In this document: one piece after another, positions 1 through 64,000 of the stretch | How the letters are laid out: each line of letters begins with the position of its first letter | Position numbering within the stretch: the stretch's first letter is position 1 | From: Bythopirellula sp. | GTDB lineage: Bacteria; Planctomycetota; Planctomycetia; Pirellulales; Lacipirellulaceae | Assembly (NCBI GenBank): GCA_028285205.1 | Contig: JANQQA010000058.1 | Span: 1 to 64,000, forward strand | Reading direction: 5' to 3' | Length of the DNA stretch: 64,000 bases | Translations under genes and position numbers: made by a program | The notes under the pieces: generated by a model | Database searches by the model: none | Seen by the model: only the letters and a program-made list of their open reading frames with translations | What the model was told of the DNA's origin: nothing

Positions 1-2
1 TG

Positions 3-1394
3 GGACTCGGTACCGCTGCGTTGACGTCATTGATGCCGCCCCAGCACTCCCTCGCGGCGGGGCCTACCGGCTTGCCGCACCTACCGCACTTTGCTCCGAA
101 GGCAAAGCGAGCGATCTATCTGTTCATGGCTGGCGCGCCGTCACAGATTGACATGTACGACTACAAGCCAAAGCTGAACGATCTGTTCCAGACGGACCTG
201 CGGAAGATGCCCAGCGTGCAAATGGGCCAGAGAATCACTACCATGACCTCGGGGCAGGCATCATTGCCAATCGCCCCCTCGAAGTTCAAGTTCCAACAGT
301 ACGGCAAAAGCGGCGCTTGGGTCAGCGAACTGTTGCCGCATACCGCCAAGATGGTCGACGACATTGCGATCATCAAGACCGTCAACACCGAAGCGATCAA
401 TCATGATCCAGCGATCACCTACATCTGCACCGGACACCAGCTGCCCGGCCGCGCGAGTCTCGGATCGTGGCTAAGTTATGGGCTCGGCTCAGCGAACGAC
501 AATCTGCCGAGCTTTGTCGTAATGACCCCCACTTGGACAGGTCGTCCGGAGGCGCAAGCGTTGTTCAATCGCTTGTGGGGGTCCGGCTTTCTGCCCAGCT
601 CTCATCAGGGGGTTGCATTTCGTGCGCAAGGGGATCCGGTACTGTTTCTTTCCAATCCACCGGGCATCAATACCTCGACGCGACGTCGCATGCTGGATCG
701 ATTGAATCGCTTCAATCAGCGCACTTTCCAGACCGTCGGCGATCCTGAAACGCAAGCCCGCATCGAGCAGGCTGAAATGGCCTTCCGTATGCAAGCTTCG
801 GTGCCAGAGTTGACCGACATCTCCGATGAGCCGCAGCACATACTGGATATGTACGGCCCTGACGTGGAAAAGCCAGGTACGTTTGCATCAAGCTGCCTGT
901 TGGCCCGTCGGATGGCTCAACAGGGGGTGCGCTTCACTCAGATATTCCACCGCGGATGGGACCAGCATTTCAATATTTCCAAAGACCTTGTGAACCAGTG
1001 TCGCGATATCGATCAACCATGTTACGCGTTGATTCAAGACTTGAAGCAGACGGGTCTGCTTGACGATACATTGGTCGTGTGGGGCGGTGAGTTTGGCCGT
1101 ACCGTCTACTGCCAAGGCAAGTTGACGCGCGAAAACTACGGTCGCGATCACCACCCGCGAAACTTCACGATTTGGATGGCAGGAGGCGGCATTCAACCAG
1201 GCATCGTCTATGGTGAGACTGACGACTTCAGTTACAACGTCGTGGAGAATCCCGTTCACATCCACGACATGAACGCGACGATCCTGCATTGTCTTGGTAT
1301 CGACCATCGCCGCTTCAATGTGAAATTCCAGGGACTAGATCTCGGGTTGACCGGAGTCGAGGAGCACCATCCGGTCGAGGGCATCCTAGCCTAA
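3..1394 (+). CDS. DUF1501 family protein (5' end outside or at window edge)
   Basis: Protein [28 protein letters not shown]...WGGEFGRT...[18 protein letters not shown]...[14 protein letters not shown] is typical of planctomycete DUF1501. The frame stays open upstream of the TTG at 21 ([13 protein letters not shown]), resembling the end of a Tat signal. Confidence 0.9.
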
Positions 1395-1482
1395 GACGAC
1401 CTTTGGTTGCGCGGCGCGCTGCATGCACCTGGCCCGCCCTCGACTGAGCGGTGCCCATCAAGATGCAAGAACGCTCGCCAAA

Positions 1483-4400
1483 TCAAAGCACATATGCTTC
1501 CTCGTATGCCTCGAGCACACTGTCGGCACGTGCAGGCGACAAACCGGCTTGATCGTCACTCGTCTGGGCGAGATGGGCATCGATTTGAGCTGTAGACGTG
1601 ATGGAGTCGTCGTGCTCAAACGCCACGTCGGTTGCGTAGTGAATCGGAGCGTAGCTGTTGGCAACTACGAAACGCGCGCGGGCTGTCGTTGAGGTGTATG
1701 GCGAGTTGGTCCCGCTGGCCTGCGGCGCAACGTGATCGGCCAACACGGAATGGTCTGCTGTGGACAGACTTGCGGCAATCGGTGCGGATTCGACAAGCGA
1801 AAAGTTATCGAACGCGAAGTAGTCTCCTTGAGCGTAGTTGTAGCCGAAGTACTCTATGCTGATGACCAGATACTCGTATCCTTCAGCGCCCAAATTGATG
1901 TTGAACGACTGCGTTTGCCAGTTTGGAATTCGATTAAGTGCGACGTTTACGTCCACGAGGGTGGTCACCTCCGGTGCCAGCATCGCGTGGATCGGTGAGG
2001 GAACTCCGTCGTCGAGGTCGAACTGCCCGTTGACACCAAACAGTTGCACTTGGAGCAGGTTCGCCTGATTTGCCGCGTCGGTCGCGATCACGTCGAATGA
2101 GAAGGTTTGCTGGCCGCGACGTACGTGCTCATCGCGAACGATTTGCCCAAGATTCCCCAAGCCGAATTGAGGTGTGCCGATCTCGGCGAACCCAGACGCG
2201 TTGCGAACGACGTCACGGGCGATCCAGCCCTCACCGCGGCGCTCGCTCGCAAATCGATAGAACTCCCCCGCGAATGAACCGGAATCAGAAAAGTCGGCAT
2301 CAAACCAAGGATTACTAGTTGAGGTTGCGACTGCGGTAACGATCTGGTTGATAGTTGTTGAGCTACCATCATCGTCCCAGACTCTGAGCCCGATCGAGTA
2401 GTCGCCTGGTGCGTCAAAGTTTACGGTCAGCGTCTCGCCGAACGCATCGTCGTGCAGTCCGTCATTGTCGAGGTCCCATGCGTAGGCGACAATTCCGTCG
2501 TCACCAGCGCGGACCTCGGGGCTGGGGTCGGGGTCGAACGACGCGGCCGCGTCGAGCCGAAAAGAGATACCTTCTCCGGCTGTGGAATTAAATGCTGCGG
2601 TGGGAGCGATGTTCGTTGCCAGCCCTAGGGTATTGAAGTTCGAATTTTCGTCCAAAATAAACAAGTCGGAAAAACGATCGACTTGCGAGTTTGGATTGCT
2701 GCGGTTGGTGGGGCTAAAGGCGTGTTCCACGTTGGCGAACTCGGCATTGCGCAGCTCGCTGGTGGCGTAAGGCGTGATTCTCTGCAGCGCCGTATCCAAG
2801 GGACTGAAGACTTGATAGCCGTACTCAAAGCCTTCGAGTCGCAAGCCATCGAAGAGAATGTTATTCGCTTCGGTGTGATTGTGGCTGACACCGATGCCTG
2901 ACGAATTGTTGGCTTGCTGCCCTGGGCTGGCGAAATAAGGTACGGGGCTGTCGACATCGCCGACGATCAGACCGTCAACAAAATCAAAACGCGTTGAATA
3001 GAAATTTTGTACCCCGCTTTGCACATTCCAAATTGTGAAATTTTCGATCGTTGAACGGAAATCGTGGGCGAGAAAGGTCGGAAATGTAAACGTGCCTTCC
3101 ATATTTCCGCTATCGCGATTGTGTAGCCAGGTATGGATGCCACGAAAGCCGTTGTACGAAGTCAGGCCATCGATTCCACGAGTGGGAATATTGTTGGGCG
3201 TAACGAAGTCGAAGCCTGCGTCGACGATGGCTTGCCGCACGACCGGATCAGCGATCAGGTCGACTGAGATCTGTTCGACGTTTGCTAGCCCGTCGGTATT
3301 GTGAACCAAATCAAAGCCGGCAGCATTGGTGCTCACCGCGATGTTATCTTCTATGCGTATGCCGAAACCGCCGCCCTGCACCCAATAGCCGCTGCCGACA
3401 AACCCCAGGTCGAACCTCGGGCCGCGCAGCGTCTGAAACAATGCCCCATCGTCAAAGTTATTGACCAGATCGCCGGTGGTTTTGACGACCAGATTGTTCC
3501 GCCATAAACCAAGCTCGTTGCCGTCTTCGGCGACGATACCCGCACCGACCACGTCGAACACCACGTTGTCTTCCAATACGACGTTGCTGTCGTGATGCAC
3601 AATTCCCCAGCCGGGCGTGCCCCAGACGACATTGCCGGCAATGTGAGCAGCAGGACCCTCGAGACTGCCGACACCGAGACGATGGGCATGCAGTCCGTAG
3701 CGTCCACGTGGGTTCGCACCGGTTCCAGGTGACCCGTCAAAATTGCCGATCGCCGCCGGGTCGTCGACAATCTGCCGTTTATCAGTGCGACCGAGGTCGC
3801 GAAACTGAGCGTGATGGATTTCGGCGTTGATGTTGTGCATGACCATGAAGTGGCCGCGCTCTTGAATTCCAACTGACGGATCGCTGGAGCGAATGACGAC
3901 GTTTCTTGTCAAGTTCGCGACGTGAATCGCTAACTCGTCGGCGTCAAAGGTATCACCGTCGGGTCGTTGGTGATTCCAGAGCAAGTTGGTCAATCCCGTA
4001 CTGATCGCGTTTGGATTGGTCACGTTGTTGAAAAAGATTCGCGCGTGTCCGTCGACGATTTCAAAGCTAGTGATTTCCAATAGTTCATCACGAAACCTCG
4101 CGTTGTCGGCATCAGCCGCAACGATTTCAGCTGCCTGGCCCGCGTTGTTGAGCAGCGAGGCGTCGACGTCCGTTCCCGCCAACAATAGCGTGTCGCCCAC
4201 TTGCCAGCCCGTTGGGATTGCTGGATCCGATAACTCGATAAACGATGCACCTGCCAAAGCGTCGCCTGCAAGCGTCGTGTGTTCCGTTTTTTCGGCACCG
4301 TAAATGTTCGTACGACCGTGGCTGATAAACCCGCGACCAACCAGCGTGGGATCTTCCGCCGGACTTAACGGACCGCCCGTGGTGTCAATCAGGATCTCTG

Positions 4401-5352
4401 TCGTGACATCTTCCGCAACGGCTGCTGAACTGGTTCCGATGTTGATGGTCGAACGCGGAGCTGTGGCCAGGGTCTCGACTAACAGACGCGTGTCGATGCC
4501 CTGCTGAAAGGTCAACACGCCATCGACGCGTAGCCATTCCAGTGGCACATCGCTTTGCACGTCGTAAGTCACTTCGATCGTGCCGTGAATCAACACGCGT
4601 TCGCCCGCCGCCGGCACCGCACCGGTCGACCACGTTGCTGGTTCGGACCAGAGCCCATCTCGGACCGCGACATTGGTCACGTCGGCGCTGTCGATCAATG
4701 CGAACAATGCGGCGTGCTCGCCAGCACGAACTTCGTCACCCGGAGTCCCATGAATAGGCGGCCGTTCCGTGAGTACCATCGTCGCGGTCGCTTCCAAACC
4801 TGCGGAATCATGAACCGTGTAGTCAAAGGATCGTACCACAGCAGAGTCGTCTGGCGTAAAGAAGACCAAACCATCTCGCAGCTCGGCCGTTCCACCGTTG
4901 ATGTTGCTGATGTTCGCAAGCGTCAGCGGCAGGCCTTCCGGGTCACAATCGTTGGCGAGTAATTGCGCGGGGATAATGACGGCAGTTTCGGCAAAATGAA
5001 TCTCTGCCGCGTCATTCTCCGCTGCCGGCGCCATGTTCTCGCGTGAACTCCCCAAGCCACGCTGCCAAATTATGAAGTCTGCTCCGCTAACTGTTCCATC
5101 TTGATTGCCGTCGGCCGCAAGATCGGGACCGACAGCACCATATGCGGATCGCCAAACTGCGAGATCAGCCGCTTCGACGACACTGTTGCCGTCGTAGTCA
5201 CCGGCGAGCGGAGCGATTGGAACAGCGGCAAGTAGCAGCCGATCTTCGAGTTTCTCAATTCCGCTTAGACAGTGGCGGAAGGATTGATTACATGCCACGC
5301 AGGGATTCTTCTTGAAAAAATGCACAGCCTCTGCTCCTATCGCTGTGAGCAC
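1483..5352 (-). CDS. Large secreted protein: LEPR-type N-terminus, dockerin-like module, cadherin-like repeat, G8 domain, right-handed beta-helix, PKD-like domain
   Basis: N-terminus IEKLEDRLLLAA; dockerin-like GDYDGNSVVEAADLAVWRSAYG...DGNQDGTVSGADFIIWQRGLG; G8-like GLWSEPATWSTGAVPAAGERVLIHGTIEVTYD; PKD-like DGIVAYAWDLDNDGLHDDAFGETLTVNF. GTG start. Confidence 0.8.
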   Translation of the reverse strand: MLTAIGAEAVHFFKKNPCVACNQSFRHCLSGIEKLEDRLLLAAVPIAPLAGDYDGNSVVEAADLAVWRSAYGAVGPDLAADGNQDGTVSGADFIIWQRGLGSSRENMAPAAENDAAEIHFAETAVIIPAQLLANDCDPEGLPLTLANISNINGGTAELRDGLVFFTPDDSAVVRSFDYTVHDSAGLEATATMVLTERPPIHGTPGDEVRAGEHAALFALIDSADVTNVAVRDGLWSEPATWSTGAVPAAGERVLIHGTIEVTYDVQSDVPLEWLRVDGVLTFQQGIDTRLLVETLATAPRSTINIGTSSAAVAEDVTTEILIDTTGGPLSPAEDPTLVGRGFISHGRTNIYGAEKTEHTTLAGDALAGASFIELSDPAIPTGWQVGDTLLLAGTDVDASLLNNAGQAAEIVAADADNARFRDELLEITSFEIVDGHARIFFNNVTNPNAISTGLTNLLWNHQRPDGDTFDADELAIHVANLTRNVVIRSSDPSVGIQERGHFMVMHNINAEIHHAQFRDLGRTDKRQIVDDPAAIGNFDGSPGTGANPRGRYGLHAHRLGVGSLEGPAAHIAGNVVWGTPGWGIVHHDSNVVLEDNVVFDVVGAGIVAEDGNELGLWRNNLVVKTTGDLVNNFDDGALFQTLRGPRFDLGFVGSGYWVQGGGFGIRIEDNIAVSTNAAGFDLVHNTDGLANVEQISVDLIADPVVRQAIVDAGFDFVTPNNIPTRGIDGLTSYNGFRGIHTWLHNRDSGNMEGTFTFPTFLAHDFRSTIENFTIWNVQSGVQNFYSTRFDFVDGLIVGDVDSPVPYFASPGQQANNSSGIGVSHNHTEANNILFDGLRLEGFEYGYQVFSPLDTALQRITPYATSELRNAEFANVEHAFSPTNRSNPNSQVDRFSDLFILDENSNFNTLGLATNIAPTAAFNSTAGEGISFRLDAAASFDPDPSPEVRAGDDGIVAYAWDLDNDGLHDDAFGETLTVNFDAPGDYSIGLRVWDDDGSSTTINQIVTAVATSTSNPWFDADFSDSGSFAGEFYRFASERRGEGWIARDVVRNASGFAEIGTPQFGLGNLGQIVRDEHVRRGQQTFSFDVIATDAANQANLLQVQLFGVNGQFDLDDGVPSPIHAMLAPEVTTLVDVNVALNRIPNWQTQSFNINLGAEGYEYLVISIEYFGYNYAQGDYFAFDNFSLVESAPIAASLSTADHSVLADHVAPQASGTNSPYTSTTARARFVVANSYAPIHYATDVAFEHDDSITSTAQIDAHLAQTSDDQAGLSPARADSVLEAYEEAYVL

Positions 5353-5767
5353 AGCGACCTACTGTGAGTGAAAAAAGAAGTTGGTTCCGGCTGCGCCAGC
5401 GTAGCAAAAATTGCTGGAGCGGCAAAACAATTTCCGCCAATGTGCGTTCTCGGCGGCATTTGAGGCGTTCTGTAGAGTCTCACGCTGACATGCAATCAAG
5501 CAGCTAGCAAAACACGTTCATCAAAATGTTGCGACGAGCTTCATGACGCCAGGTCAGATTTTGCGGTCAAGCAGCACGGCCGTCGGATCGAAATCCAGTT
5601 CTCGTTGGACAGAACGTTTGGCTGACTAGATACTGCGAGCTTACACGAGCGAGCGCCGACGATGCGTTACAAGAACTGACTGCATTCGAGTGTTCAAGAA
5701 GTCGCGCTCAGGGCTTTGTTGGCACTAGCCACTAAAGATTCGAATGCCATTGAAAATGATGTCGAAG

Positions 5768-8344
5768 CTATTGCTGGTCCCAATCGCAATCGAATCGTAC
5801 CAAGTACGGGTCGGGGCCATGCACCATGCCGATGCCCCACGGCGGCAATTGGTCGCTATTCGAAAGCTCACTCAAGTCTGAACGAAACAGTCCTGGTGCG
5901 TTCGGCTGGCGCTTCAGGTCTCGCTTTAGCACTGTGAAGGTAAGTCCATCGGCGGCGTATTGCAACGTCCGACCGTTGGGGCCCGTGGGAGACACCAGGG
6001 ACATCACGCCGCTCGCATGCGGCCAGATCTGCACCTCATGGCCAGAATCTTGAACCGCATCTCCACCCGCAAGTTTGACAAACGGTCCGGTTGGCGACGA
6101 CGACCTTGCAACGCCCATCCTAGTACGACCCGGTCCCCTTGCTCCATGTTTGAGACTTCGACCTTTGTAGTAGAGCCAGATGCTCTCGTCCCGCATGACT
6201 AGGCACGCGTCGTCGACTCGATAGCTATCGAACGCCTCAGCGAGGCTGCCAACGGTCAAGACTGGCTCGCCACCGACTCGCTCAAAAGGTCCCCCTGCCG
6301 CGTCCGCCATTGCCACGCCGATGGCTGTATAATCGCTGGTGGAGTTGTTTTCGAATACACCATCGTCGCGTCCGGGGGTCGGTTGAACTCCCGTGTAGTA
6401 TAGCCAGTACTTCTCGCCGTGCTTGATTATGTTTGGCGTAAACACACCGTGACTATCCCAAGCACCGGTCTTGCCCAATCCCAGTGCTTCACCCTGCTCC
6501 GACCACGTGGATCCATCTTTCGAACTGGCGTACCAGATGGTGCCGGGATAACCGCTCGGATAGAGCGTTCGCTTGGCGTCGGCTAGTTCGGACTTGTTAA
6601 CCTTGGTGTAATAAACGTAGAACGTATCGTCGATCTGGATCACGTCCGACGGGTCGCGGCGGCAGATGCCGGGCTCATGTCCAATGCCAGTCACTTCCTG
6701 ATAGGAAAACTCGACAGATGTGGGAAGCGTGGCAGAATCGGATTCGGCCGCTGGAGAGGTAGCGACCTCCTTGATCCACGCTTTCGATTCCTCGCGACGC
6801 GGCCCGGGATCGTAAAACCGCTGGCCAGTGCCGATGCGGTCGTAATCGCCAACGTCCTCGCGTTTCGCTTCAGCGAGTTGCAGCAAACGTTCAACGACCT
6901 CAGGATGTCGCTCGGCTACGTTCGTTGTTTCGCCGATGTCGTACATCAAATCAACGAGAAACGGTTGCTCAAAACCCACGCGATCCGCCGGGGCGATGTG
7001 CTTATTGACGGCGAAGGGGGCTGCCCACGGTGGTTCCGCGTCGCGCGGCAGGTGCAGTTTCCAGCGGCCTTGCCGGACCGCCTGAAGGTGTACGCGTAAG
7101 TAGTAGTAAAACGCTTTGTCGGGATCCGCGGCTGCGAAGTCTCCGTGGAAGAGATGAGAAATATCCTCCCCATCAATCGCTCGGTCGGTCGGGACTTCCG
7201 CTCCCGCGAGCGCCGCAAATGTGGGCAGCACATCAAGCGTGCTGGCCAGCTTGTCACAGTTTGTCCCGGCCGGCACTCGCTCGGGTCCCCACAACACGGT
7301 CGGAACACGTAGGCCACCTTCAAACGACGAGACCTTACCACTTCGAAGTATTCCAGCCGAGCCACCGTGATCGTCGGCGGAGTGGCCATCGGCGAAATCT
7401 TGATTCTTGATTAGCCACGGACCGTTGTCCGCAGTGAACAGCACGTACGTGTTGTCATCAATGCCCATGTCGCGGATCTCGTCCAGAATCCTGCCGACAT
7501 GGAAGTCGATCTCCTCGATCACATCGCCATAGAGGCCGCGCGGGCTCGTTCCGCGGAACTTCGCAGATGCGGCCAGTTTCGTGTGGGGCATCGTATGCGG
7601 GATGTAGACGAAAAAGGGCTGCCCGCGATGCTCGCGCATGAAGCGGATTGCCTCGTCAGTGTACCGCTCAGTCAAGGTGGCCATGTCAGCTTCGGCTTCA
7701 ATCAACTGCTCATTGCGATAAAGATCTACGCGACTGTCATTGCTCGTCGGCGTGCCAAAGAAGTAGTCAAACCCTTGTCTGGTCGGCAGCAGATCGAAAA
7801 AGAAATTCTTTTGGCTATGGTTCGCCAGATCCCACTTTCCAAAACATGCCGTGGCGTACCCCCGTGTCTTGAGGATCTCCGCGATGGTAATTTCTTCGCT
7901 GTGCAGCACAGGGTGAACACGCTTCACATTTCCGCGCTCCGCGACCCGCATCGGATAACAGCCCGTCATCAGCGCGGCGCGCGAGGGGCCGCAAATGGAC
8001 TGGGCGTAGAAGCTGGTGAATCGCATACCTTGGAGGGCCATTTCGTCGATTCGGGGTGTACGGATTTCGGGAGAGCCAAAGCACCCAAGATCTTGATAGC
8101 CCTGGTCATCTGTGAAAATGACGACGAAGTTCGGGGTTTCTGCATTGCCCGCGCTCAGCACTCTTACAGGTGATAAGCAGAGTGCAATTGTTATCGCGAA
8201 CGCGCGCAATACGATGGCTTGAATCGATCGCGAAGGAGCGCTATTGAGTAGGCTGGCCATGGTGGTGGGTCGCTCGATAACGGGTCTGATGGAGTAGTTG
8301 CTCCAGCTCGCTGCCACGGCGCAGGCGTCTTTCGATGCTCTCAT
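5768..8344 (-). CDS. S1-type sulfatase fused to a C-terminal GH43/GH117-like beta-propeller domain; likely start near 8260
   Basis: Sulfatase motifs NFVVIFTDDQGYQDLGCFGSPEIRTPRIDEMA and SICGPSRAALMTG (C-x-P-S-R). The C-terminal ~280 aa (GHEPGICRRDPSDVIQIDDTFYVYYTKV...GVFTPNIIKHGEKYWLYYTG...) resembles GH43-like propellers. Confidence 0.85.
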   Translation of the reverse strand: MRASKDACAVAASWSNYSIRPVIERPTTMASLLNSAPSRSIQAIVLRAFAITIALCLSPVRVLSAGNAETPNFVVIFTDDQGYQDLGCFGSPEIRTPRIDEMALQGMRFTSFYAQSICGPSRAALMTGCYPMRVAERGNVKRVHPVLHSEEITIAEILKTRGYATACFGKWDLANHSQKNFFFDLLPTRQGFDYFFGTPTSNDSRVDLYRNEQLIEAEADMATLTERYTDEAIRFMREHRGQPFFVYIPHTMPHTKLAASAKFRGTSPRGLYGDVIEEIDFHVGRILDEIRDMGIDDNTYVLFTADNGPWLIKNQDFADGHSADDHGGSAGILRSGKVSSFEGGLRVPTVLWGPERVPAGTNCDKLASTLDVLPTFAALAGAEVPTDRAIDGEDISHLFHGDFAAADPDKAFYYYLRVHLQAVRQGRWKLHLPRDAEPPWAAPFAVNKHIAPADRVGFEQPFLVDLMYDIGETTNVAERHPEVVERLLQLAEAKREDVGDYDRIGTGQRFYDPGPRREESKAWIKEVATSPAAESDSATLPTSVEFSYQEVTGIGHEPGICRRDPSDVIQIDDTFYVYYTKVNKSELADAKRTLYPSGYPGTIWYASSKDGSTWSEQGEALGLGKTGAWDSHGVFTPNIIKHGEKYWLYYTGVQPTPGRDDGVFENNSTSDYTAIGVAMADAAGGPFERVGGEPVLTVGSLAEAFDSYRVDDACLVMRDESIWLYYKGRSLKHGARGPGRTRMGVARSSSPTGPFVKLAGGDAVQDSGHEVQIWPHASGVMSLVSPTGPNGRTLQYAADGLTFTVLKRDLKRQPNAPGLFRSDLSELSNSDQLPPWGIGMVHGPDPYLVRFDCDWDQQ

Positions 8345-8372
8345 TTCGGGGTGAACCGGGGCCGATTGCGCC

Positions 8373-11300
8373 TCAAGTCAGTTTAATCGTCAAGGCAGCG
8401 TCGGTCGTCAGCGTGGCCGATTGTCCCAAAGTCACGAGTACCCGATTCTCCGTCTGATCAAACTGCGCGTCAATTGCGCTGTTGCCCAGACTAGCGACGC
8501 AACGACCAACCGTCAGACCATCCGGCACGGCCAAGGCAATCGTTTTCAAAGCGAGTCGCCCCCAAGCGACGTCGATGACTGCCGTGTGTTGTTCCGCTGA
8601 TCGCTGCTGGCTAAAAGTGCCCCAGCCTTCCGCGCTCGTGAAGGGCGCGCGGAACGAGTCTGGCGAGACTCGGGGTGAGAATCCAATATGCTGTTTCGGG
8701 CCGTGGTACTCAAAGCCGCAGGTCGCAAGAAAGACGCCATAGCTGGCCATCGAGCGTGCGTAGTGATCAGAACATTCGATTTCGTTGTATGGGTTGCGTT
8801 TTGCAGCTCCGTAGCGCTCGTGGATCGCTCTGGCGATCGCCAAGCCATTGGTCACTAGATCGCTATCTGGTGCGCCCTCATAAATCATGTGCGCGGCTAC
8901 CTGATATTCAAAGCCGTTCATGCACTCGTTGAACTAGCCACCGGGGCCCGTCCAAACATCTGGGTTTTCCTTCGCCCGTTGGCGTTTACCTGGTATCGCT
9001 TCCGTGGCCCCTCCTTGTGGCCACGTGCACATCAACAGTCCGGCCTCACCAGGCATCGCATACCAACGAAACGCCTGCTCAATTTCGCAGTGCTCCATCG
9101 CATATCGGCCGGCATCGGGTGCGAAGTTGTACCGCCACAGGCTTGCGAGCGCGGCGCAAGTTTCGGCCTGGGGAATCACTCGTTCCAGCGCGACCTGGTG
9201 GGCCCACGCTTGCCCCAGAACCTGATCGATATGGCATCCTGAGCCGCTGCTAATTGCATTGGGGACGGCAGGGTCTGGCTTGTGAATGAAATACTCGCCA
9301 TTGAAGAGTTCGGCAACGATGTTCTTCCTGCCCTCTGCCACGATCGCTCGACACTGTCGAGCAAAGCCGAGATCGTTCATCTCCTCTGCCATCGCAGCGC
9401 CTGCGCCGACTGCCGCAAGGTACAACCCGCTCACCCAGGCCATCGGGCCGTACCAAGCGGCATCCAAGGTGTGTGGCTGTTCGCCCTCGAGTAGGCCATT
9501 GCGCTCGGGGTCCTTGGCAATCAGGAACTGCACTGATTTTTTGATGTTCGGCCAAAGTCGACGTAAGAAAGAGTCGTCCACAGACATTTGGTGCTCGCGA
9601 TACACGCGCAGAATTGTTCCCGCCTGACCGTCGGTAGCTTCGGAACTGCTGTTTTCAGCACGATAACCGATCAGGCCGCTGTCCTCATGAAACGCGATCC
9701 CGTAGTCGGTGATCTCGCGAAAAGCTCGCTCTAGTTCCGGAAATATTCGGCCCAGCCCCTGAGCATAGTGCCACACATGGGTGCATGTTCCAGGACAACA
9801 ATCGACTCCCTCCCAGCCGTATAGCCTGCCTGAATCAAAGCAATGTAGCATCTGTGTCGCCACACAATCGATCGTCAGAAATGTGCGGTCGAGCAGCCAA
9901 TGCGGCAGTGTGCTGTCGTACCACGTCTTATTCCAAAGGGGCGTTTGGCCAAGCAGCCGCTCGCTGTTAGAGGCCAGGTAGTCAGCAACGTCGCCCGCGG
10001 ATCGGAACGACTTGGCGTAGTGTCGACGAAGCTGCGGGAAATCCCGAAGCTGCGACAAGAATCCCGGAGCTGTATCCACTTCGTGGTAATCCGGAAAGAA
10101 CCAGCTTACTGCAAAGTCGAACGTATGAGATTCACCTGCTGCAAGGCGGACAGAACTTCCCAATGCACCTACCAACTTCTTGTCGAGTGGTTCGACGTGG
10201 TCGACTTTTTCTGACGCGGCGTCAACCGCTGAGAAGATCTCGCGAGCGTCGTCTATCTCCGCGAGTTGCAAGGCACTGGTGCTCTGTTCCTTCTCACTCG
10301 GATTCAGCAGCGATAGTGCCATCGACCCATAGCCGTGGCGTTTCTCAACCCCGACAGACTGTGGTGGTGTGTCCGTGAAGATGATCTGGTCGACGCAGAT
10401 GTTTCCCCATCCACCGGATACGTCGTCGATCACCTGGAGCGTTGCTGTCTTGCCGGCGAACTCGCGAACATCGAAGTGCTCAGTGCGCATTTGGTGACTG
10501 TTGCGGCCCGTTTCCTCCGCTACAACTTTGCCGTCCACCAGCAGCTGTATCCCTGTCTTCCGCCCGTGACCTCCGCCAGAGACCAGAAACGAGATGTAAT
10601 CGCGACTGATGGTGAACGGATCGGAGGTAAGCGTACCGGTCATCCGATCCCCGGCAGCTACCTTTTGGTTTAATGGCATATCGTCCGCGAGTGGTCGGAC
10701 GTTATGCGAGTTGACCACATGCTCGCCATCGTAGCCCTGGAGGATGACATATTCAGGCAAGTCTTTCACTCTGTAAGGCGCCGAGCCAAACGCATCTCCC
10801 TTTGCTGTCCAACCTGTGTAGGCACTACCCTCAAAGTCGGCAAATACAATATCTGAACGACGCGCCTTTTGTGGGTCCTCAGCGACGGATAGAGGTTCAA
10901 CGGTTTCGAGAAGTGAGACTCGACTGGCTGTGCGGACGATTCGATTTCGCCGTTGACCCAGGGACGCTTCGGCAACATACGGGCAGGTGGCGTTCTGCAA
11001 CCAGCCAACGAGATCAACTTCAAGTTCCGAGTCACTGGTATTGGCGACTGTGAAACTCATGACCGTCGCTGGCAGGCCCGAGTCTTTGGCATTCAGCGGA
11101 ATGAAGGGCGAGAAGGCTTCGAGCTGGACATCGACAGGGAAATCGGCACCGTTGTAGTGTACTTTCCCAATGGGGTATTCCCCGCGAAAGGTGACGTTGG
11201 GGAAATCATGATGATCTAACGACTTAACGATTGTTCCATCGCTGGTCTGCACTCGTAGCGCGAATCCCTGATCAACATCAGCCCCATTCCAGCGAGTGTA

Positions 11301-11744
11301 TTCCGCTCCGAACTCGACAGGATGTGCGTAATGTCCGCCCAACGTAAACGCGTCGATTCGCTGTCCATGGTCTGGTTCGCGGCGATAGTTGCTTTTGAAG
11401 ATATCCCAAAGCCAGAGTCGTCCATCGCCACCCAGGTACAATTGCCCACAGCCGATCCCTCCGATGGGCATGCCGATGTATTTCAATTCGGCTTCCCAAC
11501 CTCGGTAGACCTCCGGTTCATTCCGCGTTACCAGGGATGCGAGCCACCTAGGATCAAGCCCCTTGTCGCGAGGAATCAGCCGCTCGAACGACTGACGATC
11601 GTTGACCAGCACTTGCCCCGCCTGGCCGAGGTGCGGAAGTGCGAGTGCCCCTGCCGATGCACCCGCCAAGCGAAGTAATTCACGCCTATCTAACTGTGGT
11701 TGGCATCCACACGCGTTGCTCGAATTGCAGTTTGTCTCGCCCAT
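8373..11744 (-). pseudogene. GH116-family glycosidase (DUF608/Glyco_hydr_116N type), Tat signal, interrupted by one in-frame TAG at 8934-8936
   Basis: ORFs 8934..11744 and 8373..8921 share a frame. Minus-strand reading across the junction is GAT GTT TGG ACG GGC CCC GGT GGC TAG TTC AAC GAG TGC ATG AAC GGC TTT GAA TAT CAG (DVWTGPGG*FNECMNGFEYQ). The downstream ORF continues the GH116 C-terminus (VAAHMIYEG...ECSDHYARSMASYG). Tat signal DRRELLRLAGASAGALALP. Confidence 0.85.
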
Positions 11745-11903
11745 AAGATTTCTTTACAACCTCCGCCACTCAATTCCGCGTACGCAAACACAACTCAATT
11801 GGGACTACATGGGCCCCACGTAGCTTCCGCCCGTCAAACGGATCGGCGCCTTCGCCGTGTGTTGCCATTTCCAATTCCGTACGCCTGAGACGGTCTTGGC
11901 GAT

Positions 11904-12365
11904 CTATTCCACCAATTCAAAAAGCAGCTCATTCGTCTTACCCGCTTCGATCGTAGCCGTTAGCCCCGACGAACTGGGATCTCTGTATCGTTCTGGAATC
12001 GCGGAGGGGACGATTTCCATCCCCTTCGGCTCTCGGACGAAGGCCGTGATAGAGACTTGATGCGTACCAATTCGTACGCCATCCCCATTCTCGTACGTGT
12101 GTAGATCAACGATCTCGCCGTCGACGATCCTGCCTCTCGCCGATCGGCCGGTCGCTGGTTCCATCACAATATGACCAGTCTTCAGAGGCTTGCCCTTGAA
12201 GGTCACCTTCCCGGTCGCAATCGCCAAGTCTGATCGTTTGCCGCACCCTGGGATCCCAACACCGACAACTAGCAGAAGTCCGACCGTCAACGTTCTTGTT
12301 ATCAGGAGTTGCGGTCCTTGGGTCGACTGCCTGAACCAAAAACGGATCATTGTGAACTCACTCAT
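11904..12365 (-). CDS. Small planctomycete lipoprotein (carboxypeptidase regulatory-like fold)
   Basis: Lipobox-like VGVGIPGCGK; ATGKVTFKGKPLKTGHIVMEP...IPERYRDPSSSGLTATIEAGKTNELLFEL. Immediately downstream of a DUF1559 gene. Confidence 0.7.
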   Translation of the reverse strand: MSEFTMIRFWFRQSTQGPQLLITRTLTVGLLLVVGVGIPGCGKRSDLAIATGKVTFKGKPLKTGHIVMEPATGRSARGRIVDGEIVDLHTYENGDGVRIGTHQVSITAFVREPKGMEIVPSAIPERYRDPSSSGLTATIEAGKTNELLFELVE

Positions 12366-12404
12366 CTGTATAAACCCAACCGCAACGAGAACAAACTCAA
12401 GTGA

Positions 12405-13367
12405 CTAGCCTCCACGGCGCCTGCTATTCTCAGTCGTGTACGGGGCTCCAACTCCGGGGACCTCGCCTCCATCTCGCGAGGCGTAGCTTCGATAAACGAT
12501 GTGCTCAATTTCGTCGGTCACGAACTGAACGGATCCATCGCAGAACGAAAAGTGGCCGCCACCCGGGTGCAAGCTGCGGAACGTAATGCACTGGTCTGCC
12601 AACCAGCCATCCGACTCACGCACTTCCGCATTCCAAGCGTTAAGCGGGTGCGCTGTTGTGCTCCAGCTCTGTAGTCCCCAAGCGTGCCAGTAGCACCAGC
12701 TGGGTACGATTTCGCCATAGAGGTACGTGTTCGTCGTGCCGTCGGTCACCTCGCGGAAACTCGCACTATAGTCCCAGCGACCGATGACCCCTCGCATCGA
12801 CTCAGGACCATACGCATCATTGGCCCAATGCATGTACGGAGGCGTAGGGGCCCCGATGCCCGTTGCGTTGCGATGATCACCAGAATTGGCAGCATAGCTT
12901 ATCAGTCCGACCTCTTGATCGCCTGTTCCTGTCCATGTGGCTAAGGAAAGCTCAGTGACAGCTGGCGTGGAGGCTTCTGGGTCCGAGGGACAAAGTGCGG
13001 TAGGCAGGTTCTGTCGAATCAATTCCAGGTTGACGCCCTGGTTACCTTGAATGGTTAGATCCATTTGATCGAATATCGCCTGCTGTTCCATGAACGGCAG
13101 AGAGTACACGGCCCAACTCCTTCGGCCAGCTTCAGATTGGCTGTTGTTGTTGGCCGACGGGCTGCGTGGCAGTGTCTCGTGTGAATCGTGATAATTGACT
13201 GCCGCTAACGAAAACTGCCTCAAATTGTTCTGACAAGTGCTACGCCGCGCCGCTTCTCGCGCCGCCTGAACGGCCGGTAGGAGCAACGAAACTAAGACTC
13301 CAATAATTGCGATCACGACCAAGAGTTCAACCAATGTGAAACCATTGCGATTGGTTGCCCGACGCAT
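12405..13367 (-). CDS. DUF1559 domain protein with prepilin-type N-terminus
   Basis: [51 protein letters not shown]. The ATG at 13367 is the likely start inside the longer ORF. C-terminal H-x9-GxxxFCDGSVQFV. Confidence 0.95.
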   Translation of the reverse strand: MRRATNRNGFTLVELLVVIAIIGVLVSLLLPAVQAAREAARRSTCQNNLRQFSLAAVNYHDSHETLPRSPSANNNSQSEAGRRSWAVYSLPFMEQQAIFDQMDLTIQGNQGVNLELIRQNLPTALCPSDPEASTPAVTELSLATWTGTGDQEVGLISYAANSGDHRNATGIGAPTPPYMHWANDAYGPESMRGVIGRWDYSASFREVTDGTTNTYLYGEIVPSWCYWHAWGLQSWSTTAHPLNAWNAEVRESDGWLADQCITFRSLHPGGGHFSFCDGSVQFVTDEIEHIVYRSYASRDGGEVPGVGAPYTTENSRRRGG

Positions 13368-13808
13368 GGCACGTTCCTCCAGAGAGCAAGAAAAAAGAAG
13401 CACAATGCTGCAACAGCCGCCGTCGCAATGGTCGCATTGTTCGCCCACAGCTTGGTCATATCGACAATCTTGATATCGCCGTAAGACTTCCCGGGTGGTC
13501 ACAGACGGGGCTCCCTACCAGCGTTGCTCAGCCGTCAGTTCGCCATGTACCGAGTGATGTCTACCATGCACCTTAGACGGTGAAACCACCGCTGTCATTG
13601 AGACTTTGACGCAATCTTCTTCGAATTCGGCTCATTGCCCCCACAGGGTGTTTGCGTGAGCTAACCGCTATGACGCAAGGCACTTACGGCAAGTGCCGCG
13701 ATTCGCGAAGGCAGCCGGAATACCTGAAACTTACTTTTCAACTCACTTCTTCTGGTATCATCACAGCTATTGCCTTGTCCGTTGCTGCCTGAGATTCGGG
13801 AGCGCTGA

Positions 13809-14990
13809 ATGCCACACAAAGTAGCGCTGTTGATTGAATCGTCCCGTGGATATGGACGAGACTTGCAGCGTGGCGTGGCGGCCTATATGCGTACCCACGG
13901 ACCGTATTCCATTTACCGTCACGAGCGTTCGCTGGGCGATGCAGTCCCTGCGTGGCTGGAAACGTGGGAGGGCGACGGGGTGATTGCCCGCATCGAGTCG
14001 CAAGAGCTGGCCGATTTTCTTGCCCAGACTGGTGTGCCCGTCGTCGACCTGCGTGACAAGATACGGATCGCTGGCGTTCCGAGCATCGAAACCAATGATC
14101 TCTCAGTGGCGGAACTAGCGTGCGAGCACCTTCTCGATCGCGGGATTCGCAGCTTTGCGTTTTGCGGGTTTGAAGGAGCAAATTACTCCAGACGCCGAGA
14201 AACATCGACCGTCGAGTATCTGGCGAATCTCGGCCTTCCGATCAGCGTGTACAACAGCCCAGCGGGCACGATGAGCGATACGGCCGCCATCGAAGCCGAA
14301 GGCATCGTCCATCAAAGCGAACTTGCTGACTGGTTGCTGACATTGCCCAAGCCAACGGGCCTGGTCGCCTGCAACGATGTTCGCGGTGCTCAGGTATTAG
14401 GCGTCTGTCGCGAGATTGGGATTCGCGTTCCCGACGATCTGGCAGTCGTCGGGGTCGATGACGATCGGTTGATTTGCGAGCTGGCAACTCCTCCAATGAG
14501 TAGCGTGGCCACGGACGCGTTTCGGATCGGATACATGGCAGCTGAAATGCTGTCGGAAATGATGCAGGGCACAGCACCCACGGAACTGCGGCACTTTGTC
14601 GGCGCAACATCAGTCGTCGGGCGAGAGTCAACAGATCTGCTCGCAATCGACGATGAGGATGTCGCGTCCGCGCTCCGGTTCATTCGCGACAAAGCGGGCG
14701 AGGGGATTTCGGTGGACGACGTTGCGGCGGCAGTGAACATGTCGCGAAGCACTCTGGATCGGAGATTTGCTCGGCACACAGGGAAAACGGTGAAAGCGGA
14801 GATTACCCGTGTTCGCGTTGAGCGCATTAAGCAGCTACTGGTCGACACGGACTACTCCTTGCCGACAATTGCGACTATGGTTGGTTTTTCTCATGTAGAA
14901 TACATGTCCACGATGTTCAAACAGCACACCGGCGAGACCCCAGGCCAGTATCGCCATCTGTATCAAAGTTTCCGCACGACTCACGAGTAA
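13809..14990 (+). CDS. XylR-like AraC-family transcriptional regulator (periplasmic-binding-like N-terminus plus AraC HTH)
   Basis: N-terminal MPHKVALLIESSRGYGRDLQRGVAAYMRTHGPYSIY...; C-terminal AraC HTH NMSRSTLDRRFARHTGKTVKAEITRVRVERIKQLLVDTDYSLPTIATMVGFSHVEYMSTMFKQHTGETPGQYR. Confidence 0.9.
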   Translation: MPHKVALLIESSRGYGRDLQRGVAAYMRTHGPYSIYRHERSLGDAVPAWLETWEGDGVIARIESQELADFLAQTGVPVVDLRDKIRIAGVPSIETNDLSVAELACEHLLDRGIRSFAFCGFEGANYSRRRETSTVEYLANLGLPISVYNSPAGTMSDTAAIEAEGIVHQSELADWLLTLPKPTGLVACNDVRGAQVLGVCREIGIRVPDDLAVVGVDDDRLICELATPPMSSVATDAFRIGYMAAEMLSEMMQGTAPTELRHFVGATSVVGRESTDLLAIDDEDVASALRFIRDKAGEGISVDDVAAAVNMSRSTLDRRFARHTGKTVKAEITRVRVERIKQLLVDTDYSLPTIATMVGFSHVEYMSTMFKQHTGETPGQYRHLYQSFRTTHE

Positions 14991-15003
14991 GGAGTCCAAC
15001 ATC

Positions 15004-16281
15004 ATGACGCGTGACCGATTTCAGACTACCTTATCCGGCGTATTGATCTGGCCGCTATTCGCAGTTGGCGTAGCGGCGGCTGTTGATGCGACAAGTGAAC
15101 CACAATCCGAAAAGGCTTCTACTATGCAAACCGACTTGGCATTCGGGCAAGATGTCGAATTCTTGAGCGGCCACATCGAGACGATCGTCCTGCGAGGCAT
15201 GCGCGGGCAGGCACAGGTTGCAGTTGTGCCCGCATATCAGGGCCGCGTTATGACATCGACGGCCGGCGGCGCGGGTGGTACGAGCTACGGCTGGATCAAC
15301 TACGATCAGGTCGCCAAGGGGGTGGATGCGAACGCTCAAATCAATGTGTTCGGCGGTGAAGAGCGGTTCTGGCTAGGACCGGAGGGAGGTCAATACAGCA
15401 TTTTCTTTGCGCCGGCCGCTGAGTTTGAATTCTCGAACTGGCAGACACCGCCGTTGATTGATACCGAGCCATTTGAGGTCGTAGAACGTGGCGACGCCTC
15501 GGTAACATTTCAGAAGGACGCCTCGCTGACAAACTACGCGAAATCGGTCTTGCAACTACGTATCTCTCGACAAGTTGAACTGCTGTCGAATGAATCCGCC
15601 GCACAGTCACTCGACGTCGATGTCGAGGGCACTCAGTTCGTCGGCTATCGAACAATCAACCGTCTGTCCAACAGCGGAGAAAGTGATTGGAAGAAAGAGA
15701 ACGGACTGCTCTCGATATGGATACTTGGCATGTACAAGCCTGGTCCTCGCACGACGGTCGTGATTCCGTTTCGGTCGGGCAGCGAGAACGAACTTGGCCC
15801 GATCGTCAACGATGCCTACTTTGGCAAAGTGCCCGCAGATCGTCTCAAGCTATCGGACAAGGTGATGTACTTCTCAGGCGATGGGACGTACCGCTCCAAA
15901 ATTGGGATCGTACCACAACGCTCAACAGGGATTTGTGGCAGTTATGATGCCAAGCGAAATGTGCTGACGATCGTCAAATACAATCAACCTGCCGCGCACG
16001 TCACAGACTACGTTAATTCCATGTGGGAATTGCAGGAACAGCCATTCGCTGGCGACGCGATCAATGCTTACAACGATGGGCCACCTGAACCTGGCGCCGC
16101 ACCACTGGGGCCGTTCTATGAATTAGAGACGTCCAGCCCGGCGTTGGCACTCAAAGCAGGTGAATCCGCCACGCATATCCAGGAGACGTATCATTTTGAA
16201 GGGTCCCAAGCGGATCTCAACCGATTGTCGCAGACGCTATTGGGGGTCACACTACAAGAAATCGAGTCTGCTTTCAGGTAA
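15004..16281 (+). CDS. DUF6786-like secreted hypothetical protein
   Basis: Signal-like N-terminus; LAFGQDVEFLSGHIETIVLRGMRGQAQVAVVPAYQGRVMTSTAGGAGGTSYGWINY. Starts 14 bp after the XylR-like gene, same strand. Confidence 0.6.
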   Translation: MTRDRFQTTLSGVLIWPLFAVGVAAAVDATSEPQSEKASTMQTDLAFGQDVEFLSGHIETIVLRGMRGQAQVAVVPAYQGRVMTSTAGGAGGTSYGWINYDQVAKGVDANAQINVFGGEERFWLGPEGGQYSIFFAPAAEFEFSNWQTPPLIDTEPFEVVERGDASVTFQKDASLTNYAKSVLQLRISRQVELLSNESAAQSLDVDVEGTQFVGYRTINRLSNSGESDWKKENGLLSIWILGMYKPGPRTTVVIPFRSGSENELGPIVNDAYFGKVPADRLKLSDKVMYFSGDGTYRSKIGIVPQRSTGICGSYDAKRNVLTIVKYNQPAAHVTDYVNSMWELQEQPFAGDAINAYNDGPPEPGAAPLGPFYELETSSPALALKAGESATHIQETYHFEGSQADLNRLSQTLLGVTLQEIESAFR

Positions 16282-16421
16282 GGAGTGGTAAGGTGCAACC
16301 CTGTGATGAGCATTCAGTTTGTGACTGTAGTGGCGACCCTTGCGCGTCGTCGAGCCCATGCGCCCGAAGAGGTTTTTCGAAGCTAGCGAGTGCGAGTACG
16401 GCGGGAGCAAAGGGGGCGTCG

Positions 16422-19400
16422 ATGCTGCGGAAGTTCTTCTGCATCGTCGTATTACCGTTAGCCGTAGCTGCGTCGCTCTGGACTGCTAAGTCTGCTGCTC
16501 AGCCGAACGCTCAAAGGGCAGCACCTCCGACCGCTGGCAACGTGCAGAAGCCGAACGCGGGCGAGGCACCAGTCAAGCGCAAGGACGCGAAGAACCGACC
16601 CACTGGTAAGTCAGCTCCTCCGCATGACCCGACTCTGGAGCAATTCGCCATCTATGAGAAGACCGCCCCACGTGGCGAAGCCGCCGACCCAGTCAGTACG
16701 GCGCTGCCGCTGAGTCTCAGCGTTGGTGACCGGATTGCCCTGGTCGGCAACACGCTGTTCGACCGTGCTCAGCACTTTGGTTACTTCGAAACCCTGCTGC
16801 ACCAGCGCTTCCCGGAGCACGAATTGAAAGTCCGTAATCTCAGCTGGTCGGCCGACGAGATCACGGTCCAGCCTCGACCCGCCAACTTCGCCGACGCGGA
16901 GCAGCACTTGCGCCACGAGAGGGCGAGCGTGGTGCTCGCCGCGTTCGGCTTCAACGAATCGTTCGCCGGCGAAGCAGGGCTACCTGAGTTCCGTCGGAAG
17001 TTAACACAGTACCTGTCGGAGTTGAAATCCAAGACCTACGACGGGCAGTCGGCGCCGAGGGTGATACTCGTCTCACCGATTGCGAACGAGAATGTCCCAA
17101 ACATCCCCGCGGCCGACCTCAACAACGAACGGCTCGCGCTCTACACCTCAGCAATGAAGCAGGTAGCCGCAGAACAACAGGTTGGATTCGTCGATGTGTT
17201 TGCCGACACACAGCGCGCAATGAGCAGCATCGGTTCCGAGTTGACGATCAACGGTTGCCACCTGAACGAGGAGGGCTACAAAGTCTTCGCGCGTTCGTTG
17301 TTTCGGGGTCTGTTTGATGCTGCCCCGCCGGAATACAACGAATCCGTGCGACAACTCGTTCTCGAGAAGAGTCGGCAATATTCACGCCGATACCGACCCC
17401 TCAACTCGTTCTACTATACCGGCGGGAGAAACAAGACCTACGGCTATCTCGATTTTCTGCCAGCGATGCGAAACTTCGACATGATGGTCGTAAATCGCGA
17501 AGACAGAATCGCCGAAATCGCGATGGGTCCGAGTGACGATATCGCGGTTGACGATTCGGACATTCCGCCACTGCCGGAAACTTTGGAGAGTCGCGGGGCG
17601 AACCGATGGATGAGCGCCGCCGATGAGCTCAAGGCATTCGACATCGATCCCCGCTTCGAGGTCAACTTGTTCGCCGGTGAAGAAGAATTCCCCGATATCG
17701 CTGCGCCGATCCAGATGCGATGGGACTCCCAGGGGCGGCTGTGGGTGAGCTGTTCGACGACTTATCCGCACGTTTACCCCGGCAACGAGCCCAACGACAA
17801 AATCGTCGTGCTGGAAGACACCGACGGTGACGGCCGCGCGGACAAGTCAACCGTGTTTGCTGATGACTTGCATATCCCCTTATCCTTCGAGTTCGGCGAC
17901 GGCGGCGTGTATGTGTCAGAGATGCCCGACCTCACGTTCCTGAAAGATACCGACGGCGACGGCAGGGCCGATGTGCGGCGCCGATTGCTCACCGGTTTCG
18001 GTACCGAGGACTCGCACCACGCGCTGCACGATATGACTTGGACGCCCGATGGCGACCTCCTCTTTCGCGAGTCGATCTTCCACCATTCGCAAGTCGAGAC
18101 ACCCTACGGCCCGGTCCGACAACGCGATAGCGGCTGGTTTCGCTTTACGCCCAAGACGCAGCGGTTGATCTCATTCGGAACTTACTACAGCACGAACCCT
18201 TGGGGAGTGACGTTCGACGACTGGGGACAGCACGTTGCTTCCCACCCGATCTACGCGGCGGCATTCCACTCACTCGATCCGCCCTACCCCACCCAACATC
18301 CGAAACCGGCGGGCTTACGAGCCTATTCCGGCACCTGTGGACAAGAATTCGTCGACTTCACGACCTTCCCTGACGAGTTGCAAGGGCACTACCTCAAGGC
18401 TCGCTACAAGCCAACGAATCGTATCGAAATCCACAAGTGGGTGGAAGGCCCCTACGGATATGACGAACAATATGTCGGCGACGTCATTTTCTCGCGGAAC
18501 CTCAGCTTCATTCCGGTCGACATCCGCTACGGGCCGCGCGGCGCGATGTACGTGTGCGACTGGTACAACCCGGTCAAGGGACACGCGCAATACTCGCTAC
18601 GCGACGAGCGACGCGACCGGCACTCGGGCCGCATTTGGCGGATCACGGCTAAGGGTCGGCCACTGGCGGAGTCGCCAAGTATCGCGGGCGCCTCGGTTGA
18701 GTCGCTCCTGAAACTATTGAAGCGTCCCGAGTACCGAGTCCGCTATTGGGCCAAGCGGGAACTACGCGAGCGCGACCCACAGGCCGTAAAGGATGAGCTC
18801 GACCGTTGGGTAACACGTCTCGATGCTTCCGAACCACGCTACCGACATCATCAGTTGGAATCGGTGTGGCTGTACCGTGGCATTGACGAAGTCAATGCGC
18901 CGCTGCTGCGCGAATTGCTCGCGTGCGAAAATCACCAAGCTCGGGCGGCGGCGACTCAGCAGTTGCGCTACTGGCACGCCTCTATGCCTGACACTCACAC
19001 GTTGCTACGCACTGCGGCCAATGACTCCAACGGCATCGTCCGCATGCAGGCAGCGATCGCGGCAAGCTACGTAGGTGATCAGGCGGCGCTCGATGCGGTG
19101 CTCGATACCTTGAAGCACCCGCACGATGGCCACTTGCGATATGCCATCACGTGCGCGCTTGGATCGCACACCCTGCGGCGTCATTGGGAGACCGGCGACT
19201 CACAACAACAGATCGCGCGCTTGCTTGAGCAGAGTCGACAAGATACGAGCCTCAAAGAACCGAACCCATCTGCGAAAGATGCGCAATTCGACCTCAGCTC
19301 GAACCTAAAACGGGTCGAGATCGACTGCATACCAGAGCGGATGCGTTTTACCGTTGAGCAGTTCGACGCGAAGCCGGGCCAGCCGGTGAAACTGGTGTTC

Positions 19401-20276
19401 CGCAACCCAGACGCGACCGATCATAACCTGCTGATCGTCCAGCCCGGCGCAATGGCAGAGGTGGGCATGGCGGCCAACGAGATGGCGAAGGACCCGCAGA
19501 ACGCCAACTCAAACTTCCATCCAAAATCAAAGCGTGAGCTAATCCTGCAGGCGTCGCCGATGATCGGGCCGACGCGCAAGAGCCGCGTGCACGTGTTGCG
19601 GTTCCTCGCGCCCACAGAGCCTGGCATTTACCCCTACGTCTGCACCTTCCCCGGGCACTGGGTCATCATGAACGGGGTCATGGTGGTCGCCGGCACATCG
19701 GACGAAGCGCAGCGAATGCTGGCCGAGGCGAAACCGAAAGTCGTGCAGGAATGGAAAATGAGCGACTTCGCCAGCCTCGCTCTCCATGAAGACGAAGCGA
19801 CCATGATGCAGGGCTATCAGGCATTCGCCAAAGCCGGCTGCAACCAGTGCCATGTGCATTCGGGCCACGGCGTCAATCTTGGACCCGAACTCACGAAGGT
19901 CTGTGAAAGGCTCAAGGGACTCAAACTCTTGCAGCAGATCCTCGAACCGTCCAGCGAGATTCACAAAGACTATCAGCCGTGGACGATCGTCACCGACGCG
20001 GGCAAGGTCGTCACCGGCGTGATCAAGTCGTCCGACGAGCAGGGCGTACACGTGATCACCAACTTACTCCTTCCCGACCAGATCGAGACGATCTCGCACC
20101 GTGACATTGAATTCCGTAAGCCTTCGTCGGTTTCTCCCATGCCCAATGGGTTGGCCAACGTTCTTACCCGCAAGGAGATCGAAGACCTGGTCTCGTTCCT
20201 GCAGTACGGCGGTTACAAACCGCCACCACATCTTGAGCATCAGCATCACCAGCATGGCGACGAGAGTCCGAAATAG
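16422..20276 (+). CDS. PVC-type heme-binding CxxCH protein: SGNH-like domain, membrane-bound-dehydrogenase-type propeller, HEAT-like repeats, cupredoxin domain, cytochrome c
   Basis: Likely start MLRKFFCIVVLPLAVAASLW at 16422. Propeller FAGEEEFPDIAAPIQMRWDSQGRLWVSCSTTYPH; cupredoxin-like FRNPDATDHNLLIVQPG...YPYVCTFPGHWVIMNGVMVV; heme motif CNQCHVHSGHGVNLGPEL. Confidence 0.9.
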   Translation: MLRKFFCIVVLPLAVAASLWTAKSAAQPNAQRAAPPTAGNVQKPNAGEAPVKRKDAKNRPTGKSAPPHDPTLEQFAIYEKTAPRGEAADPVSTALPLSLSVGDRIALVGNTLFDRAQHFGYFETLLHQRFPEHELKVRNLSWSADEITVQPRPANFADAEQHLRHERASVVLAAFGFNESFAGEAGLPEFRRKLTQYLSELKSKTYDGQSAPRVILVSPIANENVPNIPAADLNNERLALYTSAMKQVAAEQQVGFVDVFADTQRAMSSIGSELTINGCHLNEEGYKVFARSLFRGLFDAAPPEYNESVRQLVLEKSRQYSRRYRPLNSFYYTGGRNKTYGYLDFLPAMRNFDMMVVNREDRIAEIAMGPSDDIAVDDSDIPPLPETLESRGANRWMSAADELKAFDIDPRFEVNLFAGEEEFPDIAAPIQMRWDSQGRLWVSCSTTYPHVYPGNEPNDKIVVLEDTDGDGRADKSTVFADDLHIPLSFEFGDGGVYVSEMPDLTFLKDTDGDGRADVRRRLLTGFGTEDSHHALHDMTWTPDGDLLFRESIFHHSQVETPYGPVRQRDSGWFRFTPKTQRLISFGTYYSTNPWGVTFDDWGQHVASHPIYAAAFHSLDPPYPTQHPKPAGLRAYSGTCGQEFVDFTTFPDELQGHYLKARYKPTNRIEIHKWVEGPYGYDEQYVGDVIFSRNLSFIPVDIRYGPRGAMYVCDWYNPVKGHAQYSLRDERRDRHSGRIWRITAKGRPLAESPSIAGASVESLLKLLKRPEYRVRYWAKRELRERDPQAVKDELDRWVTRLDASEPRYRHHQLESVWLYRGIDEVNAPLLRELLACENHQARAAATQQLRYWHASMPDTHTLLRTAANDSNGIVRMQAAIAASYVGDQAALDAVLDTLKHPHDGHLRYAITCALGSHTLRRHWETGDSQQQIARLLEQSRQDTSLKEPNPSAKDAQFDLSSNLKRVEIDCIPERMRFTVEQFDAKPGQPVKLVFRNPDATDHNLLIVQPGAMAEVGMAANEMAKDPQNANSNFHPKSKRELILQASPMIGPTRKSRVHVLRFLAPTEPGIYPYVCTFPGHWVIMNGVMVVAGTSDEAQRMLAEAKPKVVQEWKMSDFASLALHEDEATMMQGYQAFAKAGCNQCHVHSGHGVNLGPELTKVCERLKGLKLLQQILEPSSEIHKDYQPWTIVTDAGKVVTGVIKSSDEQGVHVITNLLLPDQIETISHRDIEFRKPSSVSPMPNGLANVLTRKEIEDLVSFLQYGGYKPPPHLEHQHHQHGDESPK

Positions 20277-20509
20277 GCGGCCAGGATCGGCGGGTGTGCG
20301 CACAGTAGTCGACCGATTTCCTCAGTGCGGCTGCTTCTTTGCGACAGCGAATCCAACGCGCAAGTTGTTCATTGAAATTGGGCCACGCCATCCGTTAGGC
20401 TTAATGAGTTGAACAACCAACCGGAGCAGCAATGACTGCGTCGCGGGGAGTCTTTCGCTGCGCGGAGGCGGATGATGAAGCGTGAACGGTACGTTCGAGG
20501 GGTGGAGAG

Positions 20510-20665
20510 GGTTTTGAAAGGTCGACAGCGCCCAGCCTTTCAGAACTTTAAACGGCGTTTCGAAAGGAAATGACAGAACCGTAGTGCCAACAAGAACTTG
20601 CGAATTCACACCGTCTGCCGAGGGGTTGAGATTTTGTAAATGAAAGCAAAAAACCTTTCAAAACC
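20510..20665. repeat. 13-bp perfect inverted repeat (GGTTTTGAAAGGT / ACCTTTCAAAACC) flanking an inner imperfect inverted pair
   Basis: Arms read directly at 20510-20522 and 20653-20665; inner arms CCTTTCAGAAC (~20536) and GTTTCGAAAGG (~20559). Confidence 0.8.
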
Positions 20666-20750
20666 TGGAGACGACACTAGCACGGGCGTAGCGACGGCAC
20701 GTTGGCAAAGCTTGAGCGTTCACGATCTGCTAAAATAGCGATCAAGTTAG

Positions 20751-21962
20751 ATGCCATTGGTTGAGCTGACGGGAATGAGAATGCTGGATACCACACTCCT
20801 CCGACTGACAGTCATACTGTGCGCCTGCGGCCAGTGTCCCGGGGTTTGTGCGGAGCAACCGCTGGCTTTCACCTTCAGAGTGCTCGCGATCGATGCCAAC
20901 GAAGGTTGCGACGTCGGCGACATCGATGGCGACGGCCGGCCGGACGTGGTGGCCGGTAGAAACTGGTACCGAAACGGCGATTGGACCGCCCGGCCAGTAC
21001 GATCGATCGAGGACTGGAACGGTTATGTGACGTCCAACGGCGATTTTCTGTTCGATGTCAACCAGGACGGACGATTGGACGTGGTGGCGGGGAGCTTCAT
21101 CGGTGCAAACGTCGAATGGTTTGAAAACCCAGGCGGTGATACGCTCAGTTCGGGACATCTGTGGAAGCGGCACATACTCGCTGAGACAGCTATGACGTCC
21201 AATGAGTTCAGCATGATGCGTGACATCGATGGAGATGGTTCCGCCGATTGGATTACCAACAGCTGGACGAAGAACAATCCGATGACGATATGGCGGTTTA
21301 CCCGCGGAGTGGATGATGATCAGCCCCCCAGATTGATCCCGCACGTTTTGGGCAAGGATCTCACCGGCGTTGGGCAAGGCCACGGCATGGGATTCGGCGA
21401 CATCAACAACGATGGACGCGAGGACGTGTTGGTAGGCTCAGGTTGGTACGAGCGTCCTGACGGTGACGTCTGGTCAAAGAATTGGAAGTTTCACGCCGAC
21501 TGGGATCTCCACATGAGCTGTCCGGTGATCGTGACGGACGTCAACCGCGACGGGCGATCCGATTTGTTGTGGGGCAAAGCACACGATTTTGGTTTGATGC
21601 TCTGGCTGGGACGGGGCGTGAGTGAGGATGGGAAGCTCAAGTTCGACGAGCAACTGGTGGACAACGAGTACTCACAACTGCATGCCTTGCACATGGCCGA
21701 TCTCGACGGCGACGGCCAGGACGAACTCATCACTGGCAAACGCGTTCGTGCGCACAACGGCAACGATCCGGGCGGTGACCAGCCACCGAGGCTGTGCTAC
21801 TACGAGATAGGTGCCGATGCAGCGACATTCACTCGCCACGATATCGACATTGGCCACGTCGGTATCGGCCTGCAGATCCGCACTGCTGATCTCAACGCGG
21901 ACGGAAAGCTTGACATCGTCGTAGCCGGCAAAGACGGTACGCAACTGGTGATCCAACAGTAG
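20751..21962 (+). CDS. FG-GAP/VCBS repeat secreted protein; start possibly 20775
   Basis: Repeated DVGDIDGDGRPDVVAGRNWY, DVNQDGRLDVVAGSFIGANVEWFENPG, FGDINNDGREDVLVGSGWYERPDG, DLNADGKLDIVVAGKDG. Confidence 0.85.
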   Translation: MPLVELTGMRMLDTTLLRLTVILCACGQCPGVCAEQPLAFTFRVLAIDANEGCDVGDIDGDGRPDVVAGRNWYRNGDWTARPVRSIEDWNGYVTSNGDFLFDVNQDGRLDVVAGSFIGANVEWFENPGGDTLSSGHLWKRHILAETAMTSNEFSMMRDIDGDGSADWITNSWTKNNPMTIWRFTRGVDDDQPPRLIPHVLGKDLTGVGQGHGMGFGDINNDGREDVLVGSGWYERPDGDVWSKNWKFHADWDLHMSCPVIVTDVNRDGRSDLLWGKAHDFGLMLWLGRGVSEDGKLKFDEQLVDNEYSQLHALHMADLDGDGQDELITGKRVRAHNGNDPGGDQPPRLCYYEIGADAATFTRHDIDIGHVGIGLQIRTADLNADGKLDIVVAGKDGTQLVIQQ

Positions 21963-22123
21963 GGCAAGAATAACGCGGTCTGACTCGCTTGGCGGTGAAC
22001 TGCGATCGATCCGAGGCACGCGAATACGTCTGCAAGGAATTGAGCTGCGCGGCGCATTGTCGCTGGTAGAGAATCGCACTAAACTTGCGAGCAACTAACG
22101 AGCCGGTGTTTCAGGAATCAAGC

Positions 22124-23326
22124 ATGTCATCAGAATCCGCTGAGAAAAAGTCCAGTCGTATCGTTTCGATCGATGCGTTTCGAGGGTTGACGATCATGTT
22201 GATGATCTTGGTCAACAATCCGGGTGACTGGGGCAGCATCTACTGGCCACTTGAACATGCGGACTGGCACGGATGGACACCGACCGATTTGGTGTTTCCG
22301 TTTTTCTTGTTCATTGTTGGCATCGCAATTCCGTTCGCTTTGGGGAAACGAAAGGATTCTGGCGAGTTGTCGACCGTGGTTCGTCATATCGTATGGCGGA
22401 GCTTAGTTCTGTTCGGTCTCGGGCTATCGCTTTCGGGTTTCGGCCTGTTGTTCAAACTCGGCGAGGACTACGGATTTGGGGACCTCTTGTTCAATATTCG
22501 CATACCGGGGGTGCTGCAGCGGATTGCGGTGTGCTACTTGATCGTGTCGCTATTGTTCCTGCTGACAAACCGCGCGACGCTGTACGTCGTGACGGTGAGT
22601 TGTCTGCTTGGGTATTGGGCGTTGATGATGCTTGTTCCGGTGCCAGAGTACGGTGCTGGGGTGATAGACGCTATTCCGAAACAGGAACGGGCAGCTGCTG
22701 GAACTGATGGGAAGGATCGAAATCTCGCCGCATACGTGGATCGTGAGCTGCTCGGGTCGAACCATCTATGGTCTCAGGGCGTCACCTGGGACCCAGAGGG
22801 TGTCTTAAGTACGATGCCGGCACTGGCAACAGCTCTATTCGGCGTTTTTACCGGCCTATGGATCAAGCGGGAGCAACCGCTCGAGAAGAAACTCCGCGGA
22901 CTGTTGGTGGCGGGTGCCGTCCTCACGGCGATTGGCTGGCTGTGGGGGCTGAGCTTCCCCATCAACAAGCCGATCTGGACTAGCAGTTACGCCGTGTTCA
23001 CAGCGGGGCTTGCGCTGTTGGTGCTTAGCGTATGCGTATTTTTGTTTGACTTGTTGCCCTTCAAGAAGCTGGCGATTCCGCTGCAGATCTATGGCGTTAA
23101 TGCACTGACCGTATTTGTCATGAGCAGCCTAGTCGGGCAATTGCTGGTGAAGATCAGAGTTGGCGGCGAGTCGGGGATCATGCTCAAAAGCTGGTTGTAC
23201 CAGAATCTGTTCCAGTCCTGGCTGGCTGACAAGAACGCATCGCTGGCTTACGCCATCGTTTGGGTGCTGTGCTGGTTCGTCGTGCTGGCGATCATGTATC
23301 GTAAAAATTGGATCATCAAAGTCTAG
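22124..23326 (+). CDS. NagX-like / DUF5009 (heparan-alpha-glucosaminide N-acetyltransferase-like) membrane protein
   Basis: SRIVSIDAFRGLTIMLMILVNNPGDWGSIYWPLEHADWHGWTPTDLVFPFFLFIVGIAIPFAL; multiple hydrophobic helices. Confidence 0.85.
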   Translation: MSSESAEKKSSRIVSIDAFRGLTIMLMILVNNPGDWGSIYWPLEHADWHGWTPTDLVFPFFLFIVGIAIPFALGKRKDSGELSTVVRHIVWRSLVLFGLGLSLSGFGLLFKLGEDYGFGDLLFNIRIPGVLQRIAVCYLIVSLLFLLTNRATLYVVTVSCLLGYWALMMLVPVPEYGAGVIDAIPKQERAAAGTDGKDRNLAAYVDRELLGSNHLWSQGVTWDPEGVLSTMPALATALFGVFTGLWIKREQPLEKKLRGLLVAGAVLTAIGWLWGLSFPINKPIWTSSYAVFTAGLALLVLSVCVFLFDLLPFKKLAIPLQIYGVNALTVFVMSSLVGQLLVKIRVGGESGIMLKSWLYQNLFQSWLADKNASLAYAIVWVLCWFVVLAIMYRKNWIIKV

Positions 23327-23407
23327 CCGCATGGTCGCCGCTCGTATTTCGACTTCGGTGTGGTAAAATTGAACTGTTTTCACTCACCTCGAAGGATCAG
23401 TCCAACT

Positions 23408-24463
23408 ATGGTCGCAAAGCTTTCACTCGGTTCCACTCATCCGTGCGCGAGTGCACGCCGCTTGATATGGGGTTTCTTGTACTGTCTGTTGCTTACGACT
23501 GTCTCAGTCCAGGTCGCAAACGCGGTGGAAGTTGGCGAACAGCTCGAACGCCAGGGCGACGAGATCATGGTCTGTGGGCAGCTGTTCCACACAACCGCGC
23601 CTGTAGTTCTTTGGACGGATCCCAAAGGGTACGACGCCTATCGGGTGGAGCGGCGATTCAGCGATTTCGACCAATCGTCGTGGGCTGCAACTCAAGAAGC
23701 GATACCATCGCTCAACACGCCAAATCGCTACGGCATCCGCAAGGATCCGTTGACCGCCGAACAACTGGAAGAAGTGCGCGGCGGAGGTTGGACGTTGCCC
23801 CTGCTCAAGGACGTTGTCGATCAATTTGTCATGCACTACGACGTCTGCGGCGTGAGCAAGCAGTGCTTCAAGATCCTGCAAGATCATCGGGGTCTAAGCG
23901 TTCATTTCATGCTGGATATTGATGGTACGATCTACCAAACGCTCGACCTGAAGGAACGTGCTTGGCACGCGACGATTTCGAATTCGCGTTCGATCGGCGT
24001 GGAAATCGCGGGGATTGGTGCTTATCCGGCGGACAACGATGTACTCGACAAGTGGTACTTCCCAGCGGAGGACGGCGGCACGATCCTTCGGCCACCGCGT
24101 TGGTTGGGCCATCTGCGACTGCGGACGGTACCCTTCTACGGTCGGCCTGCCCGCGCTGAGCCGATCGTGGGAACGATCCAGGGTGTCGAACTCACGCAGT
24201 ACGATTTCACTCCTGAGCAATACGATTCGCTGATCAAACTCACAGCGACCCTTTGTCGTATCTTCCCCAAACTGAAATGCGATTACCCCAAAGACGCTAA
24301 CAATCAGTTGATTCCCAAGGTGCTATCACAAGATCAATGGAGTGAGTTTCAGGGCGTGTTGGGGCATTACCATGTTCAAAAGAACAAGACCGACCCCGGG
24401 CCGGCATTTGATTGGGAGAAAGTCATCGGCGGCGCCGAGCAACTATTGAGCGAGTCGAAGTAG
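23408..24463 (+). CDS. Secreted N-acetylmuramoyl-L-alanine amidase (Amidase_2 family)
   Basis: Signal-like N-terminus; FVMHYDVCGVSKQCFKILQDHRGLSVHFMLDIDGTIYQTLDLKERAWHATISNSRSIGVEIAG matches the Amidase_2 zinc-ligand pattern. Confidence 0.85.
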   Translation: MVAKLSLGSTHPCASARRLIWGFLYCLLLTTVSVQVANAVEVGEQLERQGDEIMVCGQLFHTTAPVVLWTDPKGYDAYRVERRFSDFDQSSWAATQEAIPSLNTPNRYGIRKDPLTAEQLEEVRGGGWTLPLLKDVVDQFVMHYDVCGVSKQCFKILQDHRGLSVHFMLDIDGTIYQTLDLKERAWHATISNSRSIGVEIAGIGAYPADNDVLDKWYFPAEDGGTILRPPRWLGHLRLRTVPFYGRPARAEPIVGTIQGVELTQYDFTPEQYDSLIKLTATLCRIFPKLKCDYPKDANNQLIPKVLSQDQWSEFQGVLGHYHVQKNKTDPGPAFDWEKVIGGAEQLLSESK

Positions 24464-24624
24464 TCTACGGTCGTTTCTTCGCGTGCCTGTATATGCGCAA
24501 ATGCGGGAGAGATCTGCGCTTAATTTGGGCGGTTCTAAAAAAGAACTGCTAAAATAATTGGGCCTTTGTAGAGCGATGCATCGCGACTCGGCGGTCGCCT
24601 ATTCGATTGGAATAATTGAGTGTC

Positions 24625-26097
24625 ATGAACCAAAAGAATTCACAGGTCTCACGACGAAAGTTCATCAAGACTTCGACCGCCTCGGCGGCGTTAGCCGCTG
24701 CTACAGCAGCCAAAGCGGACCATCACTCCTCGCCCGTCGAAAAGCTGCGCATCGGGTTTATCGGCCTGGGTGTGCGTAATCAGATGCACCTGAAATCGGC
24801 GATGAAGCTCCACAATGACACGGGAAGTGTCGAAATTGCCGCCGTTTGTGACGTGTTCGACCGCTATCGCGACGAGGTGGTGCAGAAGGTCTACGAAGGC
24901 ACCAAGAAGAAACCCAAGGCGGTCGGCGACTACCGCGACATCATCAACGATGATTCGATCGACGCGGTGGTGATTGCCACGCCGGATCACTGGCACGCTC
25001 GACAAACACTTGACGCGCTCGCAGCGGGCAAGCACGTCTACTGCGAAAAGCCGATGACCCACACCGTCGAGGAGTCGCTAGAAGTCTACAAAGCGTGGAA
25101 AGCCTCTGGCCTGGTCATGCAAGTTGGTGTGCAGTCGACACAGCTGCCCGTATGGCAAGACGCTCGCGAACGCATCAATCGTGGCCAGTTGGGCAAGGTA
25201 GTCCAATTTCAGACAGAGATCTTTCGTAACACCGCCATGGGGCAATGGCGCTACTATAAGCTGACCGAAGACATGACTCCTAAGAACATCGATTGGAACA
25301 TGTTCTTAGGGACCGAATTGGGATTGGCCCCCAAGATTCCCTTTGATCGGGCGAAGTTTGCCCAGTGGCGTTGCTATTGGCAGTTTGGTTCGGGCATGTT
25401 TACCGACCTGTTTGTCCATCGGATGACAGCCATGCTGGCAGCGACCGGCTTGCGATTCCCAGGGCGAGTTTCGGGTTCCGGCGGGATCATGCTGGAATAC
25501 GACGGCCGTAACGTCCCGGATGTGGCCACCGTCGTGGCCGACTATCACGAAGGCGTGCAGGGCTTTGTCACGGGCACGATGGTCAGCCAGGAGACACCGA
25601 TCAAGCAAACGATACGAGGCCACCACGGCTCGTTTGTGTTCGGCGTGGGCGATGGATTCACCGGCTTTGACTTCGTCGCGGAGCGACCGCAAGTCACGCA
25701 CAACAGCAAGATCAAGAGCGAGCGTGTCGAAGTTGGCGGGGCGCCGGACTTACACTTCGCGCACTTCGAAAACTTCTGCCAAGCTGTAGCCGAGGGCAAG
25801 CCGGAGATGGTCAAATGCGACCCAGAGCTTGGCGCGGCCGCCATGGTCACGGTCAAGCTCGGCTCGGAGGGTTACAAACGCGGTAAAGTATATCACTTCG
25901 ATCCGTCGACACTAACGGTGTCCGACGGCAGCGCGGACTGGGCGTCAGGTTGGGAAACAATGTCCGCCGAGCGTGCTTCCGCTCGTCACGTGCCTGGCTG
26001 GGCAGCTGGCGAGACCGGCAGCCAATTGAAGCCGCAAGACTACCAGGGTCTGGAAGGCCCCTGGATCGACGGGGTCGATCCCGCGACGCGAGCTTAA
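24625..26097 (+). CDS. Gfo/Idh/MocA family oxidoreductase with Tat signal
   Basis: SRRKFIKTSTASAALAAATAAKA; RIGFIGLGVRNQMHL; VVIATPDHWHARQTLDALAAGKHVYCEKPMTHTVEE. Confidence 0.95.
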   Translation: MNQKNSQVSRRKFIKTSTASAALAAATAAKADHHSSPVEKLRIGFIGLGVRNQMHLKSAMKLHNDTGSVEIAAVCDVFDRYRDEVVQKVYEGTKKKPKAVGDYRDIINDDSIDAVVIATPDHWHARQTLDALAAGKHVYCEKPMTHTVEESLEVYKAWKASGLVMQVGVQSTQLPVWQDARERINRGQLGKVVQFQTEIFRNTAMGQWRYYKLTEDMTPKNIDWNMFLGTELGLAPKIPFDRAKFAQWRCYWQFGSGMFTDLFVHRMTAMLAATGLRFPGRVSGSGGIMLEYDGRNVPDVATVVADYHEGVQGFVTGTMVSQETPIKQTIRGHHGSFVFGVGDGFTGFDFVAERPQVTHNSKIKSERVEVGGAPDLHFAHFENFCQAVAEGKPEMVKCDPELGAAAMVTVKLGSEGYKRGKVYHFDPSTLTVSDGSADWASGWETMSAERASARHVPGWAAGETGSQLKPQDYQGLEGPWIDGVDPATRA

Positions 26098-26201
26098 CGG
26101 TTAGTGGGCACGAAACTGGTGAAGAGATTTTCGTTGTGTAGACTGCCAAATGAGGCATCACGAAACTGAAGACTGCACAAGAAGTTGTTGAGGTATTTTC
26201 A

Positions 26202-26846
26202 GTGGTTAGCTATCGATTTCCGTTATATTTTTGCTTAATGATTGGAACAATCGCTTTGGTCGGCTGTGGTGGCGGATCGAATGCAGTTCCGCTCCCATCC
26301 TTCGATCCTGAGGGCGCGGCCGAGAAGGCGATGGAACTCCACGATGCCGATGGAGATGGTTTCCTGGCAGGGAGTGAACTCGACAACGTGCCCGGCTTAA
26401 AGGCAGCGATGAGGAGTCTCGACGCTGACGGTGATGGCAAGATTAATGCCGAAGATATCGCCAACCGCATACGCGCTTGGGAAACGCAGGAGATCGGTCT
26501 GATGTCGATTTCATGTGAGCTAATCCTGGACGGTCGACCGCTCAGCGACGCGACAGTTACTTTCGAGCCCGAGGCGTTTCTCGGCGATTCAATCAAAGCC
26601 GCTGTAGGTCAAACCGGTATGGCGGGATCGTTTCGGCCGAAGATTCCCAAATCGGAACGCCCGTCGCCCGATTCGCCGCCAGGCATCCAAGCTGGCTTCT
26701 ATCGCATTAAGGTCTCGAAGCAGCAGGGTGGCAAGGAAATGATTCCTGCTCGCTACAACACGGAAACTACTTTGGGACAGCAAGTATCGAAGGACGATTT
26801 CGCTGTCGTAAACAAGAAGCTGATCTACCGGCTAAAGAGTAAGTAA
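26202..26846 (+). CDS. Lipoprotein with EF-hand pair fused to a carboxypeptidase regulatory-like domain
   Basis: Lipobox ALVGCGGG; EF-hand-like DADGDGFLAGSEL and DADGDGKINAEDI; C-terminal half resembles the 11904..12365 lipoprotein. Confidence 0.75.
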   Translation: MVSYRFPLYFCLMIGTIALVGCGGGSNAVPLPSFDPEGAAEKAMELHDADGDGFLAGSELDNVPGLKAAMRSLDADGDGKINAEDIANRIRAWETQEIGLMSISCELILDGRPLSDATVTFEPEAFLGDSIKAAVGQTGMAGSFRPKIPKSERPSPDSPPGIQAGFYRIKVSKQQGGKEMIPARYNTETTLGQQVSKDDFAVVNKKLIYRLKSK

Positions 26847-26965
26847 CCCCGTTCGGCAGTGTACTCCCGGAAGTGGGTGCTAAGCGTGACTTCGGATTGT
26901 CGCCGCCACAGCCTGAGCGACTCAGGGCTAAGTCGCGAGCGGATTGTAGGTCTCAGTAAGCCATA

Positions 26966-28081
26966 TCAATTGGCTTCTGGCAACGGCTGGCCGTCTTGTC
27001 GGTTTGCTGAATAGCTGTGTATGAACGGGTCGACGTCGTAGTTGACGCCTCGGACTGAGCCATCAGCGTACACCATCTGGAAAACTCCCGGGTGTGCGCT
27101 CCCAAAGATGAACGGGTTGTCGTTGTTCAGGGTATCGGGGCGCGGCTGCAGGTCCTCCTGGTCGCCAACAGATTCTAGGATCGGGTTCCATGCTCGCCGC
27201 TGGTTGTCCCATTCGTAGCCGCAGTACGCGGCTTGGTTCGTGGCAAGTGATAGATTGGCATCTGCCGTACTTACGCCACCCTCATACTCGTTAGGATTGA
27301 TGTGGCGTTCGCCAAACAGATAGGTGTTCGATGTGCCGTCGGTAATGTTTTCCATGCCGGTTTCACTGCGAACGAAGATGACACCGCTTTGGCAGAACAG
27401 ACGAGATTGATCTCTGCGGCTTGGCTCCCCGGAGCAATTGTCGACCGGCTTGTTAGAAAAAATTCCAGCGACCGTAGCATCAACCTGGGAGTAATCATTA
27501 CCGCGTGGTCCGGCAACGCCGGTGAACCAGGTGTCTCCGTCAGTTCGGAGCGAATCACCCGAACTCGCCGCGTAGTCACCTCGAACGACGCCGCTCACGG
27601 TGATGAGTGGTCGGACCCACGATCCTAAATTGGCTACCGGGTTATTCCATATCGACAGTGGCAAAGACGGCGCCCCCCGAGAGGGACAAGTAAACGCAGG
27701 CACAGGCGTTTGAATCAAAGTGGTCATTGCTGCACGATGACCCGGCGTGCCGATTTCCGTTCCTGATCCCAAATCTCTCAGGTTCCCAAGTTCAATGAAC
27801 GGCAGCAGACCATACATCCAGCCTGCGGGCTGATTTTCACCGAACCCGCGGTTCGGGTCAGGACCCCAATTGTAGTTCCAACCACCGGTCGGATAATGCT
27901 TGTAGGTGCTTTCGTGATTTAGTGCGCCCAAGCCAAGCTGCTTGAGATTGTTCCCACATTGAATTCGGCGGGCAGCCTCACGCGCTGCCTGGACCGCCGG
28001 CAGCAGCAGCGCCACGAGTACGCCGATGATGGCAATTACGACCAGGAGTTCTACCAAAGTGAATCCAGACTTTTTTGGCAT
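26966..28081 (-). CDS. DUF1559 domain protein with prepilin-type N-terminus
   Basis: [50 protein letters not shown]. Confidence 0.95.
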
Positions 28082-28283
28082 CGGATTGGTGCGCTGACTA
28101 GTCACGGTATATCTCTCTCAGGATGGAATCGATGAAGAGGCCTCGACGGCGAGGAACTCCGTATTCGCCTATATTCTATTCTTAGCGATGTTATCCAATG
28201 AAGCAATGCGTATGAGCGCATACTTCGCTCGTTCTTGCGCAGAGCCAAGGCCTCTTCGCAGGCTGACCATCACAACCATCACG

Positions 28284-28327
28284 CAAAAAAGACAGCTCTG
28301 CCCCAGCGAACTTCGCTGATTCAGAGC
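28284..28327 (-). terminator. Putative Rho-independent terminator for the PEP-CTERM gene at 28395
   Basis: Minus strand: GCTCTG-AAT-CAGCGAA-G-TTCGCTG-GGG-CAGAGC then TGTCTTTTTT, a two-tier stem followed by a T run. Confidence 0.7.
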
Positions 28328-28394
28328 CGCCTTTGCGTGGAATCTACGTCCAGCCGAGCGACGTTCGCTCGGTGTCACTTAAACCAGTTGAGGA

Positions 28395-29282
28395 TTAACG
28401 TCGACGTGCGAACATTGCCAAGCCGCCAAGGCTGAGCAGCATCAGCGAGGTTGGTTCGGGAATGGTAACCCGGTCGTCGATAATCACGTTATCGATGATG
28501 CCGAATTGGTTCGTTGGATCACCGCTGAGCGAACCAAACGGATCTTCGTAACCGACCATCACATCGCCAGAGGTGACCAGACCGCTTTCGCGGAAGAAGA
28601 TGACGTCGTTGAACGAAGTGATAACCTCGCCGTTGTTGACGGAGATCTTTACTGTAACCCACGAATTAGCGGGGGCATCGGCACTACCAAAGTTGCTGGT
28701 GAATGCGGCATTGAACGGCACATCTTCGCCCGGCTGGGTGTCGCCGAGGTCCGCCAACTCCGTCGTGCCATCAAAAAACGCGGCGTCTTCGGTGCCGTAG
28801 CCGTTCTCGCCGGCAATCCAACCCCAAATACCATCGCCATCGGCCGCGCGGTTGTTGCGGCCGAGTGGATTGGTGGTAGTCCGGGCGATGCCCCAAAGGC
28901 CCTGCTCGGTGCCGCCAGCCGGAATCGGAACGCCGACGTTGATCCACATATCGAATTGGACTTCATAGGTGGAGAGAGCGAGGTCGGCATTGCCGTTGGT
29001 GATGGCACCAATCAGATTGGCTGCTTGGCCCGAACCTGCGGATAGGTTCGCATCAAAGCGGACACCAGTGGTGGCTCCAGAGCCGCCCACCATGTTTGGA
29101 GCTTCAGGAATGCCGAGCGAACTGTAGTCAACGATGGCCGCGGTAGCATCCGTTTGTGTCGCTACGGTCCAACTTGAGAGATCGTCGAGACCGTCGGTAA
29201 AGAACTGTGCTGAGGCGGTACTCGCACTCAGCGCGATCGCAACAGCGATCATAAAACAAGTCGAATTCAACAAAGACTTCAT
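28395..29282 (-). CDS. PEP-CTERM sorting-domain secreted protein
   Basis: Signal MKSLLNSTCFMIAVAIALSASTASAQ; C-terminus IPEPTSLMLLSLGGLAMFARRR. Confidence 0.9.
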   Translation of the reverse strand: MKSLLNSTCFMIAVAIALSASTASAQFFTDGLDDLSSWTVATQTDATAAIVDYSSLGIPEAPNMVGGSGATTGVRFDANLSAGSGQAANLIGAITNGNADLALSTYEVQFDMWINVGVPIPAGGTEQGLWGIARTTTNPLGRNNRAADGDGIWGWIAGENGYGTEDAAFFDGTTELADLGDTQPGEDVPFNAAFTSNFGSADAPANSWVTVKISVNNGEVITSFNDVIFFRESGLVTSGDVMVGYEDPFGSLSGDPTNQFGIIDNVIIDDRVTIPEPTSLMLLSLGGLAMFARRR

Positions 29283-29586
29283 TAGGCAACTCCCCTTTCA
29301 AAAAACACGATCTAATCGATCAAAGGATTGGAAAATTAAACGTCGTGATCTGGACTGAGCAAATTGAGATGTGCTCCGACGACCCGCCGGTCCGATAAGG
29401 TTGGCGTACCCTCGGCGACCTCAAATGCGCCCCGATCCGCCTATACTGCCATAATAACTTCGACCGATGATTTTCGGTAACAATATGTGCGGAAAAAAGT
29501 CTTCATTTTGCGCAAACAGCTCAAGTCAGAGCCCCGCGTGCGGACACGGGGCCGGGTTGGCGCCCTTCTTTGCGGAAGTCCCTAGA

Positions 29587-29967
29587 CTATGCATCGCCGC
29601 GAGCCGACATATGGGCAAATCCACCGCCCAGCGCGAGGGCGATTCCCAGATAACGGAGGTAGGTTCCCGTCGTGGTCGGGGTATCTCGCGCCGACTCGAA
29701 CTCTGCCTTCAGCGTGTCGAGTTCTGCTTTCGCTTCGTCATAAGCCGCCTGAGCTTCTGTCGGTGTCGGTCCGCCCGGTCTGGGGTTAGTCTTTGCATTT
29801 TTGGCGACGAAGAGCAGCTTGTGCGCGTTGTTGCTCAGTTCCGTCATCCGATTGGCCTTCTCTTCCGTCCAGGTTCGGCTGGGCGGAAAAACCGTCGACC
29901 AAAGAAAGCCCACTCCGAGGAGTAGGCAGCCCAATCCCAAAAGAACCACGGGTAGCAGGTCCTTCAT
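29587..29967 (-). CDS. Hypothetical protein: two hydrophobic segments flanking a charged, probably helical segment
   Basis: MKDLLPVVLLGLGCLLLGVGFLW...AYDEAKAELDTLKAEFESARD...YLRYLGIALALGGGFAHM. Confidence 0.5.
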   Translation of the reverse strand: MKDLLPVVLLGLGCLLLGVGFLWSTVFPPSRTWTEEKANRMTELSNNAHKLLFVAKNAKTNPRPGGPTPTEAQAAYDEAKAELDTLKAEFESARDTPTTTGTYLRYLGIALALGGGFAHMSARGDA

Positions 29968-30029
29968 GTCGGCAACTCATTTATCTCAGTGAAGGTGCGA
30001 GGTAGAGGCGAGTCAAACACTCGCGACGA

Positions 30030-31109
30030 TCATTCTATGTCGACGTTGATGCCGTCGTTGATGCAGACCAGGACGCCCAGGACCAGTGGATCGATTTCAT
30101 CTCGTAGAAATCGCACACTGCCGTCGATGTTTGCGGCGTTAACGCCTCCGACGTGCAGGCTGCGCGGCGACACGGTGTGGTCGTCTCTGTCGTCCTGGCA
30201 CGGCATGCCCAGCAGCGCTGCTTCTGCTTCGTTGACGCATTCGCGCAGTTCGTCGATACCGAGATTGCCAGGCGGCAAATTTGGAGTCAACGCGTACGCG
30301 GCGTAGTCCGGTCCTGGCCGATAGGGCATGTCGATGCCTTGCTCGGATACATTGCCCAACGTCCCAATATCGCCATGCATGTCTGCTGCCAAAATTGAGG
30401 ACCCAGGCCATGCCAGTGCCCAAGCACCACGCTGGTCCGTCGGCTCATCACGGGTACGTACCTCTGACAGCATAACGGTGTTTGTCGTACCGTCGGTAAC
30501 GCGTCTGAGAGCCTGCGGCTCGTGAATCAGCGCTCCCGGCCAAATCGATGTCGAGTAAGAATGCTCCGGCGCCACATAGGCAGCATAGTTGCCTTTCGCG
30601 AATTGCCGTCCGTTGGAAAATGCGTCTGATTCGTAAAACAGCCCCTCCGCTTGATCTGTTGGACAGAGGAAATTGGATGGCTGAGCTGCCTGAGGGTTGG
30701 TGTTGATGTTTTGCTCAGTGACGTGGACCGTGAGGTCAAACTGATCAAACAGTGGCTGTTGTTCAACGAAAGGGAGAATCTGAACGAGCCAACTGATGTC
30801 CTGGCCTGTCCACATGCGGACGCCCCTCGTGCCATCGCTGGACCCGTTGCGCGCTGTGGGTACCAGATTCATTTGGCTGGATGGCGGCAAATCACCCTTG
30901 GCCGATTCGTAGTTCAACACAGCTAATGCCAGATTCTTCAGGTTGTTCCGGCATTGCATACGTCTGGCAGCCTCGCGGGCGGCTTGGACCGCCGGTAGGA
31001 GCAAAGACACCAACACGCCAATGATAGCGATAACGACCAGTAGTTCGACGAGGGTAAAACCCGGTTTTCGGGCTGCCAACGTCACGCGATTCTGGCAGGG
31101 ATTCTTCAT
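30030..31109 (-). CDS. DUF1559 domain protein with prepilin-type N-terminus
   Basis: [60 protein letters not shown]. Confidence 0.95.
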
Positions 31110-31317
31110 TGATTTTTCCTTCGGGGCGACATGGAAGTGCTGCCTGGTGATTGCATTGTAGTCCGTTATCGTCCTACGCAAAGTGGGATCGCATACTGAA
31201 GTTGAACTCTGCTGGTAATTACGACAGCCTGCAACATGCCATTGCGCATCCGATTCTTCGGTGTGCGAATTGTTGCGTCGAACTCAGTGTGGGAAAAGTG
31301 AAATACTGCCTGTTCAA

Positions 31318-31354
31318 ATAAAACGACCCCGTGGTTAGTTCCCAAACCACGGGG
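31318..31354 (-). terminator. Putative terminator for the PEP-CTERM gene at 31410
   Basis: 10-bp perfect stem CCCCGTGGTT (31327-31336) / AACCACGGGG (31345-31354); minus strand continues TCGTTTTATTT. Confidence 0.65.
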
Positions 31355-31409
31355 CCGAAAATTCATAATCAGCTAGAGCCGGAAAGCAACCCAGCTCATC
31401 GACTTCGTC

Positions 31410-32981
31410 TTACCGTCGTTTGCAGCTGAGCAATCCGAGGGTCATGCCGACCAGCAGCAAGGCTGTGCTCGGTTCGGGAACGGCAGCCGCGGCCGCGAGC
31501 GATCCAGGAGTTGGATAGTTCTCCAGCCATGCTGGAATTTCGGATGGATCATCACGTTGCCATTGAAGAAAGTCGGCGCCGTCTACATCACCATCGCCAT
31601 CGGCATCCCCAGGCACGCCGTCGACGGGAAGAAAGCCCTTTGCTTGCAAGTTGGCCAAAATACTTGGCGTGTCACCAGACGCAGCGGTCTCGATAACGAG
31701 ATTGTCATAGATGACAAAGTTCCCGCCTTCGGGTGCGTTGGCAATTGATCCGAAGCGATCGTAGTAGGCCAACATGACGGTACCCGCTGAGGACACAGCG
31801 TCCTCGACGTCGTCAACTGCCATCTGCACGATGATCGTGCCGTTGATCGAATACGTCATGATCTCGTCAGAGAAGATAATCTCATGCTCTGACCACTGAT
31901 TATAAGGCGTGCCAACATCTGCAGCTTCGGTATTAGTGCGGAGTCGTGAGTTTGCCCCAACTCCCAGAGCGGCTTGGAGGTCTGCGGAAGAAACATCATA
32001 GTGCAGATCGGCGGTGTTAGCAGGAAACGTCTCAGCATAGAAGTTGAGGCCCGTCGAGGAGTCCGTGCCATCGAAGCTACCGACGTCGTTCGGATCGGGT
32101 GCGAAATGTCCTTGTGGGTCGCCGGTGAATTTACTCAGCTGCGTTGCCGTTGGGCCGGCACCTTCATCGTAGTCCTCGATGGTCAGACCCAGCCCTGCAT
32201 CACGCCAGAACTCTTGGATGAAGTCAGCAGAACGACCGGTGGTTGCTGCAGTCTCGTCGAAAATGCTGCGCGGGCGTCCGCTGCGCAGAGCGTATTGGAA
32301 TCCACCATAAACTGGAATGTAATCTTCACTGGCACCGGTGTCCGGTGAGAAACCCAGACCCATGCCCTGGGTGCCCGAAGGTGCCGAACCAGTGCCGGTA
32401 CCGTCTTGCAGATTGATCGACACGGCCTGAAGTGCGACATCCGTTGGATCAGCGTAGTTGATGCCTACGTGAACTTTGTTCGTCGTACCACCCTGGATGA
32501 TCACGTCATCTTCGTTACCTTCAACCCCGTCGACGGTATCAATAACACCAACGCCGGTAGATCCAAACACGTCCAATGTGACTTTGTAGTGTGGAGTCGG
32601 CGTTCCCGTGCCTACACCTGCACCGCTGTTGAGATTGCTGAGCTTCGGAAAGACGGCCGTGAACATCGGTTCGGTGCCTGCGCCAGCGGCAATGCTATCG
32701 TTGTTAACGGATAAGAACACGCCCGTAGTTGCTGTACCACTTGTGGAGTTCGGTGCTTCAGGAATGGAACCAGTAACAAAGCCATCGCCAAAAATGTCAA
32801 AGTTGCCGTAGTCGAACCCGAAACGAACATCTTCCAGGCCATTAATGTCAGCATTAAAAACGTCGTAATCACCGGCTGAGAAATCGGTGTCAGAAAAAAC
32901 AATCTGACCACTTGCCGTAATGGCACTGGTTGCGAATACGCCGACGAGCAGCATAGTCAAAAGTCTCGGTTGAACAAACAT
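31410..32981 (-). CDS. PEP-CTERM secreted protein with dockerin-like linker
   Basis: Linker GDADGDGDVDGADFLQWQRDDPSEIPAWLENYP; C-terminus AVPEPSTALLLVGMTLGLLSCKRR. Confidence 0.9.
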   Translation of the reverse strand: MFVQPRLLTMLLVGVFATSAITASGQIVFSDTDFSAGDYDVFNADINGLEDVRFGFDYGNFDIFGDGFVTGSIPEAPNSTSGTATTGVFLSVNNDSIAAGAGTEPMFTAVFPKLSNLNSGAGVGTGTPTPHYKVTLDVFGSTGVGVIDTVDGVEGNEDDVIIQGGTTNKVHVGINYADPTDVALQAVSINLQDGTGTGSAPSGTQGMGLGFSPDTGASEDYIPVYGGFQYALRSGRPRSIFDETAATTGRSADFIQEFWRDAGLGLTIEDYDEGAGPTATQLSKFTGDPQGHFAPDPNDVGSFDGTDSSTGLNFYAETFPANTADLHYDVSSADLQAALGVGANSRLRTNTEAADVGTPYNQWSEHEIIFSDEIMTYSINGTIIVQMAVDDVEDAVSSAGTVMLAYYDRFGSIANAPEGGNFVIYDNLVIETAASGDTPSILANLQAKGFLPVDGVPGDADGDGDVDGADFLQWQRDDPSEIPAWLENYPTPGSLAAAAAVPEPSTALLLVGMTLGLLSCKRR

Positions 32982-33456
32982 GCAAGATGCTCCCTAATCA
33001 AAATGGTGTGGATGCTTATCACAGAACTCAAAGACAAAAACACAATCTTTCTTATTCTGATTCTCAAACTTCTCTGGCAGAATTCTGTGACTCTGAAAGA
33101 TCGCTTACGACAAAATGACCTCTTGCCGCCTGTTCAGTGAATGAGTGAATGGTGGGCGTCGACCGCTGCCTGAAAAGACGATCGATTACGCAAACTACTA
33201 CTTCTAGGATAACAACAGCTTTCGTAACGCTCAAGAAACTTAACTACAACTAACGCCCACCGGAACGTGATTACGGTATGCCACTGCGCTCGAAAAGAGC
33301 CGTGTATATGGCCAGGGACCGCGAACTGCAACGCCCTAACTAATTCAGTGTTTGCGCAGTCACTGCTCGCGTATGCGCAACATCAGTGATTGCTCGGTTG
33401 GCGCGATGCGCTGCGGCGTGTTTGCGGCTTAGCATAACCCGCGCACTGCCGCTTGT

Positions 33457-34563
33457 TCAAAACGCACTCGCGTCGATGACCTCCCCATCTTGGCGATCAC
33501 CAAGGAAATCAAATAACTGCACATCAATATCGTAGTTGAGCGTATGCACCGATCCGTCAGCGAAGACGCCATTGAATCCACCGGGGTGGGCTGACCCAAA
33601 ATTAACCACGTCAGTCGCGGGGCCATAGATCTGGTCGCAAGGCGGAGTACCTCGCACGCCGCCACACGCGCCGCTCGTGCCACTGGTGCCGGCCAGCGAG
33701 TCTTGCAGTGGCTTGAAGCAAGTGGATCGCATCGTGTCTGGGTCCCAGCCATCAGTCCATCCCTTGTCGTCGGACCAACTACCACCTTCGTATAAATCGG
33801 GACGTAAGAACTTTTCACCGACCATCAGTGTGTTGCTAGTCCCATCGGTTATCTGTTGATGCCGGATTGGGTCTTCGACATTGAACGCCCGGACTCGGAC
33901 CACACCGCCACGACCTCGGCTCACCCGATGCGGTGTGCGAGTGATCACGCCAAGGTAGTGTTCATTGTTGGGGACGCTCAGAATTGCGTCTGTCGCGTCT
34001 CTACTACCGAAAAATCTCTCGCGGCGATTCGCGCCCTCGTTAGGAAGAATGCGATTTTGCCGCTCATACGTTTCGAAGCCGCATGGGATCGCGCCCACGT
34101 AATCGGAAAGAGTCACCAGCAGTTCCGGCGACAGCACGTCTTGCGCTAACACGGGCGCGCGGCGTGATGGGCAGATATAATCCGCTACGACGGTCGACTG
34201 CAATTGGGCTTGGGTGACAACGTTTGCCAAGTTGCTCTTTTCGAGGAACGGCAAGATTTGGTAGCCCCAACCCAGGCCTTGCTTATCCGAGCCCAATGGC
34301 GTCCCACCTTCGATATAGTCTTCAATTTCAGGAAATATTGCGTCCCCACCGGTCGGGAAGCTTCCCTTTGTATCAGCGAAATTGAGGATACTCAGACCGA
34401 CCTGCTTAAGCTGATTGATACATTGAGTCCGTCGAGCTGCTTCCCGGGCAGCTTGAACTGCTGGCAGCAACAACGCGACGAGCACGCCGATAATTGCAAT
34501 GACAACGAGCAATTCAACGAGTGTGAAACCGGAACCGTCTGATCTATTTCGATGAGTTCTCAT
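33457..34563 (-). CDS. DUF1559 domain protein with prepilin-type N-terminus
   Basis: [56 protein letters not shown]. Confidence 0.95.
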   Translation of the reverse strand: MRTHRNRSDGSGFTLVELLVVIAIIGVLVALLLPAVQAAREAARRTQCINQLKQVGLSILNFADTKGSFPTGGDAIFPEIEDYIEGGTPLGSDKQGLGWGYQILPFLEKSNLANVVTQAQLQSTVVADYICPSRRAPVLAQDVLSPELLVTLSDYVGAIPCGFETYERQNRILPNEGANRRERFFGSRDATDAILSVPNNEHYLGVITRTPHRVSRGRGGVVRVRAFNVEDPIRHQQITDGTSNTLMVGEKFLRPDLYEGGSWSDDKGWTDGWDPDTMRSTCFKPLQDSLAGTSGTSGACGGVRGTPPCDQIYGPATDVVNFGSAHPGGFNGVFADGSVHTLNYDIDVQLFDFLGDRQDGEVIDASAF

Positions 34564-34564
34564 G

Positions 34565-35035
34565 CTATTGTCCTTCAACTGAAAACAGCGAACTTATTTC
34601 AGCGGCGTCCATTTCGCTGACAGCGCCGCGAATATTGATCAATTGCTTCTTGCCGTCGAATCCGTCACGCTCGTACGCCATCCACGGCGTGGCGGAATTC
34701 GGTTGTCCCTTGTAAGCTTCGCCGTACAACACGACGAAAGGTTGACCATCGCGCGGCGAGGTCAACAGCTGCTCGGGACTGTCAACGATCTTCTCCCAAC
34801 TCGGGCGGTTGGAGTTCAGGTAGTCCACAAATTGTTGTTGGTCCTTCGGGGCTCTACCTCGAGTCGTGCCCAGGAATTTGCCGTAAAGTATGCCCAAAAC
34901 TTTTACTTGTGCCTCATCGACGGTGGTCGGGCCCACTGGTTTGGAACCGCCGCAGCCGACCGAGGTTGTTAATGTGACTACGCAACCTAATGCAACGGTC
35001 ACGAAGAACTCTCGTCGATTTCGTATGTCGGTCAT
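34565..35035 (-). CDS. Small lipoprotein, hypothetical
   Basis: Likely start MTDIRNRREFFVTVALGCVVTLTTSVGCGGSKP at 35035; lipobox-like SVGCGG. Ends 2 bp before the DUF1559 start region, same strand. Confidence 0.6.
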   Translation of the reverse strand: MTDIRNRREFFVTVALGCVVTLTTSVGCGGSKPVGPTTVDEAQVKVLGILYGKFLGTTRGRAPKDQQQFVDYLNSNRPSWEKIVDSPEQLLTSPRDGQPFVVLYGEAYKGQPNSATPWMAYERDGFDGKKQLINIRGAVSEMDAAEISSLFSVEGQ

Positions 35036-35369
35036 CCGATGCTTAGTTTTGGCCGTAATGGTTCCCCGTTCAACTTTCACTATCTCACAGTCGCACAGAA
35101 TTGCAAAACCGATTTTGCGCAATTTTGTGGGTTTTCACCAGCTTTGCGCAGGATTCTGATTTGCATGCGCATTTTCAATAAACCATATGTGTACGCCAGG
35201 AATTGCCTACCAACCCGACGATCTTCAACTACCTCGCCGGTCGTGATTTAGCGCGAGCAATCTTCCGTTCTCCGAAACCGGCAATAAAATCCTCCGTCCA
35301 CTAACAAACACGGATATTCGTCTCGCTAGTGGGATCTGAATGATGCTCGGACGTCGCCGCAAACCTGCT

Positions 35370-38321
35370 TCACAATTCGCGGTACCAGTTGGTCAGCACA
35401 GAATCGATAGACTCGACCAATGAATCTGGTACTTGCTGCCGTCGCGAACTTTCTGAAGTTCCTGTGGTATTGGACGAGTGCTGGTCGGCAACGAATCGGC
35501 TATCCGACCAGGCCTGCCGAATTAGTGGCGAGGTCAACGCGGTTCTCGGATTTGGCGTGAAATATCTACCCTCCACAGCAGGTTCTCCAAGATCCGGCTG
35601 GGGTCCTTGAGCAACTAGAGCAAGCACGTCCGGCGGAGCCTCTGAGTCAGCAGCCGGCTGCGCCAATAGTGCCTGCGTGCTTTGTGCGGTTGATTCTGCT
35701 GCGACTGTCGCCAGGCCATACTGAGCTTGCCAGTGTTGCAAATCATCGGCATCGACCGCTCCGTCGCCGTTTGCGTCGCCATCGGCCAATTCGGCGCCGC
35801 TCGCCGTCCCAAAGCCTCGTTGCCATCGCAAGAAATCCAAACCGTCAACGCTGCCGTTGGCATCGAAGTCGGCGTTGGGGTCTCCGAGTGCGAAGAACTC
35901 TAGTACGCGATCCATCACCGCGGCACGATCGCTCGCAGTCGTAATTGTCTCGAAAGGAAACCCGAAGTTTACGATCTTCGTGTCACCACCATCAAACTGG
36001 ATCGCGGCATTGCCGCCACTGCCGCCGACATACGTGAGTGAACTGATCGCACCGCCAAGCGGCGAAATGCGATCGGGAAACTCGGAGTCATAGTAGATTG
36101 AGCCATCGTCGAACGAGAAGGAGAGGCCTTCGAAGATCGACCCCGCAATTCCTTGCACGTTGTAAGTATTCGCATCGTCGGAAACGTAATCGGCCTTGAG
36201 TTGGTTGTTGTAGAACGCTCGGCCATTGTTCAGGTTATCGAGATCCCAGCCAATTTCTGCCCCCGTGACCAGCAACTTGCCACCTCCGTCGAGATAGGTC
36301 GTCACCAGCGATTGCTCGGTTGCGTTGAACGTGTCGTCGGCGGACGACTCTTCCCCCGAAATCCAGACTACCGCCTCGTAGTCCGTGAGATCGACGTCAC
36401 CATCAATCAATGCCTCGTTCGAGGTGGTGTCGACCACCAGACCCGGCGCATTAGCTTCGATCGCTTCCGCCACCTGAACCGAGTAGTCGAAGGAATTGCT
36501 CTGTCGTGGTCGAACACGGTCCGCGCCAGCTTGAACGGGATTCTGTTGACGTGTGAGCCGATCGAATCCATTAACGATCAGGATGCCCTTGGGCCCGGCA
36601 TTCGGCATCGCCGCGACGACTTCCGAGCCGACGCTCTCACCGCCCTGATTTACAGCGACCACCTTGAAGTAGTAGGCTCCCTCGTCGGGATCGAGCCCTT
36701 CCAGAGTAAGGCTGCGAGTACCACCGCCGGCGACAAACGTACCACCGTCGAACCCGTAGCCGTCGGTCGAGCCGTAGATGCGATAACCGGTCGGTGGTCC
36801 GCCGTTATAGGAGTTGGCTGTCGGCGGCGTCCAAGAGATGGTGACGGCTCCTTCGCCGGCAGTCTCGGCGCGCACGTCAGTCACCTGCCCGGGTAGCATC
36901 GTTAGCGAAGTGGCTCCCGAGTCGACGGAGTTGAAATAGCGGACGAGCCCTTGATACGTTGCCCTTGCCAGCGCGTCACGCACCTTCGGATCGCGAAGCA
37001 TTTGGGCGTCCTGCGTGTTGTCGTGGAAACCCGTCTCGATGATTGTGGCATCGAACTCATTGTTGATGCGGAGGTTATTTATCTCGCCGAACTCGATATC
37101 GGACCGATCGAGAGTGACGGCGGAACCGCGATTCTGCCAATTGTGTTCAAACTGGCCATTCTGCGCTACCAAGTCATTGTTGACTTCCAAGGCGAGAGTA
37201 TTGGCCAGCAGAAATTGATTGGGCGTGGCGGTGGCGGGATTATTGTTGCCGTTGTACAGCCCAAGCACGCCACGCGCACTGCCACCTCCGGCGTTGGAGT
37301 GGAAACTTACGAACACGCGATCCGAGAGTGAGCCGTCTGACGCACGATTCATGTATTCCGCGTAGCGGGGCGCGAGCGAGACCGTCGCGCTGCGATCGTC
37401 GCTGGTGACGCGGTATTCGGATGTGGGCACCCCTTGGGAACGCTCGACATGCCACTCGACCCAGTACAGTCCGGCCTCGTCTTCACGGTCGCGTCCCGAG
37501 GTGGTACCGCTCTGAACCACGTCGCCCACACCGTTGCCAAAGCGAATCATGTCGGCGATCACAACACTGCCATTGGGATCGTCCGAACGATTGCTGATGT
37601 CGACGAAGCCATCCGTACCTGCCTCGAAGTAGTAAGTGCCGAGGTAGACCGTGCCATTTCCGACGCGACGGTGATTAACCTTCACTTCCGTGATACCGCC
37701 AGTGTGGTTGATCCGATATAGTTGCTCCACGCGATCGGAGCCAACGCGTGTCCATGAATACACCGGGTAGAATCCGCTTTCGGGAATGTTCGGCCGATAG
37801 CGGGCGTACGCGGTTTCGGTGGCGGACGTACTCGCGAATCGATACGGGACATCTCCGGCGTCGCCGAAGTAGATTGTCGATGAACTGTTGCTCCAGCTAC
37901 CAACAAAGGTTACTTCAGGATCGTCATTATCCAGCACGACTTCGTTTGGCTGGTGCCCCACAGGCCGTAGTGGTACCACCGTCGCGCCGGCGCGAAACAA
38001 GTAGTCCGCAAAGAACGTCATTTGATCTTGATTACCAAGATCTTCGATCATGTTTAGGAGTAGCGGACGCTGAAACCCCCAGCTACCCGCGCTGGGCGAG
38101 TCGCCTGTGATGCCATGGCCGCCGTGGGTGTAAACGATCTTATCCGAAAGGCCGCCCGCTGGCTGAGTGCCGACGTCAACTAGACCGGCAGCGGCGAGCA
38201 GCTCGCGCCTTTCCAACGGCTCAAAGCGCAGAGAGCGGCGATCGCTCAGCGCGGGACGGTGCTGTTTGGGTGCAAAAAGCCCCTTGGTACGACGCCACAG
38301 GTGGCCGAGTGAATGTTCCAT
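35370..38321 (-). CDS. Secreted multidomain N-acetylmuramoyl-L-alanine amidase (Amidase_3-like) with inserted golvesin-like domain, FN3-like domain and dockerin-like module
   Basis: LEPR motif RFEPLERRELLAA; amidase pattern YTHGGHG...VFVSFHSNAGGG...ATIIETGFHDN; inserted DPEVTFVGSWSNSSSTIYFGDAGDVPYRF...ARYRPNIPESGFYPVYSW; FN3-like VTDVRAETAGEGAVTISWTPP; dockerin-like NADFDANGSVDGLDFLRWQRGFG...GDANGDGAVDADDLQHWQAQYG. Confidence 0.8.
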   Translation of the reverse strand: MEHSLGHLWRRTKGLFAPKQHRPALSDRRSLRFEPLERRELLAAAGLVDVGTQPAGGLSDKIVYTHGGHGITGDSPSAGSWGFQRPLLLNMIEDLGNQDQMTFFADYLFRAGATVVPLRPVGHQPNEVVLDNDDPEVTFVGSWSNSSSTIYFGDAGDVPYRFASTSATETAYARYRPNIPESGFYPVYSWTRVGSDRVEQLYRINHTGGITEVKVNHRRVGNGTVYLGTYYFEAGTDGFVDISNRSDDPNGSVVIADMIRFGNGVGDVVQSGTTSGRDREDEAGLYWVEWHVERSQGVPTSEYRVTSDDRSATVSLAPRYAEYMNRASDGSLSDRVFVSFHSNAGGGSARGVLGLYNGNNNPATATPNQFLLANTLALEVNNDLVAQNGQFEHNWQNRGSAVTLDRSDIEFGEINNLRINNEFDATIIETGFHDNTQDAQMLRDPKVRDALARATYQGLVRYFNSVDSGATSLTMLPGQVTDVRAETAGEGAVTISWTPPTANSYNGGPPTGYRIYGSTDGYGFDGGTFVAGGGTRSLTLEGLDPDEGAYYFKVVAVNQGGESVGSEVVAAMPNAGPKGILIVNGFDRLTRQQNPVQAGADRVRPRQSNSFDYSVQVAEAIEANAPGLVVDTTSNEALIDGDVDLTDYEAVVWISGEESSADDTFNATEQSLVTTYLDGGGKLLVTGAEIGWDLDNLNNGRAFYNNQLKADYVSDDANTYNVQGIAGSIFEGLSFSFDDGSIYYDSEFPDRISPLGGAISSLTYVGGSGGNAAIQFDGGDTKIVNFGFPFETITTASDRAAVMDRVLEFFALGDPNADFDANGSVDGLDFLRWQRGFGTASGAELADGDANGDGAVDADDLQHWQAQYGLATVAAESTAQSTQALLAQPAADSEAPPDVLALVAQGPQPDLGEPAVEGRYFTPNPRTALTSPLIRQAWSDSRFVADQHSSNTTGTSESSRRQQVPDSLVESIDSVLTNWYREL

Positions 38322-38612
38322 CTCTTGTTCCGGACGAATGATATACGGCGCTTTGAGAGGGCATGCATGATCGAGAGCATGGCGGCACCGATACTGCCAT
38401 TATAGTCGGATGCTCAGAAACTTTAAGCTTTTGGCACACGATCGGCGCATCAATCTGGTCTCTCTTCGATGCGCAGAAGACCTAGTATGCCTGCGCAGTA
38501 CTCTTAAATATCCGACCTGGGCTGTTCCGCAGATCATCCGTCGCAGCGATAATGCTCGGATTAGAATTGCGACATTCGAAGTTGGAAAAGAGTATCGGGA
38601 GTTGGTTTAGGT

Positions 38613-40334
38613 ATGTCCTCAAGTTGTTGTGTAAGTCGGGTGATTCCTTACCTTGTCTTGGTTGCGACGGTGGTCGGGTGTGCAGCGCGACTGCACGCGG
38701 CTGAGACATGCGTCGTTGCCGCCGTTCAACCCGTTGCCGTCGATGCGGGAACTGCGGCATTCGAGCGAGGCGGCAATGCCGTCGACGCCGCGATCGCGAC
38801 CGCGCTAACGCTCGGGGTCGTCGACAACCACAACTCAGGTTTGGGCGGTGGCTGTTTTATCTTGATCCGTCGCCCGGATGGATCACTGGTAGCTATCGAT
38901 GGCCGAGAAAAGGCACCCGCCGCTGCGACGCGCGACATGTATTTGCGCGACGGTAAAGCACAGGCGGAGCTGAGCACCACTGGTCCACTTGCCGTTGGGG
39001 TTCCCGGCGCACTGGCCGCTTACGCGCGGGCGCTGGAAGTGTGCGGGAAGCGTTCGTTGAGTGATCTGCTGCTCCCCGCGGCAGAGGTTGCGGCAGAGGG
39101 CTTTGCAGTCGACGAAGTGTACGCACGCAAGTTGGCGTCGAAAGTCAAACAACTGAGCCGATTCACTGGCAGTCGCAACGCTCTGCTGAAAACCGATGGT
39201 ACGGCTTATCAAGCGGGCGAAATCCTTCAGCAGCCAGATCTTGCGAATACCTATCGGCAGATTGCCATACACGGCCCCGACTGGTTCTATCGAGGAGAGT
39301 TTGCTCAGTCCGTCGGCGAGTGGATGCGCGAGCACGGAGGAATTCTGACCGCCGCCGATTTCGCGGCATACGAGGCAATCGAGCGTGAGCCCATCGTAAC
39401 CAACTACCGAGACTACAAAATCGTCGGATTTCCGCCACCCAGTTCAGGGGGCGTGCATGTTGCGCAGATCCTTTCGATGTTGCAGCGGTTCGCGTTGGCC
39501 GAGGAGTACAGAGAGGACCCGACGACTGGGCTGCACTTGATGATCGAAGCGATGAAGCTCGCCTTCGCCGATCGGGCCTACTGGTTGGGGGATGCCGACT
39601 TCGCCAAAGTGCCGCGCGGACTAGTTGACGCCTCTTACTGCAAATCGCTCGCGGATCGGATCCACCGTGATAAGGCGATCGAGGTGCACGCGCACGGGAC
39701 TCCGCCGCGCGCAGAAGAAGCATTGTTTGGCAAGCACACGACGCATATCGCGACGGCAGACACCAACGGCTATTGGGTGGCAATCACCGCAACGGTCAAC
39801 ACAGCGTTCGGGTCTAAGGTCATCGTCCCCGGGACGGGGGTCGTCCTGAACAACGAAATGGACGATTTTTCAAGTCAGCCCGGTGTGCCGAATGCGTTTG
39901 GATTAATCGGTGCTGAGAACAATGCGATCGCCCCGAGCAAACGGCCACTTTCGAGCATGAGCCCGACCATTGTGCTCGACGCCGACGACCAGCCCGTGAT
40001 GACTGTCGGTGCCGCAGGGGGGCCGAAGATTATCACTCAGGTCGTGCAAGCGATAGTTCGTCACCTCGACTTCAATCAAGCAATTGAAGATGCCGTCGCG
40101 GCTCCGCGGGTGCATCATCAGTGGCGGCCAAACCATGTGTCGCTGGAGGGTTCTCTACCACAAGAGTGCCAGGATGGTTTGAAGGCGCTGGGGCACGAAC
40201 TTAACGTACTGCCAAATCGATCCAGCGGCGTAACACAAGCGATCGCTGTCGACGGGGAAGGTAAACTAATCGGCGTGCACGATCCACGGGTGCCCGGAAA
40301 AGTTGGCACGGTCGTGTTAGAGGCGGTCGAATAG
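38613..40334 (+). CDS. ggt: Gamma-glutamyltransferase (peptidase family T3), secreted
   Basis: VVAAVQPVAVDAGTAAFERGGNAVDAAIATALTLGVVDNHNSGLGGGCFILIR; autoprocessing/catalytic region GKHTTHIATADTNGYWVAITATVN. Confidence 0.95.
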   Translation: MSSSCCVSRVIPYLVLVATVVGCAARLHAAETCVVAAVQPVAVDAGTAAFERGGNAVDAAIATALTLGVVDNHNSGLGGGCFILIRRPDGSLVAIDGREKAPAAATRDMYLRDGKAQAELSTTGPLAVGVPGALAAYARALEVCGKRSLSDLLLPAAEVAAEGFAVDEVYARKLASKVKQLSRFTGSRNALLKTDGTAYQAGEILQQPDLANTYRQIAIHGPDWFYRGEFAQSVGEWMREHGGILTAADFAAYEAIEREPIVTNYRDYKIVGFPPPSSGGVHVAQILSMLQRFALAEEYREDPTTGLHLMIEAMKLAFADRAYWLGDADFAKVPRGLVDASYCKSLADRIHRDKAIEVHAHGTPPRAEEALFGKHTTHIATADTNGYWVAITATVNTAFGSKVIVPGTGVVLNNEMDDFSSQPGVPNAFGLIGAENNAIAPSKRPLSSMSPTIVLDADDQPVMTVGAAGGPKIITQVVQAIVRHLDFNQAIEDAVAAPRVHHQWRPNHVSLEGSLPQECQDGLKALGHELNVLPNRSSGVTQAIAVDGEGKLIGVHDPRVPGKVGTVVLEAVE

Positions 40335-40341
40335 ACACACG

Positions 40342-41595
40342 CTAATTGCCCTGTAGCCGCTGGGCAACCTGCTCAGTCTGTTTCATCGCACGGAGCAGAT
40401 TCTGCCCAAGCACTTTCTTAATGTCCGCGCCGCTGTAGCCTCGATCCAGCAAGGCTTGTGTAATGAGCGGATAGCTGCTGACATCTTCGAGTTGCTCGGG
40501 CAGGATGGATACACCGTCGTAATCGGAACCAATGCCGACGTGGTCGATGCCAGCAATTGTTGCGATATGCTCGATGTGATCGATCAGGTCGTGGATCGTG
40601 CCGCGAGGCATCGGATTGGCACGCCGCCATCGTCGGACAATCGCGTCAATCTTGTCCTTGTCGTCTAGCAGCTTTTCTTGCTCGCGACGGAGTGCGAAGC
40701 TCTGAGCGTAGTTGTCCGCTGCCGCAGGGACGACAAACCCGGAGAAAAAGTTGACCATGACAACGCCATCGTTCTCGGCGACTTTTTTCAGCACGTCGTC
40801 TGGGACGTTTCGCGGATGATCAGCTACCGCTCGGGCGGAGGAATGTGAGAAAATGATCGGCGCTTCCGTGATGCGTAGCGCGTGCTTCATCGTATCTGGC
40901 GAAACATGAGAGAGGTCGACCATCATGCCGAGCCGGTTCATTTCCCGTATCACGTCTTCCCCGAAAGCGGTCAACCCGCCATGACGGGGTTCGTCAGTGG
41001 CTGAGTCCGCCCAATCGAGCGTATCGGAATGCGTTAGTGTCATGTACCGCGCGCCCAGCTTGTACAATTGGCGGAGGACGTTGAGTGAGTTTTCGATGCA
41101 GTGTCCACCCTCAACGCCAATGAGCGACGCGATTTTGCCGGACGCGTGCGCGCGGACGATGTCATCACTTGTCAAAGCTCGCTCGAACGTATCGGGATAA
41201 CGCTCGATCATCGCTCGGACCATTTCGATCTGTTCCAACGTGGCCGACAGCGCTGTGCCGTCGTAGGCCGTACTCGCTGGCACGTAGACCGACCAAAATT
41301 GGGCACCTAGCCCGCCCTCGCGCAGTCGAGGGATGTCGGTATGCATCGATTCTTGTCGCACGGCGATGTCCAACTTGTCGAAGGACAGCGAGCCCTTGGA
41401 TCGCAGTTCCCAAGGTAGATCGTTGTGTCCGTCAATGACGATCGCATCTTGGTGAATTCGCCGCGCTTCTTCACTCACCACGACAGGGGGACGCTCGTTA
41501 GTGAATGCCACATTGGTTGGGGCCGCCACAAAGAACAGCATCAGCCAGATAAAGGTCTGCAGTGACCTCGAAGTTCCATCGTCAAAGGCTTTCAT
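40342..41595 (-). CDS. Membrane dipeptidase (peptidase M19, renal dipeptidase family)
   Basis: AIVIDGHNDLPWELRSKG, MTLTHSDTLDWADS, MVDLSHVSPDTMKHAL, IDHVGIGSDYDGVSILPEQLEDVSSYPLITQALLDRGYSGADIKKVLGQNLLR. ATG at 41595 overlaps the upstream TGA (ATGA). Confidence 0.93.
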   Translation of the reverse strand: MKAFDDGTSRSLQTFIWLMLFFVAAPTNVAFTNERPPVVVSEEARRIHQDAIVIDGHNDLPWELRSKGSLSFDKLDIAVRQESMHTDIPRLREGGLGAQFWSVYVPASTAYDGTALSATLEQIEMVRAMIERYPDTFERALTSDDIVRAHASGKIASLIGVEGGHCIENSLNVLRQLYKLGARYMTLTHSDTLDWADSATDEPRHGGLTAFGEDVIREMNRLGMMVDLSHVSPDTMKHALRITEAPIIFSHSSARAVADHPRNVPDDVLKKVAENDGVVMVNFFSGFVVPAAADNYAQSFALRREQEKLLDDKDKIDAIVRRWRRANPMPRGTIHDLIDHIEHIATIAGIDHVGIGSDYDGVSILPEQLEDVSSYPLITQALLDRGYSGADIKKVLGQNLLRAMKQTEQVAQRLQGN

Positions 41596-43634
41596 TCCGT
41601 CACGCCCAGTTGCTGCCATGCCCATCGATAAAGGTTGCGAGAATCTGCATAGCGTGCATCCGTCGAACTCGAACCGAGTACCACCACCAAGAGTGACTGC
41701 TCTTCCCTAGTGCCGTGCGAAACCAGGCACGAGCCCGCTGCTCTTGTGGTTCCCGTTTTCACGCCACTATATCCCTCGGTGCGAAGCAGCCGATTCGTGT
41801 TTCGCCAGACGAGGTTGCGTTGGTAGCCGCCTGGACCCTCGACGGTCACGCCATGTTGCACGGTGTTCACAATCGTGCGAAAGATCTCATGTCGCATCGC
41901 CCGATAGGTCAGCTTGAGCAGATCGCGCGGACTGGTTTTGTGATTCGGAGCGGTCAGGCCGTTGGGATTCTCGAAACTTGACTCCTTCATCCCAAGTTCC
42001 TGCGCCGTGCTGTTCATGGCGGCGATGAACTGGTCGTAGCTGTTTCCCGCCGCCTCATCGGGGCTCAAGCGGGCGCCAAAATGTTCGGCGAACGCGACCG
42101 AAGCGTCATTCCCTGACGGCAACAACAGACCGTAAAGCAATTCGCCAACCGAGATTTGTTCCCCAGCACGAACTCCAGCAGTCGAGCCGATCGTATCGTC
42201 GGCGCGCTGCGAAAAGATCAGCTTCTCGTCCAATACTGCAGGGTCCTTGTCTGCGAGGCTCGTGACGAGATAGGCCGTCATGATCTTTGTCGTGCTTGCC
42301 ATATCACGCGGCTCGTCCTCGTTGTGGCCCCAGAGCAGCTTGCCAGTGTCGGCATCGGCAATGGCCCAAGCTTCACAGGTAACGAATGGCGCACCCGTCA
42401 GGGGATCAGCGGCGCGTTTTTCGATCTTCTGCGCGTTGACTTCCTCCGGCAAAGGCTGATCTGGGTCTTTAGTGACCAGCGGCCCTAGGGCTTTCCATGT
42501 TTGCTCATCGACTTTGCCGGTTTCGGATAGATTTTGAGCACGCTGAAACTCCCGGACGGCACCGTCGGTCTGCGGTCCAAAATCTCCGTCGACGCCGATG
42601 TCTAGAGAGGGCATTCGTGCGTTGAGTGTGCGTTGCAACGCTTCGACTAGATGACCGCTGGACCCGATTGCCAATAAGTTCGGATTGCTCGGTTCCTTCG
42701 TGTCAGCGTCTGAATTGAAGTGGTCGTAAGCGATGCGAGCGATCTTGCCGCAGAGAACCTGCGCCGTGTTATTCTGCGACCAGCTGCGATCTTCGTTGTT
42801 TGCCGTGAGCACGCAAATCACAATGGGTCCGTTGGGGCTGTCGATGATGCCAGCGTTCGTGCGCGCGGCAGAGACCGCGCCCGATTTGTGCGCGAACTTC
42901 GTGCCGGTCGGCAGGTCGCGGGCGCACATCGAGTCGTCCGCACACTTGTAGAGGTGTTCAAGCATCTGCTCACATGCCTTTGGACTCACAAGTTCACCGT
43001 TGTGCAGGGCAGTGAACAGAGCAACCATTTCTGCGGCAGTCGTACTACCAAGTCCGAATTTCTTACTGCGTTCTGGAAAAACGGATGTGGAACGCAGTGA
43101 CACTTTGGAGTGCAGTTTGGTGTTAGGGAAGCCGAGGCGTTCCATCATCTCTGCCGTCGTGGGCAAGCCAATACGATCTGCAACAAGATTCGTGGCTGTG
43201 TTCTCAGAGTGCACGATCATGAGTCGAATGGCATCGTACAAGGAAAACGTCGTGCCAGGCGAGAAGTCCACCGTCAGCGGGCCATAGTCATGAATTCGAT
43301 CGGCTTCAGTAAGAGTGACCGTTTGGTCGAGGCTTAGCTTGCCATCGGCAATCGCCTGATATGTCGCGATCATCACGGGGAACTTAATCAGGCTGGCCGT
43401 CGGCATCGCTTCGTCCGCGCGGTGCGTAAAGGACTCGCCCGACGGCAGATGAGCGATCGCAACGCCGACATCACCTTTGTGGGCGTCGATAAGTGGTTTT
43501 AGCTGGCGTGCTAATTCGTCTGCAGCTCGGCATGTTGTGTTCTGTTGCATCACGAGCAGAAGCAGCAGCATCAAGCCGAGCGCACGTGAGGAATTCATAG
43601 ATCTGGCTAGTGAAAAACTGATCATGTTGAGCAC
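41592..43634 (-). CDS. Double serine hydrolase: class-A beta-lactamase-like domain + PG_binding_1 domain + D-Ala-D-Ala carboxypeptidase (S11)
   Basis: Domain 1: TASLIKFP (SxxK), SENTATN, KSGA; middle LVEALQRTLNARMPSLDIGVDGDFGPQTDGAVREFQRAQNL; S11: MASTTKIMTAYLV (SxxK), SGNDASVAFAEHFG (SxN), SGVKTGTTRAAG (KTG). Confidence 0.9.
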   Translation of the reverse strand: MLNMISFSLARSMNSSRALGLMLLLLLVMQQNTTCRAADELARQLKPLIDAHKGDVGVAIAHLPSGESFTHRADEAMPTASLIKFPVMIATYQAIADGKLSLDQTVTLTEADRIHDYGPLTVDFSPGTTFSLYDAIRLMIVHSENTATNLVADRIGLPTTAEMMERLGFPNTKLHSKVSLRSTSVFPERSKKFGLGSTTAAEMVALFTALHNGELVSPKACEQMLEHLYKCADDSMCARDLPTGTKFAHKSGAVSAARTNAGIIDSPNGPIVICVLTANNEDRSWSQNNTAQVLCGKIARIAYDHFNSDADTKEPSNPNLLAIGSSGHLVEALQRTLNARMPSLDIGVDGDFGPQTDGAVREFQRAQNLSETGKVDEQTWKALGPLVTKDPDQPLPEEVNAQKIEKRAADPLTGAPFVTCEAWAIADADTGKLLWGHNEDEPRDMASTTKIMTAYLVTSLADKDPAVLDEKLIFSQRADDTIGSTAGVRAGEQISVGELLYGLLLPSGNDASVAFAEHFGARLSPDEAAGNSYDQFIAAMNSTAQELGMKESSFENPNGLTAPNHKTSPRDLLKLTYRAMRHEIFRTIVNTVQHGVTVEGPGGYQRNLVWRNTNRLLRTEGYSGVKTGTTRAAGSCLVSHGTREEQSLLVVVLGSSSTDARYADSRNLYRWAWQQLGVTE

Positions 43635-43648
43635 CCCTTCGTTGTGAG

Positions 43649-44677
43649 TCAGGACGAAGTAAGCTGAACACCGCTGCCGTTGGCTTGCGGATAACGGCAG
43701 ACGCCGCGTTCCACCACTACACCTGTGGCAATGTCCGCGGCGAGCAGTGCGGCGCCATCCATATCGACGTAGTCGAGCAGCGGCAACAACTGGGCGATTG
43801 CCGAGATGCCCACGGTCGATTCCGTCATGCAGCCGACCATCACCTTCATACCAAGTTCACGCGCGGTATCGATCATCCGCCGCGCCGGTGTCAGACCGCC
43901 GCATTTCACTAGCTTGATGTTCACGCCGTCAAAGTAGCCATGGCAGGCCGCCACATCCGATTCATGAATGCAGCTCTCGTCTGCAATCAGCGGTAGCGCG
44001 GAGTGACGCAGCAGCTCTTTCTGGCCATCGCGATTCTCTGCCGGCAATGGCTGCTCCAGGAATTCAACATTGAGTTCCTTGAGTGCGTGCGAATTTTCGA
44101 TTGCTTCCGAAACATCCCATCCACAGTTGGCATCCACGCGAAATGTCGCATCCGTGTGTTGGCGAAGCGCACGAATGATTTCCAGATCGTGCGAAGTGCC
44201 AAGTTTGATCTTGTACACGGGCCAATCGGGAACTTCCTTCAACTTGGCGACCATCACGTCGATTTCGTCGATACCGATCGTATAGTTCGACGGGGGCGTC
44301 CGCGAATTATCGAGTCCCCAAAGTTGGTAGACCGGCTGGCCCTGCTGCTTGCCCCACAGATCATGAGCCGCCTGGTCGAGTGCACAGAGGGCAAACGGAC
44401 AGTCGCGCAATGACTCTGCTGTGGCTGACCAGAGCTGCTGGGGGTCGATCTGGTCTTGCGCTTCGACGAGAGATCGTACCGACTCTAGGGCGTTCCGCAT
44501 CCTCTCGAGCGTCATGCCGTAGTAGGTGTTGGTGGTCGCTTCTCCGTATCCCGAATGCACGCCATCACTGAGTTCGACAATCAGTGTCGGTTGCACATCG
44601 ACGGACTCACGAGAGATAGTGAATGTATGACGAAGCGGAAGATCGAATGTGTGAATCGAGAGTTTCACTTCAGGCAC
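43649..44677 (-). CDS. Enolase-superfamily dipeptide epimerase (Ala-D/L-Glu epimerase-like; alternatively DgcA-type N-acetyl-D-Glu racemase)
   Basis: FTISRESVDVQPTLIVELSDGVHSGYGEATTNTYYG; YKIKLG (KxK-type); FRVDANCGWDVSEAI; EQPLP; LIADESC; NIKLVKCGGLTPARRMI. Confidence 0.9.
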   Translation of the reverse strand: MPEVKLSIHTFDLPLRHTFTISRESVDVQPTLIVELSDGVHSGYGEATTNTYYGMTLERMRNALESVRSLVEAQDQIDPQQLWSATAESLRDCPFALCALDQAAHDLWGKQQGQPVYQLWGLDNSRTPPSNYTIGIDEIDVMVAKLKEVPDWPVYKIKLGTSHDLEIIRALRQHTDATFRVDANCGWDVSEAIENSHALKELNVEFLEQPLPAENRDGQKELLRHSALPLIADESCIHESDVAACHGYFDGVNIKLVKCGGLTPARRMIDTARELGMKVMVGCMTESTVGISAIAQLLPLLDYVDMDGAALLAADIATGVVVERGVCRYPQANGSGVQLTSS

Positions 44678-44735
44678 GTCGATGGCATGAGGATGTTAAA
44701 CGATCACGCGTCGGAGAGGCGACTGCAGTCAGAAG

Positions 44736-45812
44736 CTAGGTGGTCGCCAATACGGGCGACATTGCTTGGATTGCCTGGATTAATTCGTCGGGGCCGTGGC
44801 GGACGACATCGCAGATAGGCAAACCAAGCTCACTGCGTACTCTTTCTCGTTCCAGTTCAGCCTCTTCGGCGGTGACAAAGGTGCTGTTCATCGCCACGCC
44901 AATCACTTTTGATGGCCCCATCAAGTTGGCCATGGTTTCATACACTTCAATCAGTTTCGGCAAGGGCTGCAGCGGGATGTGCTCCATTCCATTGACATTC
45001 TGCCGACCGACCTCATAACACATGATCATGCCGTGCGGCATGCACCCATGCAGCAAACTCAACGTCACACCAGAGTAGCGCGGATGGGCGAGGCTCCCCT
45101 GCCCTTCCACGACCAAGACTTCGTGGTGCTGATTCGCAAGAATCAACTTTTCTACTGCGCCGCTCACGAAGTCTGCGACCACGCAATCGATAGGAGCACC
45201 ATCCCCTTCGATCATGATGCCCGTCTGACCGGTCGCGACGAATTTCGAGTCGACTCCTGATTTCTGCAGCGCGAGCGACAGCTCCAGCGCGACCAACATC
45301 TTCCCCAGGCTGCAATCTTGTCCGACGGTGTGGATCCGCAAGCACTGTTCGCGAATGTTCTCGCGATTTGCAACGTCGCGTTCATTGTTTTTACGCACGT
45401 CGATGAGTTGAACACCCTTCTCCGCAGCTACCCTGCTAAACTCTGCGTCTGCCGAGAGGAAATCGTGAAGGCCAGAGATGACGTTCATGCCGCGATCGAT
45501 GGCTTCCAGAATTACGCTGCGCCACGCACCCGGAATTCTGCCGCCGGGTGGTGCGATGCCGAGCATCAAAGCGTTGGCATCGGGTGCGGCCGCCAAGGCA
45601 CCGACGACTGGTGTTTCGCCACCAACACCAAGCAATTGATTCGCTGTGCTGCCCACCTGAGTCGTGTCGAGCAAAGCAACGACTTCTGACGGTTTGTAGC
45701 GAAGCACCGACGCTGCCGTCTTCGCAGTAATTGGTTCGCTGTGCCCTTCGGTTAAGATGATCAAGCGACGTTGAGTTGAAGGTTGTGTCTGGTCTGGAGC
45801 TTGATCATTCAT
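44736..45812 (-). CDS. DUF1611 family P-loop protein (DgcN-like candidate)
   Basis: HTVGQDCSLGKMLVALELSLALQ, FVATGQTGIMIEGDGAPIDCVVADFVSGAVE, VVEGQGSLAHPRYSGVTLSLLHGCMP are DUF1611 hallmarks. Confidence 0.9.
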   Translation of the reverse strand: MNDQAPDQTQPSTQRRLIILTEGHSEPITAKTAASVLRYKPSEVVALLDTTQVGSTANQLLGVGGETPVVGALAAAPDANALMLGIAPPGGRIPGAWRSVILEAIDRGMNVISGLHDFLSADAEFSRVAAEKGVQLIDVRKNNERDVANRENIREQCLRIHTVGQDCSLGKMLVALELSLALQKSGVDSKFVATGQTGIMIEGDGAPIDCVVADFVSGAVEKLILANQHHEVLVVEGQGSLAHPRYSGVTLSLLHGCMPHGMIMCYEVGRQNVNGMEHIPLQPLPKLIEVYETMANLMGPSKVIGVAMNSTFVTAEEAELERERVRSELGLPICDVVRHGPDELIQAIQAMSPVLATT

Positions 45813-46058
45813 GCGCGTATTCGCGTGTCGCGTTCTCTGATTGAAGGGTAGGTAGTTTCAAACAGCTGCTTAACTCAAGTTTAATAGCCGGTACTATTCT
45901 GGAAAAGAGTTGGCGACTGATAAACGCGGGAGTTTCCGCGTACGGACTTGTGAGCTAGGTAGATCCTCTGCAACTTAACACCTCGTTGCTCGACGGCGAA
46001 CTGAATCTCGGCTTGTGTCGCGAAATCGCGCAAGGGTGTCTTGATTACGCGCATCGAT

Positions 46059-47621
46059 TCAGCTGCTCATTCCCAACAATAGATTCGCGAGTGCTCTCTG
46101 CGACGCGGGAACATCGCTATAAGTGCAAAGAGTTTGTGTTGCGCCATCAAATCGATGTAGTGCTTCCGGGGTCCCTAGTGAAGCTAGGACGCAAGGCTGA
46201 CGGTTAATCAATTGTTCGACAAAAAGTTGTTGCTCAGCGAGCAAGCCGAAAGCATGCCAAGCCGCAGGTTTGACGATGATAGCAACCAACACTTGCTCCA
46301 CGTGCTCAGCAGCAGCGAACGCACGTTGAAAATCGGCTGGCAAACTATTGGGGCCAAGTTCATGGTACTCGCAGTTATTCGTGAACTGATTCAGCGCTGC
46401 GCCCAGTGGCTGTTGAGGCGGATCGAGATGCGATTCGTAGGGGCGAACCAAGATTGCACAAGTCTTTACGGACGGATCAAACTTATCTGGTTCATGCTGC
46501 GGTCCGATAACGCGAATGGATTCGCTAGCAACGCGATGCACCAAGGCCTCCGTCTTCTCACTCAGTGAGTCGATGCCGCCGGGCGGTTGCTTCTCGAACA
46601 TCTGCTGCTTGAGGTTCCAGATTCGCGTAAGAGCTTCATCGACACGCTGCGAAGGGAGTCTACCGTCTTCCACGGCTTGCTCTAGTGACGACAGGGTCTC
46701 ATTAGGCTCTGCCACATCGAGCAGGATGTCGATTCCCGACAACAATGCGCGAAGGGCAAGTTCTCCTTCTCCGTCGCATTGCGATTTGACTCCCTCCATT
46801 AGCAAACTGTCGCTGACGACTGCCCCTTTGAAACCGAGTTCCGTGCGCAGCAGATCGATAAGGATTGGTTCCGAAAGCGTCGCCGGCGCGCCAGTATCGT
46901 CCCAAGCGGGATAGCGGACATGCGCGCTCATAATCAATGGGACACCAGCGTCGATGGCCGCGCGGAAGGAAACTAATTCGCATTGTGATAGAGCACTTTG
47001 GTCGCCCCTGACCGTCGGCAACGCATGATGCGAATCCTCGTGCGTGTTGCCATGACCAGGGAAGTGCTTCGCTGTACTGAGCAGACCACCGGCTTGACAA
47101 CCGCGGACAAAAGCGCGAACGAGCTGAGCGACACGTGACGGATCGCTGCCGAACGCGCGGGTAGCGATGATCGGATTCCGTGGGTCAACATTCACGTCCG
47201 CCACGGGCGCAAAGTTGATATGCACGCCGCAACGGCGGGATTCGATGGCCGTGAGCTGCGCGAAGTCTTCAACCGCTTGCTCGGCGTCTTCACCCAGTGC
47301 GTCAAACGCCATTGCGTGCGGAAACAACTCGGGCCCATGTAGCTGCTGCCCGACTCCGCGCTCGTTGTCGGCGGAAATGAGCATTGGCATATCGGACCGA
47401 GACTGCAGTCGCTCGATCGTTGCTGGAGCCGTGTCGTGCCGACCGTTGAACAGAATCAAGCCACCAATCGGGACCTCTGAGAGTAATTGCGTGATCCGAT
47501 CGGCATCCCGGTCGACGGTTCGCACCGGTGGTAGATTCGAACCGATGCGTACAAACATCAATTGCGCGATCTTCTCTCGCAGCGAGGTGGGAGGCACCAG
47601 CGGTTGTGTCGTCGTGTTCAC
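46059..47621 (-). CDS. nagZ: Beta-N-acetylhexosaminidase NagZ-like (GH3), no obvious signal peptide
   Basis: KIAQLMFVRIGSNLP; FAPVADVNVDPRNPIIATRAFGSDP; STAKHFPGHGNTHEDSHHALP; AVVSDSLLMEGV. GTG start overlaps the upstream TGA. Confidence 0.9.
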   Translation of the reverse strand: MNTTTQPLVPPTSLREKIAQLMFVRIGSNLPPVRTVDRDADRITQLLSEVPIGGLILFNGRHDTAPATIERLQSRSDMPMLISADNERGVGQQLHGPELFPHAMAFDALGEDAEQAVEDFAQLTAIESRRCGVHINFAPVADVNVDPRNPIIATRAFGSDPSRVAQLVRAFVRGCQAGGLLSTAKHFPGHGNTHEDSHHALPTVRGDQSALSQCELVSFRAAIDAGVPLIMSAHVRYPAWDDTGAPATLSEPILIDLLRTELGFKGAVVSDSLLMEGVKSQCDGEGELALRALLSGIDILLDVAEPNETLSSLEQAVEDGRLPSQRVDEALTRIWNLKQQMFEKQPPGGIDSLSEKTEALVHRVASESIRVIGPQHEPDKFDPSVKTCAILVRPYESHLDPPQQPLGAALNQFTNNCEYHELGPNSLPADFQRAFAAAEHVEQVLVAIIVKPAAWHAFGLLAEQQLFVEQLINRQPCVLASLGTPEALHRFDGATQTLCTYSDVPASQRALANLLLGMSS

Positions 47622-48943
47622 GTTGCCGTTTCCGTCGGGTCAGGAACATCGGTCTTCCTACCAAATTCCGCATCCAATGGAATCAGCCAGCAGACTAAGA
47701 AGCTGGGAATCGTGGCAAGCATGACCCAGATGAAGAAGTTTTGGTAACCGACCGATGCTTGCAGCGCTCCTGCCCAGAGGCCCGGGACAATGATCCCAAG
47801 CGCCATGAAGCCGGTGCAAATGGCGTAGTGCGCCGTTTCATGGTTTCCACGCGCGACGTACAGCAAGTAGAGCATGTAGCCACCAAATCCAAAGCCGTAG
47901 CCGAATTGCTCAAACGCGACGGCTACGCAGATCCAGCGAAAATCTTCCGGTTGAACTACTGACAGATAGATATAAGCCAAGTTTGGTGCATTAATTGCGA
48001 CTACCATCCACCACAACCACGCTTTGAGCCCGTGCTTCGCCGCCGCCAAACCGCTAAGTACGCCACCAGTGAGCAGCAACGCGATGCCGACTACTCCATT
48101 CAGCCATCCAATCTGTTCTGTCGAAAGCCCCAATCCGCCGACCTCCCGCGCATCTAGCAAGAAGGGGCTCTTCAGGGCTACGAGTTGTGCTTCGGAGAAT
48201 CGATAAAACAGTATGAACGCCAAAATGATGAAGATGTTTTTCTTTTGAAAGAACGACGAAAATGTCTCACCAAACTCTCGCATTATCATGCCGGCGCCGT
48301 GGTCTTTCTGAGGCACATCGCGAGTCGGCCGAGGAAGAATAAAACTGTGGTAGATCAGCATCGCGAGAAAACACAATGCGGCGATCGCAAATGTCATACT
48401 CCATGCCGTCGAGTAGTCGCCGGCGACGCGTGCCCTATACCCCGCATAGACCACTAGGGCCCCTTCACAGAAAATCCAGCCCGCCCTCCAAAACGTGCTG
48501 CGAATGCCGACGAACTTCGCTTGCTCGTGGCTGCTGGATGCGAGCATGTAGAATCCATCTGCGGCAATATCATGTGTCGCCGAAGCCAATGCGACGATGG
48601 AGAATATCGCTAATGACCAAAAGAAGAAGTCTGAACGCTGAACGATCAACGCAATGCCAGCAAAGCCCAGAGCGAGTGAAAACTGTGTCGTCAGGATCCA
48701 CCAACGCTTCGTGCGCAGGACGTCGACTAGCGGACTCCATAACGGTTTGATCACCCATGGCCAACCGAGCAGCCCGACGTAGAACGCGATCTCGGTGTTG
48801 GACACCTCCATGTTCTTGTAGAACACACGAGATACAAAGCTCACCATCGCATAAGGAATTGCTTGCGTGAAATACAGTGTTGGTATCCACGACCACGGAT
48901 TGCGACTTGGTGCAGTTTCTTGAGACTCAGACGAATCTTCCAT
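47618..48943 (-). CDS. MFS transporter, AmpG/PAT-like
   Basis: PWSWIPTLYFTQAIPYAMVSFVSRVFYKNMEVSNTEIAFYVGLLGWPWVIKPLWSPLVDVLRTKRWWILTTQ is AmpG-like; about 12 hydrophobic segments. Confidence 0.75.
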   Translation of the reverse strand: MEDSSESQETAPSRNPWSWIPTLYFTQAIPYAMVSFVSRVFYKNMEVSNTEIAFYVGLLGWPWVIKPLWSPLVDVLRTKRWWILTTQFSLALGFAGIALIVQRSDFFFWSLAIFSIVALASATHDIAADGFYMLASSSHEQAKFVGIRSTFWRAGWIFCEGALVVYAGYRARVAGDYSTAWSMTFAIAALCFLAMLIYHSFILPRPTRDVPQKDHGAGMIMREFGETFSSFFQKKNIFIILAFILFYRFSEAQLVALKSPFLLDAREVGGLGLSTEQIGWLNGVVGIALLLTGGVLSGLAAAKHGLKAWLWWMVVAINAPNLAYIYLSVVQPEDFRWICVAVAFEQFGYGFGFGGYMLYLLYVARGNHETAHYAICTGFMALGIIVPGLWAGALQASVGYQNFFIWVMLATIPSFLVCWLIPLDAEFGRKTDVPDPTETAT

Positions 48944-50475
48944 TACCGTAGGTCCAGCATTGAAACTGCTCCCTCAACGCCCGTCCGACTGACTGCGGAT
49001 ACCGCAACGTGCGTCGCTGGTGCGGATTCGTCGAAATCGATTTTCAGGTCACGATTGTGCCCGGCTGCAATCTCCAGCTTCCACTCTCCAGCTTGACGCG
49101 TGCGGATAACCCAAAGCCAAGGCTGTGTGCCATCGACAAGTTCATATGCGACTTTCCATTGTGTCGGTTGCTTGTCGACAGTCACCGAAGGCGTGGACGG
49201 TGCTTCGTCGCCCAACCATGGTGACGCTGGTACGAGAGCAGGCTCTTGGTATGGACCTGCACGTAGCGCTGGCGCGACTCCCCGCTCGTCGTCCATCAGT
49301 GCCTTCATGCTGAAGTGCACATTGCCCGTTGCGCCAGGGTGGGCCCGCGTATGCGCAATCTGCAGTGTGATTTCCTCGGGTGACCATGCAGTTTTCGATT
49401 TGTTCGACACACGCGACGTGTAGTTCCCCGGCCAGAGGTGAAGGTTGCGCGAGTTCTCTTGGTGCCACCACTGCATGAGTAGCGGGTAACATTGCCCTGG
49501 GCTGTCGACTTTCCAGTAAAGTTGTGGAGTCAGGTAATCGACCCAGCCTTCGTTCCACCATTTTTTCGCGTCGGCATAGAGCGATGCGTAGGCGTCGAAG
49601 CCCTTGATCTGCGGTGGGTTCCCGGGACGCCAAATCCCGAACGGGCTGATACCGAATTTGACCCACGGTTTTGTGGCGTGAACTTCATCGGCGACGCGTT
49701 TAATCAAGCGATCGACATTCTGACGTCGCCAGTCGTCGCGATTTAGTTCATTGCCGGTGGCTTGGGCTTTCTGCCAACTCGCTTCGTCCGGAAAAGGTAT
49801 GTTCTGCTCATCCTCGTCCTGGATCTGGTAGGGATAGAAGTAGTCGTCGAAGTGCACGCCATCGACGTCGTACCGCTTGACCACGTCGAGAATCACTGCA
49901 GCGCTATGGGCTGCTGCTCCAGGTTCACCCGGGTCGAGCCACATCTGCTTTCCGTATGTGCGAACAAGATCTGGTTGTGTCTTGCTGATGTGGTCAGCCG
50001 GTATCGCACCTTTCGAGCCGGCATGTAAGGCTCGATAAGGGTTAAACCACGCATGAAGTTCCAGTCCGCGCCAGTGGGCTTCATTGACGGCGAATTCTAG
50101 CGGGTCGTAGTACGGGGCAGGCGCTTGGCCCATCGTGCCCGTGAGGTATTCGGACCACGGTTCCAACTTCGAGTCATAGAGTGCATCGCAATGCGGTCGG
50201 ACTTGGAACACGATCGCGTTCAAGTTCAGCTCGACAGCGCGATCCAGAATCGCAACCAGCTCGTTCTGCTGTTCCGACGAGCTGAGCCCGCGCTTCGAGG
50301 GCCAATCAATATTGGCGACCGTCGCGACCCAGGCTGCGCGAAACTCCCGCTGTGGTGACGGCACTTTGGCTGCTACATCTGCAGCTTCGAGCGTTCCAGG
50401 GCTTGTCAGAGAAAAAACTGCACAGCAGACAAGCCGGCACACGCAGAGACTGCTGAGTTCGCGATATCGGCACAC
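48943..50475 (-). CDS. Glycosyl hydrolase-like 10 (GHL10/DUF187; YngK/DigH type), secreted
   Basis: EFRAAWVATVANIDWPSKRGLSSSEQQNELVAILDRAVELNLNAIVFQVRPHCDALYDSKLEPWSEYLTG; YDVDGVHFDDYFYPY. Signal-like N-terminus. TAATG overlap with the MFS gene. Confidence 0.93.
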   Translation of the reverse strand: MCRYRELSSLCVCRLVCCAVFSLTSPGTLEAADVAAKVPSPQREFRAAWVATVANIDWPSKRGLSSSEQQNELVAILDRAVELNLNAIVFQVRPHCDALYDSKLEPWSEYLTGTMGQAPAPYYDPLEFAVNEAHWRGLELHAWFNPYRALHAGSKGAIPADHISKTQPDLVRTYGKQMWLDPGEPGAAAHSAAVILDVVKRYDVDGVHFDDYFYPYQIQDEDEQNIPFPDEASWQKAQATGNELNRDDWRRQNVDRLIKRVADEVHATKPWVKFGISPFGIWRPGNPPQIKGFDAYASLYADAKKWWNEGWVDYLTPQLYWKVDSPGQCYPLLMQWWHQENSRNLHLWPGNYTSRVSNKSKTAWSPEEITLQIAHTRAHPGATGNVHFSMKALMDDERGVAPALRAGPYQEPALVPASPWLGDEAPSTPSVTVDKQPTQWKVAYELVDGTQPWLWVIRTRQAGEWKLEIAAGHNRDLKIDFDESAPATHVAVSAVSRTGVEGAVSMLDLR

Positions 50476-50605
50476 AAGAAGGCTACTTATCGGGTACGAG
50501 AGTAATCGAAGTCGTCTATTCTTGCATTGTTGTCAATGTGCAACAACCTGCCCTCCTGCGTCGCCCTGTCACGTTTTTGCGAACGGCAAATACCGTCTCC
50601 TAAAC

Positions 50606-50640
50606 GAAAAAGCCACCTTAGCGTTCCGGCTAAGGTGGCT
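50606..50640 (-). terminator. Rho-independent terminator for the PEP-CTERM gene at 50688
   Basis: 12-bp perfect stem AGCCACCTTAGC (50611-50622) / GCTAAGGTGGCT (50629-50640), 6-nt loop; minus strand continues TTTTTC. Confidence 0.85.
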
Positions 50641-50687
50641 CGAGGTTTGTCTCTCGGCGGTCCTTGCGGAGATCGGTGTTGTCTGGT

Positions 50688-51473
50688 CTACCGACGTCGG
50701 CTCAGCATCCACACGCTGGCCAGACTGGCGAGCGCCAGCGTCGTTGGCTCAGGGATGAATTCCAGAGAAACGTTGTCGAACTTGACGCCACCACCTGCGG
50801 AGCTGAGATCTGAAGGGCCACCCAGTCGCAAAATGTCAAACCCGAGGTCGATTGGGCTGATAGGAACGACTGCCGTGCCGTTGATGTTGCCGTCGGAGTT
50901 GAGGTCGAGTGATAAGGCCACCTCGGAATCGGTGATTGTCGCTTGAAAGCGATGCCAACCCTCGACAGGTACGTTATCGATGGGAGACCCACCATCATCA
51001 ATCAGATTGCTGAATGCAACCCAGGATGGATCTCCAGGTCCAAAGAGAATGACACGGTAGGCGTAATGGCTTGGGCTGTTGTACATACCCATTTCAATGA
51101 TGTTTGCTCCAGCGGCCTCGCGAATACCAGCTGTCGTGCGATTGTTGGCGATCGACCCATCGTCGAAGATGTCAGCCGAGTAGGTGAGAGATTCCCCGGG
51201 GCCGAGATTGATCTCGGCAAATGACAGCGAATTCGTGTTCCCGCCCGAGAAACTGCCGGCCGTGCCGGGGTGGTCCAGAGATTGGCCGGGATTGCCATTG
51301 ACGGTATCCAACGTGCCGTCACCGAGTGACCAGACACCGCCTAAGGCGGCTGTGTCGCCGTAAGATTCGAAGTCCTCATTGATAATCGTCAGCGCAATTG
51401 CTGAGCTGGGGCTGAGGACGCAGATTGCCAGAGCGGCAATTGACAAGGGACCGAAGGTTTTCAGGACTTTCAT
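50688..51473 (-). CDS. PEP-CTERM secreted protein (paralogue A, no dockerin-like linker)
   Basis: IINEDFESYGDTAALGGVW...IREAAGANIIEMGMYNS...DILRLGGPSDLSSAGGGVKFDNVSLEFIPEPTTLALASLASVWMLSRRR. Confidence 0.9.
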   Translation of the reverse strand: MKVLKTFGPLSIAALAICVLSPSSAIALTIINEDFESYGDTAALGGVWSLGDGTLDTVNGNPGQSLDHPGTAGSFSGGNTNSLSFAEINLGPGESLTYSADIFDDGSIANNRTTAGIREAAGANIIEMGMYNSPSHYAYRVILFGPGDPSWVAFSNLIDDGGSPIDNVPVEGWHRFQATITDSEVALSLDLNSDGNINGTAVVPISPIDLGFDILRLGGPSDLSSAGGGVKFDNVSLEFIPEPTTLALASLASVWMLSRRR

Positions 51474-51760
51474 TAGTACTACTCCCTGGTGAGATGAGTT
51501 ACTCAATTCCAAACGTTTGGCAGCTTAGCTTAAACGGTCTCGACGACTATTCCATAGGTGCAGAATACTTAGGGAAGCGAAATACAGCAACATTTTTCGC
51601 GCAACGGAATGTTCTTTCTGCGCACCGAATTTCCATTGTTGGCTCCGCGGTGGTCGAACGGCGAATTGACGGACTTCTGGACCGCCATACTGCATGTGTA
51701 CCGTTAGCGACACGTTTTGCATCGTTTTCGCGCTGCATCGGTGACACCACCCTTATTCAA

Positions 51761-51803
51761 AAAATGCCCGCGCCGTGAGCTGCCCTTGAGGCCACGGCGC
51801 GGG
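51761..51803 (-). terminator. Rho-independent terminator for the PEP-CTERM gene at 51835
   Basis: 11-bp perfect stem CCCGCGCCGTG (51767-51777) / CACGGCGCGGG (51793-51803); minus strand continues CATTTTTTG. Confidence 0.8.
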
Positions 51804-51834
51804 AGTATCGCAAAGCCGCTCGGACTTGCCGGGT

Positions 51835-52962
51835 TCAGCGCTGACGCGAAGCGAGCAGTCCCAGACCGGCGAGCACAGCAATCGCAATACTTCCTGGCTC
51901 GGGTACCGCTGCAGCACTCAGCGCCGGATTGAAGGGATAGTCGAGTTCCCACTGGGGAATCCCAGCGGGGTTGTCACGTTGCAGTATGAGGAAGTCGTTG
52001 CCATCGATGTCACCGTCGCCATCGGCATCTGAGTCTCCACCCGTGACCACGTCGACGAGTGTGAGCGAGAGATTGTCGAATGCAACGCCATTCGCGGAAG
52101 AGATTCCCGAAGGGCCACCGAGACGCAGTGAGTCGAAACCTGTCAGGTCAGACTGAACTTCCCAAGTGATCGAGGCATCCACGCCTGGCACGTCGGTACC
52201 AGCAGTGATCGTCGCGCCGTTATCCAACCCATCGCGATAGAGGTCCATCTCCACAGTTACGGTAGTCTCGGTAATGGTCGCTGAATACGTGTGCCAGCCG
52301 GCACCGATATCAATCGGACCGACGATGCCGTCCGGAGTCGGTTCTTCAGTTCTTGGATCGGTGTCGTCGATGTCGAGGGCGGTATCGAACTGGAAGAACT
52401 GCCAATTGGGATTGCGGAACAATGATTCGCCGCGCCCATCCATAAGAACCAAACGGTAGGCGTAGGTCGTTACCGGTACCACGCCCGTCGTGTCGTCGGG
52501 ACTCGTCGGATCGGTTGTCTGGTCGTTTGAGTTGTAGGTTCCCAATTCAATGATATTGCTGACCGCCGTGCGATTTCTCAAACCAATACTCGTCCGCGAG
52601 TTGCCATCGTTTCCGACGTAGATGTCGCCCTGAAGGTGGATGTTCTGTGTCTCCGTGGGGAAGATCGTCGTAGAGGGAGTCAGCACCGTGCTCTGCACGA
52701 TCGAGCCACCGAATTCGCCGATATAATCGACGGCCTGTCCTTCGATGCCTGGAAACAGTGTGTCGTCAATCGTGAGGATGGAGTCATCCGGGTTGGTCGG
52801 AGTGCCCGCTCCAGAACCGTCACGAGGTTCCCAAGCGCCGTACAGCGCGTTGTCGTCGGCGTATGACTCAAAGTCATCATCCACAATCGTGGTGTCGGCG
52901 TGCAGTGTGCCAGCGAGACAGGCTGCCAAAAGCAAAGACAGCAGCAGTGGGCGATCAAGCAT
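51835..52962 (-). CDS. PEP-CTERM secreted protein (paralogue B, with dockerin-like linker)
   Basis: IVDDDFESYADDNALYGAWEP...GLRNRTAVSNIIELGTYNS...DSLRLGGPSGISSANGVAFDNLSLTLVDVVTGGDSDADGDGDIDGNDFLILQRDNPAGIPQWELDYPF...VPEPGSIAIAVLAGLGLLASRQR. Confidence 0.9.
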   Translation of the reverse strand: MLDRPLLLSLLLAACLAGTLHADTTIVDDDFESYADDNALYGAWEPRDGSGAGTPTNPDDSILTIDDTLFPGIEGQAVDYIGEFGGSIVQSTVLTPSTTIFPTETQNIHLQGDIYVGNDGNSRTSIGLRNRTAVSNIIELGTYNSNDQTTDPTSPDDTTGVVPVTTYAYRLVLMDGRGESLFRNPNWQFFQFDTALDIDDTDPRTEEPTPDGIVGPIDIGAGWHTYSATITETTVTVEMDLYRDGLDNGATITAGTDVPGVDASITWEVQSDLTGFDSLRLGGPSGISSANGVAFDNLSLTLVDVVTGGDSDADGDGDIDGNDFLILQRDNPAGIPQWELDYPFNPALSAAAVPEPGSIAIAVLAGLGLLASRQR

Positions 52963-53086
52963 TGAATTCTCCGGAGCCGTTTAGAATTATCTTGGTGGAT
53001 GCAGAAGAGCGTTGGACGTGATCTCTACCTCCATAGTAACGAGGCATGAAATTTCAGCCAACAAAATTAGCGCAATAGTTTCTCGT

Positions 53087-53098
53087 ACCTGCGCAGGT
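53087..53098. promoter_or_regulatory. 12-bp perfect palindrome ACCTGCGCAGGT abutting the regulator stop codon, upstream of PEP-CTERM paralogue B
   Basis: Read directly; self-complementary over 12 bp. Confidence 0.5.
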
Positions 53099-54258
53099 TA
53101 ACTTGTCGAACGCACGAGCTGTTTGCGGTATTCAAGCGGCGTCTGTTGAAATCGCTTGCGGAAGGCAACGCCGAATCTTGTCGCGTTGGAAAAACCGCAA
53201 GCGAGGGCGATTTCGCCGATCGGCAGATCCGTTCGCGACAGCATGTTCTTGCCCTTCTCAAGTCGCACGCGACGGATTTCTTCCGCGGGTGAACGCCCCA
53301 AGTATTTTTGGAATTGGATTTCCAAACTGCGCCGCGACACGGGGACTTCACGCAGGATATCTTTCACCGCGATGTCGTGAAAAGCGTGTGTCTGGATGTA
53401 ACGCAGCGCGTGAACCACGACCTCGTCATCGATTGCCAAAATGTCGGTTGATTGGCGGCTGACAACTCCCTCGGGCGGAATCATTCTGGGGCCTGTTGGC
53501 GGCTGCTGGCCTTGCATCGTGCGGTCCAGCAGTGCGGCCGCTTCGTATCCAATGCGTCGCCCAGCCACTGCGACACTCGACAGTGGCGGTGTGCAGACGT
53601 CGCATAGCAACTCGTCCGTATCGCCCGCCAAGATGGCAACCTCGTCTGGCACGCGAATCTCGCTGAGGTAACAGATCTCAGCCAACTGTCTTCCGCACTG
53701 TGCATCGGCTGTCAAAATCGCGACCGGGCTCGGCAATGCCGAAAGCCAACGAATCACACGCCGCTGCTGCTCTTCCCAGCCAATTTTTCGGCCGACACGA
53801 TAGCCAGGTTTGTATTCTTTGCAGTCGAAGCCGGCCTGTTTGACGGTGGACACAAACTCGCGGCCACGTTTGTTTGAGTACCGCCGACTCGGAGGAGCGA
53901 AGTAGGCGAATTGCTCGAAGCCACGGTCGCGCAAATGCGCGAAGGCCATTTCCGCGCGCTCCTTGTCGTCGGTGACCACATCGTAGATCCCTTCCAAGCC
54001 CTCAAACACAGTATCGACGTTGACGGTCGGAATCTCGCGATCGCGAATTTGATCGAGTTGGGTGCGAGAACCGATGCGCGCGATGATCCCATCTCCGCTC
54101 CAAAGATCGGGAAGCGCCGATCTCTGCTCGTGATCACGCGGATCGATCAGCAAGTTCCAATGGCCGTGATTCTGGGAGTAGTCAGCGATGCCGCGAATAA
54201 CGCTACATCCCCAACTGTCCTCAGTTTCAACCAATACGGCGACTTGGCGAATATGCAT
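53098..54258 (-). CDS. XylR-like AraC-family transcriptional regulator
   Basis: N-terminal MHIRQVAVLVETEDSWGCSVIRGIADYSQNHGHWNLLID; HTH VPVSRRSLEIQFQKYLGRSPAEEIRRVRLEKGKNMLSRTDLPIGEIALACGFSNATRFGVAFRKRFQQTPLEYRKQ. Divergent from anmK. Confidence 0.92.
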   Translation of the reverse strand: MHIRQVAVLVETEDSWGCSVIRGIADYSQNHGHWNLLIDPRDHEQRSALPDLWSGDGIIARIGSRTQLDQIRDREIPTVNVDTVFEGLEGIYDVVTDDKERAEMAFAHLRDRGFEQFAYFAPPSRRYSNKRGREFVSTVKQAGFDCKEYKPGYRVGRKIGWEEQQRRVIRWLSALPSPVAILTADAQCGRQLAEICYLSEIRVPDEVAILAGDTDELLCDVCTPPLSSVAVAGRRIGYEAAALLDRTMQGQQPPTGPRMIPPEGVVSRQSTDILAIDDEVVVHALRYIQTHAFHDIAVKDILREVPVSRRSLEIQFQKYLGRSPAEEIRRVRLEKGKNMLSRTDLPIGEIALACGFSNATRFGVAFRKRFQQTPLEYRKQLVRSTS

Positions 54259-54329
54259 GCTCCGGGCCCTAAATCGGCGGTCAATTCTCGTTCAACGGTG
54301 CCCCGATGAGATTCCATCTTAGTTCAGAG

Positions 54330-54340
54330 TTTGCGCAATT
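54330..54340. promoter_or_regulatory. TTTGCGCAATT motif in the regulator/anmK divergent intergenic region (candidate operator)
   Basis: Direct read; same TGCGCA core occurs in several other intergenic regions of the window. Confidence 0.35.
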
Positions 54341-54457
54341 TCGAGAGGAGGAAACGACTTTTTTCGCTTCTGAAAACCAGGGGACTTGTTAAGCTAAAGG
54401 CACTTTGCAGCCCCTAGGATGAAACTTGTCGAGGGCTTGTACAATCGAAGGCGTGAT

Positions 54458-55531
54458 ATGACCAAAACTGCGATTGGATTGATGAGCGGCACTTCGTGCG
54501 ATGGCGTGGACGCCGCCTTGCTGAAGACCGATGGGGAGAGCGACATTGTTTTCTTGGGGGGCCTCACGCTTCCCTACAGCAATGATTTGAGAGCACGGCT
54601 TCAGGAAGCTTCGCAGCATGATGTACCGATCACGGAAGTATTGCGGATCGAGGACGAAGTCTCCCGCCATCATGTGCAGGCCATTCATGGCTTGCTGAAA
54701 GAGTACCCAGCTGCCGCAAAGCAAGTTGAACTGATCGGATTTCACGGCCACACCGTCAGACATGTGCCTGGGGCCGGGCTTACGCTCCAGATCGGCAATC
54801 CCTGGCCGTTGGCAAAAGAGTTCAAACTGCCCGTGATTTCCGATTTTCGTCGCTGTGATATGGCCGCCGGGGGACAAGGCGCGCCACTCGTCGCGATGTT
54901 TCATCGTGCGCTGTTCGCCAACGAGCCGCGGCCGACGGCTGTGCTTAACATTGGAGGGGTAGCGAATGTCACTTGGCTCGGAGAGAACGACGAGATCATT
55001 GCTGGTGACTCAGGTCCAGGATGCGGACTGATCGACGAGTGGGCGCAAGCGATGGCCGATTTGCCCCACGATCGCGATGGTCGATTAGCGCTCGCTGGGA
55101 AGATCGATCAAGAGACCGTGGAGGCGGCGCTTAGTACAGAGTTTTTCTCACAACCGCTGCCGAAAGCAGCGGACCGCTACGACTTCGACCACGTGGACGT
55201 GTCGAACTTGAGTGTAGAAGACGGTGCGGCCACGCTCTGTGCCGTAACAGCCGAGGCAGTATATCGCGCCGTCAAACGACTGCCGGCGATGCCCGCGCAC
55301 ATCTGGGTTACTGGCGGCGGAGTCCATCATCCGGTCCTCATGCAATTGCTGGAGGAGCGGTTCGGCGCGATCAAGAATATTCGCGAACGTGGTCTGAATC
55401 CCGATACGCTTGAAGCCGAATGCTTCGCTTGGTTAGCGGTTCGGCATGAGCAAAAACTGCCGCTGACGATTCCTGAAACCACCGGTTGCGACCAGCCCCG
55501 TAGCGGCGGCACGACGATCCAATTCGGATAG
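54458..55531 (+). CDS. anmK: Anhydro-N-acetylmuramic acid kinase
   Basis: AIGLMSGTSCDGVDAALL; LIGFHGHTVRH; GLTLQIGNPWPLA; VISDFRRCDMAAGGQGAPLVAMFHRALF; VLNIGGVANVT; GDSGPGCGLIDEW. Confidence 0.97.
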   Translation: MTKTAIGLMSGTSCDGVDAALLKTDGESDIVFLGGLTLPYSNDLRARLQEASQHDVPITEVLRIEDEVSRHHVQAIHGLLKEYPAAAKQVELIGFHGHTVRHVPGAGLTLQIGNPWPLAKEFKLPVISDFRRCDMAAGGQGAPLVAMFHRALFANEPRPTAVLNIGGVANVTWLGENDEIIAGDSGPGCGLIDEWAQAMADLPHDRDGRLALAGKIDQETVEAALSTEFFSQPLPKAADRYDFDHVDVSNLSVEDGAATLCAVTAEAVYRAVKRLPAMPAHIWVTGGGVHHPVLMQLLEERFGAIKNIRERGLNPDTLEAECFAWLAVRHEQKLPLTIPETTGCDQPRSGGTTIQFG

Positions 55532-55546
55532 CCATCGATCAGCAAG

Positions 55547-56533
55547 CTAGTCGCGAGGCATCAACCTGCGACACGCCAGCCTTACGCAGCCCAGGACAGG
55601 CTCGCGCACCATCTCCAGCGAAGACGGTTCGACTTGTGTAGCTGTCAACTGCTCACGCAGTTTTCCTGCAGCAAGATCACTGCCACATAGAACGCCGCCG
55701 GCGAGTGCGATGGGCAGCGGCTCTTGGATTGCAAGTCGGTTTTTCAACGTTGTGATGTGATCGACCCAATGACTGACAGCGCGATCAAGAATCGAAACCG
55801 CAACTTTGTCGCCTCGTTGGGCGGTGTCGCAGACCAATCGGGCGAGGTCAGCAATCCTCGAACGGATTTCGCCTTGGTCGCCCATAGCGTAGAGAATCTG
55901 GCGTGGATCGCTGACAGCAAACTGACTCAAGACCTGATCAGCGAGTGCCGTATAGGGAGCGCGCCCGTCAGAGGCTTGAGCTATTGCGCGCAGCGCTTGC
56001 TGACCGAGCCAGAATGCGCTGCCTTCGTCGCCAAACCAATACCCCCAGCCGCCGACGACCCCCGCTTCGCCAGCTTTGTTCAAACCGTATGCAACGGCAC
56101 CAGTTCCCGCAATCAACGCGACACCCCAACAATCGGGTGTGCCTGCTTCCAGAACCGCGTGCCCATCGTGGATGACTTGCACGTCTGCCAATCGCAGGCG
56201 ATTCTCAGCAAAGTTTAGAATTCGCTTGCGACCTACTTCATTGCCTGAACCTGCCAAGGCAAAGACTCCGGCCGCGAGACGATCAATCGAGATACCCGAG
56301 TCCGCGCAGGCCAGTTCAATGGCTTCAGCTAAATTGTTCAGCGCGCCGTCCACGCCGATCGCGACCTGGTTGGACGATCCCGCCTTGCCGCGTCCGACAA
56401 TCTGAGGATCTCCCTGCTCGTCGACGACGCCAACCCACGCGAGGGTTTTGGTGCCACCGCCATCGACGCCTAGTGCGTAAGTTTCGCGTTCAAAATTGGG
56501 AGATGCAGAACCACCGGAAGAGACGGATGTCAT
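55547..56533 (-). CDS. BadF/BadG/BcrA/BcrD-type amino-sugar kinase (GlcNAc/MurNAc kinase, MurK/NAGK-like)
   Basis: YALGVDGGGTKTLAWVGVVDEQG; GRGKAGSSNQVAIG; GVALIAGTGAVAYGLNKAGEAGVVGGWGYWFGDEGSAFWLGQQALRAI. ATGA overlap with murQ. Confidence 0.92.
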   Translation of the reverse strand: MTSVSSGGSASPNFERETYALGVDGGGTKTLAWVGVVDEQGDPQIVGRGKAGSSNQVAIGVDGALNNLAEAIELACADSGISIDRLAAGVFALAGSGNEVGRKRILNFAENRLRLADVQVIHDGHAVLEAGTPDCWGVALIAGTGAVAYGLNKAGEAGVVGGWGYWFGDEGSAFWLGQQALRAIAQASDGRAPYTALADQVLSQFAVSDPRQILYAMGDQGEIRSRIADLARLVCDTAQRGDKVAVSILDRAVSHWVDHITTLKNRLAIQEPLPIALAGGVLCGSDLAAGKLREQLTATQVEPSSLEMVREPVLGCVRLACRRLMPRD

Positions 56534-57453
56534 TTCTTACCGTTAGAGAACGCGGGATTCTCAAGTGCTTGGCGGAGGTGCCCGGTCGCCGAGTCGAGGC
56601 GCTTGCGTGCTACTTCAGGCGAAAGACCTAGCGTCTGTGCGACAATAGCGGTCTTTAGTTCGCCACCGCATTGTTCAAGTAGTTTCACAGCTGCTTCAGG
56701 AGAAAGATCAGTCACTTGGCAAAGTATTCGTTTGGTTCGCTCGGTGAGCTTCGTATTGGTTGCCTGCAGGTCGACCATGAGATTTCCGTAGGTCTTCCCG
56801 ACTAGCACCATGGCTCCGGTAGTGAGCATGTTGAGCACCATTTTCGTGGCCGTGCCTGCCTTCATTCGCGTGGAGCCACTGACGACTTCAGGGCCGACAA
56901 CTGGTGCGATCGAAATGTCAGCACGAGCGGTGATGGCTCCGTCTCGGTTGCAACAGACCCCGATCGCGAACGCACCCTGGCTGCGGGCGTAGTCCAGTCC
57001 TCCGAGGACGTACGGAGTGCGACCGCTGGTCGCGATGCCAACGACGACGTCCTGACTGCACAAGTCAATGTTACGAAGGTCTTCTTTGGCGAGTTCCAGG
57101 GAGTCCTCGGCGCCCTCAACTGCCTTGAGCATCGCCCCTGGTCCGCCGGCAATGATGCCGACTACTTGCGACGGATCGGAGTTGAACGTGGGCGGACACT
57201 CGGCAGCGTCAAGTATTCCCAGCCGGCCCGAAGTACCGGCACCGATGTAGATCAATCTCCCGCCGTGACTCAGCCGATGCGCGATCACCTCGACGGATTT
57301 GGCAATCGAATCGGATTCCAAACCAACCGCTGCAGCGACACCGGCGTCTTCCGAGTTGATTAACTCGACGATCTCGCGTGGTGAAAGTTCATCTAAGTTT
57401 TCAGAAGCAGGATTCCTGGCTTCTGTGGTGAGTTTATCCAGCATAAGTGTCAT
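56530..57453 (-). CDS. murQ: N-acetylmuramic acid 6-phosphate etherase
   Basis: LTTEARNPASENLDELSPREIVELINSED; GRLIYIGAGTSGRLGILDAAECPPTFNSDPSQVVGIIAGG; VVGPEVVSGSTRMKAGTATKMVLNMLTTGAMVLVGKTYGNLMVDLQATNTKL. Confidence 0.97.
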   Translation of the reverse strand: MTLMLDKLTTEARNPASENLDELSPREIVELINSEDAGVAAAVGLESDSIAKSVEVIAHRLSHGGRLIYIGAGTSGRLGILDAAECPPTFNSDPSQVVGIIAGGPGAMLKAVEGAEDSLELAKEDLRNIDLCSQDVVVGIATSGRTPYVLGGLDYARSQGAFAIGVCCNRDGAITARADISIAPVVGPEVVSGSTRMKAGTATKMVLNMLTTGAMVLVGKTYGNLMVDLQATNTKLTERTKRILCQVTDLSPEAAVKLLEQCGGELKTAIVAQTLGLSPEVARKRLDSATGHLRQALENPAFSNGKK

Positions 57454-57708
57454 TCTAATCTGAGCATCCGGATCGAAACAGCTTTGATGCGCGAAAAAGA
57501 TATTTAGCTGCGCTCGCACCGCTTCCGTCTGAGATTTGGCTAAGATAGTGTGAATGCAACCAAGTCGTGACAACGTTCTTGTCGATCAATAGGACTTGGT
57601 AATTCGCCTGCGGCTAACGTGGTCCCACAGTTTCATTTTCGTCGAGTGGAGACTGCTTGCTTTTGCAGCTTATCGAAGCGGTAGAATCGTACAGGGTGTT
57701 CTGATCAG

Positions 57709-59181
57709 TTGAACTTGTCACTCCATTCCATTGACCTGGCTATAGTGGTCATCTATTTGGGCTGCGTGCTGGCGTTCGGGGTTTGGGTAGGTCGCGGTCA
57801 GCAAAGCACGGTCGACTACTTTCTGGGCGGACGATCTTTGCCATGGTGGGCCGTGCTACTGTCGATTGTGGCAACCGAGACCAGCACGGCGACTTTTCTT
57901 AGTGTCCCTGGAATCGCATTTGCTGCGGAAGGTGATTTTCGTTTTTTGCAAATCACATTCGGGTACATTGTCGGTCGCGCGCTGGTTGCCTGGATTTTCT
58001 TGCCGCTCTATTTTCGCGGGGAGCCTTTCACATGCTATGAGGTACTTCAGCGCCGTTTTGGAATCGCCTCACGCCGAGTGACGTCGGTACTTTTCTTGAT
58101 CACGCGCAATGTTAGCGATGCATTGCGACTTTTTCTGACTGCGATAGCGCTACAGCAGGCTATTGGATTGGAACTCTGGGTGTGTGTTGTCGTGGTGGGA
58201 TTGGTTACGATTGCCTACACTTACTTCGGCGGAGTGAAGTCGGTTGTCTGGAACGATTGCATTCAGTTTGCGATCTACATGGTTGGCGCAGCCGCAATCC
58301 TCTGGGTGATCATCTCACTACTGCCCGAAGGCTTAACACAACTCATTGCATACGGCCAACAACACGAGAAGTTCCGATTATTCGATTTTGATCTGGCAAT
58401 CACCAAAACGACAATGACCTTCTGGGCAGGACTGGTCGGCGGAGTTTTTCTGACCACCGCGACCCATGGTACTGATCAGCTCATGGTGCAGCGTTATCTG
58501 GTTGCGAATAGCCAGCGGGGTGCGACGATAGCCGTACTATTGAGTGGAGTGGTCGTTTGCTTTCAGTTTGCAGTATTCCTGTTCATCGGCGTCGGTTTAT
58601 CGTGCTTCTACGACGTCTTTCCGCCTGAAATCGCATTTACTGCAACCGACAACGATCGCGTATTGGCGCATTTTGTAGTTAATCACTTGAGTACGGGGCT
58701 TGTCGGACTCACACTTGCGGCAGTGATCGCTGCCGCAATGTCGACGCTTTCCAGTTCGCTCAATTCTTCGGCAACGACCCTGATCAATGATATCTATTTA
58801 CCAATGACCAAGCGTGAATTGAGTCCTAAACAACAGCTGACTTTCAGCCGCATTGCCTCCGCGGGTTTCGGTATTCTGCAAATTCTGATCGCAATCATCA
58901 GCTACCAACTCGGCGCAAACACCAGCACGGCCAAGAGTGTGCTAAAGATTGCAGGGTTTGCGCTGGGGCCGATGCTAGGGTTGTACTTCCTCGCTGTGTT
59001 CGCTCAACAGGTTAAGCAGCGAGCAGCTTTGCTCGGGTTCGGAACTGGCACAGCGGCATTGTCGTATCTCGCACTTTGTACTTCGCTCTCCTGGCCTTGG
59101 TACGCAGGAGCGGGAGCCGCATTGACGTTTGCCAGTGGACTCGCCTTTTCCACGTTCGAGGCTGCACCTTCCGATAGATGA
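57709..59181 (+). CDS. Sodium:solute symporter (SSS family)
   Basis: VDYFLGGRSLPWWAVLLSIVATETSTATFLSVPG; GGVKSVVWNDCIQ; ATHGTDQLMVQRYLV; AAAMSTLSSSLNSSATTLINDIY. TTG start; ATGA at the 3' end overlaps the next ORF. Confidence 0.95.
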   Translation: MNLSLHSIDLAIVVIYLGCVLAFGVWVGRGQQSTVDYFLGGRSLPWWAVLLSIVATETSTATFLSVPGIAFAAEGDFRFLQITFGYIVGRALVAWIFLPLYFRGEPFTCYEVLQRRFGIASRRVTSVLFLITRNVSDALRLFLTAIALQQAIGLELWVCVVVVGLVTIAYTYFGGVKSVVWNDCIQFAIYMVGAAAILWVIISLLPEGLTQLIAYGQQHEKFRLFDFDLAITKTTMTFWAGLVGGVFLTTATHGTDQLMVQRYLVANSQRGATIAVLLSGVVVCFQFAVFLFIGVGLSCFYDVFPPEIAFTATDNDRVLAHFVVNHLSTGLVGLTLAAVIAAAMSTLSSSLNSSATTLINDIYLPMTKRELSPKQQLTFSRIASAGFGILQILIAIISYQLGANTSTAKSVLKIAGFALGPMLGLYFLAVFAQQVKQRAALLGFGTGTAALSYLALCTSLSWPWYAGAGAALTFASGLAFSTFEAAPSDR

Positions 59182-61550
59182 TCCAAGTGACTTACATGAA
59201 AACTCCAACAAACCGAAATTTGAGTAGCGCGTTAATGGTACGTCTGTTGATAACGGTGGCTGTTTCTTTCGCTGCTTGCCGTGGCTTGCTGGCCGAGCCT
59301 TTGGCACGTTGCATGCCGGAGGTAGTCGGCTTCGATTCTGCTCATCTGGATCGCATCGACGAGATCGTCGCGGAGCAGATTGAGCGGAAGAAGCTTCCCG
59401 GCTGTGTGGTGATGGTCGGACGCCAAGGAAAGATCGCGTTTGCACGCGCTTACGGGCATCGACGCCTAATGCCGTCGCCCGAGAAAATGACTCTCGATAC
59501 GGTATTCGACATGGCTTCGATCACCAAACCGACCGCGACGGCTACCAGCATCATGCTACTGGTGGAGCGTGGCAAAGTGCGCATCCGTGACCGGGTCGTC
59601 GAGTACATCCCGGAGTTCGCACCGAATGGCAAAGACAAGATCACCATTGAAGACCTGTTGACGCACCGTGGCGGTCTGTTGCCCGACAACGCGCTGGCGG
59701 ATTATCAGCAGGGGACCGACGAGGCTTGGCGACGGATTTGGAATCTCGATCTTCGCAGTCCCGTTGGTGAGAAGTTCATTTACACGGACGTTGGATTCTT
59801 GGTGCTCGGCGAAGTCGTTCGCCGCGTTAGCGGACAGGATGTCGCGGAGTTCGCCAAAGCGAATATCTACGCACCGCTCGGCATGAACGACACTGGCTAC
59901 TTGCCAGACGAAGCCCGTCGCGGTCGCGCCGCCACTACCGAGCAGCGAGACGGCGAGTGGCTACGCGGGGTCGTCCACGATCCGCGCGCGGCGCTGCTCG
60001 AGGGCGTTGCCGGCCATGCCGGGCTATTCTCAACGGCGGACGATATGGCAATCTATGCCAGCATGATGCTTGCGGGCGGGACAACTGGTGAAACGCAGAT
60101 ACTCAGTCCGCATACCATCGCAGAAATGACGCGTCCGCGCGACGTTGCTGGTCATCGGCGTGGCCTGGGGTGGGACATGCGTAGCAAGTATTCAAGCAAT
60201 CGCGGCGAACTGAACAGTACACGGGCATTCGGACACGGCGGATTCACGGGCACAGCGATGTGGATCGATCCCGACTTGGATCTGTTCGTCATCTTTCTCT
60301 CCAATCGCGTGCATCCCGATGGCAAAGGCAGTGTCAATCCGTTGGCAGGACGCATCGGAACCATCGCTGCTGCAGCATTACGCCTGAGCGATAATTCTGC
60401 AGGTGACGTCGAATCACCAGAAGTGCTTACCGGCATCGACGTGCTCCAGCGCGATGGTTTTCGGCAACTGGAAGGCCGAAGAGTGGGGCTGATCACCAAC
60501 CACACCGGACTGAATCGTCGAGGCGAGCGAACGGTTGATTTATTGCATCAAGCCACGAATGTCGATTTGGTTTCGCTGTTCAGTCCCGAGCATGGGCTGC
60601 AGGGGAAACTCGACCAGCCCAACATCGGCGACATGCGTGACGAGGTCACGGGCCTGCCGATCTATAGCCTCTACGGCGAAACACGGACGCCTAACGACGT
60701 GCATTTGCAGGACGTTGATACGCTTGTGTTCGACATTCAAGACATTGGCGCGCGGTTCTACACTTATCTCTCGACAATGGGTAACGCAATGGAGGCGGCT
60801 GCTGAACGTGGATTGCGTTTCGTCGTGCTCGACCGACCGAATCCAATCGGTGGCGAGTTGGTAGAAGGACCGGTCCGCGATGCGGAGGGTCGATCTTTCG
60901 TCGGGCACCATGACATTCCTGTGCGACACGGCATGACATTGGGCGAGTTAGCGATGATGATTCGGCATGATCGCGAACTGACTCTTGAACTCGATGTGAT
61001 CGAGGTCGAAAACTGGCGGCGAGCCGACTACTGGGATCGGACGGAGCTGACGTGGATCAACCCATCCCCCAACATGCGCAGTCTCGCGCAGGCCGTCCTT
61101 TATCCGGGCATCGGCCTTTTGGAAACGACAAACGTCTCCGTCGGTCGCGGAACAGATGCGCCGTTCGAACTATTTGGAGCGCCGTGGATTGATGGAAGAC
61201 AATTGGCTGAAGCGCTGAATCAATTGGCACTGCCGGGCGTTCGATTTATTCCGATCCGCTTCACACCTGACGCGAGCAAGTTCGCGAACGAACAGTGTCA
61301 GGGAGTGAACGTATCGGTTGTTGACCGACGTCGCTGTCGTCCGGTGGAGGTTGGGCTGCAAATCGCGGCGACGCTCCGAAAACTCTACCCAAACGACTGG
61401 GAAACGGCTCGCTTAAACCGCCTGCTGATTAGCAAGAAGGTGTTCGACGCGGTGGTCGACGGTCGAGATGCAAAATCACTGCACTCGCTATATCAGGACG
61501 ATCTGCAACGGTTCATGAAGCGACGAGCAAAGTTTTTGATCTATCCGTAG
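59178..61550 (+). CDS. Fusion of serine hydrolase (beta-lactamase/AmiE-like) and DUF1343/NamZ-like exo-beta-N-acetylmuramidase; start possibly 59196
   Basis: N-terminal half: MASITKPTATATSIMLLVERGKVRIRD (SxxK), HRGGLLPD, FIYTDVGFLVLGEVV. C-terminal half from ~60415: GIDVLQRDGFRQLEGRRVGLITNHTGLNRRGERTVDLLHQ...LFSPEHGLQGKLD...LDRPNPIGGELVEGPV...WINPSPNMRSLAQAVLYPGIGLLETTNVSVGRGTDAPFELFGAPWID. Confidence 0.93.
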   Translation: MIQVTYMKTPTNRNLSSALMVRLLITVAVSFAACRGLLAEPLARCMPEVVGFDSAHLDRIDEIVAEQIERKKLPGCVVMVGRQGKIAFARAYGHRRLMPSPEKMTLDTVFDMASITKPTATATSIMLLVERGKVRIRDRVVEYIPEFAPNGKDKITIEDLLTHRGGLLPDNALADYQQGTDEAWRRIWNLDLRSPVGEKFIYTDVGFLVLGEVVRRVSGQDVAEFAKANIYAPLGMNDTGYLPDEARRGRAATTEQRDGEWLRGVVHDPRAALLEGVAGHAGLFSTADDMAIYASMMLAGGTTGETQILSPHTIAEMTRPRDVAGHRRGLGWDMRSKYSSNRGELNSTRAFGHGGFTGTAMWIDPDLDLFVIFLSNRVHPDGKGSVNPLAGRIGTIAAAALRLSDNSAGDVESPEVLTGIDVLQRDGFRQLEGRRVGLITNHTGLNRRGERTVDLLHQATNVDLVSLFSPEHGLQGKLDQPNIGDMRDEVTGLPIYSLYGETRTPNDVHLQDVDTLVFDIQDIGARFYTYLSTMGNAMEAAAERGLRFVVLDRPNPIGGELVEGPVRDAEGRSFVGHHDIPVRHGMTLGELAMMIRHDRELTLELDVIEVENWRRADYWDRTELTWINPSPNMRSLAQAVLYPGIGLLETTNVSVGRGTDAPFELFGAPWIDGRQLAEALNQLALPGVRFIPIRFTPDASKFANEQCQGVNVSVVDRRRCRPVEVGLQIAATLRKLYPNDWETARLNRLLISKKVFDAVVDGRDAKSLHSLYQDDLQRFMKRRAKFLIYP

Positions 61551-61635
61551 CGACTCTTCGTGCGCTCAATCGGAGTGACAAGTAGATGGTCGCGCGTGAT
61601 ACGTATCGACGCGCGTTGTCATTGGCTTCCGAGCT

Positions 61636-62628
61636 CTACTTCGCTATCAGGTCCCGACGCGCGAATAGTCCGAAGGAACCTCCTGTGTGGATGTAGACGG
61701 GCAATCGCTCTGAAGGCTGATCCTGCAGTACCGCCAACATGCCGGTCATCCCCTTCGACGTGTAACTCGGGTCCAGCACGATGCCTTCCGCGCGACCGAG
61801 TAGGCGAATCGTCTCAACGGCTTCGGGATATGGAATTGCATAGCCATCGCCGATGAATCCGTCGATCAGGTCGATGGGTGTGGCCTCCGGATTTAAGTCG
61901 AGCGAAAACTGCTGGACAGTTGCGCGCTCAAGTTCTCTCAAGTACTTGTGAAAATACGCAACACTGTCGCTGACCGGGACGCCGAGCACCCGCCAATTGT
62001 CGCAGCCGAGCAGAGCTCGCCCGAGCATCAGCCCAACCTGGGTACCCCCCGAAGATGTCGCGCAGTAAATGTCGACAGGCGTCTCGCGCCCCAGCTGCTC
62101 GACTAACTCGGCGACGCAACGAATGTAGCCCCAACTACCAAAGGGGACGCTGGCGCCGACGGGAAAGAAGTACGGCGTGCGACCTGCACTGCGTTCCTCC
62201 TGCATCGCTTGCTCGACGATGTTGTCCAGTTCCGCTCGATAGACATCGGGGGCGTGATAGCTGACCTCGGCTCCGAACAGTTGATCCAGAAACAGATTGC
62301 CATCCCACTCGGGATCCGCATCTACGGAGCGTAGAATCATCCGCACACGAAGTCCCAGTCGCGCGCCAACCGCCGCGGTCGCACGACAATGGTTCGACTG
62401 AAACCCACCGTTCGTCACCAAAGTGTCAGCTCCCCGCGCGACTGCGTCGGCGACAACGTACTCCAACTTGCGGACCTTGTTACCGCTGATCTCCAGGCCG
62501 GTCATGTCATCGCGTTTGAGCAGCACGCGTTCGATTCCAACTTGCTTAGCGAGATTCTTCAACTCGACCGTCGGGGTTGGCAACTGAGCGAGTTCGAGAC
62601 GAGACGGTTCTTGCGGGTGAGTCTTCAT
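61636..62628 (-). CDS. PLP-dependent ACC deaminase / D-cysteine desulfhydrase family protein
   Basis: PTPTVELKNLAKQVGIERVLLKRDDMTGLEISGNKVRKLEYVVADAVARGADTLVTNGGFQSNHCRATAA. ATGA overlap with the upstream gene. Confidence 0.9.
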   Translation of the reverse strand: MKTHPQEPSRLELAQLPTPTVELKNLAKQVGIERVLLKRDDMTGLEISGNKVRKLEYVVADAVARGADTLVTNGGFQSNHCRATAAVGARLGLRVRMILRSVDADPEWDGNLFLDQLFGAEVSYHAPDVYRAELDNIVEQAMQEERSAGRTPYFFPVGASVPFGSWGYIRCVAELVEQLGRETPVDIYCATSSGGTQVGLMLGRALLGCDNWRVLGVPVSDSVAYFHKYLRELERATVQQFSLDLNPEATPIDLIDGFIGDGYAIPYPEAVETIRLLGRAEGIVLDPSYTSKGMTGMLAVLQDQPSERLPVYIHTGGSFGLFARRDLIAK

Positions 62629-63590
62629 CCAAGGTCCACAGGGTTGTTAAGGATTCGCAACGTATGATTGTCGGCATCCAATGCCGCTTCAACATTCAGC
62701 GGCAGCGTGGCGTTATCGCGGCAGTGGCCGGTGGGAAAATTTCGTAGAATGGGCACGTTCAAATCATTGAGATACGTGTCAAATATTTCATCGAGCGTAA
62801 GACTCGCCTCACCCGTTGGTGCATCGCAATCGGTGAATTGCCCGAGGATAACGCCCGATGCTTCGTCGAGCTTGCCGGCGAGTTTCAGTTGCGAGAGCAA
62901 TCGATCGACACGATACGGCTGCTCGCTGATGTCTTCCAGCAGCAAGAGGTTTCCCTTAGTGTTGACGTCGTATGGCGTCCCCATCACGGCGCCGACAAGG
63001 GCAAGGTTGCCACCGACAATCCGCCCTCGCGCTTGACCGCTAACCATTGTCTCAAGGTTTCCGCGTTCCTCTTCCGTGAGCGGAATATCGTACCCGTCGT
63101 TCTCATCGTAACTCTCAGCCAACAGTGCGCGCCAGTATACGCGTGCCGTTAAGTCGCTCATACCGTCTGCGACGCCAATCCCATCCTTCGGATGGGGACT
63201 ATGAAAAGTCACTAGTCCCGTCTGGTTGTGGAGAGCCGAGTGTAGTGCCGTCATGTCGCTGAAGCCGGCAAAGATCTTTGGGTTCTTCCGAATCACCTCG
63301 TAGTCAAGCAGATGGAGCAATCGCGTGACACCGGTTCCCCCACGCGCGGGAAAGACGGCGGTCACTTCTGGATCTGAGAAGGCTTTCATCATCTCACCGG
63401 CACGCGTCGCGTCGTCGCCGGCAAGGTAGCCATGCTCGCGATAGAGGTCGCCGTACGTCTTGATGCGGAAGTCCATCGCTTCGAGTCGTTCAATCGCCCG
63501 CTCGATTGGCTCGCGCGGAACAGGACTCGCAGGCACGACCAGTGCGATCGTATCCCCTCGACGCAACGCTCGCGGATAAATCGGGTCCAT
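62625..63590 (-). CDS. ldcA: LD-carboxypeptidase (peptidase S66), cytoplasmic
   Basis: ALRRGDTIALVVPASPVPREPIERAIERLEAMDF; AVFPARGGTGVTRLLHLLDYEVIRKNPKIFAGFSDMTALHSAL; LLLLEDISEQPYRVDRLLSQLKLAG. Confidence 0.95.
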   Translation of the reverse strand: MDPIYPRALRRGDTIALVVPASPVPREPIERAIERLEAMDFRIKTYGDLYREHGYLAGDDATRAGEMMKAFSDPEVTAVFPARGGTGVTRLLHLLDYEVIRKNPKIFAGFSDMTALHSALHNQTGLVTFHSPHPKDGIGVADGMSDLTARVYWRALLAESYDENDGYDIPLTEEERGNLETMVSGQARGRIVGGNLALVGAVMGTPYDVNTKGNLLLLEDISEQPYRVDRLLSQLKLAGKLDEASGVILGQFTDCDAPTGEASLTLDEIFDTYLNDLNVPILRNFPTGHCRDNATLPLNVEAALDADNHTLRILNNPVDLG

Positions 63591-63594
63591 TGTG

Positions 63595-63999
63595 TTATCC
63601 GTAGAGCACGTAACCCACGACTACCGCGGCGGCGATACCGGCGGCGTCGGCGATTAGACAAGCTGGCAAAGTGTGGCGAAGTTTTTTGACTTGCACCGAG
63701 CCGTAGTACACCGTCAGCACGTAGAATGTCGTCTCGGTGCTACCCATCATGATTGATGCGGTCTTGCCAAGAAAACTATCGGGGCCGTGTGTGTCAAAAA
63801 TCTCAATCATCACCCCGCGCGCTCCACTACCAGTGAGTGGTTTGGTGAGGGCGAGCGGAAGTAGTTCGAGAGATTCTGCATACTCACCGAGTCCCATCTG
63901 CTGCATGCACCACCCGAGTGCGAGCTTGAGATCTTCGAAAGCGCCGCTTGCCACAAAGATCTTGATCGCGAACAAGATCGCTACCAGATAGGGTATGAT
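63595..63999 (-). CDS. Spore maturation protein SpmB-like / nucleoside-recognition gate protein, truncated by window edge
   Basis: IIPYLVAILFAIKIFVASGAFEDL...ALTKPLTGSGARGVMIEIFDTHGPDSFLGKTASIMMGSTETTFYVLTVYYGSV. Frame open to the window end. Confidence 0.88.
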   Translation of the reverse strand: MIPYLVAILFAIKIFVASGAFEDLKLALGWCMQQMGLGEYAESLELLPLALTKPLTGSGARGVMIEIFDTHGPDSFLGKTASIMMGSTETTFYVLTVYYGSVQVKKLRHTLPACLIADAAGIAAAVVVGYVLYG

Positions 64000-64000
64000 C

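Follow-up and report, generated by a model that had tools for sequence, protein, structure and literature searches.

A predicted peptidoglycan-salvage regulon of the Lacipirellulaceae as an enlarged variant of known wall-salvage clusters

Anhydro-muropeptide recycling in Escherichia coli relies on AmpG, NagZ, AmpD, AnmK, LdcA and MurQ, the genes for which are scattered. Murein peptides are used through systems such as ykfABCD of Bacillus subtilis and mpaA-ycjG of E. coli. SpmA and SpmB are endospore core-dehydration proteins, and their activity there is an old question in spore biology. Planctomycete cell walls have been the subject of long dispute, and no planctomycete wall-salvage system was found described in the literature searched. 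In Tannerella forsythia, ampG, ybbC (NamZ) and murTKQ lie in one operon (PMC5388701). B. subtilis carries the cluster murQ-murR-murP-amiE-nagZ-ybbC(namZ) (PMC5061867) as well as a dacB-spmA-spmB gene group (PMC8745062), and a DgcN-DgcA pathway for D-glutamate has been described (PMC10845958, PMC12363236).

The window analyzed here is a 64,000-nucleotide stretch of Bythopirellula sp. DNA (contig JANQQA010000058.1, positions 1 to 64,000). We propose, with a probability of roughly 0.78, that it carries a Lacipirellulaceae peptidoglycan-salvage regulon controlled by a XylR-like regulator encoded at the center of the island. The island of predicted salvage genes appears to be a real, co-regulated and enlarged variant of salvage clusters that are already known. 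HMM searches confirmed each family named in the initial annotation, and the open reading frames agree. The borders given there (38613-63590) were too narrow on both sides. On the left the island begins at 35370 with the gene for a secreted amidase-like protein; on the right a minus-strand run continues beyond the window. SpmB, previously left as an unexplained edge gene, belongs to this run, and SpmAB travels with LdcA. The ORF map contains at least five units of alternating strand, so the island is not one polycistron. The genes that extend it are:

35370..38321, minus strand: secreted Golvesin_C/Amidase_3/fn3/dockerin protein, a probable amidase by Pfam, adjoining Ggt or the core (XylR-AnmK, BadF-MurQ, SSS-NamZ) in several relatives
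contig 63595-64152 (63595..64000 inside the window), minus strand: SpmB (PF07670)
contig 64149-64982, minus strand, as for SpmB: SpmA
contig 65021-66832, minus strand: M14 carboxypeptidase (PF00246)
contig 66747-68498, minus strand: NhaC-like antiporter (PF03553)

The glycan branch is represented by the following genes:

46059..47621, minus strand: GH3 beta-N-acetylglucosaminidase NagZ, motif KHFPGHGNTHEDSH (PF00933; NF003740; GH3 N-acetylglucosaminidases in the PDB)
47618..48943, minus strand: AmpG-family MFS permease (best family TIGR00901)
48943..50475, minus strand: secreted GHL10 glycosidase, DigH/YddW-like (PF02638, 220.6 bits)
54419..55531, plus strand: anhydro-MurNAc kinase AnmK (PF03702; NF007141, 404 bits, cut-off 352)
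55547..56533, minus strand: BadF-type MurNAc/GlcNAc kinase, MurK-like (PF01869)
56530..57453, minus strand: MurNAc-6-P etherase MurQ (TIGR00274, 388.7 bits, cut-off 302)
57709..59181, plus strand: sodium/solute symporter SSS in a MurT-like position (PF00474; TIGR00813 above cut-off)
59178..61550, plus strand: secreted AmiE/PBP4B-like serine hydrolase fused to NamZ (PF00144, PF07075, PF20732; PDB)

AnmK matched the solved AnmK 3cqy (E=3e-59), and the closest solved chain to the BadF-type kinase in the PDB search, 8zo3, is a MurNAc/GlcNAc kinase. The MurQ ORF matches its family only from residue 44 onward, and the start was revised from 57573 to a likely position near 57453, which leaves 57454-57708 as the MurQ/SSS intergenic region. 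NamZ_N, NamZ_C and Beta-lactamase domains all lie in a single protein, for which AmiE activity is predicted. NagZ scored 168.8 bits against NF003740 (cut-off 207) and has the GH3 KHFPGHG..DSH motif; no signal peptide was seen when its N-terminus was inspected by eye, and the enzyme appears to be cytoplasmic. The AmpG-family permease matched TIGR00901 with E=2.6e-48, under the curated cut-off. No clear cytoplasmic AmpD-type amidase was found in the island. A single AmpD-like gene was seen on the contig (23360-24463); its product begins with a signal-like N-terminus and scored 50 bits against a cut-off of 143. Among the island proteins scanned there was no PTS transporter, the SSS symporter being present instead.

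Stem-peptide genes, listed here together with the PLP enzyme, flank this set; both branches are covered, as first proposed, each being represented in the conserved unit:

38613..40334, plus strand: secreted gamma-glutamyltransferase Ggt (PF01019 and TIGR00066 above cut-off; 551 bits)
40342..41625, minus strand: secreted M19 dipeptidase (PF01244; closest solved structure 3id7)
41592..43634, minus strand: secreted class-A-like/PG_binding_1/S11 D-Ala-D-Ala carboxypeptidase fusion (PF13354, PF01471, PF00768)
43649..44677, minus strand: enolase-superfamily epimerase (best NCBIfam DgcA; closest solved structure 3iji)
44736..45812, minus strand: DUF1611/DgcN-like protein (PF07755, PF17396; 2obn and 7xrj)
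61636..62628, minus strand: PLP enzyme of the D-cysteine desulfhydrase/ACC deaminase family (PF00291; TIGR01275, 271 bits, cut-off 289)
62625..63590, minus strand: S66 LD-carboxypeptidase LdcA (PF02016, PF17676)

The epimerase scored 230 bits against DgcA, under the cut-off of 400. Its alignment with 3iji and 3rit shows that the KxK and K catalytic lysines, the D-E-D metal ligands and a D-x-D motif are all kept, although the D-x-D motif is common to all structures compared and does not split DgcA from L-Ala-D/L-Glu epimerase. The substrate assignment would thus lie between L-Ala-D/L-Glu epimerase and the N-acetyl-D-Glu racemase DgcA. The DUF1611 protein reached 272 bits against NF041892 (DgcN; cut-off 480), and this pair of genes suggests an exit for D-glutamate or L-Ala-D-Glu. 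The LdcA match lies under its curated cut-off, and the M14 protein has a weak MpaA match and an amidohydrolase-like part fused at its C-terminal end. Many alternative roles are possible for Ggt, M19 and the PLP enzyme.

We hypothesize the following route. Stem peptides would be stripped off by the Amidase_3 protein and the AmiE-like domain, either in the periplasm or extracellularly, where GHL10 would also cut the denuded glycan and the fused NamZ domain would remove terminal MurNAc. The SSS symporter may then bring in MurNAc for phosphorylation by the BadF-type (MurK-like) kinase, while the AmpG-like permease would import GlcNAc-(anhydro)MurNAc, from which NagZ would free GlcNAc and AnmK would form MurNAc-6-P. 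Both streams would meet at MurQ, yielding GlcNAc-6-P and lactate. GlcNAc-6-P could exit via NagA/NagB-like enzymes encoded elsewhere in the genome, as had been predicted; this fits adjacent NagB-like and NagA-like genes outside the island (G000:C197:3699-5364), both under curated cut-offs, and a further NagB above its cut-off on contig C315. Outside the cytoplasm the S11 fusion, Ggt and M19 would trim stem peptides, a task that LdcA and M14 would perform inside, and the epimerase together with the DgcN-like protein would provide the exit for L-Ala-D-Glu or D-Glu. For transport of peptides or amino acids, SpmAB and the NhaC-like protein are the strongest candidates.

The gene set is present in most larger Lacipirellulaceae genomes and rare in other Pirellulales. 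Out of 60 relatives, NamZ occurs in 29, AnmK in 34, MurQ above its cut-off in 29, DUF1611 in 33, AmpG in 30 and LdcA in 29, and nearly all carriers are from one family. In seven near-complete relatives, 72 of 123 gene pairs are no more than 40 kb apart, against a random mean of 2.5 and a maximum of 9 pairs in 2000 simulations, with the related genomes not being fully independent samples. The genes re-cluster in differing orders, with satellites rejoining the core in several genera. The initial annotation had taken lack of a conserved neighborhood in related genomes as an argument against it; the neighborhood was found to be conserved, and that argument does not apply.

The wall material could be the cell's own or foreign. 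The island may recycle the cell's own wall in growth and division, with no foraging on foreign wall, a reading that we regard as possible although unlikely. AmpG, NagZ, AnmK and LdcA are classic members of recycling pathways, several island proteins are predicted to be cytoplasmic, and peptidoglycan exists in planctomycetes (PMC4432595). However, the many secreted hydrolases (Amidase_3/dockerin, GHL10, AmiE-NamZ, M19, Ggt and the S11 fusion) and the inducible-type sugar regulator are a better match for an external substrate, both MurQ and DUF1611 are catabolic, and the set is absent from most other Pirellulales sampled and has been lost in small genomes of the same genus.

Co-regulation of the salvage genes is indirectly supported by a 21-bp direct-repeat operator, TGCGC[AG]A-N14-TGCGC, which precedes most island units, including the PEP-CTERM genes that were initially left unexplained. 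Such a repeat is typical of AraC/XylR regulators, and the XylR-like protein encoded here, copies of which (57-89% identical) adjoin AnmK in relatives, may bind it. The regulator, the PEP-CTERM genes and the sites are:

53098..54258, minus strand: XylR-like AraC-family sugar-sensing regulator (PF13377, PF12833, PF22177)
50688..51512, minus strand: PEP-CTERM protein 1 (weak PEP-CTERM motif)
51835..52962, minus strand: PEP-CTERM protein 2 (weak PEP-CTERM motif; copies near XylR in relatives)
57483..57518, plus strand: strongest operator, TGCGCGAAAAAGATATTTAGCTGCGC, MurQ/SSS intergenic (PWM 32.3 bits)
46023..46058, minus strand: operator-like 21-bp direct repeat upstream of DUF1611-epimerase-S11-M19 (PWM 23.3 bits)
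53065..53100, minus strand: operator-like repeat upstream of PEP-CTERM 2 (PWM 20.2 bits)
24489..24524, plus strand: operator-like 21-bp direct repeat between AmpD-like amidase and glycoside-3-dehydrogenase-like genes (PWM 17.9 bits)
51594..51629, minus strand: weak operator-like repeat upstream of PEP-CTERM 1/GHL10-AmpG-NagZ (PWM 10.5 bits, within shuffle range)
54331..54352, plus strand: conserved TGCGCAATTTCGAGAGG half-site between regulator and AnmK (intergenic comparison, 25 genomes)

The PWM was trained on relatives only, with this genome left out, and its top eight matches in the tested DNA of this genome are all intergenic. A spacing of 21 was found in 48 repeats, whereas each of the remaining spacings between 8 and 60 had at most 4. 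In other regions, 424 kb of island DNA contained 21 sites, and 300 kb of DNA drawn at random from those same genomes contained 1. The exact repeat has 12 matches genome-wide (4 of them on this contig) versus 9 for a reversed control; thus the bare repeat alone is no genome-wide regulon marker, and the PWM and location are informative together. Two candidate sites were rejected, namely a full operator in the XylR/AnmK intergenic region of this genome, where the full-site PWM is near zero and the half-site alone is conserved, and a site-like repeat in the M14 ORF (contig 65237; 9.1 bits, within shuffle range).

Because the operator precedes most island units, the gene set looks like one regulon. 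It is less probable still than own-wall recycling that at least two independent units, a MurNAc/anhydroMurNAc core and peptide/sugar satellites, came together through a family habit of clustering catabolic genes, with no single regulon. The core does stand alone in Bythopirellula G006 and G004, with satellites elsewhere that mostly lack strong operators, and a strong operator is absent at Ggt and XylR/AnmK in this genome and at the AmpG and DUF1611 satellites in G006. Against this, the operator precedes peptide units (DUF1611 here and in relatives G026 and G024, and LdcA-SpmAB here, more weakly) and GHL10-AmpG units in other genomes, and several genera again have satellites clustered with the core. 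A further reading, in which the genes belong to separate pathways (glutathione, general dipeptides, other amino sugars) and owe their peptidoglycan label to family names, is very improbable: Ggt, M19, PLP and SSS are broad families and several assignments fall under cut-offs, but AnmK, MurQ and NamZ, for which we know of no other common substrates, pass theirs and retain the same neighbors across the family, and the operator links the units.

As a proposed single salvage regulon, the island resembles the Tannerella operon, sharing an AmpG-type permease, a NamZ homologue (ybbC), a sodium-type MurNAc transporter, a BadF-type kinase, MurQ and one regulator. The noted likeness to murTKQ holds, with transporter, kinase and MurQ adjacent here and in most NamZ-bearing family members. 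The island goes beyond that operon, which also has a SpoIID/LytB gene, in AnmK, NagZ, GHL10, the AmiE-NamZ fusion and the whole peptide branch, and instead of one polycistron under GppX it has a number of divergent units and an operator of the AraC/XylR type. With the B. subtilis cluster it shares an AmiE-type serine hydrolase, NagZ, NamZ and MurQ; however, it has neither a PTS transporter nor MurR, AmiE and NamZ are fused, and AnmK and AmpG are added. The Bacillus exolytic route named in the initial annotation is only partly present, since NagZ is seemingly cytoplasmic rather than secreted and the predicted MurNAc transporter is SSS in place of the PTS protein MurP. The AmpG, NagZ, AnmK, LdcA and MurQ families recall E. 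coli recycling, but here the genes are clustered, no clear cytoplasmic AmpD is among them and direct MurNAc uptake is added. The proposed merging of three routes in one lineage stands as a conserved joint unit, although it is a family-level trait. T. forsythia already joins AmpG, NamZ and murTKQ, and the merger as such is therefore not new. What is new is the operator before most units and the linkage of SpmA/SpmB to LdcA. One regulon for sugar and peptide salvage would extend the Tannerella case. A near-complete set of wall-dismantling genes for sugars and peptides in one stretch, apparently under one shared switch, makes reuse of the wall and the function of the SpmA/SpmB membrane pair testable, and the named genes, regulator and operator form a testable set in culturable relatives (Bythopirellula, Adhaeretor, Botrimarina).

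On the peptide side, the S66 peptidase, the L-Ala-D/L-Glu epimerase-type enzyme and the M14 protein parallel ykfABCD and mpaA-ycjG, but the island further includes SpmAB and a DUF1611/DgcN-like protein, and its M14 is a fusion. The DUF1611 gene adjoins an enolase-superfamily racemase, as in the DgcN-DgcA pathway, but with both matches under family cut-offs and a tie to wall salvage; this provides a lead on a role of the DUF1611/DgcN family in using D-amino acids that come from the wall.

In 19 of 21 family genomes no more than 5 kb separates SpmA from S66 LdcA, and outside the family two of four planctomycete SpmA/SpmB loci adjoin S66 and S13 genes. Given this association, SpmAB is probably part of peptide salvage. 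PDB searches with the SpmA and SpmB profiles matched no chain, and AlphaFold models from four-sequence alignments (pLDDT 41-44) were too poor for use. We tentatively suggest, though with the odds somewhat against it, that SpmA/SpmB may form a membrane transporter or exchanger for wall stem peptides or their amino acids, partnering S66, M14, S11 and S13 peptidases. As in B. subtilis dacB-spmA-spmB and E. coli iadA-yjiG-yjiH, a Gate-family pair sits beside wall-type or iso-peptide-bond peptidases, but in this case the pair is accompanied by S66 LdcA and M14, the setting is salvage and the phylum is non-sporulating. If the transporter reading is true, the planctomycete regulon reveals a role outside sporulation and offers a functional lead for these spore proteins.

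The merging of recovery routes is already known as an idea, because T. forsythia co-transcribes ampG, ybbC (NamZ) and murTKQ as a single transcription unit under GppX (PMC5388701) and imports disaccharides via AmpG and MurNAc via MurT (PMC7670621). Compared with T. forsythia, the predicted peptidoglycan-salvage island adds AnmK, NagZ, a fusion of a serine hydrolase to NamZ (AmiE-NamZ, 59178-61550) and a full peptide branch. These additions are new, as are a regulator with a putative operator, a family-wide spread in Planctomycetota and a link to SpmAB.

HMM scans confirmed every family named in the initial annotation. Curated NCBIfam cut-offs were exceeded by AnmK, MurQ, Ggt and the SSS symporter. 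AmpG, NagZ, LdcA, the DgcN-like DUF1611 protein and the epimerase had the expected best family with scores below cut-off, not unexpected for so distant a phylum; their substrates are predictions from sequence. MurQ had been started too far upstream and probably begins near 57453. The window's AmpG lacks an apparent insertion of ~170-200 residues near residue 170, which keeps the frame open in relatives G002, G010, G012, G015, G017, G020, G023, G027, G028, G032 and G035.

Both proposed borders (38613 and 63590) required revision. On the left, a Golvesin_C/Amidase_3/dockerin gene outside the proposed border (35370-38321) recurs adjoining Ggt or the core in relatives, and on the right the minus-strand run extends past the window on its contig, C29:

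C29:63595-68498, minus strand: SpmB, SpmA, M14 carboxypeptidase, NhaC-like antiporter

The M14 carboxypeptidase (L002:5021-6832, i.e. contig 65021-66832) is a fusion protein with a C-terminal region that resembles a degenerate amidohydrolase, and its sole NCBIfam match is a weak one (19 bits) to the murein tripeptide amidase MpaA.

The MurNAc branch is the best-supported part of the proposed route, comprising the SSS symporter, the kinase and MurQ, with AnmK for the anhydro sugar. The closest solved relative of the BadF-type kinase (55547-56533) is a MurNAc/GlcNAc kinase. GlcNAc-6-P would exit via a NagB-like/NagA-like pair (C197:3699-5364) that scores below cut-off; an additional NagB on C315 scores above it. 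A NagB domain within a 640-700-residue open frame is near-universal across many Pirellulales genomes (e.g. G000:C324:28984, in the window's own genome). The peptide branch is less certain. The closest solved structure to M19 is 3id7, a dipeptidase cleaving L-Xaa-D-Xaa. That to the epimerase is 3iji, an L-Ala-D-Glu epimerase complex, yet the best NCBIfam models are DgcA for the epimerase and DgcN for its partner DUF1611. L-glutamate is the end point of both candidate exits, L-Ala-D-Glu epimerase or DgcA/DgcN.

A core of XylR-AnmK, BadF-MurQ and SSS-AmiE-NamZ is retained in most NamZ-bearing family members. Four satellites (GHL10-AmpG-NagZ, DUF1611-epimerase-S11-M19, LdcA-SpmB-SpmA-M14 and Ggt-Amidase_3) vary in position around the core in relatives, usually remaining near. 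Of 123 gene pairs counted over seven near-complete genomes, 72 lay ≤40 kb apart, versus a mean of 2.5 and a maximum of 9 under random placement. A lone AmiE domain adjoins SSS in G031, G036 and G019, with NamZ at another place.

Comparison of the XylR|AnmK and MurQ|SSS intergenic regions uncovered a repeated TGCGC element. Across 1.44 Mb of island DNA, TGCGC[AG]A was followed by TGCGC at a 21-bp period 48 times, versus ≤4 at each other spacing from 8 to 60. AraC-type operators are usually 21-bp direct repeats. A weight matrix (PWM) built from 22 sites of relatives, none from the window's genome, scored eight sites in that genome, all intergenic.

Predicted operator-like sites and PWM scores (best shuffled-sequence scores, 9-16)
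57483, MurQ|SSS: 32.3
upstream of DUF1611: 23.3
upstream of PEP-CTERM 2: 20.2
24489-24524, upstream of a glycoside-3-dehydrogenase-like gene: 17.9
upstream of a further PEP-CTERM gene: 16.8
upstream of a DUF1559 gene: 16.5
upstream of NhaC-M14-SpmA-SpmB-LdcA-PLP: 13.5, inside the shuffled range
upstream of PEP-CTERM 1: 10.5, inside the shuffled range

Applied to further regions, the PWM gave 21 sites across 424 kb of island DNA versus one across 300 kb drawn at random from the same genomes, many of which had given training sites, though from other regions. The exact pattern was not enriched across the whole window genome (12 matches versus 9 for a reversed control); four of the 12 sit on the window's 88-kb contig. 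The gene at 24616-26097, downstream of site 24489-24524, encodes a TAT-signal Gfo/Idh/MocA protein, glycoside 3-dehydrogenase-like, and may belong to the predicted regulon, because of that site and because its 74% identical relative in G004, of the same genus, adjoins AnmK. Immediately ahead of site 24489 lie an HGSNAT-like acyltransferase and then a secreted AmpD-like amidase (22085-24463). Operator-like sites precede DUF1559/PEP-CTERM genes at 26966-28105, 28395-29282 and 31410-32981 (28211 and 29484, clear; 33349, weak, 8.5 bits), hinting that surface proteins may be co-regulated with wall salvage.

SpmB, initially left unexplained, now has a context: SpmA lies ≤5 kb from S66 LdcA in 19 of 21 SpmA-bearing family genomes. 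Beyond the family, SpmA occurs in only four of ~390 Planctomycetota genomes. In two of these SpmAB again adjoins S66 and S13 carboxypeptidase genes, one locus also having an AmiE-like gene, NamZ and amidases. At L189 (G399:C13:46001-64000), from a distant planctomycete, SpmAB, S13, S66, Amidase_3, AmiE-like, NamZ and SpoIID genes are grouped, and the Amidase_3/dockerin protein is 64% identical to that of 35370-38321. The arrangement is dacB-spmA-spmB in B. subtilis (PMC8745062). The E. coli counterpart is iadA-yjiG-yjiH. The pair is therefore joined to peptidases in four separate settings; judged by gene context, it may function in moving wall peptides.

The window's genome assembly (7.9 Mb, 373 contigs, 93% complete) was compared with relatives including Lacipirellula, Bythopirellula, Botrimarina, Adhaeretor and Aeoliella. 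Among 60 relatives, NamZ was found in 29, AnmK in 34, DUF1611 in 33, AmpG in 30, LdcA in 29, SpmA in 21 and MurQ, above cut-off, in 29. Carriers were almost all within the window's own family, Lacipirellulaceae; the remaining Pirellulales families mostly lacked the set, G043 and G050 being among the exceptions. The set was absent from small genomes of the window's genus (G001, G003, G009, G011 and G013). Bythopirellula relatives carry two to three AnmK copies (G006:C1:5416634, 5425145 and 197679; G004:C6), one adjoining its own XylR-like gene. In Alphaproteobacteria (Hyphomicrobiales, loci L080-L086), the neighbourhood of AnmK contains a gene matching part of the AmiE-NamZ fusion at ~30% identity, possibly an independent pairing.
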